Assembly: GCF_016097555.1 (NCBI RefSeq)
Contig: NC_054704.1
Span: forward strand, 92,447,653 to 92,511,652
Direction of reading: 5' to 3'
DNA length: 64,000 nucleotides
From: Gigantopelta aegis
Taxonomy: Eukaryota; Mollusca; Gastropoda; Neomphalida; Peltospiridae
Positions 1 through 64,000 of this stretch are shown here, in pieces. Below the pieces are notes generated by a model. It did not search any database, was not told the origin of the DNA, and saw only the letters and a program-made list of their open reading frames with translations. A program made the translations under genes and the position numbers. Each line of letters starts with the position of its first letter. The first letter of the stretch is position 1.

Positions 1-221
1 GTTTAAATAAAAAATATGGAGCATTTACAATTTTAACCAGAATATGTTGAGTGGGGGGGGGGGGGTGGGGGTGGGGGTTTTTTGTCAGGGGGGGGGGGGC
101 ATTGGTAAATGAAAGCAATTTTTTTAATTAATTAAACAAAATAGAAAATAAAAAATTAAAGAAACCTAACCAATATTAGGTTGTGTTTTAAATATTTCTT
201 GAAAGAAAATATTTATCACCT

Positions 222-460
222 TCACTAACCACTAACCACTAACCCAAAGTCCTGGACAGACAGCCCAGATAGCTGAAGTGTGCATCCAAGACAGCATGCT
301 TGAACCTTAACTGGATAAAAGTACGAAAATAAGCTGAAATGAATTGAGCACCAACCGGCCTCAGTAACATAGTGGTTAAGCCATCAAATACCAGCTCTCA
401 CCAAGAGCAAATTTTAGTACTATTTGATTCAGCATGAAAATAAGTTGAAATGAAATCAAC
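222..460 (+). mobile_element. SINE family A fragments (two pieces)
   Basis: The tail half of SINE family A (CTGGACAGACAGCCCAGATA, then the TTGAACCTTAA block) runs to about 347. A second, internally deleted copy with the tRNA-like head (GTGGTTAAGCCATC) runs from about 352 to 460. Fuller copies lie at 21776-22044 and 60849-61074 in the opposite orientation. These copies are diverged and look old. Confidence 0.6.
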
Positions 461-739
461 TTTAGCAGCAAAGTTAACCATTCTTCCACATATTAAAATA
501 AGGAATGATTCAGAATTGTTTTTATAATGATGTAGACTTCCACATACCTATGAGGGCAGTATGTGGGTCAGTCGGTAGAGTTCAGCAGAGGAGTGGTGGA
601 TCACAGCATCAATCCCCCAATATGGACTTGGGTGTTTCCCAATCCAACCAGTTCCCTGTGACTGCTTCATCAAAGGCTGTATTAAGTTCTGTCCTGTCCA
701 TGGGAAAATACATAAAAGAACCTTGTAGCCTATATGATG

Positions 740-808
740 TCTGTCTCTTTCTGTCTCTCTCTGTCTCTCTCTGTCTCTGTCTGTCTGTTTGTCTGTCTGT
801 CTGTGTGT

Positions 809-863
<55 letters not shown>

Positions 864-878
864 CCTCTCGCTCCCTCC

Positions 879-922
<44 letters not shown>
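740..922. repeat. CT/GT microsatellite
   Basis: A nearly pure (CT)n tract is preceded by (CTGT)n and (GT)n blocks and interrupted by a short TTCC-rich segment. The open frames across it on both strands are low-complexity (LSLSLS on one strand, RERERE on the other) and are not genes. Confidence 0.95.
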
Positions 923-923
<1 letters not shown>

Positions 924-3552
924 ATAGCTGTTTAAAATGTGTTACAGTGTCAAACAAATATTCCTTTACTTTCCTAACTTATTTTTATTTACTAAATGGC
1001 AAATTTTAACAATTGACAAATATTTAATATATAATTATATATTTGTACATATTCAACATTTTATTTGATATATTCAACATGTTACAGACTCATTTTTTAG
1101 CAATATTACTTATACTGACAAATGATGCATCAATGAAATCCAGTGTCTACATTTGTATGTTACAAGTTTTCTTTTATTTAAGTGTATTTAGCACATTGCT
1201 AAACCTTTTTTGTCATTTAATAGTTAAAAACAATAAAATGGGGAAAAACCTTGTTTGATTGGGGCAAATTACAAATTACAAAAATTGAGACAAATAATCG
1301 ACTCAGCTTCATTCATTGAATTTGTTCTGGCAAACAATTTTCGATCCCTTTTTCCAGTCCCATTGTTTATGACTAACCATGATATGTTGTTTATGTAGAG
1401 ATACAGCAGGCCAGGAATTCGACACCAAAAGTCTATGGCCAAATCCTTTTTGCTGAATTAACTGTTTTATCAGCAAGCTATGGAATATAATTTGTTCTCT
1501 TAACTGCTTTTTTAATCTGAACAGCACTAAAATAATCCTGTGGAATATGTTATCTACATATTCATCAGTCATACTCAAAACATAATTCAATAAAACGTAA
1601 CCGTTACAGTAACCAGCCAATAATCATACTATCCCAGAAGACCACAGATGCACCTTGACCATTTGTATATATATGTATCTATTAAATACAATTAATAAGT
1701 CAAATTTTTTAATTCTTAAACAAGCTACTGCTATAATAGATGGAAACATTAAGCAGTGGCTATAAATAAGAAATTCCTATTTAATTTTGTGTTTTACAAT
1801 AAACTTTTGTTACTAAAATTTAAGAAAAAATTAACTTTTTCTTACAATTTTATTTACTTTTTTAAACTATTTTTTTTCAAAATAAAGCTAGTGTTTTAAA
1901 AAAGAAAGGACAGTCATGGGATGGGAGGAAATAACATGGGATGGGAGAAAATAACATGACATATGAATAGAAAATGGCACGGTGAAAGGAATACAATTTC
2001 CTGTGGGGGAAATAACTCATTTTAATAAAAATTGGCATACGAAGTGGCTTCATTAAAGGAATGTTATTAGGGAAAAAACCTCTTCATCTAAATATCTTTT
2101 TTAAAGCCTAGTTATTTCTATATCCAGTAGTTAAAACACATAATAAATGGACAGGTCATTAAGAAAAAAACCGAAAGTTGTTTCTGAACAAAAAGAACAA
2201 TTGCCTGAAATATCGTTCATGACATAAATGGCAGCCAGATTAATACAGATGGTTGTCTGAAGGGCAATATGCTTTCCATTTCCACGTTTTCAAGGGTGCA
2301 TAATTTACTGCCGTCGGACATTTTATTGTGCACTATTATTTTTCATCAGTTTTGACTTATGGAATGTTTCGTTGCATGAGAAATGAACATTTCTCCAGAA
2401 ATGTTATTCCAAATTATGTGGCAGGCAAAAAGGACGAAATTAATGCTGTAACAAAAGATGTGTTGCCATTTGAAACGTGAAACAATAATTATCATTAAAG
2501 CACATTAATCTAACGACCGGTGCCAGTGTGTATTCCAAAATAATGTGAGAGCTTTACACTGATTGGCTTGTTGGAATTCTTTATGAATTGACAGCATGAA
2601 CTGAGTAACAAGGTTACAATGGATCCTGGGTATCCTATTTGCATGCAAATGTCATTACAAATTGGGCTCCGTTATGGAATGCATCATGTTTGTATTTAAA
2701 ATACATGTTAAGAAGCATTATAGAGGGGGAAAGGGGGTTGGCTTAAAATTCAAACCTGTATTAAACAGTCGCCAAAGAATATAATAAATAACACATAAGT
2801 TACTTGTTTTTAAAAATGATTTGGGTAAATATTAAGGAAGCGTTTTAAGATGGGCAGTTGTTGAAAAAGATTAAGCAAATATGACTGTTTGGTCGACATT
2901 TTCATCATAAATTTGGTAAATAAAAGTGTTTTATGAAGCCACTCTACAGTTTGCAATCAAAACTCTCTTATATGCACTTAACACCTATAACTTCCTCTGG
3001 ATTGCCACGAGTGTAGTGAAGAACTTGTGTTGACTCAGCCTTTATAGGTTTTTTTAGTTATGGATCCTTTAAATACTGTTGTCCTACTGTTTTTACATCT
3101 TTAAAAAAAATACATGTATATGTAACTCATTTTCAGTATTTTAGCATTATATCTAACTAAAGTAAATTTCAATTCAAAATATTTTAATACATACCATAAA
3201 TTATGCATACAGTTTGAAAAAGACAACCATACACATTACATTGTTTGCCAGTAATACCATCAAAAATAATTTTTAAAAAGAAACATAAACCACACCCAAA
3301 TGTGTGCAAGCATTGTTTTATGTTAGTAGAAATCATATGACAGTGAAACCAAATGCCAACTTTATTCAGTGAATTAATATAAGATAAAACTAAAATAAAC
3401 TCAGTAAAATAACTCTGCAATTTTTGTTTGATCTGTAAACTATATATTTGCTAGACACATACATTAGTACAGCTATCTTTTCCAATGCAATCATGATGCA
3501 TTATTTTCATGATTAAAAATAATAATGAAAGTTTTTCTTGTTGTTTTTTCAG

Positions 3553-5243
3553 TGGGAACAAAAGGAAGTGAAGACAAGCTGATGTTCATTCTTATCCCAG
3601 GAATCACTGTTCCCTTGGCCTTGACCTTGCTTCTGGCCCTTGTGTGTTTCTGTCAAAACCGCAACAAGCGTAATGGTGTCAAAGGAAAATCAAGCAACAG
3701 ACAGGTTGGCCAGCCCGTGGAAATGAGCCCCCTCAACCCAAAACCCAACTCCCGTGCCCGTGAATTTGCAATGACGAACATACGATTCCTTCAGGAGTTG
3801 GGCGAAGGTGCATTTGGGAAGGTGTACAAAGGGGAGCTCATTGGGCTGTACGCGGAAAACACGGTCACCAAAGTGGCGATAAAAACATTGAAGGAGAACG
3901 CACAGCCGAAGATCCAGAATGACTTCCGCCGTGAGGTCGACATGATGTCTGAGATGAGACACCCCAACATTGTGTGTCTGCTGGGCGTGTGCATGAAGCA
4001 GGATCCCATGTGCATGTTGTTCGAGTACATGACTCACGGTGACCTGCACGAGTACCTCCTTGTGCACTCGCCGCACTCAGACATTACGTGCAAGGACGAC
4101 GAGGGCGGTGGCGGCGGGGGGAAGATCCTGGAGTATCCCGAGATGCTGGTGATCGCGCAGCAGATTGCCGCTGGGATGGAATACCTGGCCAGTCACCACT
4201 TTGTTCACCGCGACCTCGCCGCTCGCAACGTCCTCGTTGGAGACAACCTCACGGTCAAGATTTCCGACTTTGGTCTTTCTCGCGATGTATATTCGTCTGA
4301 TTATTACAGAGTTCAGAGCAAGAGTCTGTTGCCCGTGCGCTGGATGCCTCCAGAGTCGATCATGTATGGCAAGTTCACAACAGACAGTGATGTGTGGGCG
4401 TTCGGGGTCGTCCTGTGGGAGATTTTCAACTACGGCCTCCAGCCTTACTTCGGTTACTCGAACCAGGAGGTGATCGAAATGATCCGCTCCCGACAGATCC
4501 TGGCTTGCCCCGAGGAATGCCCGGCTCGAATGTATGGTCTGATGGTGGAGTGCTGGCACGAGACCCCAACCCGACGGCCATCATTCCGTGAGATCAACTC
4601 CCGACTGCGAGCCTGGAAGGGGGAGATGATGTCGGGACAGAATCACCACTGGAGCATCTCCCAGAGCCAGTCGGCCCACTCGAGCAGCACGCACCAGAGC
4701 GGCCAGAGCCAGCCGAGTCACCATAGCAGCACCGGTCCCAGCAACACGACAGCAGTGACGGGCCTCACCGGCAGCAGCAACACCTCAGATCCCATCCAGT
4801 CGTACCCACCTCCGGCTCAGCCCATGCCAAACTACACGATGGCATCCACCCATGGCTACAACGCCAACCAGCCACCGCTGGTGCCCATGCCCATTCTCGG
4901 AATACAGAGGCAGCACGGGCTGATGGGGCCTCCTCCGTACAATAACCTGAACAGTCAGAACAGCCATATAAACGGTCCGTCGAAAATCTCGCCTGCTGGG
5001 TCAGTAGCCAGTTCGAAATCATCCAACAGTGCCACGTCGCAGAGCTCCTCTGGGATCGGGCCGCTGCCGGTGATCAAGAATGTGCCGGGAAACCACCACG
5101 TGCCTCAGAGCCAGCAGAACCACCAATACAATGCGGCGAACAATGTCAGCAACGGCATGCCCACTGTGGCAGAGTGCAATCGCTTCAATAACTTTATGTC
5201 ACAAAATGCTTACATTCCTGAACCAAGGACTTCAGAAATCTGA
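3553..5243 (+). CDS. ROR: ROR-family receptor tyrosine kinase, last coding exon
   Basis: Membrane receptor kinase of the ROR family (Wnt5a-type ligands, planar polarity and neuronal development in animals). The exon opens after TTTTTTCAG at 3552 in phase 1. Counting codons from 3525, residues 19-43 form a hydrophobic membrane helix followed by basic stop-transfer residues (RNKR). A tyrosine kinase domain covers about 86-366: glycine loop GEGAFGKV (93-100), VAIK lysine at 120, HRDLAARN (228-235), DFG (248-250), and an activation loop with paired tyrosines (SSDYYRVQS) and a RWMPPES segment. A tail of about 200 residues, rich in Ser, Gln, Asn and Pro, ends at TGA 5241-5243. A Gly-rich insert (DDEGGGGGGK) lies in the kinase. 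The Ig, Frizzled and Kringle exons are outside the window. The activation loop resembles invertebrate Ror more than MuSK or Trk, so the family call is firm. The ATG at 3525 lies in the intron and is not the start. Confidence 0.93.
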
Positions 5244-7529
5244 GCAGCTGACAAAGAGTAAATCAAATGTTGCCATACTTGTGAATGTAAGTGTATATAG
5301 CTGTTTTGTTATGAATGTATGTGGGGGAGAGAAAAAAAACACACACATAAAATGTTATTACGCCCACTGCACATGAAAACATGAAACAAGTGTTCATCAC
5401 AGTTAGTCCAGTCCTAAAACTAATGATCGTTTTCTCATTCAAATGTATTTTCTTTTTGCATCCTTGTTTTTAAAATGGGGAGCAAAAATTATTTATACAG
5501 ATATTTTTGTTCTTAGTGAAAATCCATCAACTTTTAACAATATTTTATCAAAGATTACAATTAATAACTGAATTTCGAGTCCAAGTTCGACTAAGTACAA
5601 GTATTACAGAATATGAAGATTGCTTCAGAAATTTCAGGACAAGACGAAACATTTATTTAGGCTGGACAAGACAAAAGGATATACTAAACCTGCAGATCAT
5701 TGTTCTTTCATGTTGCCATGATCAATCTTTATTGTAACTTGGTGACCTGTGAGGAACACGTGAGAGACTGGTGTCCTCAGATCTGCCCATTTGGTTAGAG
5801 CTGTGCTAAACTTACTTCAGATTTCAGATACTTGTGTCAAACTGTGTCCTAAGACATGAGTGGAGAGTGGAAACTACTAAGTAGATTGGTCAAGAGAACC
5901 TAAAACAATTCAGTGCATGGTGCTCATCAAATGAAGGAGGAATTTACTCATCAAATAAAGGAGGAATTTACTCAAAGAAGACCTGATTTGTAAAAGAATT
6001 TTTGACTTGTACACCACAAGTTTGTGATTATAAAAAGCTAAATGGATTTGAAGGTGTAAATGTGCAAATAAGTTACTTGCAGGAGTAGAATAGATGAGGA
6101 AGTATTAAAACTATCTACTGTTACAGTTATATATATAATATTTATAAACTGTATTATACGTGACATGCCTTGTGTATCTATTAAGTCTGGTGTTATGAAG
6201 GCATCTTTATGGAACTGAAGGACAAAAGAGCTATGAGCAATATTACACGTTTATAATTACCATAAATTCTTGATTAAGATGTTCACCTAAGATTCAGATT
6301 GACAAGAAACAAAAAGAGCAGAGATATATCTATTATCAGTAAGCCATACCATATACCTGTAACACACCATGATTACGGTTACACACCACCATTAATTACT
6401 CCATGCAGTTCAATTTTTCTGTCAGAAAATATTCTGTAAAAAATATAACACTATCGAATGTGTCATGTGACTACTAATTTTAGGGAGTGCTCTCAACTGA
6501 CAGTACTGTATGAACAATGAACCTAGGTCGACCACAAACATTTCCAGTTAGCAACCCTCATGCCAGAGCACAGCCTCGTGTTGCTGTTATACAAGTGGCA
6601 CTATATACCACTTACACAGTTGTTATCAGTTAGTACTACATATAACAAGTAACTTCAAACCAAACTTCAAACCAATGAGTTATTTAAATACTACCGAGGT
6701 CAACCTACTTATAATCATCACAGAAAGATTTCAAACGGCATATCAGAATTTTTTAGTATTTTTTTATGAGGAACTATTTCCAAAGCCGGACTGTTATATT
6801 AAGCTGTTATAACAAGTAATGACATGACAAATTATGGTGTGTTGCCTTAAACTAAATCAAAGCATATATTTGATTAGAAGTACAGGTAATGGCTTGAATT
6901 TTGTCTCTTTTTACTATCATTATTTTAAAGTACAAAACTTTAAAAGAAAACAAAAGCAGTATCTATTACCATGAAGCATATTTTAGGAGACAACCAAACA
7001 CAAATGACATAAAATCAAAGAGTCTGACATCATTTTAGCAGGAACGAGTCTTTTGGGCTTGCCTAAAATGTAAAAATTGAGTGCTGAAAAGTTTCTGTCC
7101 AGGAAAAAAAAGGGAGCTAACTAAATGAGTTGTTCACTTGCATAATTTTCAGGTTAAGTCCTAAATCAAGAATTTATAGTATATTTTATATTTAGTGGTA
7201 CGGTTACCATGGTGTAGTGCTTGCAATATGTGATACCATAGAGAACCTAACATAGTGTATAATCAGTATCAGTATTTCACATATATCTATGTTAATATGG
7301 CCACATTATGTCTGACAATAGCCTTAATTAGCTAGGCTTTCGAAAATAGTTTTACTTTTGTTTTTAATCATGTCATTCGATATGTTCATATTCATAATTT
7401 AATCAGTCATGATATGGGTTGTTATGACAGGGTATAATCCAGTCTTGTAAACTATGTTGATATTTAAATTAATATCTGATGGGAGTTCATTACACAGTAA
7501 GAATATCTTTGAAATATTTCAGAATCATT

Positions 7530-7533
<4 letters not shown>

Positions 7534-7594
<61 letters not shown>
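7534..7594. repeat. (TA)n(TG)n microsatellite
   Basis: About 42 bases of alternating TA pass directly into alternating TG, a compound dinucleotide repeat. Confidence 0.95.
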
Positions 7595-7595
<1 letters not shown>

Positions 7596-8394
7596 AATTC
7601 TTTTGTTTGACTATGAATAATTCTCAAGATATTTACATTTTTCTTTTGTAAAAACAAAACTTGCATAAAATTTATTAAGAAATATTTTCAAAATAAACAA
7701 CTGATTAGAATACAATTTGTAAAGAACATTTGAGATTTTGTTGAAGCATACACAATGTCATGTGTTAGACTAAGTAATTTTTGCTTGCAACAAGAAGAAC
7801 ATAAGCAAAAATGAAGTCACTCTTATAACTTCTGAATGACATACACACATCATTTGGTAATGTAAAAAGTAATAGTACTTTATGAGTAGTATGTGCTTCT
7901 TCAGGACGTCATGGTATCTTAAAGATGTTTTCTTCATCTTGACATATGTGAAATAGCTCATCATTTTCACATCTTCTGACAATATTCCTTAAAATACAAA
8001 ATCTATAATCAAGTTAAATTTTGTACCAGTTCACAGAATTTATTTTAAATGTGAGTAACATCATGGTATAATTGTAAGACTGATTGATTTGAAAATATTT
8101 TATTTATTAAGTGTATCCCATGATTAACAAGAAAGTGCCAACCCATGTCTGGCTCATCACAGATAAACCACAATACATTTTAACTACAAGTGCTATCATA
8201 AACACTTGTTAGTTTGTACAATATTATATATGTATGGAGTGATGTTTACTTTTATAGCAGTACTGTGCAATTGAAAAACCAATAGCAATAATAAAGGTAA
8301 TCTTTAAACATTTTTTAAGAAAGATTTAAGCTTCTTGAATTAATAAAACTATATCAAGCATTTCAAATCAACATTGCCTAGTAGTTTTTTAAAA

Positions 8395-8530
8395 GTTTGT
8401 TTTGTTGAATGACACCACTAGAGCACATTGATTTATTAATCTTCTGCTATTGGATGTCAAACATTTGGTAATTTTTACATATAGTCTTGGAGAGGAAACC
8501 TGCTACATTTTTCTGCATGTGTATGGCATT
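8395..8530 (-). mobile_element. SINE family B, partial
   Basis: Contains the family B tail in reverse: GACACCACTAGAGCACATTG, then the block TTGGATGTCAAACATTTGGT and a diverged GGAAACCTGCTACA. The tRNA-like head is missing, so the copy is truncated. Full copies are at 34276-34601 and 54010-54316. Confidence 0.75.
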
Positions 8531-9404
8531 GAAGTCTAGAACACATTTCGGCCCAATTCAGAGAACATTTTGTTTTCAAACTCTTGATTAGTGATATTTC
8601 TTGTCAATTTAATAATTGATTAGCAACTACTGTTTAATGTTTTAAAATTGCATAGCGATCTCTGCAACTTATGTAGCGAATTGCAACGCAAATCTAAACA
8701 AAATGTTCTCTGTCCATAGTTAAATTCTGTCCATTTTGTCAAGTTCAAACACTCGTGTATATTAATTATATTTATATATATGTAATTAGTTGGTTTTTTA
8801 GTTTTACAGTGCTGCTTTAATGGTTTACATCTAATTTTATTGTTAAGTATTCAGTTAGGAAAAAAGAAGAACTTGATTGTATTGCACTCGTTGAAATGTG
8901 ATAAGATACTGACAGTATACTGTTGTCTATGTTAATGCACATATTATTGTGTTGTGTCTTTATATTTGTTGTCTATTTATTCTTATTCAAGTTAAACTTG
9001 AGTGCCTCAGAGCATAATACATGCATTTTGTAGTAATGCTCTTTTGTATACAGATGTATATAGCTTATATTTTGTTTTGTTTTCTGTTTTGTTCAAGACA
9101 TGAAATTATATAATACTGTACAAATAGATAGAGTTACAGTTTTTTCCTATCATATTACTTGTGACAATCATAAAAAAACATTGAATCATTTTTTTTCCCA
9201 TGGCAAATTCAAGTAACTTTTTTTCTCATTCATTATTGTTAGTAAAGTCCAATCTTTCACATTTATAGTATAATTAAAATCCACAAAGAGACACTGATAT
9301 AGATAAGAATCGAAAAAAAAAGTATTAATGTGGAAAGTAGTACTAGGACATTAGCATTCTACTCTTTTTCTTACAAAGTATACAGGTATGTAGACATATA
9401 CAAC

Positions 9405-9582
9405 ATATATACACAAACACACATCTACACACATATATATATATATACACACACACACACATCTACACACATACACACACACACACCTACACACACACAC
9501 ATCTACACACACACATATCTGCACACACACACACACACAACTACACACACACACACCTACACACACACTCCTACATACACAC

Positions 9583-9619
<37 letters not shown>

Positions 9620-9628
9620 CACACACAC
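9405..9628. repeat. (CA)n-rich microsatellite
   Basis: CACACA runs are interrupted regularly by CTA and TATATA. Open frames on both strands here consist of His/Thr or Cys/Val repeats and are not genes. Confidence 0.95.
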
Positions 9629-9720
9629 ATTCAAACCAAATGTTTAAAACCAAAACTAATTATATTGACATAAACTGTTTATTAATTCCCACCTACAAAA
9701 ATCAACAGAAATAAAACTGT

Positions 9721-12600
9721 AGAATACAAGTCTCATGTTGTACACATAATTTCTTATTGGGTTCCATGTTGTACATTTTGTACTTAAAATGGACTGAAAC
9801 ATTTTTGAGATTTACATACCAATGGCATATTACATTTGTGCCTTTTGTTTAACATGTTACTAGCAGCATTTGTTGTTTTTAATGTAGATGTAAAAGTGCC
9901 TATGCCTACTTTTCATTTTATGTTGTCTGCTATGAATTAGTAAGTGATCAGTTTTTTATTTAAAAAATATAAATGTTAATTTTTAATCTTCCAGGAAGTT
10001 TTTTCTTAAATGTTTCTTTCAAAATTGTTGTTCATGGTAATTTGGGAATTTGAATTGCTTTTTTAACTTCTAAAAATTATAATCTATTTATTGTTTCATC
10101 ATATTGAATGTTATAAGAACTGCACCAGTATTTCTATACTATTTTATCAAGTGATATTAAGAAAAACATGTAATAGTTTTTAATATTCAGGTGTTGATTT
10201 TCTCTTTTTAATAAGATAAAAAGTACACCTATATGCATGCCTTTTAGTAAATACAAAATAATGTATTTAAAACCATTTTTTCCTTTACTAATTACTTGAA
10301 TACATTTATACTTGACATTAAATATAGTAAAACTGGCATGAATTAAAACATTAAAAATTTAATCTGTATATATCTTTATCTTATCATTATTATTTAAGTG
10401 ATTTTCTTTTTTCATTCTGATTTTTTAAAGTACAAATAACAAAGTCTGATAAATTAAGCATATAATTAATGATGGTTAGCTTATTTGGTTCTTAATATGT
10501 AAATAATATATTAAACAACCTAATTGTTGATTAACACCTATGCATACATCTTACTGTGATTAATATTCGTAAGCCAATTAAAATATTTTTTTGTGCTTTT
10601 TTGTTTTTCGCAAGTATAGTCATGCCATCCTGAAACTTCTTGCTTTATTATGATAAATACCAAGGCAATGTCTTTCTAAATTTACTACTAGTGTCTTAAA
10701 GCCATGTTCACACTGTAACCCAGTAATTTAAAGGATATTCAAAGGACAGGTTCAAGTTCTTTTTTACTGTTGTAAAGTGTTTTTATATATATTTATATTT
10801 ATGTAAAACAAAAAGTTGAAATTTCTGGCTTAAATACTAATTTCTACACATTATTTGTGTTTATCGTCATTATAGCTTATAACGGTTTAACTAAATTTAG
10901 TTTCCATATTTCTGAGAGAGAAAAAATGTGCTAACACTTTTTAGAGGTTTTGATTTGTGAATTTATAAAACCGTGAAAATACCTGTTAAATCCACAGATT
11001 AAAAATTTCAAACTGATCCTATTTTCAGTTAAAGCAAGCACTCTATGGCATTATTAAATGCTTGCTAAGGCATACCAAAATTATGGAGTAACTTTGTAAT
11101 TTGGAATATGATTTAAACGGTAATTGTTCACATTCCATCTTGTAACATTTTGGTTGGTCAATTTATGTAGTCGACCAACATCCATTTATATATTGTTAAA
11201 TTAAATTCTTTAAGTTAAAAAATAAAAATGTTTTCACTATATAACACGACCATATCACACTAGACATTGTGTCAAACAGATGTTTTTTAAAATTCATTTT
11301 TAATTGCTTATTATTTCTAAAGCTAATAAATATATTTCAACCACTAACATACATTTAATATGCAAATGAATATATTAATATCAGAGTTATTAGTAAGTAC
11401 TGATCTACAAAATGCTCTTCTTAAAGTGTTATTTGTAGCGCTGCATTCTGTGTTACATTTCTTAAGAGTGTACAATTGTAAAATGTTTACTTTTATTAAT
11501 ATGGCACCCCTTTAATATTCTAGACATATATAGCCAAAAATCTACAGTTTTAATACCGGTAATTAAACTTTGGCACTATATTGGATGTATACATTTTCAG
11601 TATGCTTTTATACACGAACCACTGCCATGTTTTCAAATAAGGCTTCATTATTTCATTGCATGGAAACTGATTCACATCAAACTGTGATTAAAGTGCTCAT
11701 TTTTGTAGCTGGATCTAGACTGTAATATAGAGGATGGGGGTGGGGGAGTAAGGAGGGAGCAATATAAACTACCAGGTACTTAAAACCTGAGTTACCAATA
11801 TAAACAATGGTACTAAAAAATATCATTAGTAATACTGGAATAAGGTATTATTATTGTTTTTCTTTCCAGCTTATATTAACTTCTTTTTTAAAATAAATTT
11901 TGCAGCACATATACGGTAAAACAGTAGTGGATTTTTAAAAAATAGGGTCAATTACTTATCTTATCATTTTTCTGAAAGCACAAATGCTTATCAAATATAT
12001 TCATATTTTTAATTGTCCATTTGATTTATATTAACAGTAATTAATTTCAAACTGGGGGTGGGAATCCACATGTTCCAGCCACATAGTTAAGCATGTCTTA
12101 AACAGCTACCTTATTTAATATAATGAAAAGTGGCTTTTAACATGGTACAACATTAAATTGGAAAATCAGTACAACAGCATTTAAAAATATATATATATTT
12201 ATTAATTAAAGTGTTTCTGCTTTCAGGAGAGACTGGGGGTGTTTCATCCTTAACCCTCCCCTTATTCCTACCTGTTAGGCTTCTTCCTGTTGTGGATAGT
12301 GGATAGAGTCTGACATTTTAACTTTGTTTATTGTGAAGATGTACGGTACTGGTGCTATATCTTGTTACTGCTTCGCCGACGACCACCATTCGTCTGTGAG
12401 CCGCATGTACAGTATGTAATTTATGTATTGCAGTATATGCATATCGGAGCAGTCTGTGGCATGTTGATTAAATACCTTGCTGATATTGTCAATAAAATAT
12501 GGAAAACACACGTCTCGACTTTCAGTGGTCTGTTCAAAGGAAAGGAATGTTTGTTTGTTGGTCGACACCTCAGCTCATTGGTGAATCACACAGTAGCTAT
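9721..12600. other. Intergenic AT-rich sequence, no feature seen
   Basis: No coding potential, RNA gene or clear repeat was recognised between the CA tract and the SINE cluster near 12.6-13.3 kb. A short TA-rich run at 12187-12204 and a few poly-T tracts are the only simple repeats noticed. Confidence 0.4.
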
Positions 12601-12625
12601 TAGGTCTTTCAACAGTGTACTAAAA

Positions 12626-12822
12626 GTTGTTTTGGTTAACGACACCACTTGAGCACATTAATTCATTAATCATCGGCCATATGATGGACAGGTAGGACAG
12701 CATATACCACGGCCATTGATATACCAGTAACAGGGAACTGATTGGGATGAAAGAAATGAAATGGGTCTAACGAGGATGTTTGATCCTACACCTCATGTAC
12801 GTCAGGCGAGCGCTCTACTCAC
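12626..12822 (-). mobile_element. SINE family B, internally deleted
   Basis: Family B tail (GACACCACTTGAGCACATTA), a shortened middle, then the promoter-proximal part (CATACCACGGCC, GATATACCAGTAAC) and a diverged tRNA-like head with GGCGAGCGCTCTAC. The segment between the tail and the head-side block is missing. Confidence 0.7.
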
Positions 12823-12863
12823 TGAGCTGTTCTGATATTTGTCATTTGGGCTATTCCTATCAG

Positions 12864-13104
12864 TTTCATTTCATTTCAACTTATTTTCGTGCTTATATCC
12901 AATTAAGGTTCAAGCACACTGTCCTGGGCACACACCTTAGATGTCTGGCTGTCTGTCCTGGACAGTGTGTTAGTTGTTAATTCTGAGTGGTTAATGAGAA
13001 AGAAGAGGGTGTAGTGGTCTTACATCTACCCATTGAGTCATTAAAATGCAGTCTGGGTGGGAGCCTTATGTCCGATGGCTTAACCACGACACCAACGAGG
13101 CCAG
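12864..13104 (-). mobile_element. SINE family A copy 1 of a tandem pair
   Basis: Reads in reverse from the tail (TTCGTGCTTATATCCAATTA) through GTCCTGGGCACACACC to a tRNA-derived head ending near 13104 (GGCTTAACCACGACACC). The middle of the head is deleted, so the box B region is absent. The motif ATTCCTATCA precedes the copy and follows it. Confidence 0.8.
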
Positions 13105-13112
13105 TATTCCTA

Positions 13113-13344
13113 TCATTTCATTTTATTTTAACTTATTTTTCGTGCTTATATCCAGTTAAGGTTCAAGCACGCTGTCTTGGGCACACACCTCAGCTATCTG
13201 GGCTGTGAGAAGAAGGTGTAGTGGTCTTACACCTACCCACTGAGTTGTTAAAACTCGCTCTGGGTGAGAGCCAGTACCAGGCTGTGAACCCTGTACCTAC
13301 CAGCCTTATGTCTGATGGCTTAACCACGACACCACCAAGGCTGG
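13113..13344 (-). mobile_element. SINE family A copy 2 of a tandem pair
   Basis: A second copy in the same orientation directly abuts copy 1, separated by ATTCCTATCA, which recurs after 13344. It keeps the head part missing from copy 1 (GCTGTGAACCCTGTACC, the reverse of a box-B-like element), so the copies are not a recent duplication of one another. Confidence 0.8.
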
Positions 13345-13625
13345 TATTCCTATCAAATAGCTGCCAAGTTCTTTAAGGGCCATAACTCTGTGAGAAATGG
13401 ACAAATCACCAAGAAAGTCAAACTTGATCTGTGACAGTACATGATAAACCTACATGTGTATACACAAAATGCAAGCATTGTAAAAACAAAGTCTGGAAAA
13501 CTATATGTGGGACAGATGGACAGACAGTATGTCAGAGATGAAACCTGCAGTCCCCTGCGATTGGACCAGAAGGGTTCTTCTTCCAAGTACTGATAGTGAT
13601 ATGGGGGGGGGGGGGGGGGGAATGG

Positions 13626-14172
13626 ATCCTTTATTTTAGGACCCATCACACCTCAGATGAGTGCTACATCACTGAGGAACAACACGGTCATTTTTTACAA
13701 TGAACTGCTAACATGAACAGCTTTTAAGATGAATGGCCATACAGCTGGACATAACTAGAAGAGTTCTTTCTGAAGTGAAGAATCAAAAAACCATCACAAA
13801 CTCAAACTATACAAAATGTTTTATCTTAACAAAGACTTTAGACCACCAATGATGTGGTTTACTCATACTGCTAATGCTAAAATTAAAAAATAAATCAGCT
13901 GAAAGCTGTCAAGTTCATGTAAAGTCAATGTCAAGTTCCTTTATTTTATATACAATGAGTGCTACATCACTGAGGAACAACACGGTATTTTTACAATGAA
14001 TGCTACATGAACAGCTTTTAAGATGAAATACAGGGAATAACTAGAAGAGTTCTTTCTAAAGTGAAGAATCAAAAAACCACACAAACTCAAACTATACTTT
14101 TTATCTTAACAAAGACTTTAGACTCCAATGAGTGGTTTACTCATACTAAAAATTAAAAAATAAATCAGCAAA
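13626..14172. repeat. Two-copy direct repeat, second copy with many small losses
   Basis: Copy 1 (about 13626-13908) and copy 2 (about 13938-14172) share long identical blocks such as CACTGAGGAACAACACGG and GAACAGCTTTTAAGATGAA. Copy 2 lacks at least eight scattered segments of one to eight bases that copy 1 has. No gene lies here. A poly-G run (13602-13620) precedes the pair. Confidence 0.85.
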
Positions 14173-14850
14173 GCTAAATATTCTACCTTAGTGAATTACA
14201 ATGTGAAAAGGGAAATAATAATTTCATGCAGCTCTGAGACTTAAAACAATTATTTAAGAAACATGTAATAATAAATAACGCAAAACATTCTGACAAATAA
14301 ATGTATTTATTTTTAGCAAATACAAAAGTATTTTGTAAACATTCTAAAACTACAAAAACTCAAAAAGAGCACCTTGCTCAAAAAACAGTTTTTTCATTGC
14401 ATAAACTGAAAAACTGTCAAAAAATAAAACAATTTTAATAAGATAATTATTTTTATTAAACATGGAAATATAATGAAAATGCAAATAGAAAATGTGCCTA
14501 CTTGGTGGCAAGAAATACATTTTATATAATTCAATCTTTGATGAGCTTAAAAGTACCGTATACAACTATGTTTACAGTATACACAAGCCCATAATAATGT
14601 TTTGGTGATAATTATATTTGAGAGGGTGCACAATTTTATTATTTAAAGAACTAAATCAGTGATTTAATCAATAACAAAAGAATTGTGTAATGACTAATAA
14701 TGATTACACAAACTATTCTTATCAAAGAGAAGCCGGTTGTCTTTGACATGCAAGCAACACCTTGTAATTTCTAACAGGAAAAATCACATATAGGCCTATT
14801 ATAGGCTGCCTATCCACTGAACGGAATTAATCACTTGACCCATAGAGTTA

Positions 14851-15062
14851 AAGTGGGTTTTTTAAACAATACAACTAGAGCACATTGATTATTAATCATC
14901 AGCTATTGGATGTCAAACATTTGGTAATTCTGACATATAGACTAAACCTGCTACATTTTTCCATTAGTAGCAAGGGATATTTTATAGGCACCATCCCACA
15001 GACAGGATACTGTGGAGAATTGATTGTGATGTGGAAAATCCCCGTGACCAATAACACTACAG
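14851..15062 (-). mobile_element. SINE family B, partial
   Basis: Reverse copy with the tail (ACTAGAGCACATTG, TTGGATGTCAAACATTTGGT), a shortened ACCTGCTACATTTTTCCATT block, and GCACCATCCCACAGACAGGA. It ends before the tRNA-like head. Confidence 0.8.
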
Positions 15063-16065
15063 GTGAATAGAATAATCTCCCATCGAACTAGATCCCATTA
15101 TGGACGAAATCACCACATTGTTTTAATTAACACAGTACCACTGAAGTTCAGTAGAAGTCAAAAAGCTATAGTATACAATATCTAGGTCAGCACACCAATA
15201 TTCTATGATTTTGAACTGAATTATGGGCAAAAAAAACAACATTTTACACTGCATAGTAAATATTTATAAATGCAATATAAACTTACTTGTAATTCATATC
15301 TTTCCATGGTACGGAAATTAGTAAATGACAAATACAAAAAAGAAATACAAAACACTAAGAAGAGTTGGGGTTTTGTTTGCATATAAAAGATTAAATATTC
15401 AACTATTTTCAGAAAATATTTCATTATTTCATTTTCAAAACTATTTACCTGATTCCACTTACTACATCCAGATTGCATACTATTACTACAAACATCTTAT
15501 GAAATTTGGTATTTCAGTAATATGTACTGAACAATATTACAGAATAAGAAAAATAATAAACAAAAACTTAACAACACAAAACCAATAGAACATATTACTA
15601 GTAAACAAAAAAGACTACTCTAAACAAAATATAAATGACACACTAAACAAAACAGCTTGGACAAAACAATATATTAAGGAATATTTTACATTTTACGCAG
15701 TTTATAACTAAAGACTTTAATAGTGGTGCAAGAAACTTAATATGTGTACATGAACTCAGTAACCCACATTGTTGTCATTTTCTAGTTTTTGATACTGTTA
15801 TACCAGATATATCATACTAGATTCATTTATAAATTTAAAAAATCATTAATTTATTAATATCATGTTAAAATAAATAAATTCCATAGTAATAGCTTGTAAT
15901 GTCAGTTAACACGAGAGCAAGAATTGACAAAGTGGTATAAAGTGATAAATAGCGTTATGTTTTCAATGTTTGTGACAACCTAGAAAAGCATCACAAAGAT
16001 TCTTGCACACAAGTCTTTATATGCGAGTCATAGTAATTTGTACAACAACATATTAGTACACACCT

Positions 16066-16168
16066 GTTACAGGTAACATAAATCATACATGTTACAGGTA
16101 ACATAAATCATACATGTTACAGGTAACATAAATCATACATGTTACAGGTAACATAAATCATACATGTC
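16066..16168. repeat. 25 bp tandem repeat, 4 units
   Basis: Four almost identical units built on ACAGGTAACATAAATCATAC followed by ATGTT. Confidence 0.95.
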
Positions 16169-18568
16169 AAACTACAAATATTGTCAATCAATTTAGTACA
16201 AATATATTTCAAACAGACTTGCCTGTAAAGATCTCAAAACTGAAATTACCAGTAATAGCAAATTTTGTAGGTTCACAAAAATGCTTACTTATATAATTTT
16301 ATATATACATTTATATTTACCTTGAAATGATCAAAGTAAAAGATCAGTATTGTATTTTGTTTCCATGCCACATCCAATAGGCCTATCAATAATAGTTGGT
16401 CATTGTCAATTTTATAATAAACACACTGATGCTTGTCGTTTCTCAAAACATATTAATACATTTTTAAATGCATTTGTTCTTCATGAAATCAGAACAAGTG
16501 CTGGTTTTTAAAAGTTAAAATAAGACAGATCAAAGTCATGCTGAAAGATATTCATCATAGGTACAGGAACAGTTATTTTTTATTATATGGCCAAATTGTT
16601 TTAACACTATTTGTTTGTTATTTATCTTCTACTAAATTATTTCTGGAGAAAATTTAGATAAGACTTTTTTGTACCATTATACTGTTGCAATAACGAATTG
16701 GGTCTTGGAATGCATGGACCAAAATACTGAGTATTAAGACAGACAAACTGATGCACAAAAAGACATTGTTTATGGTAGATATTCCATAAACATATAAATT
16801 AATGACATAATGCAACATTTATCTAAACAGACAAAATATTTAGTAACCAAGAACTGATAATAAATTTTCAACACAAATATTTGTTTTATATTATCAATGT
16901 GTATAAATATATAAACCAATCTAATTGAAATCAAATCTTACTGTCCATTTCACAGTGTTTCCAGTAACAGATCTGAGAAAAGCCAATAATATTCAACCAA
17001 TCATAACAGTGCTAGCATAAATCTGCCAGCAGCTTAAGACATTTAAATTTCTGACATAATTATATATACACAAATACTGTAATTATTGTTGTCTTGTTTT
17101 TGGGACACATTCATATGATTATATGATAGGCTTGCAGTAACAAAATTAATGATTATGAATGACTCAAAGACAGTTCAAGGATTTAAAAGCTGGAACAAGA
17201 ATCTAAAACATTATGAAACTTTAATAAAATATTCCAAATCCATATCTCTTGAAGGACTAATAGCCATGAACTTGTGTAACATACAATGTACCTTTTCCAC
17301 AGAAACATACCAAAAAGACAGCTGGTTATGGTACCAATTGTTTAAGATTTTAAGTCCTCTTGATCATGTTATTTCAAATCAACCAATGAAATTGTATAAA
17401 ATCCTGTTAAAATCTGTTCCAGCTAATGCCTCCCATTACTATGTTCCACAAACCTACACCTGTTGCATCCAATCACAACATATCACAATCCAATATATTT
17501 TATAGCACTAATATACATTTGTAGTAGTTTCTCCATGATGCATACTTTACTTTAAAAATATAAGCCAAGCTTTCTTAAGATGTTTTTTTTTTGTGTCCAA
17601 TAGTTTTGATAAGAAATGTTTCGAGAACAATTCCAACCACTAATTTCTGCACACCAAAATTCATGCATATGTGTAGTGATCATCTATTTTAGTTTGCAAT
17701 CTACATCTGTGATTCATATATGCATGAAATTACAATAACTAGAAATTAATGCCGTGAAAGTATTGACTAACACAGCAATAATAATCTAACTAAAAGTAAT
17801 ATTGTAATGAAATCTATTATTTCAATAGATGAACTTTATAGATGAAATAATGTATAACTTGAATAATACAATTACAAGTGACATATAAATAAAGTAATAA
17901 AATTACAATTAATGTAAATGTGAGAGCAAACTCTTCAATGGTGGTAAAAATGCTTTTCTTTAGAATACATAATTTATTGATGTTTACACTACTTAAATAT
18001 ACCTACATGTATCGAAACCATATCTATTTAAACCACATTTTCATAATAGATTTGACACTGACATTACAATCATGTTGAGTCAATATTGTTTTTATGATAC
18101 ATGTATATCAAATTCTTAAAAAATTATTAACTGAACACAATGAACTGGCTTTTACTTTTTCTGAAAAGTATGGCACCATGGATATATCTTTGCATTGTAC
18201 TGCACACATGATAGTAAGCAAATTATGTTTTCTCTGTATAACAGAGTAAATGATACTTATATTCTTCTTTTTTTCAGTCAATACAAATACAACATACAAA
18301 AATATTTTTAATCATTGTCTGTACTTCCAACATTTATCACTTTATTGTTTATAGAATGATACATTCTTACAAAAATAATTATAGAATATATAAAGCTCAC
18401 CTCTATAACCTCTCCAACACACAACAAAAACTTAACAGTGAGTCAATCCATGGCATTTTAACAATAAAAGTACAAATATTGCTTTAGTTTAGTAAAGAAT
18501 ATTTGACTGTTGGCTAATGTTAAAAGTCCTGTCCTTTATTTGCTATAAAATAAAGGTGTTAATAACTC

Positions 18569-18695
18569 TTACCAGAACTTTTTTATGTGACAAAAGCGCA
18601 GCATTCCTCCACATATTCCACATATAGGAAATGACTTGCTGTCTTTCTTGGGGATGCTCCAACACTTGATGCAGCGGACACGATATTTGCGATAC
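18569..18695 (-). CDS. ZGLP1: ZGLP1-like exon 5 (second Cys motif and stop)
   Basis: Acceptor TTGTTGTAG ends at 18696. One base completes Arg243, then 41 residues from YRKYRVRC to the C-terminal KKFW, with stop TAA at 18569-18571. It carries C251, C254, C268 and C271, a second zinc-ligand set directly after the GATA finger. Confidence 0.9.
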
Positions 18696-21600
18696 CTACA
18701 ACAAAGATAACGTTTTGCAATGGGTACATTTATTATGAACATATTAAAATGGTGTTAGTTCACCAATATTTTTCAGTTTGTGATGCTACCAGTCCTGTCA
18801 CTGGTGATAAATGTGACAGTGCTTGCTGTCATTAAATGTTCTTCAGGTAAAGACGCTTTTTGTCATGTCAGAAACTAGCTACTTAACCCCAGAGTTTTTT
18901 CATTTAAGGATTAAAACACTGCATGACATTGACAGTTTCAGTCACATATGCTACTATTGTTGCAGTGGTGTACCTAGGGTATGACAGGTATGGCACATGC
19001 CCTGGGTGCCACATGAAGTGGGGGATGGGGAGCGCAACTAAGTAGTTTTCATTAAAGTCAGACAAGCCATCCTGGGAAAGTGAAAAAAGAATTTTCTTCA
19101 GATATATGGTGCAATTTCAGTGCTTGCCATAGGCGCTATTTTCCGTAGATACGCCACTGTATTGTTATTTCAGTGCTTGCCATAGGCACTATTTTCCGTA
19201 GATACGCCACTGTATTGTCATTTCAGTGCTTGCCATAGGCGCTATTTTCCGTAGATACGCCACTGTATTGTCATTTCAGTGCTTGCCATAGGCGCTATTT
19301 TCCGTAGATACGCCACTGTATTGTCATTTCAGTGCTTGCCATAGGCTCTATTTTCCGTAGATACGCCACTGTATTGTCATTTCAGTGCTTGCCATAGGCG
19401 CTATTTTCAGTAGATACGCCACTGTATTGTCATTTCAGTGCTTACCATAGGCTCTATTTTCCGTAGATACGCCACTGTATTGTTATTTCAGTGCTTACCA
19501 TAGGCTCTATTTTCCGTAGATACGCCACTGTATAGTTATTTCAGTGCTTGCCATAGGCTCTATTTTCAGTAGATACGCCACTGTATTGTTATTTCAGTGC
19601 TTGCCATAGGCTCTATTTTCCGTAGATACGCCACTGTATTGTTATTTCAGTGCTTGCCATAGGCTCTATTTTCCGTAGATACGCCACTGTATTGTCATTT
19701 CAGTGCTTACCATAGGCTCTATTTTCAGTAGATACGCCACTGTATTGTCATTTCAGTGCTTACCATAGGCTCTATTTTCCGTAGATACGCCACTGTATTG
19801 TCATTTCAGTGCTTGCCATAGGCGCTATTTTCAGTAGATACGCCACTGTATTGTTATTTCAGTGCTTGCCATAGGCGCTATTTTCAGTAGATACGCCACT
19901 GTATTGTCATTTCAGTGCTTGCCATAGGCGCTATTTTCAGTAGATACGCCACTGTATTGTCATTTCAGTGCTTGCCATAGGCGCTATTTTCAGTAGATAC
20001 GCCACTGTATTGTCATTTCAGTGCTTGCCATAGGCTCTATTTTCCGTAGATACGCCACTGTATTGTCATTTCAGTGCTTGCCATAGGCTCTATTTTCCGT
20101 AGATACGCCACTGTATTGTTATTTCAGTGCTTGCCATAGGCTCTATTTTCCGTAGATACGCCACTGTATTGTTATTTCAGTGCTTACCATAGGCTCTATT
20201 TTCCGTAGATACGCCACTGTATTGTTATTTCAGTGCTTACCATAGGCTCTATTTTCCGTAAATACGCCACTGTATTGTTATTTCAGGGCTAGCTCTGGCA
20301 GTCGCCAAATTCGCCAATTGCGATTTTTAAAAACAATTGGCAAATTTTATTTTAAGTTGGCAAAATACTTTTACTACATTTTATTAGAAAATAACTGGTT
20401 TTCTGCCATTTTTGAAGTTTAATAAATAATTTGGCAAAACTTTGTGTTAACCCAGGGCCAGCCCTGTATTTGATTTGATGGTATACACCCTATAAGTAAT
20501 TAGAAAATATGAAAACATAAAGTTGGCCATGGCAGGTGGCTGTCTAATAGTTCTATTTTTAATCTCTTTATAAGGTGCTCTCTTATGACAGGTAGCTGAT
20601 TGGTAGCTCTAGGTGATGGTACTTTTTGCAAAATTAAGCAAAAGTTCTAGATGTTTCTTCAAGTGATAGCAATTCACAGAACAGGACAAATGTTTAAGGT
20701 GTCCTTTATAGATGGGTGGTTGGTTAATAGAGGTGATGGTACTTTCTACAAAATCAAGCAAACATTCTTGACATTTCTTCAAGTTATAGCATGTAAACCA
20801 CAACAATGTTGGAAAATGTCCTTTAAAGAAAGGCAGTACTTTCTACAAAATTAAGCAAAAGTTCTATATATGTTTCTTCAAGTTAAAAACACAGAACACT
20901 AAGAATAAATGTTGGGAGGTGTCCTTTAAATATGGGTGGCTGGTTAATAGAGGTAAAGGTACTTTTTATTAAATCAAGTAAAACACAAAAACAAATCTTA
21001 ACATTTCTTTAAGTTACAAAGTCCAACTGAACACAAATGCTGAAATGTGTGCTTTAGAGACAAAATATATTGCGAGCATTGATAACATCACCAGAGCATT
21101 TGAATGTTAAACAATTGGTAATCATGACAGTCTTCAGAGGAACCCTAAAACATTTTCCCACTTTGCTACAGTTTGCTGGAGATGATATTTCAAAATCTTA
21201 GGTAACAGGAACTCAGTTCACATGAGTTTTACTTAGGTAACCGAATAACGTGAATATAGTTCTCGTAATAGACGAGTTAGGCCTATCTAATCCTAAAACA
21301 CTTGAACTACAGTTCTGTGCTACATTGGTGGTTAATATGTATTTAAAAACATAAACTGGTTTTCACTTTCATTACTGATATATGGTACTTTTAATTTTAG
21401 AATGTAATTGTTCATCACGTAACTGATTGACGGTTCTCGTGATTTTAATGTTGCATAACAACAGTGCCCAGGTTTGCTTACCTTATCCCACAGGCGTTAC
21501 AGAGAGGAGTTCCATCTTCAGCATCTCTCCACAGTGGAGTCCGTCGAGTGCTGCACGATGCACATGCTTTAGCTGGAAATATATATCATTAAAATTATAA

Positions 21601-22262
21601 TACTAACAGCTCTGGCTATATAACATAAAATATATTGGTGTTCTTTCATTTCTGACTACAGTAATTCAAATATCTACAAGTAAATAAACTTACCGGAACA
21701 TTGTTTGCTAACTGTGTATAATAAAGTCTAAAACCAGCTGCAGGTACAGGTCGTTGAAATGAATAATATAACTGCATTTCATTTCATTTCAACTTAATTT
21801 TGTGCTTATATCCAATTAAGGTTCAAGCACACTGTCCTGGGCACACACCTCAGCTATCTGGGATGTCTGTCCAGAACAGTGTGTTAGTTGTTAGTGGTTA
21901 GTGAGAGACAAGAGGGTGTAGTGGTCTTACACTTACCCACTGAGTCCAAAAAACTCACTCTGGGTGGGAGCCGGTACCGGGCTGTGAACCTTGTACCTAC
22001 CAGCCTTATGTCCGATGGCTTAACCACGACGCCACTGAGGCCAGTATATCACTGCAATTAATACTGCACTGGAGATAACTCTCAAGTAAATACAGGACAT
22101 GTATTTAATTAAAAAATAGTGTTCTATCCTCTACCCATTAAAGGTATTTTTTATGTACTACCAAAGTAAAAGCAAATCAGTATACAATTATTTTATACAT
22201 GGATTTTGTTTTAGGAAATGGTTATTTTGTTTTTTGTTTTGTTATGTTGGGGTATTTTTGTG

Positions 22263-22307
<45 letters not shown>

Positions 22308-25300
22308 TGTGTGAGTGTATATATGTGTGTCGGTTTGCCTTTGTGCATGTGTGTGTGTCTGTCTATCTGTCTCTGTGTGTGTATGTGTGTGTCACTGTGT
22401 ATGTGTGTGTGTCTGTATGTGTATGTGTGCATGCGTGCGTGCGTGTGTGTGTGTGTGTGTGTGTGTGTTACCAATATCGTGTGTTATTACATTACCTCCA
22501 TTGGTATTGAAAGTGAACAATTCTTTGGGTTCTTCATCAGAGCTCCCTGTGGTACACTTCCCTTCTGAGAACGAGTCACTTCTGTGACGTCTTCGTTTTA
22601 CCACCGCCTGGCCTCGGCTGCTCTTTGTGTTGCTATAATAATTAATGAACAGCAATAGCTGAGCACATAAAATTAAATAATCAATGACAATAATACCAGA
22701 CCTAGGACAGCTTAACAGCAGATTGTGCCTAGTGGTCACTAATGAGAGAGAAACCAGTTTAGAAGATCATATATCTTGCCCTCCCTAATTGCACCTCTAA
22801 TTTCCCACCGCTTTGTCATGGACAGAATTCTGGCGAAGTCAGAGGCTGTGCCCATGACAGATGTGCATGAACAGTTCTCTGATAGAAGCATGCCAAAAAT
22901 TACCCACACCCACCACTTTGCGAAGACAGTGTTGATGGCCCTCTTCACTGGCTATATGCTTATGGCAGTAAAGCGTTTTGAACCCAGTACCTACCAGCCT
23001 TAAAGTGTATGGCTTTAAACTAAATGTTCATAAACTCAGAGCTGTCAACCTATGACAATTCTTAAGCGTGAGAAAATTAGAAGTCAGGGGCCAGGGATTG
23101 CAGGCTCTTTGTCAGGTCCAGGTCCCAAACCCTGATCAAGGGATCCATGGGGCTAATCACCCTTGGTAAAACAGGGGTTTTATTTGTTAAAGCCCAAAAT
23201 GGAAATATCGTGATCTTTCTTACAAATGTGTGAGATTCACGCCAAATGCGTGACAGTTGACAGGTATGTAAACTAAATGGTAACTAAGTAGTAGCATGAC
23301 AAACAAGTTAAACACGTGAAAATCATAATTTGCATACAAATCCATTTTAAACCATATTTCTTTTGGGCGTCAGTATATGTTTTGATCCGGGGCGTAGCCA
23401 GAAAACTTTTAGCATTACGCACGCCGCTTTATTGGGGAAACTTAATTATTGAAAAGGGGAAGGGGATATTATATAGAAGAATTACAGATAGCCTCTACCT
23501 ATTCCCGGGTTGTTTTGCATTACGCACGTGCGTACTGTGCGTAATGCGCGCTACGCTACAAAACACCGTGTCACCACGCAGACCAAACTGGGTCAAACGC
23601 AATGAGAAATATTTATATTGTTTGTAAAAATGAAGGGAAACGATACAGAAGGTTGATCAAATTATTAAATGCAATGAATAAAGCTTTGTACTGCAGCTTT
23701 AGGTACATCGCATAATCTGACCAATCGTAACTCGCTTAAAAGGTCACGTGTTTGAAAGTCTGCTGCATCGGGAACGCCAACGTGCCGTAAACAAACTCAT
23801 ATAATAACAAAAAAAGTCAACTTTCAAATGATACGTAATGCAGTTGTTGTCATAATTACATACCCTAACCCTTTTGTAACGACCCATAACGTTAAATACA
23901 CCCCCAAACACTTTAAGACAGCCCTGCCCCCTTCACAAACATACGCATTTGGGTTATGAGTATAATATATAATAATTATAACGTATTATAAAACACAAAG
24001 ACCCCAAAGAAAACAAAATAAAACGCGAGTTATAATCGTTATTGTGTATATAAGTTTACTAGCTATAAGACTACCAGTTGTACGCGGTCGACAAGAAGAA
24101 AGAAACTAACAAAGAAAGAATGAAAGGAAGGAAGAAAGAACGACAAGCTCTGTAAAAGACCTGGGGCGAATCCAGCTTTTCTGATGGGGGGGGGGGGGGG
24201 GGGTCCAAGACAAAAAGGGAACCATAACATTATGAAAAGGCACTATTGAAAAATTACACACTGTTCACATGGACCATAATATAATAGTGCTACAACAGGG
24301 ACGCTGGCAAAAAATGTTATAATAATTTTAAAAAACTAAATAAATTTGTAAAAAACCTGAAAATCCTAAATAAAAGGGGCACTTCTCAAATTTGAGGGGG
24401 GGGGGGGGGGGGTCCAAGGTGTCCGCCCCAGAAGACAAAAGACAAAGTAACCAGGGGCGGATCTAGGATTTTAAAAAGGGCTGGAGGTCACAACATTGAA
24501 TTTCTATGAAGGGCAAGTTTGTCGAAGACAAATGAGGAGATCTACCTCCCCGGACAATTTTGAAATAAAGATGCTAAAAGACAAAGAGCTGTATATGATG
24601 GGTAATGAATGTGGATGATGAATTTTTAAAAAGTCATTAGAAAGGACATTTTAAACGAGCAGGGATTGGGCTCACGGGACAGCCTTAAAAGCAACCAAAC
24701 GTGTCTGTTACAAGATGTTTTGGTATCGTTTCTCTTTTTTTATTACGGACATATTCAACGAATAAAACTACAATATGTTTGAACCCTGAAATCGCTTTTT
24801 TTATAATTTAATATATCTGACATTGATATCTGACATTATTATATTTACTCAACATAGAAATATATGCCCAATATCTCTGCAATCTATTTTGGAACCCCCC
24901 TTTTCAAAATCCTATGTATTGGAACCCCCCTTTTCAAAATCCTATGTACGCCCATGCTTTGTGGTTGTGTTCTAAAGCCACAGTGCTAAACATACATATA
25001 TGCCGATATTAATGTATTGTATGGTATTTTAATTTAGTGGAACGCACACAACTAGAGCACATTGATTTATTCAGTGGTCAAAATATTGTCGTTTTGTTTC
25101 AGCCAACACAACGGGTCGGGAGATTTGATTTTGGCTGTCGCCCCGTCTCCACCCAGTGTTTTAGTCAATCATATTTAGTCCGAGAGGTTTTGATTCAGGC
25201 CGGCAGAATTTGTACTTGCCGGACCGAATGTCCGGCACGAATTTCTGCCAATTTCGATCTGTTATTGATCATCGGCTATTGAATGTCAAATATTTGATAA

Positions 25301-27265
25301 TTCTGACATATAGACTGTATAGTCTTCAGGGGAAAATCGCTCCTCAATTTAATGGAACAGTTGTGAATGTTTTAAAAGTGTTGAATTTAATGTCATTTTA
25401 ACCCTTGTATTTCATTTTCGCAACCCAAGAGTCCTAGCTATTCGCCATTGCGTGTAAATATCCTGCTATAATATAAGTTTGAGCATCGTCAACAACCACA
25501 AAAGAGTGGGCTAAAGTTATCCAGTTTACAAACGTTTGGCTTGCGAAGATGAACATTACTTTGTAAGTGGCGCCTGTCGCACCTAAAATAAAACTAGAAT
25601 TCTGAGAGTACTGCTAAAGCAATACATGTCCCCTACTGGGCCCAACAAATTTCTGTATCTCCTAAGTTCAAGGGACATAACTCTGTCAACAATGGGTATA
25701 TTGCCTTGAAATTCAAACTTGATCTGTAACAGTACATGATAAATAAACAAAACTTAACGCATATGAGTTAGATACCATCTGTTAATATACAACTCATTGT
25801 TTAATACCCTATACCTATCCAACTTGCTTTTGAACATTAATTATGTTTTCAAACAACTCGTTATAAGATAAATGCAACTCGTTATAAGATAAATGCTATC
25901 TAGTAGCCACCAACGTTATATTGTCTATGTAGACCTACTCATCATTGATCAGATCAAATCATGCTAAAGGTGATTTTGCTGAAAGCTAAAACTTAGTCTT
26001 TTTGTATTGTAACGATTTCAACAAAACTACATCGTTCCAGAAACATGATGATCTTAATTGTTGCTTGGTGTATTTTGAACTCTAGTACGTAAACCAACAC
26101 ATGGTTGGTCAAATGTATATATTGTAGAATTAAATATATCTTTTTGTGATGTTTTATTATTGAAACTCGTTTTACCAAATTTCATCCAAAACTATTTTTA
26201 AGTATCAAAATAAAACGTATAATGTACATTTAAAAAAGTAAAATTATGCTATACAAAAATATAAAAGAATACCTGAAAAATGACGTAATACAAAGCTGAC
26301 TGTTTTCCCCTTTGACCTTAGTACTGAACCAAAGTGTGACGCCTTTGAAAGTAGGGTCCCACCAACAGGGACTTTTCTGAGGGTTGGCACACTTCCGTCG
26401 GGTACGTTTACCGTTTTGGTGATTTACGTTTTCCTTCGATTCCTGGGAATCCACATCGGTTTGCCGGGCCCGACGTTTTCTCGATTTAGGAGAATACGTG
26501 GGATCTCCGACACGATTGGACTGTGCATTGTCTCTTGACAAATTCGTGATGGTTTTCAGAGGCTGTCTTTCGTTTTGAATACTTTTTAACCTGCAATAGA
26601 ATGTGTACAAAATACATCAAATAAATTAAATCAGGCGCAAGGGGAAGGTTCCGGGAATCGAAACCACTCTTTGCTCAAGCAAATTTTCTTCTTATTTTTT
26701 TAATATACTGTCCTAGGGATCATGATTCGAGCCTTCTGTAAACTTCGCTCACCACAATCTACCCCTCCCCCCATAATAATAATAATAATAATTAAAAAAT
26801 AATAATAATAACAAATAAAATAAAGTAAAATACAATGTAAATTTGTATTTAAAAATAATAAAAGCAAACAACAAAAACAACAACTAATGATAAAAATGAG
26901 AAGAAGAAAAAGAGAAAGATAAAAAACGACAAGGAAAATGAAAAATGGTGTATAAAATACAGATATATGTATTCCGAGACATCCCATTTTTCTGTGAATA
27001 ACTGTTAAATTTAAATTATACTGACAACTTAATTGATATTGAAAATACCATAGAATATTTACTGATGTGATTTACAAGGTGAAATAAAATATAAACACAG
27101 ACTAGAAATATCAGCAATATGATCTGAAATTTAAAATAAATAAATAAAAATAAATGAGTCAGGTTTAAAAAAACATAAATAATATTAAAAACGAGGAAGA
27201 GGAATAAATAGCAAGATATAAAACAAAGGAGTGTATTTTGGAGATATTACTTCAGAAGAAAGGAG

Positions 27266-27351
<86 letters not shown>

Positions 27352-27692
27352 AGGGGGGGAGGGAGGGAGGGAGGGAGAAGAATAAGGGATGGAAATAGCC
27401 AAACATATGCCTACACACACGTATAATCAGTGCAATTAGTGTGCTGTTATATAATCAACAGATCGGCGTGGGACCCGTTCTAGAATATAACGACGGTGCA
27501 GAGATCCTACCTGTCCTGACAGCCAGACGATCGCTGTGGATAGCGTCCCGATCTTCCCTCTTTACTGATCGGTGAATTTTGATCGCATTCTCCGCGAGAA
27601 GAATCTAATTCATTCTCCGATCCAAGATCTAGCCCACTCTTAGAGACAGAATTCGGTAAAATTCCAGCAAAGTTCTGGTCGCTCGTTCGCAT
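18569..27692 (-). CDS. ZGLP1: GATA-type zinc-finger protein, ZGLP1-like (complete, 5 exons)
   Basis: Predicted nuclear DNA-binding protein of 284 residues. Exons on the minus strand: 27692-27511, 26590-26273, 22632-22496, 21572-21482 and 18695-18569; each junction is GT-AG and keeps frame. A GATA finger is formed by C216-x2-C219-x17-C237-x2-C240 with TPLWRDAEDGTPLCNACGIR. A second treble-clef-like motif follows: C251-x2-C254-x13-C268-x2-C271. The N-terminal 200 residues are Ser-rich and low in hydrophobics, with basic clusters (KSRKRRARQ, KRTRRK, KRRRHR) that may be nuclear localisation signals. TPLWRDAEDGTPLCNACG followed by a Cys-rich tail is, as I recall it, the signature of ZGLP1 rather than GATA1-6. 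In mammals ZGLP1 is a germ-cell regulator; that role here is inference. The gene is head to head with the UBE2U-like gene. Confidence 0.88.
18955..19167. mobile_element. hAT-like MITE with 8 bp target-site duplication
   Basis: The element is 18963-19159 (197 bp). Its ends are CAGTGGTGTACCTAGGG and the reverse of CAGTGGCGTATCTACGG, 14 of 17 matching. The flanks are TATTGTTG (18955-18962) and TATTGTTA (19160-19167), matching 7 of 8, the length used by hAT transposases. It lies in the last intron of the ZGLP1-like gene. Its right end is the seed of the adjoining 53 bp array. Confidence 0.75.
19114..20283. repeat. 53 bp minisatellite, about 22 units
   Basis: Each unit is about 46 bases of the right end of the neighbouring MITE (TTTCAGTGCTTGCCATAGG to GATACGCCACTG) plus TATTGTT or TATTGTC, that element's flank. 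Units differ at a few recurring sites (GCGCT/GCTCT, CCGTAG/CAGTAG, TTGCC/TTACC), and the variants are shuffled along the array. Intronic, with no open frame of interest. Confidence 0.95.
20284..20466. mobile_element. MITE with CAGGGCTAGC-type ends
   Basis: Begins CAGGGCTAGCTCTGGC and ends GGGCCAGCCCTG, so the ends are inverted repeats. The flanks share TATTT. A related element in the other orientation is at 48420-48615. The internal sequence is AT-rich and non-coding. It abuts the 53 bp array. Confidence 0.65.
20610..21060. repeat. Degenerate tandem repeat, about 4 units
   Basis: Blocks of roughly 85-135 bases recur with the landmarks GATGGTACTTT, AAAATTAAGCAAAAGTTCT and TTTCTTCAAGTTA. The units are strongly diverged, so the array is old. 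The frames at 20609-20854 are translations of it. Confidence 0.75.
21075..21175 (-). mobile_element. SINE family B, short diverged fragment
   Basis: Recognisable tail blocks are ACCAGAGCATTTG, GTTAAACAATTGGTAATC and CTTCAGAGGAACCC. The rest is lost. Confidence 0.5.
21482..21572 (-). CDS. ZGLP1: ZGLP1-like exon 4 (GATA zinc finger)
   Basis: A 91-base exon between ATTTCCAG and GTAAGC. It encodes KACASCSTRRTPLWRDAEDG and TPLCNACGI, the whole GATA finger, and splits Ala213 and Arg243 with its neighbours. Donor GATAAG/GTAAGC is near consensus. Confidence 0.93.
21776..22044 (-). mobile_element. SINE family A, near full length
   Basis: Reverse copy from the TTTCATTTCAACTTA tail through GTTCAAGCACACTGTCCTGG to the head: GGTACCGGGCTGTGAACC (box B on the other strand), then GTCCGATGGCTTAACCACGA (box A side) and GAGGCCAG. 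This is the best copy for seeing the tRNA-derived head and the CTGTCC/GGACAG inverted segment in the body. Confidence 0.85.
22268..22470. repeat. (GT)n-rich microsatellite
   Basis: GTGTGT runs are interrupted by CT, AT and GC steps. It ends 25 bases short of the ZGLP1-like exon 3 donor, so on the minus strand a CA-rich tract lies just inside that intron. The Cys/Val-rich frames here are not genes. Confidence 0.95.
22496..22632 (-). CDS. ZGLP1: ZGLP1-like exon 3
   Basis: 137 bases encoding about 45 residues, including KRRRHRSDSFSE and TGSSDEEPKELF, a basic then acidic Ser-rich linker. Acceptor TTATTATAG has a weak pyrimidine tract; donor GGAG/GTAATG is good. The phases fit both neighbours (split Ser167 and Ala213). 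Confidence 0.85.
24161..24431. mobile_element. MITE-like element with short inverted ends and poly-G tracts
   Basis: Starts CTGGGGCGAATCC and ends with the reverse of CTGGGGCGGACACC. AAGAC flanks both ends (24156-24160 and 24432-24436), a candidate 5 bp target duplication. Two G runs of about 16 and 19 bases lie just inside the ends. Intron of the ZGLP1-like gene, non-coding. Confidence 0.6.
24454..24953. mobile_element. Inverted-repeat element with duplicated right end
   Basis: The left end GGGGCGGATCTAGGATTTTA matches the reverse complement of the right end, which contains CAAAATCCTATGTACGCCC. The right terminal segment TTGGAACCCCCCTTTTCAAA plus CCTATGTA occurs twice in a row (about 24890-24950). 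The body is non-coding. Confidence 0.55.
25040..25350 (-). mobile_element. SINE family B interrupted by a ~190 bp insertion
   Basis: The tail ACTAGAGCACATTGATTTATT (25049-25072) is separated from its continuation ATCATCGGCTATTGAATG (from about 25267) by sequence foreign to the SINE that starts CAGTGGTC and ends near GATCTG. The inserted piece is more GC-rich than its surroundings. Confidence 0.6.
26273..26590 (-). CDS. ZGLP1: ZGLP1-like exon 2
   Basis: 318 bases from acceptor TATTGCAG to donor TTTCAG/GTATTC, encoding LKSIQNERQPLKTI, KSRKRRARQTD, KRTRRKCANPQKSPCWWDP and VKGENSQLCITSF. It contains two strongly basic patches and no recognised domain. The exon begins one base into a codon and ends two bases into one, matching exons 1 and 3. 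Confidence 0.85.
27268..27376. repeat. (GA)n / (GGGA)n microsatellite
   Basis: A pure GA run passes into GGGAGGGA. It lies in intron 1 of the ZGLP1-like gene, about 135 bases from the exon 1 donor. The open frames here are repeat translations. Confidence 0.95.
27511..27692 (-). CDS. ZGLP1: ZGLP1-like exon 1 (start codon)
   Basis: ATG at 27692-27690 opens MRTSDQNFAGILPNSVSKSG and runs 60 codons to donor GACAG/GTAGGA. The exon is acidic and Ser-rich. No in-frame ATG that avoids a stop was seen upstream, and the composition is noticeably richer in CG dinucleotides than the introns. Confidence 0.85.
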
Positions 27693-29350
27693 CGTGGCAG
27701 TTATAAAACTTGATTTTTCAAACGTGTTCTGTTATATGTCACACTAATGTTACCACTTGTGTAGCATGGACGATTGTCCTTGGTTACAATATTTGCATAA
27801 CAAACGTGTGCCAATCGATAATTTATTTGAACATGACTCGAATTTCCTCGAATGCGCGTGCAATGCGTGTCATACAAATTCACCGCAATGGTCACTTGAT
27901 GAAAACAGAAGAGATGTTAATTTCAGATGTATATTATTGTAGTAAAACTAAATAACTGAAAAAGAGAATCAGTTTTATTTGACAACATCATCTTTTAAAT
28001 ATCGTGGTCACAAATGTCAGTGTCTGTCATGGACCGCACATTAAATGTTTTAATTCGAAGTCTTTTCAAAATGACCAGTAAACTATCTTGAGCAGACGTA
28101 AACAAATGCACGTGTTGCAAACAGGAAATGAAACTAACGCATGCGTAGATCTCTGTCGCGAGGACTAACAACATGGACGACAAGCTGTTGGAGAAAACGA
28201 GTTAATGAATTTAAAGTAATTTTGTTGTTATGTTTGAGGAAAATGTTCAGAGAAAACTCAACAGGAGATTAGCTCTCCAATTAAGTTTATACCTTCGTGC
28301 ATAAAATAAGCAGTATTTGTACAGAAAGATATTTATATTCAATTTCAAAGCAGATTGTTTCCTTGACATTTGAGGCGCTACTCGGTGATACGACACAACA
28401 GCACATACGTTAAATAGTTTCTGAACCACGTAGAACAATTAAACGGGTTTAAAAATATATTAGGAGGTAAAATTGTGGTACAAACTATAAAATAGATGAT
28501 GTACATATGGTAGGAATGTTAAATATTTTGTTCCAAGAAGTTATTGTTGAACTGTTTGTTTTCATAGTCGGAAGTACTCAGACGGTAAGAGATCTATAGT
28601 CCGTCCAAAGGGAAATAATTGTTTTATACTATGAAATTTACAACAAGTTATTTATTTCTGAGCCGATTGTTTTCTAAATTGCACACAAAAATAGTTTGAT
28701 TTTTTTTGTGTTTTTTTTAAACACCTATACTTTTTTTTTTTTTTAAATTGTTTACATCAAACCAAACCAAACTTATTTACAAAAAAACATTTTTGTAGGA
28801 GGATGGGACGGACTATAGCCAACATTTGGACAATTATCATGCTTTCTGACCATCAAAGACCAATCTATATCAATATTGCACCATATCTGCCTACATTAAA
28901 AGATTCCCGCTCTAATACAACAATCCTATGTTTGACGTTAAATACCTTTACATCAGTCATTTTCGAGCTCCCTGATAAAAACATTTTCACACTCCCTGAT
29001 AAAAACATTTTCACATATTAATCACTAATATACATACTACAGGAAGAAACCTCGACAGCACCCGTTTCAATAATTTTCTGGTTAAATACGTCTCTACACT
29101 GCCAACTATCTTCTTTGTACTTTTCCATGTGGAGCACTGATTAGATCCAGGATAATAATATTCTAATATATAGGCAGGAGTTAAAGAGGGTGAAATCTAA
29201 GTAGGCTAACCCACAGGATCGGCCAAATTTTAAAACTGTTTTCATACATGTACTGGTACCGGTATTTATACTTCATTTGCACTGATGGCTTTTTAAAACA
29301 CCGTATTGGTTAAGTTACTATTTACACCTCTAATTATCTTTTACTTTCAG
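27693..29350. promoter_or_regulatory. Divergent promoter region of the ZGLP1-like and UBE2U-like genes
   Basis: The two genes start 1.67 kb apart on opposite strands. 27780-28180 is richer in CG dinucleotides and has NRF1-like palindromic patches (AACGCATGCGTA near 28137 and ATGCGCGTGCAATGCGT near 27851). The UBE2U-like start exon has its own acceptor (TTACTTTCAG ending at 29350), so a non-coding first exon must lie upstream, probably around 28.1-28.2 kb. A possible donor AAA/GTAATT is near 28218. Transcription start sites cannot be placed from sequence. A MITE occupies 28594-28818. Confidence 0.45.
28594..28818 (+). mobile_element. MITE with CTATAGTCC inverted ends, copy 1
   Basis: Starts CTATAGTCCGTCC and ends GGACGGACTATAG. 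The internal block ACAAGTTATTTATTTCT to CGATTGTTTTCTAAATTGCA is shared with the copy at 47512-47702, which lies in the other orientation. If TA is the target duplication, the element proper starts at TAGTCC, which would fit a Tc1/mariner-type MITE. Non-coding. Confidence 0.75.
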
Positions 29351-29361
29351 GTTTCTGAAAT

Positions 29362-29427
29362 ATGTTTTCCCGAGCACACTTGCTGATCGTAAGGGAATAT
29401 GAAAGATTACAGAGTATCAAGCCTTGG
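29362..29427 (+). CDS. UBE2U: UBE2U-like coding exon 1 (start codon)
   Basis: [22 protein letters not shown], the first helix of the E2 fold. The exon itself starts at 29351 after TTACTTTCAG, leaving 11 bases of 5' UTR. Donor TTGG/GTTTGT, phase 0. ATG 29362 is chosen because its N-terminus aligns with human UBE2U (MHGRAYLLLHRDF). Confidence 0.85.
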
Positions 29428-32400
29428 GTTTGTGTTTAAAACTACCATTATTACACTTCACAGTTGCAGTATGTAACACTGTCAATCATAATTTTTAATA
29501 TTTATCATGTTAAGTTCATTAGAGTTTTCATTACACTTTAATTATGTATTCTTTTACTTTTTATATATAGAAATTAAAAGTATATGACGTAATTGTTTTA
29601 TATAATTTATTACATTGTAAAGGTGCGAATTATTATCATTAGCAAAACTGGTATTTTTTATACATGCCCATATATTTCAAAATATACAATGTAGGTATTA
29701 TGGTATGGTGTAGTTCACATCAACACCGAAGAGGTGTGTTTCGTCATGTTCGATTGTGTGCATTTCTTTTACGACTGTTGTGTTTTGGTCCTTAATCTCT
29801 GTCCTGGGCAGATGTAAGCCAGCTGAGGTGTGTTCCCAGGATAGCATGCTTTAACTTTAATGAGATAAGCAGAAAAATAATTTTGAACAAAATTAAAGTA
29901 GGAAGTTGGATTTGCAATACTTTTTCCAAAAATAACCTTTATAGGGAATTATTTAAAAACAGCCTTTTAAAGGTTTTTTCACTGCTAGTGTCTTATTTTC
30001 AACCAATATTAATTATTTCTCTACAGTTGATCACTGGCATCAGTGATGTAGTAGTTTAAGCCATCGGACTAAAAGTTGGTGATAGATACTGGGTTTGCAC
30101 CCAAGTACCAGCTCCCACCCAGAGTGAATTAGCATCTCGGGTAGGTGTAACTTCTCTCTCACTACCCACTAACATTAACCCACTGTCCTGGACAAACAGC
30201 CCAGATAGCTGAAGTGTGTGCCCAGGACAGTGTGCATGAACCTTAATTAGATATTAGCACAGAAGGAAATTTAATTACAGTTGATAATATTTTCCCCAGT
30301 ACTCACAAGGCATATGGTGTTGCTGATTGCCGGCAAACAAATAGATCTAAGGCCTAATTCACAAAGCTCTCTTAGGCTCTACTAGACAACAGCATTGCAC
30401 TGCGGTATCGCAAAGTTGTAAGAGTTTAGTGAATTAGGTCCCTGGACAATTATTCTGCTCAGCAAATGTCATTATATGATTTCTATTCTAGGGTATTGAA
30501 GCTCATCCACTAAAAGATGACAATGTGTTTGAATGGGTTGCAAAGATCCAAGGACTGAAAGATAGCTTATGGGAAGGTAAAATGACTTTATAATGTATTT
30601 TTGGTATGGTGTATGTACAGGATATAGTTTTAATGTGGTTGTCTCACAGCATGAGTTACCTATGTGTTCTTATTATCTTTAACAATGTCTGATAATGTTG
30701 TGCTTTGTTAAGTGGTGCCACACGACAGAATGAACTAGATCAAATTGTAATTCAGACAAAATAGAGCAGAATCTGTATTAAAAAGTAATGAAGTTAAAAC
30801 AAATTCAAATTAAGAAATATGATAATAAAATTTACACTAATCAACAATTACATTTTATGTAGTCTTTTTTCTGAAGGAGTGCATAAATTATTTATTAAAT
30901 TTGATTAAAGCTTTATTGTTATTTTCAGGAGGAATCTTTCACTTATATATAAAATTTGATGAACACTACAGCTATCGTCCTCCAGAAATATGTTTTCACA
31001 CGGTTCCATTTCATCCGAATGGTAAGAACATTACATGTGTTAAAGTTAAGATTAATAGCAGCTCATTTGTACTGTTAAAAGTATTATTGTTACAGTTATA
31101 TTTTAATATAATTTTTAATTTTATGCACCTAATTTCTCGTCTTCTCCAGCACCTTGTCCGTCCTTCCATCCATTCATTCGTCCGACAATTCGTCCATTCA
31201 TCTGTCTGTATATCATTCTGTGTATCCATCTGTCTGTCCATCCATTCGTCCGTCCGTCCATCCATCCATCCATCCATCCATCCATCCATCCATCCACCCA
31301 CCCACCCACCCACTGTCCCATCCTTCAGACTATTTTAAAGTATTAGCATGCCAACATATGCATAATGTTTGAACATAAACAAATATTTTAGAATTGGATT
31401 ATAGGTGGATCACAATCATTGTTCACTATTCAGCATTTATTGTGCATTTTATTTTCAGTTGACATGGTAACAGGTCGACCGTGTATTGATTTCTTGGATG
31501 ACTGTGACAAATGGAATGAGTCAAACAGAATATATATGATACTGGTCACAATTCAGGTTAGATTTTGAAATGTTGCTAAGATTTAAGATTTTATATTTTA
31601 TGGAAATATTATCTGTAGATCAAACCAAAGTCATAGTTGTGTCATATTTGTCATAAACACCCAATCTTTCATTAAACCAGGAAATATACTACTGACACGA
31701 AGTTGATAGCCCTAAATAGGTTGTAACACATTGAGAATCAGTGATGGTCATCTAGACATGAAATGACATTGGCTCTTGTCAGATATGCTAGCATAGGCTG
31801 AGACAAAGTATCGGTAAATTCTGTAATGTTGGTTTCTGTTATTTTACACTTGAAAGTTATATCTTTGAATTACGAATGATAATTACTGACTTGGCAACCA
31901 GTCAGATTTTGTTTGCCAATGTTAGCAATTGATTTACTAATCATTAGCTATTGGATGTCAAAAATGTGGTAATTCTGACACATAGTCATCAGAGGAAACC
32001 CTCCAAATGTTTTCATTAGCGGCAAGGAATATTTATATGCACTTTCCCATAGACAGGACACAACATACCACAGCCTTTGTTATACCAGTTGTGGTGCACT
32101 GCATGGAATATGAAAAAATTCTAAGTACCCCAGCTTGTCCTCTATCAACGAGCTAAATGTTACTGAACACAGGTTCGTTTATTGGTGCACCAGTGGGTCA
32201 GGACACCAAAACAACATGGTTCTAAATGTTGCTGAACACAGGTTCGTTTATTGGTGCACCAGTGGGTCAGGACACCAAAACAACATGGTTCTAAATGTTG
32301 CTGAACACAGGTTCGTTTATTGGTGCACCAGTGGGTCAGGACACCTAAACAACATGGTTCTAAATGTTGCTGAACACAGGTTCGTTTATTGGTGCAGCAG

Positions 32401-35400
32401 TGTGTCAGGACACCTAAACAACATGGTTCTAAATGTTGCTGAACACAGGTTCGTTTATTGGTGCAGCAGTGTGTCAGGACACCTAAACAACATGGTTCTA
32501 AATGTTGCTGAACACAGGTTCGTTTATTGGTGCACCAATAGGTCAGGACACCTAAACAACATGGTTCTAAATGTTGCTGAACACAGGTTCGTTTATTGGT
32601 GCAGCAGTGTGTCAGGACACCTAAACAACATGGTTCTAAATGTTGCTGAACACAGGTTCGTTTATTGGTGCAGCAGTGTGTCTGGACACCTAAACAACAT
32701 GGTTCTAAATGTTGCTGAACACAGGTTCGTTTATTGGTGCAGCAGTGTGTCAGGACACCTAAACAACATGGTTCTAAATGTTGCTGAACACAGGTTCGTT
32801 TATTGGTGCACCAATAGGTCAGGACACCTAAACAACATGGTTCTAAATGTTGCTGAACACAGGTTCGTTTATTGGTGCAGCAGTGTGTCTGGACACCTAA
32901 ACAACATGGTTCTAAATGTTGCTGAACACAGGTTCGTTTATTGGTGCAGCAGTGTGTCAGGACACCTAAACAACATGGTTCTAAATGTTGCTGAACACAG
33001 GTTCGTTTATTGGTGCACCAATAGGTCAGGACACCTAAACAACATGGTTCTAAATGTTGCTGAACACAGGTTCGTTTATTGGTGCAGCAGTGTGTCAGGA
33101 CACCTAAACAACATGGTTCTAAATGTTGCTGAACACAGGTTCGTTTATTGGTGCAGCAGTGTGTCTGGACACCTAAACAACATGGTTCTAAATGTTGCTG
33201 AACACAGGTTCGTTTATTGGTGCAGCAGTGTGTCTGGACACCTAAACAACATGGTTCTAAATGTTGCTGAACACAGGTTCGTTTATTGGTGCAGCAGTGT
33301 GTCTGGACACCTAAACAACATGGTTCTAAATGTTGCTGAACACAGGTTCGTTTATTGGTGCAGCAGTGTGTCAGGACACCTAAACAACATGGTTCTAAAT
33401 GTTGCTGAACACAGGTTCGTTTATTGGTGCAGCAGTGTGTCTGGACACCTAAACAACATGGTTCTAAATGTTGCTGAACACAGGTTCGTTTATTGGTGCA
33501 GCAGTGTGTCAGGACACCTAAACAACATGGTTCTAAATGTTGCTGAACACAGGTTCGTTTATTGGTGCAGCAGTGTGTCAGGACACCTAAACAACATGGT
33601 TCTAAATGTTGCTGAACACAGGTTCGTTTATTGGTGCAGCAGTGTGTCTGGACACCTAAACAACATGGTTCTAAATGTTGCTGAACACAGGTTCGTTTAT
33701 TGGTGCAGCAGTGTGTCAGGACACCTAAACAACATGGTTCTAAATGTTGCTGAACACAGGTTCGTTTATTGGTGCACCAATAGGTCAGGACACCTAAACA
33801 ACATGGTTCTAAATGTTGCTGAACACAGGTTCGTTTATTGGTGCAGCAGTGTGTCAGGACACCTAAACAACATGGTTCTAAATGTTGCTGAACACAGGTT
33901 CGTTTATTGGTGCAGCAATGGGTCAGGACACCTAAACGACATGGTTCTAAATGTTGCTGAACACAGGTTCGTTTATTGGTGCACCAGTGTGTCAGGACAC
34001 CTAAACAACATGGTTCTAAATGTGTCAACAAACATCCCTTTCCTACCATATAAAACACTACAATGTTTACAGAAAAACTGTTGATCAGTAGATGTACAAA
34101 GTGATCACAAAATATATAATAGACTGAAGTATAAATCAGAATAATTATATGATAGACTGAAGTACAAACCAATCTCGTTATGTGATAGACTGAAGTTCTA
34201 ATCAGAATAACTGTGTGATAGACTGAAGTCCTAATCAGAATAATTGTGATAGACTGAAGTACAAATCAGATTAAAGAAAGGCATGTTTTATTTAACGATA
34301 CACTCAACACATTTTATTTACAGTTGTATGGCATCAGACATATGGTTAAGGACCACACAGATATTGAGAGAGGAAACCCGCTGTCACCACTTCATGGGCT
34401 ACTCTTTCCGATTAGCAGCAAGAGATCTTTTATATGCCCCATTCCAAAGACAGGGTAGTACATACCACAGCCTTTGATATACCAGTTGTGGTGCACTGGC
34501 TGGAACGAAAAATAGCCCAATGGGCCCACCGACGGGGATCGATCCCACACTGACCGCGCATTGAGCGAACGCTGTACCACTGGGCTACATCCCACCCCAA
34601 AACAGACTAATTATACACTGATCTGTAAACTATATTTCAGAATTTGTTAAGTAATCCATCTGCGAATAATCCGGTAAACGTGGAGGCAGCGGAGTTGATG
34701 TGTCGTATACCCGATGTTTACAAGCAGGTCGTCCAGGAGTGTATTGCTGCAAGTCAAAGAGTTGAAGGTATGTTGGTGTGAAGCCATTTCTACAAAACAA
34801 AACATGCTTGTTTGCTGTGATCATCATTTTAATAGTGGGTCTGATGGTTTTCAGTTGAACTATAATTTATATGTGCTATTTTTAAAAAGAAAGGGGGAAA
34901 AGGTTAAAAGAAGAAATGTGGTAAAAAAGAAAGAAAAAAGAAGTGATTTTTGAGTACATGTATTTGTTTTAAATCTTTCATACAGTATATTTTTTAAATT
35001 GTATATTAGGTCTTTAGCTCTGCTATGACATTGGTTACAAAGCTTTTCTAATACTGATTTGTCCGGGGTTCATTTGTTGTCCATCCATCGTCTTTCTGTC
35101 AACATTTTCTTTGAAGTCTATTTTCTCCTAGAGTTTTCATTGGATTGTTCGAAAATGTGGTACAGTGATCCCCTGGGGCACCCTCCAAAAAAAAGATATT
35201 TTAGAATATTATAATTTTTATTGAATTAAAAAAACATTATTTTAAAAGTATCATCTCCATTGGTTTTGATTGGATTCTGAAACTTGGTACAGTGATCCTC
35301 AGGGTCAGTCAGCACAAACTATATATATAAAATATATATAAGTGAAATATATGTAACTATAATCAAGGAAAAATTAATTGTTTTCTAGAAATAATTTATT

Positions 35401-38400
35401 GGTCATTTGTAAACATTCTGAGATGCTTTGCACAGTTGTGTCTTAATGTTATCATCTTTGTCAAATTTCAACCATTTTACAAACTTGGCAGTTGGTTTGA
35501 GACCTTTTTATTTAGTACACCGGAACTTGTTTTTGTAAATATATGTACATAGTTGCAAACAATTTAAAATTAACTTAACTTGCTGTATCTAAAAGGAGTC
35601 GACTATTTTTGTTTGTTTAGCTGGGCTTGCTCCTCATTCCATTACGAAGGCAAAGGTCATGTTTTCTCCTGAGATTAAGAAAAAAACACAACTGGAGCCC
35701 GACTCCCAGCCAGAGCGGCCTCGCATTACCAAGATAACATTTGATGACTACTTCACAACGTGGTATGGAATAGCCACGTCCAAACCACAGAATGATTCCA
35801 AAAACCCATGTACGTATCTTTCACGTGAAGTAATATTGTACCAACAGGTAAACCAATGCAACAAAGTTTGATCATTCCAGATGTTATGATTTCCAGGGTG
35901 ATAAATAGAGATTATTATAGGAGTTTGTGTGTCGTACTGATTTTACGAAATGAGTGTCGGGATTTTTGTATTGCCCAAGCGAGAGCAAGAGTAATACATG
36001 AATACTGACACAAGTTTCATAAAATCAGTACAACTCACACGCAAGTGTAATAATTTCCAGGGCGACCAACCTAATGGAAATATATTTCTGGTATTTTCAT
36101 TTTTAAGTGCGCGAACGCCCCTTTCAAAGCAATAGTTTAAGGCACACGAAAACGCCATTTTCAAAAATATAACAAACAATTTAAACAGCGCCATATTTGA
36201 CATATTTAAAAAATAACAACAACCAAAGACAAACAATAAAAAAATATATATATTTATTGGAATGTTATGTATTCAATAATAAAAGTTTAAATCAATCCAT
36301 ATAAGTGGCAGAATTTTTCTGCTTCCTTTTTAAGCATATGGCTGGTCTAGTAAATATATTCATCAGTGTAAATAAAAGTTACTATACCTAGTACAGCAAT
36401 TAACAGCATCGCATGCACGCACACACGCGCACACACACAGACAGACCAAACATCACCACAAAAAAACCCCTGAAAGCCCCACTTTATTAGCAAATAGTGT
36501 AGTACAATTTCACTCCCACCAACAGATTAGTAATAAAGTGACAAACTTGGGACCAATGTTTTTATGTAGGTACATTACCACATTTGCACTATTTCATCAG
36601 TGGGGTCGACCTAATTTGTGGTTAACTGAATCTGGGACGAAACGTCTGGTACCCACATTAAGACTGGCTATCGTTCTGCATTACACTTATATTACTATTA
36701 GCGTAGCTCTTTTCGCGGCAAAATCTAACAATGGTTTGTAAAAATTTACATTTTTTATAGTTTTACTTACTTGAATAAAACAAGATCGGTAGGTATATTA
36801 ATTAATTAATATTAATGTCATGAATGTGTCACAGATTACTGGTAGACAAATGGTATTTAGTGAAATGTTGCACTTGAAAGCATACGAAAAGAATTTAAGA
36901 AGAGAATTATGGATCCGTTTCTTTTGTTTTCGTACGATCTCAAGTATTCTGTTATATGTTCAGGTTTTTAGACACCGTGGCGAAGTTGCATGCATCGCCA
37001 TAGAACCGATGTCTGCCCCGTAGTAATTACTGTATGATATTTGAAATATCTTTAAAATGAATACATAAACTACATGGCAAGTAAGACAAATTTCATACAT
37101 GGCTTCAGTTTACTCGATTGTCAAAAACATTTTCATTGGTCGGCTGTTGACAAATACAGCCAATAGACAAACGTCTTAGTAATAGCACAAAACAGTCGAT
37201 AATACCAAGTTGAGGTTGCAGTGGAGAATGCAGAATGATAAACTCTTGTTTAATAAACTTGGGATTTAAAAATATAGAAAATTAAAAATATATTTAGAAA
37301 TGGTTGCTTTCAAAAAAAATAATGATAGCGAATTTGGAAAAAATTCTGGATATTTGCCATTAATTCCGGAATTCCGGATATGGGTTAAAAAATTCCGGAT
37401 TTTAAGGAAAATTCCGGAAAGTTGGTAGCCCTGAATTTCTTTATTATCCATATTATTATTGTTGTTTTCTTTATGAATAACAAGACCCAACTCAAAATGT
37501 TTCAGCCACAACTAGAAGGAGACGACGAAATGACGTCATATTTTATATGCACAGTCTGAGCTAGGACTGGAGAAGCAATGTCATGTTATGATGTCACTTT
37601 CCAAAATTATGTCATTACACTTGTTATTACACATATTCTTCGTATGATTATAATTAACTTGGTTATGTTGAACTATATAGATAATAACATCACATTTAGT
37701 TCAGTTCTATTATGCTCGTGGAACCAGTAGCATGGGACTCTTGAGCAAAATCTTATGAGCAGTCTATGATGAAGCAGTCTTAGTTAAGCTAAAGTTAACA
37801 TTTGTTGTGTTTAACAACACCACTAGAGCATATTGATTAATTAATCATCGGCTATTAGATGTCAGATATTTGATAATTCTGACATGTAGTCTTCAGAGGA
37901 AACCCGCTACATTTTTCCATTAGCATCGATAGGACTATGACATCAAAAGACTTTTATGATTCTTAACATAATATTAGATCTTTCATCAATTCCACAACAC
38001 AACTAAGCAAAAGATGCCATAAATTTATTAAATTCGTAGAAGATGAAATAGATAAAGTAACTGTGAGGAACATCACCCATCACAGAGATAATGCACAGAG
38101 CTAACACGAGGGAAGGTGATGTATATTTAATCAGTAGTCACAGTCCGTTGAACAGAAATGCAGTGTAGAGGATAATAAACATGTTACCAATTATTATCAA
38201 ATGTATGTCCTGAATGAAATAGTGTTAGTGAGTGGCAAAAAAAGGACATAAATTTGGTTTTTAAAACTTCAAAAACAAAGTTCTACTGGTTTTGTAAACA
38301 CAAACTCTTTAAACTATGTGACATCATTTTGTGTTTGTGCCAAATCATCATAATGACATATTTAGTACCGACGAGGTCATGGTTTGTAAACATCAAATCA

Positions 38401-41400
38401 TCCAATAGTATTGTATGAAAAATATTTTCCTCATTATGAGTCACTGCTGAAGTAATAAAATAAAATATTCCATTAAATTAAGTACACCAAATGTCTGTTT
38501 AAGAACTCTGACAGAAGAATAGAGGTACTTGATCTTACTTTTTCCAGTCGCCTTATACTGCCAAAGTTTAGTAATACAAACATTTTTTTTCCCACCATAT
38601 TTTTAAATACAGTTACTTCCCTTCTCTTGTGTTGCAGCTTCATCATCAGCTCATTGACAATCTCACTGAGCAGAGGGAATGCTCAGTTCTCGGTCCCTTC
38701 TACACCCATATCATACATGTACCGAGTTGATAGCCAGTTCTCATGTGAACAAACAATCCACATTATCATTCAAAATGGCACTCTCAGTTTCTTGTCGGCA
38801 CTGCTTGTCAATACTTCAGGAAATAAAGATTTTTAATTCTTTTCATTTCTACTTATTTCATTTCTACTTATTTTCGTGATTTCATTTCAGTTCATTTCTA
38901 CTTATTTCTCTGCTTATATCCAATTAAGGTTCAACATGCTGATCTCTGCACACACCTCAGCTGGGCTGTCTGTCCAGGACAGTGGGTTAGTTGAAAGTGG
39001 TTAGTGACCTGACCTTAGTGAGATAGGCCGTTGTAGTGGCCGTAACCTACCCATTGATCCATTAAAACTTATTCTCGGTAGGAACTGGTACCAGGAGACG
39101 AACCCAGTATCTACCATCCTTAAGTCTGATGGCTTAACCACTACACTATAGAGGCTGGTGATTTCTAATGAATGAAACTTGTTTATTTAGCAGCTTTCTT
39201 ATGTTGTGATATACAAGACCCATGGGAACCGGTGGGTGGGTGGATGTTACTCCAGTTTGATACTGAAAACCTTAACTTTTTTCCTTCTACTATGTATATA
39301 CCCCACTTCACATATTGTTCCCACTGACCAGCATGTATCACCCATCAATGTTGTACCCACAAGTCATGTCATGTTTACACCTCACTTCACATATTGTTCC
39401 CACTGACCAGCATGTATCACCCATCAATATTGTACCCACAAGTCGTGTCATGTGTACACCTCACTTCACATATTGTTTCCACTGACCAGCGTGTATTACC
39501 CATAAATGTTGTACCCACAAGTCATGTCATGTGTACAGCATCTTGTTACGGTTGTTCCAGAATGAATCACAAGAGGAGGTGGAAGTCACTGTAATGACTG
39601 GTACATTAAAGGCTGTGGTATGTGCTATCCTGTCTATGGGATGATGCATATAAAAGATCCCTTGCTGCTAATCAAAAAGAGTAGCCCATGAACTGGCGAC
39701 AGCGGGTTTCCTCCCTCAATATCTGTGTAATCCGTAACCATATGTCTGACACCATATAACTGTAAATAAAAAGTGTTGAGTGCATCGTTAAATAAACCAT
39801 TTCCTTCCTTCCTAATAGTCTGAGACTTTAACATCATGGCTATGCCATACACATTGTTAAAGTGTGATGGCATTGAAGATTGAGTCTGGTATAAAAGTTT
39901 TATAAGCACTGGCCCTGGTGGGTCGCCTGCATTTTGTTATATATACGTACATGGTATAGATAAAATTGTGGATCATGGGTATGCATAATAATTTGCCTCC
40001 TGCCTCCTCCATGAATAATATTTTTGAAACTATGTATCATTATCATGAAATATCAAGTTTTACTTGTGGAATTGATCTTCTGCAACATGCTCAATGGAAG
40101 AAATGTTCAATTCATATATTATGTATACTATATATTAGTATAATGTTGTCTCAACAATTTTTCTTTTTAAAGTGCGAAAGTATCCACCTTTTTGTGGATT
40201 AATTCATGTGACCATATGACTGCTTTATACAGAAACTGATTTTTGGTAATCAAACTCTCATAGAAGCTCAATAATAAAACTAAGAAAACTTCATAAAGCT
40301 CACAGCATCCAGTGTCATTTACCTGTAAAAATTCTCTCTACTTTGTTTCATAATTTGTTTTCTTTATATTGTATACACATAGCTGTACTTGCCTAGACTG
40401 TACACAATCCTTGTTACTGCGTAATGTCTTCTCAAACTTTCACCTTTTTCAAAAACACTAAATGATGAGCTCTTTTATTCATGTAATTATGTAAAAATAA
40501 AAATTTGTCTTTATAACTGATATCCTGCAAACTGATACAAAATTAATTGCAGCATTTTTTATTTTACACCCTATACATGTTTGTTATTAAATTAAAAATG
40601 TTTGTTATTAAAAATAATAAAATTAAAAAAGGAACATTTTTTTTTTTTTACGAATCCTTTTTTTTATTTTTCTAAACCTTTATTACCCCCAGATCACTGG
40701 CAATGCCAAGATTGGGGTGCCTTGAATTATTGTCATACAATATACAACAATAATAAAATTATAACATGATTATGTGTACATGTATAACGGTAACATAAAG
40801 GTTTGATATTTCATATTATGTATATAAACAATATGTTTTATATAGGGGAGTTAAATTTGTGAAATTTAAGATAATTTTATACTTTTTAACAACTGTTTCC
40901 TTTTCAGATTGGAACAGTCTAATATTGTGTGCAGTATCGTATCATGCTTAAGCTGATCTGGGCTACTGATCATGAAACAGTTGTAGTGCTGCTATTTAAT
41001 GACAGCTTTCACTTAGTTACACAACTTGTTTGTGAAACAGGTGTAAAGCTTCGTTTGGCAACTGTATCATCAACCAAACATTAATCCCAACATACTGATT
41101 ACAAGTGATATATGCTGGCTATGCAGATGGTTGAATATATTATTTTTTGGAACATATTAACTATATTTCTTACACACCTGTTGGTTATTTTGATAACGCA
41201 TGGTTGTCTACACATGTACATGTTAACAATTTCAAGACATATGACTGGCTGCTCCTAGATGATGACAAGGTCATCACTGCCATACATCCAATGAAAAACT
41301 ACATGATAGAAATCAATTACATTGTGACATATAGTTAACCTGACAATCATGGGTCTGTAATGCATAAGTTAGCTACAAGTGCAATGGCTGTAAATAACTT

Positions 41401-44400
41401 TTAGTTGAAAAAGATGTTGCTTAAAACCTGGTTTTTGAGGATATGTAAGAAAACCATTACATGTAGTGTCTGTATTAAACTGCCATTACATGTTGTACAG
41501 TGAAACCAGATCACACTGGGGACCTAATAAATATTTATCTGATTTAGACAGGATCCGGTGTTTAGAGGGTCATGTTTTAGAATTTGGAAAATTCATGACC
41601 AGGAAACTTAGCTGGATTTGACAGGATTTCGATTTGATCAGGGTCTGGTTAGACAGGTCTCACTGTATATGTATTAAAGCATGTAGTACTAAACTACCAT
41701 TACATGTTGGGTCTGTACTAAACTACCATTAAATGATGTGTCTGTACTAAAATCATTACATGTTGGGTCTTTACTAAACTACCATTACATGATGGGTCTG
41801 TACTAAACTACCATTACATGATGGGTCTGTACTAAATTACAGTTACATGTTGGGTCTGTACTAAACTACCATTATGTCATGCCATGTCATAGGGTTTTAC
41901 GTGCACATTCAGAACAAGCTGTTGTAGTGCACGCCTGTCGTGGGCACAAGCGCCGGCCTTGGCCGGCTCCTCCGTCCATGACAGGAAAGGTTGGGGGAGG
42001 GGAGAGGAGGGACCGTCTGCACTGGCAGGTGCAAGGGAGCACCAGCAGCCCGATCAAATCGGTAGCAGGCAGGTGGGGGTGGTGGTGGTGCTATGGAATT
42101 TGAATGGAGCAGTTAAATGCCAAAGAGAAAAGGGTGCGCAATTTTGATTGAGGGAATTTGGCACAATTTTGAACGGTCGGTCAAAAGGTAAATGGCCGAG
42201 CTAATATAGGTTTTGATATTAGTGAATCGAGAGTAGCTCGTTAATTTTAGACCTTTACGATGCTGTGGTGTCTCCCTAGGTTGCCCATAGGGCCCTTATA
42301 AAGGGTCTGACCACTTCTGGTCGAGGCATCACCAAGTACCAAGTTATTACCAGCAGCAAGTATTGGGGATTTGGGTGGGGGAGGCCGATATTCTTTTCTT
42401 CAGCTTCCCCCGGGTGCATTGCAATTGTGTACTTGGAACAGTATTCTTTTGTCCGGTTCCTTATTAGAGTACGTGCTGGACCATTAAATGGGGGCGGGTG
42501 CATAGTTATCATTAGTCAATGCACCCTGTGTACTGATGCAGTGAGCGTGTAGTCTGTGTGTGAATCCTAGTTTTGTGTTACGGTTGTACCTATTGTCTTA
42601 AGTCCCTATTCTAGTGAGTTCAACGGTCATTCATGACCACCCATCCCCCTCCGTCCTTGTATAGCATTGAATACAATGACGGAGGGGGTGTTAAACTAGC
42701 CTAGCTATCTAATTTGAAGGGTTAAACCCTTATAGTGTATGTATTGGTTTAAAAGCCTAGTGCTTGGCATACTTAACTTTATTACCAATGCAATAAAACG
42801 AAACTAACGGTGGCAAATAGCAATTGTATACATATATGCACCGACCTAGGTACTTAGTTTGAAGAATTTTGATTCCCGCCCCCTAAATATAGGATTTTAG
42901 TAGGCTTACTTGGTTTGTCTTCAGGCTATCTGGATAGTTGGGTATCGGTTTTCCTGCATGTCTTTGCTTCTGGAACCCTAGTTGACTTACCTTAGTTAGC
43001 TAGGAACTACCATTACATGTTTTGTCTGTATTAAAGTACCATTAGGTCTCACTACACAGATGTCATCTGCCATTGAAACCCATGTTAAATTGCCCAACTT
43101 CAAATGAAGATTGCCAATAGAACGGGTTCTCGTTGGCACTAACAACATACATCATTGTGAACATACATTATATAAGCATTTATTTTCACTCCAAAATTGA
43201 GAACATTTCAGTCTGTTTTTTGCTATATGACCGCATCTGGCTGTAATACCGATCCGAACAGGTGGTTCATTAACAGATTCACTCGGCTGTCTCTTACGCT
43301 ATATACCCATGTTCCAAAAGGTCGATGCACAATATTACAAAATAACATGGGCAAAATACAGCCAGAAGGCTTACCATTAAACATACATATTGTTTTCATT
43401 ATTCACCATTTCCTAGAAGTGAATATGTGAACCATAAGGTGTCACAATTTGGAACTATAGTGGATGTGATCAATGAACTCTCACTCGGAAGTGATCTGTG
43501 TAGTGAGATTTTTACATGATGGGTCTGTACTAAACTACCATTACATGTTGGGTCTGTACTAAACTGCCATTACATGTTGGGTCTGTACTAAACTACCATT
43601 ACATGTTGGGTCTGTACTAAACTACCATTACATGTTTTTTCTGTATTAAAGCAACCATTACACATTGTTTCTGTTTTAACGCTACCTTTACCTGTTGTAG
43701 TGTTGGAGAAAATCAAGTATGATTCAAGTCTCCAGAGGATTCACAATGGTTTATCCCACCAGGACATTGAAGACCAGATTCGCAGACAAGTACAAGAGTA
43801 AATATATTCATGTTTTTTTCTTGAGGTTTTTTTTAATGTAAATTTTGTAGCCCAGTGTTCTGTATCTTTGTTATTAATGAGAACTGGTGTTGAATCCAAT
43901 ATATAGTAGGATATTTCTTGTTCCAGCCAGTGCACCACAACTGGTATATCAAAGGCCATAGTATGTGCTATCCTGTCTGTGGGATAGTGCATATAAAAGA
44001 TCTCTATGACTATATGTCAAAATTACCAAATATCATCCAACAGCCAATGATTAATAAATTAATGTGCTCTAGTGGTGGTGTTAAAAAAAAAAAAAAAAAA
44101 AAAATTGGTTGGATCAGCAGGTTGATATTGTATACATTCATCACCAAGATGTGTACTAAACAAAACCCAATCTGATTAAAATTAGCTCTACTGGGTCTAC
44201 CCTGGTAGATCTAACAGCATTGCGTGGACTCTCATGTCCAGGTGACATTTCATCTATAAATAACAATTCAAATATCGACCAATTACACTTTGCAGTTTAT
44301 AGCGTTATTCGAGAGCATACAAATTCTAAAAATATCGGGCGAGACTATTTATGTAATTGTTGGTCTATTTCAACATTAAAAAAACGGGGGGGGGGGGGGG

Positions 44401-45377
44401 GGGGGGGGGGAAGAGGAGTGCAGTAATAAAGCATTGTATACTAGTATAAAAAGATTTTATGGCTATACCAAAACGGGGTTTTTTTTCGTCTTGAAACAAA
44501 TTTTATATAAAATTTTATATTGAAATTAGTTTCCGGCATACTTCGTAATTCACCCGAATCATTTCGTATACCCTCGGCATAATCCCGAATGTTTTCAAAT
44601 TCTTTTTAAATCACTGGCATGATTTTGCAACTAAGGTTTTGATTGGTCGAATGAAAGGTCAACTGGACATGAGCTCCAACGGGCTGCTGTTAGATCCACA
44701 TGTAATAGTGGAGCTAATTTTAATTAGATTGAACAAAACCTGTCTATTTTTTTTTAACAAGCTAATATAGGTATATGACCCATTTGCAAATCTGGTACAT
44801 GGATGAATGAAAATAAACAATGTAAGTGTAATTATTTTTTCTTCAGAAATTCAGAATTAGTATATGGGCTGGTAACCAGCAAACCTTCCCGAAAAGATGA
44901 CAAGGTTGCTAAGATGGACAGACTGCAGAAAATGAGGAAAATATACCTGCCCCCTAGAGTTTCATCAGGTGAGTTTTAGCTTAATTGTTTTCTTGAAATG
45001 TGTATGCCTGAAAGGCTAGTAAACTAGGGATTTCTCAAAATCAACTTGAGATTTTACTATCAACATATGAGTATATCATCATTTGCCACCATATGACAAA
45101 CCAGTTGTCCACCATGTTTTGTAATACATTATTACACAGGTAATAGAGAACAGTTTTTTTTTAATGACAACTTAATTTTTCTTCTGTGCTTTTCTTTCTT
45201 TTTTCACATGATCTTTGAATTTTGGTGCTTCCAATTTCAGCCTCAGTGTCCCAAGATATTGAGCTGGAAGGAGCACTACCTGCCATTAATGCGGGCAAGG
45301 ACGAAATCTGGGAGAAGGAAGTTGATGACCTTGTGGCATGGACAAACAACCTTGACGTGAATGCAATAGACACTTGA
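29362..45377 (+). CDS. UBE2U: Ubiquitin-conjugating enzyme E2, UBE2U-like (complete, 9 coding exons)
   Basis: E2 enzyme that accepts ubiquitin from E1 on a cysteine and passes it on with an E3. The predicted protein has 337 residues. Exons: 29362-29427, 30492-30576, 30929-31021, 31459-31556, 34641-34767, 35621-35809, 43701-43797, 44847-44968 and 45241-45377, all GT-AG and frame-consistent. The UBC fold covers about 1-150 with HPN at 79-81 and catalytic Cys90 in [11 protein letters not shown] long C-terminal extension carries [16 protein letters not shown] (about 196-211) and ends with [13 protein letters not shown]. Both blocks match the extension of human UBE2U as I remember it, which separates this from other E2s. 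Mammalian UBE2U is testis-biased; expression here is unknown. The introns hold the 69 bp and 29 bp arrays. Confidence 0.92.
29798..29885 (+). mobile_element. SINE family A tail fragment
   Basis: CTGTCCTGGGCAG, a diverged AGCTGAGGTGTG block, CCAGGATAGCATGCTT and a short remnant of the tail. Head absent. Confidence 0.5.
30044..30268 (+). mobile_element. SINE family A, near full length, forward
   Basis: Head with GTAGTTTAAGCCATCGGAC (box A side) and GGGTTTGCACCCAAG (box B side), then CCAGCTCCCACCCAGAGTG, CTGTCCTGGACAAACAGCCC, CCAGGACAGTGTGCATGAAC and the tail CTTAATTAGATATTAGCAC. Lies in intron 1 of the UBE2U-like coding region. Confidence 0.8.
30492..30576 (+). CDS. UBE2U: UBE2U-like coding exon 2
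   Basis: Acceptor TTCTATTCTAG. It encodes [20 protein letters not shown] and GLKDSLWE, the first strands of the UBC fold (the W-V-A-K-I position corresponds to W-x-V-x-I in E2s). Donor GAAG/GTAAAA, phase 1. Confidence 0.92.
30929..31021 (+). CDS. UBE2U: UBE2U-like coding exon 3 (HPN motif)
   Basis: Acceptor TTATTTTCAG. It encodes [20 protein letters not shown] and [10 protein letters not shown]. The YxYRPPE block and terminal HPN are hallmark E2 sequences. Donor AATG/GTAAGA. Confidence 0.95.
31145..31316. repeat. (CATC)n tetranucleotide repeat
   Basis: Degenerate TCCATTCGTCCG units lead into pure (CATC)n and then (CACC)n. It sits inside the 437-base intron between exons 3 and 4. The open frames here on both strands are repeat translations. 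Confidence 0.95.
31459..31556 (+). CDS. UBE2U: UBE2U-like coding exon 4 (catalytic cysteine)
   Basis: Acceptor TTATTTTCAG. It encodes [20 protein letters not shown] and [13 protein letters not shown]. Cys90 in GRPC is the predicted ubiquitin-accepting residue. Donor CAG/GTTAGA, phase 0. Confidence 0.95.
31925..32115 (-). mobile_element. SINE family B, partial
   Basis: Reverse copy with TATTGGATGTCAAAAATGTG, TCATCAGAGGAAACCCTCC, CCATAGACAGGACA and TATACCAGTTGTGGTGCACT. It stops at the edge of the 69 bp array and has no tRNA-like head. Confidence 0.75.
32153..34024. repeat. 69 bp minisatellite, about 27 units
   Basis: Units read AAATGTTGCTGAACACAGG, TTCGTTTATTGGTGCA, a variable CCAGTGGG/GCAGTGTG/CCAATAGG block, TCAGGACACCTAAACAACAT and GGTTCT. 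Because 69 is a multiple of 3 and the unit lacks stops in one frame on each strand, it stays open for 649 codons forward and 670 in reverse. It lies wholly in a UBE2U-like intron, so these frames are not treated as genes. A minority variant (ACCAATAGG) recurs at irregular intervals. Confidence 0.97.
34276..34601 (-). mobile_element. SINE family B, full length
   Basis: The most complete family B copy. Read on the minus strand it opens with a tRNA-like head: box A TAGCCCAGTGGTACAGCG and box B GGGATCGATCCC. A body follows (GTGCACCACAACTGG, GATCTCTTGCTGCTAATCG, ACAGCGGGTTTCCTCTCTC), then a tail with GTGTTGAGTGTATCGTTAAA. It sits 39 bases before the UBE2U-like exon 5. Confidence 0.88.
34641..34767 (+). 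CDS. UBE2U: UBE2U-like coding exon 5
   Basis: Acceptor TATATTTCAG. It encodes [20 protein letters not shown] and [27 protein letters not shown] and NPVN-EAA are the typical E2 segment after the active site. Donor GAAG/GTATGT. Confidence 0.95.
35621..35809 (+). CDS. UBE2U: UBE2U-like coding exon 6 (start of C-terminal extension)
   Basis: Acceptor GTTTGTTTAG. The exon runs from [14 protein letters not shown] through [20 protein letters not shown] to [11 protein letters not shown]. The [15 protein letters not shown] block corresponds to FSDYYQTWSRIATSK in human UBE2U and identifies the subfamily. Donor CCAT/GTACGT. Confidence 0.93.
35899..36052. mobile_element. Fold-back MITE
   Basis: An imperfect palindrome: GAGTTTGTGTGTCGTACTGA and ATTTTACGAAATGAGTGTC pair with ACACAAGTTTCATAAAATCA and GTACAACTCACACGC. 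Identical 10-base flanks (ATTTCCAGGG at 35889-35898 and 36053-36062) look like a target-site duplication. Confidence 0.65.
37795..37930 (-). mobile_element. SINE family B, partial
   Basis: Tail blocks AACACCACTAGAGCATATTG, ATCATCGGCTATTAGATG and GTCTTCAGAGGAAACCCGCT are clear; the copy stops at CATTTTTCCATTAGCA. Confidence 0.8.
38842..39158 (-). mobile_element. SINE family A, full length with repeated tail
   Basis: The tail sequence TTTCATTTCTACTTATTTC is repeated about three times before TGCTTATATCCAATTAAGG. The body (CACACACCTCAGCTGGGC, GTCTGTCCAGGACAGTGGG) and head (ACCAGGAGACGAACCCAG, CTGATGGCTTAACCACTACA) follow in reverse. Confidence 0.8.
39297..39540. repeat. 79 bp tandem repeat, 3 units
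   Basis: Unit landmarks CACTTCACATATTGTT, CCACTGACCAGCATGTAT and TTGTACCCACAAGTCATGTC recur every 79 bases. Confidence 0.95.
39600..39805 (+). mobile_element. SINE family B, forward, head missing
   Basis: Starts within the body (GGCTGTGGTATGTGCTATCC) and keeps GATCCCTTGCTGCTAATC, ACAGCGGGTTTCCTCCCTC, ATAACTGTAAATAAAAAGTG and a CATTTCCTTCCTTCC tail. Same subfamily as 34276-34601. Confidence 0.85.
41498..41665. mobile_element. Pogo/Tigger-like MITE, 168 bp
   Basis: Flanked by TA on both sides. It starts CAGTGAAACCAGATCACACT and ends GGTCTGGTTAGACAGGTCTC-ACTG, giving inverted ends CAGTGARACC. TA target sites and CAGTG-type ends fit the pogo branch of Tc1/mariner. Non-coding. Confidence 0.7.
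41879..43005. mobile_element. Unclassified 1.1 kb insertion
   Basis: Its base composition is more GC-rich than its surroundings. It begins near TGTCATGCCATGTCATAGGG and ends near TTAGTTAGCTAGG. The array sequence AACTACCATTA flanks both ends, which may be an 11-base target duplication or simply the array period. It contains an internal palindrome (CCCCCTCCGTC with GACGGAGGGGG, about 42645-42690). No clear terminal repeats and no recognisable coding domain were seen, so the class is left open. Confidence 0.45.
43045..43511. mobile_element. PIF/Harbinger-like MITE, 467 bp
   Basis: Starts GGTCTCACTACACAGAT and ends ATCTGTGTAGTGAGATTT, inverted over at least 15 bases, with TTA on both sides (43042-43044 and 43512-43514). 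TTA target sites and GG-type ends are typical of PIF/Harbinger. The 77-codon frame at 43197-43430 matches nothing I know. Confidence 0.75.
43701..43797 (+). CDS. UBE2U: UBE2U-like coding exon 7
   Basis: Acceptor TTTACCTGTTGTAG. With one base from exon 6 it gives [20 protein letters not shown] and [12 protein letters not shown]. Donor CAAGA/GTAAAT is the only choice that keeps frame into exon 8 (split Glu252). PLLEKIKY parallels PLLKVPNF of human UBE2U. Confidence 0.88.
43912..44085 (+). mobile_element. SINE family B, forward, head missing
   Basis: CTTGTTCCAGCCAGTGCACC, CATAGTATGTGCTATCCTGT and GTGGGATAGTGCATATAAAA, then the tail TTAATGTGCTCTAGTGGTGG and a long poly-A (44084-44103). Confidence 0.85.
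44386..44410. repeat. Poly-G tract
   Basis: About 25 consecutive G residues in the intron between UBE2U-like exons 7 and 8. Similar tracts occur near 13602, 24186, 24398 and 60198. Confidence 0.95.
44847..44968 (+). CDS. UBE2U: UBE2U-like coding exon 8
   Basis: Acceptor TTTTTTCTTCAG. It encodes [20 protein letters not shown] and [20 protein letters not shown], a basic, probably helical segment. Donor TCAG/GTGAGT. Confidence 0.9.
45241..45377 (+). CDS. UBE2U: UBE2U-like coding exon 9 (C-terminus)
   Basis: Acceptor CCAATTTCAG. It encodes [20 protein letters not shown], then [20 protein letters not shown] and AIDT, with stop TGA 45375-45377. The acidic [12 protein letters not shown] ending matches VEDLISWTNTL of human UBE2U. 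Confidence 0.93.
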
Positions 45378-45833
45378 TTGTATGAACAGTGCACTTTTAA
45401 TGAAGTTAATTCATTGTTTCTGTGATGTCAGTATTATATTTATGGTATCCGATATCCATGCTTTTAGTTAATATCGTTTATGGAATTGGAAAATGAACAT
45501 GAAAGACTGAAAGTGATATATTAGAAACAGCTTTTCACATTTGTTGTAAAATATGTCTTTTGGCATCCGATATGATACCAAGTGTAAAGAAATCTTCCTG
45601 GGGTTTTTTCAGTCCGATGGCCTAAATGTTATCATAAAGACGTCTGTACAGTTGATAATCTATTAGTTGATATTAAGAATGCAATTTCATTGGATAATTC
45701 CATCGCTCAGTATTCTTTTCATTACGACACAATACATGTATATTGCCTGATATATACCCGACATATCTAGTATTAACACTTGACACAGTTTTGACACTTA
45801 AGCATTGTATATAAACTGTACATAACAATGAAA

Positions 45834-45839
45834 AATAAA
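45834..45839 (+). promoter_or_regulatory. Likely poly(A) signal of the UBE2U-like gene
   Basis: AATAAA lies 457 bases after the stop codon, followed by CTTATTTTTTTTAAAG. It is the first canonical hexamer noted downstream of the stop. Confidence 0.6.
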
Positions 45840-45954
45840 CTTATTTTTTTTAAAGACAGGTTTATTTTCATGACTGCATATTAAATGTTTATATTTTGTA
45901 GTAGTTGATCAGTTTTGTCAGTCTAGTTATTTGCATTCATTGTTCAGCCCTTAT

Positions 45955-46270
45955 TTTTCACAATCATACCAGTTTCTACTGTCAATGTTTTATTGTCCAG
46001 TTCAAACAAAATCATTCCTTGATGGTATCTGATCATTTTTCAATACCATACAAGTTTCTGCAATGTTTTAATGTTGTTTAAATGAAATGACCTCTTGATG
46101 GTATCTGATAATTTTTCACCACCATACAAGTTTCTGTCAATGTTTTAATGTTCAGTTTGACTGAAATGACCTCTTGATGGTATCTGATAATTTTTCACCA
46201 CCATACAAGTTTCTGTCAATGTTTTAATGTTCATTTTAAATGAAATGACCTCTTGATGGTATCCGACTTC
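45955..46270. repeat. ~80 bp tandem repeat, about 4 units
   Basis: Unit landmarks CTTGATGGTATCTGAT, TTTTTCACCACCATACAAGT and TTCTGTCAATGTTTTAATGT. The first unit is the most diverged. Confidence 0.9.
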
Positions 46271-46444
46271 AGTAGGCTGGTCGGTTACTAGACCAAGTGT
46301 TATAGCTAGTGATCTTGTTAACCACTTACAGTAATTACCTGACACATCAGGTAGAAAGGACTGGGTGTGTGTATGTGTGTGTCTCATTCATGTCCTGTAT
46401 CTCAGAAATGAAAAGAATATTTGTTTAATAACACCTCAGCACAT

Positions 46445-46855
46445 TTTATACTACAGTGATTTAGTATCTAACATGTTTTTTCGACACTTGGTCAAAAAAA
46501 AGAAAGAAGAAGACTCCTCTGATATTTTATACTACAGTTATTTAGTATCTAACATGGTTTTTTCGACACTTGGTCAAAAAAAAGAAAGAAGAAGACTCCT
46601 CTGATATTTTATACTACAGTTATTTAGTATCTAACATGGTTTTTTCGACACTTGGTCAGAAAAAAGAAAGAAGAAGACTCCTCTGATATTTTATACTAGT
46701 TATTTAGTATCTAACATGGTTTTTTCGACACTTGGTCAGAAAAAAGAAAGAAGAAGACTCCTCTGATATTTTATACTACAGTTATTTAGTATCTAACATG
46801 GTTTTTTCGACACTTGGTCAAAAAAAAGAAAGAAGAAGACTCCTCTGATATTTTA
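46445..46855 (-). repeat. 82 bp tandem repeat inside a SINE family B copy, 5 units
   Basis: Units contain ATTTTATACTACAGTTATTT, AGTATCTAACATGGTTTTTT, CGACACTTGGTCA and AAAGAAAGAAGAAGACTCC. The left flank (TTTAATAACACCTCAGCACA) is the tail of a family B SINE. The right flank (TTATATGCACACAGACAGGA, then TATACCAGTCC) is its body, so the array lies inside one SINE copy. Confidence 0.85.
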
Positions 46856-47511
46856 TATGCACACAGACAGGACAGACCTTGAATATACCAGTCCAATGAG
46901 GGTGATAGATCCTGTGACCTATCGTACATCAGGTGATCACTGTACAACTTCAATATATCCCCCAAACCTTGAAAAAATTAAATTCCATGTACTGTGTTTA
47001 AGAATTAGTCAAGCAGTTATTTGTATAAAACCGCTTCATTTACTGCTGGGGATCATAACCACTGGCATTTTACTGCTATCAATGAAAATAAGTAAGACAG
47101 ATATTTTAATTATACATGTATCCGACTATGGTTCAAACATGACAGAAGTTAATCAGTTAATAGTGAAGAAAGCCACTGCGACATGAACTACTAGTAATAA
47201 AAATAAGCAGCAACAAATATTTTGTATGTCCATTTTCAGACAGGATTGCATAAATTGCTACATGTTATCATAGCCTTTGATGTAGCAATCTATAATTTTT
47301 AGCACATCAGTTAAAACAAATCAACACATCACTGTAATAATTATGAAAAGCAATGTATTACATATATGCTACCTACTCCGTTCATATTGGTATATACTGT
47401 ACTTAAAGTATACAATAACGTTTAATGTTTTACATTTAACATACACACACATGCTATAAAGGTATGGGATAAGTAGTACATAACATGGAAAATGCTCTCT
47501 ATACTGCAGGT

Positions 47512-47702
47512 CTATAGTCCATCCCATCCTCCTACAAAAATGATTTTTTTGTTTTGTTAATAATTTCAGTTTTGTTTGATGTAAGAAGTAAAGAAAAAGC
47601 ATTTTGGAAATAGCAAAATATTATTTTTGGGTGCAATTTAGAAAACAATCGACTTAGAAATAAATAACTTGTAGTAGGCATTCCCTGTGGGATGGACTAT
47701 AG
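47512..47702 (-). mobile_element. MITE with CTATAGTCC inverted ends, copy 2
   Basis: Starts CTATAGTCCATCCCATCC and ends GTGGGATGGACTATAG. Its reverse complement shares ACAAGTTATTTATTTCTAAG and CGATTGTTTTCTAAATTGCA with 28594-28818, so the two are opposite-orientation members of one family. Confidence 0.75.
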
Positions 47703-47895
47703 CAAGTTTTTGAAGTTCCAGCCTTTGAATGTAAATACATAGAATATTTTATTTACCATGAAATCCTTACTCCACCTCTCATTTAGTCACTTTCTGTTGT
47801 TGACAGTCCATCCATGTCATCACAAATCACAACTTTTAGAGTGACTGTCTTCACAAGTTAGGTACTTTTTTAAGTCTTGGACGGTTACTATATAG

Positions 47896-48050
47896 AGGAT
47901 ATTTCATGTTTTTTGTCAAATATGATTTATATCTCATCGAGTGAAGTTTGCAATCATATCTCACGAGTTGCGCTTGTGCGATGAGTGAAATAATTGTAAA
48001 CTTCACTCGATGAGATATAAATCATATTTGACAAAAAACTTGAAATTTTC
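47896..48050. mobile_element. Fold-back element (long hairpin)
   Basis: Arm 1 (47896-47954, with TTGTCAAATATGATTTATAT and CTCATCGAGTGAAGTTT) is the near-perfect reverse complement of arm 2 (47993-48050), with a loop of about 38 bases. A second hairpin (48151-48217, GATAACACATTTTAGAGTGA against its reverse) follows and may belong to the same element. Confidence 0.7.
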
Positions 48051-48419
48051 TATTTATTATATAACTTTTGGCAATTTACCTTTATTTTTAAAATGCCAGC
48101 AGCAAAATAGTTCTGGCTTTCTTACAGTGAAGATAACACTTTCTACAGTGATGATAACACATTTTAGAGTGAAATAGTCAAATTTTCACTCTAAAATGTG
48201 TTATCGTCACGGAGTGACTGATAACACTTTTATTTAACTGATATTTTAAGATATTTGACTAAATGTTATATAATAAATAATATCAATAAAAGTAAAAAAA
48301 ATATGTATTGTTAAATTTGTCTACAAATTGTCCATAAACAATACCACCAAACACACAGTATTAAAATACCATTTACAAATGACATACATGCCCGAAGAAG
48401 GAGAAAATCATTGCCTGCA

Positions 48420-48615
48420 CAGGACTAGCTCTGGGTGAGCAAAAAACATTCTGTTAAATTGTCTGTTAAACTTAAAATATTGTAGAAATGAATTTTTTTT
48501 TTTTTTTTAAATGTCAGTTATTACATGCAATGATTTCACCAAATTAACATCAAATCCGCCAACTGCTTTCAAAATTGATAATTGTTGAATTTGACGAGTG
48601 CCAGAGCTAGCCCTG
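48420..48615. mobile_element. MITE with CAGGGCTAGC-type ends, second copy
   Basis: Starts CAGGACTAGCTCTGGG and ends GTGCCAGAGCTAGCCCTG. Same end family as 20284-20466. AT-rich interior with a poly-T run; non-coding. Confidence 0.6.
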
Positions 48616-48922
48616 CATACACTGTGAACAACTGGGCGAGTGGTTTGTAGGAAATCTGTGTGACTACAACCTATTCACAACGTAGCCATGTAAACAAAAA
48701 CACCATGCTGGTAAAGCTTGTCCATAATAACGGGTACATTCATTAATAATACAACTAAAGCTCATGTTCATAAACCTTAATAAACATCCAGTGATAATAC
48801 GACTAAAACTTAAGCTTGTGTTCACAATGATAATACAACTATAGTTTGTGTTCATAAACCATAACAAACATATGGTACTGATGTAGCTGTGGACTAGCCA
48901 GGCACAAATAAGATGGCATATA

Positions 48923-50099
48923 CAGTCAAACCTGTATATAACGGCCACCCAAGGGACCTGACAAAAGTGGCAGTTATAGAGAGGTGACCCTTATATACAA
49001 GTTCAAAATTAGAACCCATATATTAAAGAATATCACAACTGTCATAAAAAAAATGTCACATTTTTAAACCATTCCCACACTAGCTTGTTTATGTCATCAT
49101 TGCCTGTTGCTTTCTTCTGCCTTTTTCTTTTGGCTGAAACATTATTGTCAAAATCGGCCAGAACATTGGCTTTCCTTTTGTTAAAATAGAATTAATCTGA
49201 AAACGTCCTACACCAAAATGATCGGCGATCTTTCACGCACTTAAATTGCCTTTCTCAGATTTGTTAATAACGTTAAAGCAGTACTAGTTTTCGGTGGCAT
49301 TTTGCATACAAATGTATTCGTTAATATATTTCGCAAACGCTAACATTGACTTGCAGAAGATATTTTGTGTAATTGAAGGTTATTACCCATGTGGCATGTT
49401 TGACTCATTTGTTTGTTTCATGTCACCGCTAATCCTTCAGTGGAGTATGACCGTTGATTACAGCTGAATAAAATCAGGAGTCGCTTAAAAAATCCGAACA
49501 CGGGACATCTGCAATGACCGCCGCCTTCAGCTATTCATGTTTATTTACCAATCATGTCTGGCTAGACGCAAGGAAACGCCTAACATAATACCTCATTTGT
49601 TTGGTTTCTCGAGACTAAATAGAGTGACCATACATACAAATTACATTATGTACAGCCAATGGGAAGTCGTCTACTATTCAGTGAGGATGCTGAGAACCAA
49701 TCGAATTACACCACCAGTATCTGCGTGTCACGGAAGTTACTGAGTGTCTGTTTGTTTTTCAATTACGATCAGAGAATTACAATGGAATTTTACTTTGACA
49801 GAAAATAAACTCAAAGCTAGAGACATGGCCATATAAACACATTTAATTCATAATTTTTAAGGTGATTGAAAAAGTAAAGACATAAACCAGGGTAAAAAAA
49901 TAAACCAAAAACCGTCTTTACGACGATCATCTTGTGACCGTTATAGCAGGTTCAACCTGTGATTTTGGGTGAAAAATAGTGACCGCTGGCCGTTATGGAC
50001 AGGTGACCGTTATGCACAGGTCAAATAAGGAAGGAAATGCATTGGGAGGGATTTATAGTGACCGTTATGTACAGGTGACCGTTAGACCAGGTTCGACTG
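48923..50099. mobile_element. Pogo/Tigger-like non-autonomous element, 1177 bp
   Basis: TA on both sides (48921-48922 and 50100-50101). It starts CAGTCAAACCTGTATATAAC and ends GTTAGACCAGGTTCGACTG. Subterminal repeats of ACCGTTAT-ACAGGTG occur several times at the right end. The 68-codon frame at 49537-49743 shows no transposase motif, so the element is probably non-autonomous. Confidence 0.75.
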
Positions 50100-50102
50100 T
50101 AT

Positions 50103-50963
50103 GTATTTATTACCCATATGGGCAGTGAGATGCAGGTGAATATATTTTTTATATTACCCAGTGACATATGGGCAGTGAGATGCGGGTGAATATATTTTCT
50201 ATCTTTCTCTAGGGAAAGATAGAAGCTATGTTTCCCCGCTGACGTCATGACGTTAGTTTGGTGATGTCATTGGTTTCCTCGACAGTCAAGTCTCTCGTTG
50301 GTGAGATTTTACAAACAGTTCAGTTTTTGTTGAAGATAGCTTTTGACGTCAGTGATTTTCTTTCGTGATGTCATCAGTTTCATTAGACTTTCACGTCTTG
50401 TATATATTATATAGTTTGTGTCATGTAGGAAGTTTAAAGTTTAAGTTTCTAAACTATTTACACTATGGGTAATAAATACAATAACCCACTTGATACTCGG
50501 AATTACAGATTACCTGTCCCTCGTGAAATTAATGTCAGTCACGAGCTTTAGCTTTAGTCACTCGGGACAGATAATCCATAATTCCTCGTAACTCGTAAGT
50601 TATTGTCTATATCTTTCTCTATGGAAAGATAGCTTCTTCTATCTTTCCCCGCTGATGTTATGATGTTAGTTTGGTGACGTCATCGGTTTCCTCGACTGTT
50701 AAGTCTCTTGTTGCTTTTCTTTCGTGATGTCATCAGTTTCCTCAGACTTTCACGTCTTGTATATTATATAGCTCGTGTCATGTACTTGTAAGAAGTTTAA
50801 AGTTTAGTTTCTCAACTATTTACACTATGGGTAATAAATACAATAACCCACTCGATACTCGGAATTACGGATTATCTGTCCTTCGTGAAATTAATGTTGC
50901 CAGTCACTCGCTAAAGTTCGTGACTGACAACATTAATTTCATGAGGGACAGATAAGTTATTGT
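50103..50963. mobile_element. Composite of fold-back hairpins and ATTTATTACCCAT elements
   Basis: 50103-50478 begins TATTTATTACCCATA and ends TATGGGTAATAAATA. A hairpin follows at 50482-50604 (CAATAACCCACTTGATACTC against its reverse), then a partial second copy of the first module to 50838 and a second hairpin at 50842-50963. TCTTTCTCTAGGGAAAGATA is a small palindrome inside the modules. All non-coding. Confidence 0.65.
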
Positions 50964-52404
50964 GTATGTGTGACTAAAGTTGGTATACATAAATAACATT
51001 ACACACTTTGTGTTAATGTGACTAAAACTGGCTTTCCATATGGATGATTTTTGCATCTGGCACATGCAAAAAACTAAACAAAGTGTACCCTTTCTATCCG
51101 TCTCTCACATGTCATCGGACTGTTTTAATTCCCACGGTTAGATCATATCATTGAGCTTTTTGTCCACTTTTTCAAGTACAATGCATGAAAAATCATTTGA
51201 TAGAATGACTCGTCAGTATGTGAAATCGTATTTATGGACAATGTCTTGACATACGGCAACCATAAATGTCTGATGGTGGATGACATACATATGAAAAGCA
51301 AGCTTAAAATGATAATGTAGACGCGATTCAGTCTTACAAATAACGTAACGCACATGGTGATAATATCACTATGGCTAAAATCCACAAATGGTAATACAGA
51401 ACATAGATTCAGTGTTACAGTTACTAAAGCTTGTATCTATAACACACTCCAGTATTAATGTGGCTGATGTCTGTATACATAAACATTAATACAGAACAAA
51501 GATTGGGTTCCAAACATCTTGTATTTAAGAGACTATTCTATGTTTTTAACCATTTTAAACAAATTTCGGCATATAAAATATTTATACATTATTAAAATTA
51601 CAATTTATTTACCTTTTCTTGCTTAGAATATAAATATCTCCATAACCTATGCATTTTTGGACACACTAATGTCCTGTAGTATCTAAATACCGATCTTTTC
51701 TTTAAATAATTTTGTACGTACAAATTTAGTTATTCCTGTGGCCAAATGAAATTTTAAAAAATTCAGCCTAAAGTAATTCCAAATATATTTATTCATTTTA
51801 TGCTTTAAATTTAAATGTAAAAAATGTTACAGTAAGATAGTGTTATAAAAAACTGAAAAAGCAGGGTATGTATTTATTTGTTGAGACGAACAAACGGAAG
51901 TATTTTTGTAAATAAACAATTTTACCTAAGACCTAGTATACATGTGGCTGAAGCTCAATATCCACATAAATAAACAACAATAATAATAATGCCTAAACAA
52001 AAATTATGTGTGTTTTCGGGAACCCAATCCTACCTAGAAAAAGGGTCAACACTGATTTTCTTCGAATGTATTATTATTTATTAATATGTAGGTGAATACA
52101 TAACATTTTAACTGGATTAGGGGTGAATATAGATTTAAATAAAGAATAGAAAAAAGCCTATCTACCTCATTTTTGTTAGCAGTTTAGTAGAAACATACAA
52201 CTGTTTAGGCCTAATAACGATAACTCTTTAAAGTCAAGGTGGTCCTAAATTTATATTATATTACCCCACTAGACCTGTAAAATTGTAGGTGGTAGTTTTT
52301 CATATCTAATGCCACTGTCACACACTGTGTCAATCTGAGGTTTTTCAAACAAAGCACAACCATAAAATGTGCCAGTTTGGAGAGGTTTCACATTACACTA
52401 CTAA

Positions 52405-52887
52405 ACAATGAAACTACAGTTGATTTAGTATTCATCAGCTATTGAATGGCAAACATTTGTTACTTTCTTTACCCATATTCTTAGACAATGAAACTACAGT
52501 TGATTTAGTATTCATCAGCTATTGAATGGCAAACATTTGTTACTTTCTTTACCCATATTCTTAGACAATGAAACTACACTTGATTTAGTATTCATCAGCT
52601 ATTGAATGGCAAACATTTGTTACTTTCTTTACCCATATTCTTAGACAATGAAACTACACTTGATTTAGTATTCATCACCTATTGAATGGCAAACATTTGT
52701 TACTTTCTTTACCCATATTCTTAGACAATGAAACTACAGTTGATTTAGTATTCATCACCTATTGAATGGCAAACATTTGTTACTTTCTTTACCCATATTC
52801 TTAGACAATGAAACTACACTTGATTTAGTATTCATCACCTATTGAATGGCAAACATTTGTTACTTTCTTTACCCATATTCTTAGACA
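52405..52887 (-). repeat. 80 bp tandem repeat inside a SINE family B copy, 6 units
   Basis: Each unit has ACAATGAAACTACAGTTGAT, TTAGTATTCATCAGCTATTG, AATGGCAAACATTTGTTACT and ACCCATATTCTTAG. This is the tail part of family B (ATCATCGGCTATTGGATGTC then AAACATTTGGTAATTC) repeated in exact 80-base steps. The remaining SINE body (TATATGCACTTTCAGCAGGA, CATACCACGAC) follows at 52890-53000. Confidence 0.85.
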
Positions 52888-53000
52888 AAACTGGCAGCAA
52901 TGGATATTTTATATGCACTTTCAGCAGGACAGCACATACCACGACATCTGATAAACCAGTCATGGGGCACTGATTGGGACAGGTGAAAAAAACTAAACAG
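52888..53000 (-). mobile_element. SINE family B body flanking the 80 bp array
   Basis: GGCAGCAATGGATATTTTAT, GCACTTTCAGCAGGACAGCA and GGGGCACTGATTGGGACAGG follow the order of a family B body after its tail. Head absent. Confidence 0.6.
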
Positions 53001-53016
53001 TTGAGGTTTGTGCGCT

Positions 53017-53337
53017 TGACAACATTAAATACTAAAAATAGTTCTAGTGATTCTGCATGGATCCACAAAATGGTGAATATTTGGTTTAGACTCAGCAGTG
53101 TTCAACAACATTAAATACTAAAAATATTGTTCCTATGATTGTGCATGGATCCACAAAATAGACTCAGCAGTGTTCAACAACATTAAATACTAAAAATAGT
53201 TCTAGTGATTGTGCATGGATCCACAAAATGGTGAATATTTGGTTTAGACTCAGCAGTCTTCAACAACATTAAATACTAAAAATATTGTTCCAGTGATTGT
53301 GCATGGATCCACAAAATAGACTTAGCAGTGTTCAACA
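53017..53337. repeat. Higher-order tandem repeat, 86 + 72 bp units, twice
   Basis: CAACATTAAATACTAAAAAT and GTGCATGGATCCACAAAAT recur with alternating spacing of 86, 72 and 86 bases. The long form has an extra TGGTGAATATTTGGTTT. The array lies 110 bases past the FDX2 stop codon, so it is probably in or near its 3' UTR. Confidence 0.85.
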
Positions 53338-53446
53338 AATGTTTGAGAAAGTCACCAGCCCTCACAGAATCGTTGGCTAGTGCCCAAACATTCATCAGCC
53401 GGGACCAAGGGCTAGTGGGTTTGTCGAACGCTGCCATCGGCAAGTA

Positions 53447-63962
<10,516 letters not shown>

Positions 63963-64000
63963 CTGTAATAAAAAAAAAATATATATATATATATTGATGA

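Follow-up and report, generated by a model that had tools for sequence, protein, structure and literature searches.

A single locus of the vent snail Gigantopelta aegis carries homologues of six genes that, in human, we take to be divided between 1p31.3 and 19p13.2. Reading along the forward strand, the order is ROR (+), ZGLP1 (-), UBE2U (+), FDX2 (-), CACHD1 (+) and RAVER (-), with a calponin exon (-) between the last two, and the six genes together span 274 kb. Very probably, this arrangement descends from one ancestral bilaterian block that was doubled in early vertebrates and then divided by complementary gene losses.

The analysis started from a window of 64,000 nucleotides (C6:92447653-92511652). 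Positions are given as the C6 coordinate minus 92447652, with the scale extended outside 1-64000, and on this scale the six genes lie at about -37743 to 236217. We read 95 kb to the left and 170 kb to the right of the window (approximately -95 kb to 234 kb), together with a 601-base piece at approximately 236 kb; a run of N occupies the 5 kb directly right of the window. The sequence searched comprises 1,149,253,464 bases in 5,216 contigs, of which C6 accounts for 102.9 Mb, and the genome is described as 1.15 Gb in 15 pseudo-chromosomes with 21,438 genes (PMC7895826). Orthology was assigned on the basis of best matches to a library of solved structures and to presumed reference sequences.

Gene identities in the window

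The initial annotation had placed ROR (+), ZGLP1 (-), UBE2U (+) and FDX2 (-) in the window, and sequence comparison confirmed all four, with splice sites agreeing for the last three. ROR is represented by its last large exon (3553..5243, +), encoding a transmembrane segment, a kinase domain and a Ser/Thr/Pro-rich tail. Among solved structures, this kinase exon matched ROR1 best (420.8 bits), followed by ROR2 (396.3) and MuSK (331.6). Exons encoding the Ig, Frizzled and kringle domains were found beyond the left edge of the window, between about -37743 and -1629, completing the domain set of a ROR receptor tyrosine kinase and placing the start of the gene well outside the interval first annotated.

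The ZGLP1 homologue lies on the reverse strand. Its GATA-type finger (21482..21572) and its last coding exon, which encodes an atypical second zinc finger and the C terminus (18570..18695), were identified by sequence match and splice sites, and the two exons (21572-21482 and 18695-18570) splice in frame. We take the combination of a GATA-type finger and, after it, an atypical second one to be the hallmark of ZGLP1, with a presumed human sequence as reference. Against this reference, identity was 82% for the first finger, over 34 aligned columns that extend a few residues beyond its exon, and 47% for the second, over 30 columns. Could the gene instead be an ordinary GATA factor? The second finger scored 40.8 bits to this presumed ZGLP1 versus 18.9 to presumed canonical GATA fingers, and of the 10 GATA-finger matches found genome wide, six on C7 and C3 outscored the finger in the window and three scored lower. 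Thus, when checked for better matches to other families, the gene kept its assignment.

No first exon was found for ZGLP1. A neighbouring reverse-strand frame (26616-26233) containing a CWWDPTFKGVTLWF motif is a possible upstream exon; it had no Pfam match and was not counted, because its likely donor site is not directly in phase with the next exon.

For the UBE2U homologue (+), sequence match and splice sites defined four exons covering the E2 fold: one for its N-terminal part (30492..30576), a second (30929..31021), a third with the predicted catalytic cysteine (GRPCIDFLD; 31459..31556) and a fourth reaching the end of the fold (34641..34767). These four splice in frame, and no first exon was found. 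Past the fold, the aligned part of a C-terminal exon lies at about 35689..35808, its ends being approximate, and encodes an extension that human UBE2U is presumed to share. The spliced exons were compared with solved structures, and the best match was 1yrv, which we take to be human UBE2U (121.3 bits, versus 83.3 for the next E2). The gene thus combines an E2 fold, a predicted catalytic cysteine, a best match to 1yrv and the C-terminal extension.

That at least one of these genes has been misidentified, whether through a GATA factor taken for ZGLP1 or through an E2 of another family, is highly improbable. Such an error would be easier to make with orthology assigned by best matches and with a presumed ZGLP1 reference, and in the genome-wide E2 search the UBE2U exon of the window ranked near the bottom of the 63 matches (28.6 bits, with a cut-off of 27). 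Against it stand the preference of the second finger for ZGLP1, the higher-scoring GATA fingers elsewhere in the genome, the margin of 1yrv over every other E2 and the UBE2U-like extension.

FDX2 (-) was recovered as four exons, each identified by sequence match and splice sites: the first exon found (61210..61316), an exon with a cysteine motif that we take to be the 2Fe-2S motif (60404..60491), a third (59780..59832) and the last coding exon with its stop codon (53447..53550). When spliced, they matched ferredoxin-2 best (8rmc, 179.8 bits), ahead of structures labelled 'adrenodoxin-like' (2y5c, 151.5) and 'adrenodoxin homolog' (2mjd, 101.2). Among chains whose label is simply adrenodoxin, none exceeded 78.2 bits except 5uj5 (97.1). 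The gene therefore resembles ferredoxin-2 more than it does adrenodoxin (FDX1). The initial annotation had extended the interval to 63962, an end that was not confirmed: no 5' exon of FDX2 was seen at 62900-64000, and the next 5000 bases are N. A whole-genome search with the Fer2 profile returned 0 matches and missed the FDX2 of the window as well, probably because its exons are short; it is uninformative about other ferredoxins.

Three of the four genes in the window, ZGLP1, UBE2U and FDX2, carry intronic tandem arrays. These comprise a 53-bp array in ZGLP1 (19114-20290), a 69-bp array of 27 copies in UBE2U (32153-34023) and a 67/201-bp array in FDX2 (55415-58882); a further 70-bp array (61410-62889) precedes the most 5' of the FDX2 exons recovered. 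The array in UBE2U can be read as open frames of 656 and 701 aa, one per strand, which are repeat rather than gene.

Flanking members of the block

CACHD1 (+) lies 46-79 kb right of the window, with exons from about 109789 to 143116. One of its exons, searched against solved structures at E values up to 1, matched CACHD1 and nothing else (E 1.6e-18); the remaining exons were assigned by eye.

RAVER (-) follows 139-172 kb right of the window. Its C-terminal motif (202890-202750) is 73% identical to the presumed RAVER1 sequence, RRM exons were found at 229843-229706 and 230793-230530, and the gene reaches to 235984-236217, one RAVER exon matching Raver-1 with an E value of 5e-10. A genome-wide search with the presumed human RAVER1 RRMs yielded 18 matches at E values up to 1, of which the best two fell in this gene (9.4e-10 and 2.0e-8) and the next best was much weaker (5.8e-4). 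A family present in both human regions is thus represented here by one clear best locus.

Of the four flanking genes proposed beforehand (RAVER, JAK, CACHD1 and PGM1), CACHD1 and RAVER were present and in the expected order. No JAK was recognised around the block in the searches described below, and phosphoglucomutase exons, identified at the level of the family, lie 12.9 Mb away.

Between CACHD1 and RAVER, we observed a calponin-repeat exon (155445-155765, -; Pfam 6.1e-16) and a Ser/Glu/Lys-rich open frame of 389 aa (191561-192727, +). The block may thus include calponin as its seventh gene, since a list for the horse TYK2 region names the calponin gene CNN1 together with RAVER1 and ZGLP1 (PMC9526059). 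To the left, down to -95 kb, nothing besides the ROR exons could be recognised as belonging to either human region among frames that were 60 aa or longer and exceeded 40% G+C; Pfam was run on the ROR exons and on two other frames, neither of which gave a convincing match.

Tc1-like DDE transposon copies are scattered through both flanks (-34251, -21983, 96606-97736, 115682-116590 and 166552-167694). The last of these is a frame with matches to DDE_3 and HTH_Tnp_Tc3_2; the other copies were assigned by likeness.

Correspondence with two vertebrate regions

We take the human order at 1p31.3 to be PGM1-ROR1-UBE2U-CACHD1-RAVER2-JAK1 and that at 19p13.2 to be ZGLP1-FDX2-RAVER1-TYK2. If these presumed orders are right, the snail block interleaves the two without breaking either, an outcome shared by 20 of the 720 permutations of six genes when both orders are kept in one direction. 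As at 1p31.3, ROR, UBE2U, CACHD1 and RAVER follow one another, the first three with the same relative strands as presumed for human. Unlike that region, the block includes ZGLP1 and FDX2 and has RAVER on the opposite strand, JAK was not found in it and phosphoglucomutase lies at a distance. The likeness to 19p13.2 is that ZGLP1, FDX2 and RAVER share a strand and follow one another as presumed for human; the difference here is that ROR, UBE2U and CACHD1 are interspersed and that CDC37 and DNMT1 are on other chromosomes. Every one of the six genes has the relative strand presumed for at least one human copy, RAVER agreeing with RAVER1 and not with RAVER2. Since RAVER was kept in both human regions, it ties the two together.

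Published gene lists name several of these neighbours. In eel, the listed surroundings of the leptin receptor gene include ROR1, CACHD1, RAVER2 and JAK1 but not UBE2U (PMC4422726); elsewhere, ZGLP1, FDX1L, RAVER1, ICAM1 and TYK2 appear as local genes of one locus (PMC4811771), and the horse TYK2 region list includes ZGLP1, FDX1L and CNN1 (PMC9526059), the last a parallel to the calponin exon of the snail block. At least seven families are common by name to the eel (PMC4422726) and horse (PMC9526059) lists: KANK, DOCK, ANGPTL, ATG4, RAVER, JAK/TYK2 and PDE4. JAK1 and TYK2 are described as products of the vertebrate genome doublings, with a JAK1/TYK2 intermediate inferred after the first doubling and RAVER1 beside TYK2; on this basis, both human regions belong to the JAK/TYK2 (1/9/19) paralogon (PMC3296744). 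In contrast to that paralogon, the snail block would be an unduplicated counterpart, with JAK not located.

These observations support the initial proposal of an ancestral four-gene block of which vertebrates kept complementary halves: CACHD1 and RAVER extend the block in the expected order, and RAVER is in both human regions. The bilaterian ancestor would have had the block in about its present order. In the lineage of G. aegis, it would have stayed whole, with the identities, order, strands and spacing reported above. Whole-genome doubling, as known from the literature, would have copied it in vertebrates, the copy at human 1p31.3 presumably retaining ROR1, UBE2U, CACHD1 and RAVER2 and that at 19p13.2 ZGLP1, FDX2 and RAVER1. 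Judging by the human positions, each copy would have lost what the other kept, with the exception of RAVER. The block resembles other conserved bilaterian linkages and small gene-order blocks in which old neighbourhoods were kept since the bilaterian ancestor; unlike these, it is also one whose two vertebrate copies retained complementary genes.

Slow decay of gene order within chromosomes may suffice for the survival of such a block. ROR is a Wnt-receptor gene, as is CACHD1, whose product partners with Frizzled/LRP6, and a regulatory reason is therefore possible. It is nevertheless rather unlikely that shared regulation has held order and strand since the bilaterian ancestor, with vertebrate losses sorting the partners onto two chromosomes. 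In that picture, the two Wnt-receptor genes, ROR and CACHD1, would lie around germ-line and housekeeping genes.

No description of the six-gene block was found among the top-ranked literature matches, a search that would miss accounts using other gene names or published in subscription journals. For a human paralogon that has been studied in depth and contains immune kinase genes, the block would serve as a template from before the duplication, and it would make complementary gene loss visible gene by gene and strand by strand. It also lends support to the ZGLP1 and UBE2U assignments in a mollusc. As a clean and readily checkable example of a known process, strengthened by the presence of two of the four flanking genes proposed beforehand, it leaves the picture of vertebrate genome evolution unchanged.

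Expected neighbours and the rest of the chromosome

The block had been suggested to include RAVER and JAK homologues, of which RAVER bore out, with the two best matches in the genome, and JAK was not found nearby. The FERM_F2 profile gave 0 matches in the genome and was equally silent in all 14 control genomes, making it uninformative about JAK. A query with a presumed JAK kinase domain returned at least 134 matches genome wide, with 135 of 429 candidates scored. In 309 kb out of the 329 kb of sequence read, of which 5 kb are N, such a query picked out ROR as the sole kinase, and among the scored candidates no other C6 kinase lay within 2.4 Mb to the right or 12.2 Mb to the left of the block. 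Eight regions were inspected; seven fell in four matched kinase loci, which by eye resemble Trk, MuSK-like, other receptor and Src-type kinases and were rejected as JAK, and the eighth was a RAVER exon. A possible array of loci matching the kinase query was observed at C1:27.56-27.71 Mb.

CDC37 exons were found on C4 (6/6 matches) and DNMT1 on C10 (2/2 matches). Both are near TYK2 in vertebrates, where angptl6-eif3g-dnmt1-s1pr2-cdc37-tyk2-raver1 is described as a conserved syntenic group (PMC6976628). Thus, the surroundings of TYK2 were not all ancestral to the block locus, or they have been broken here. These placements and the failure to find JAK in the block, in an analysis of one invertebrate genome, count in favour of two human neighbourhoods that were separate in the bilaterian ancestor and joined independently in the G. 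aegis line. We nevertheless consider independent joining very improbable. RAVER, present in both human regions, has one clear best locus here, and an interleaving that breaks neither presumed order (20/720) is hard to reach through a secondary merger.

Other families of the two regions share the chromosome at a distance. Three of four PDE4_UCR matches lie at C6:101.3-101.4 Mb, 8.6 Mb from the block; 4 of 12 ATG4 matches at C6:34.36-34.37 Mb, 58 Mb away, the others being on C1 and small contigs; and three of five matches to phosphoglucomutase domain I on C6, including a pair at 79.5 Mb, 12.9 Mb from the block. Their positions are consistent with a common chromosome and not with tight clustering.

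Accordingly, we considered one large ancestral linkage group in which the closeness of the six genes is partly chance within the chromosome and their order is not ancestral. The PDE4, ATG4 and phosphoglucomutase positions fit such a group, and chordate linkage groups are kept in scallop (PMC7269912). Tight packing argues the other way. At the mean density of the 21,438-gene annotation, 5.1 genes of any kind are expected in 274 kb, a span that here, in an undoubled lineage, holds six members of the two human regions. As a rough figure, assuming random placement and with the gene set picked post hoc, the chance of five given single-copy genes lying this near ROR is 2.5e-17 genome wide and still 4.3e-12 for placement within C6. 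A linkage group with chance proximity is therefore quite improbable, and a single ancestral block remains the reading that we prefer.

Elsewhere on the scaffold, at C6:42729340-42730680, we observed a full-length mitochondrial COX1 with 6 TGA codons. By eye, it stays open when read with the invertebrate mitochondrial code, and an ND2-like frame lies close by. Candidate readings are a recent mitochondrial insertion and a scaffolding artefact.
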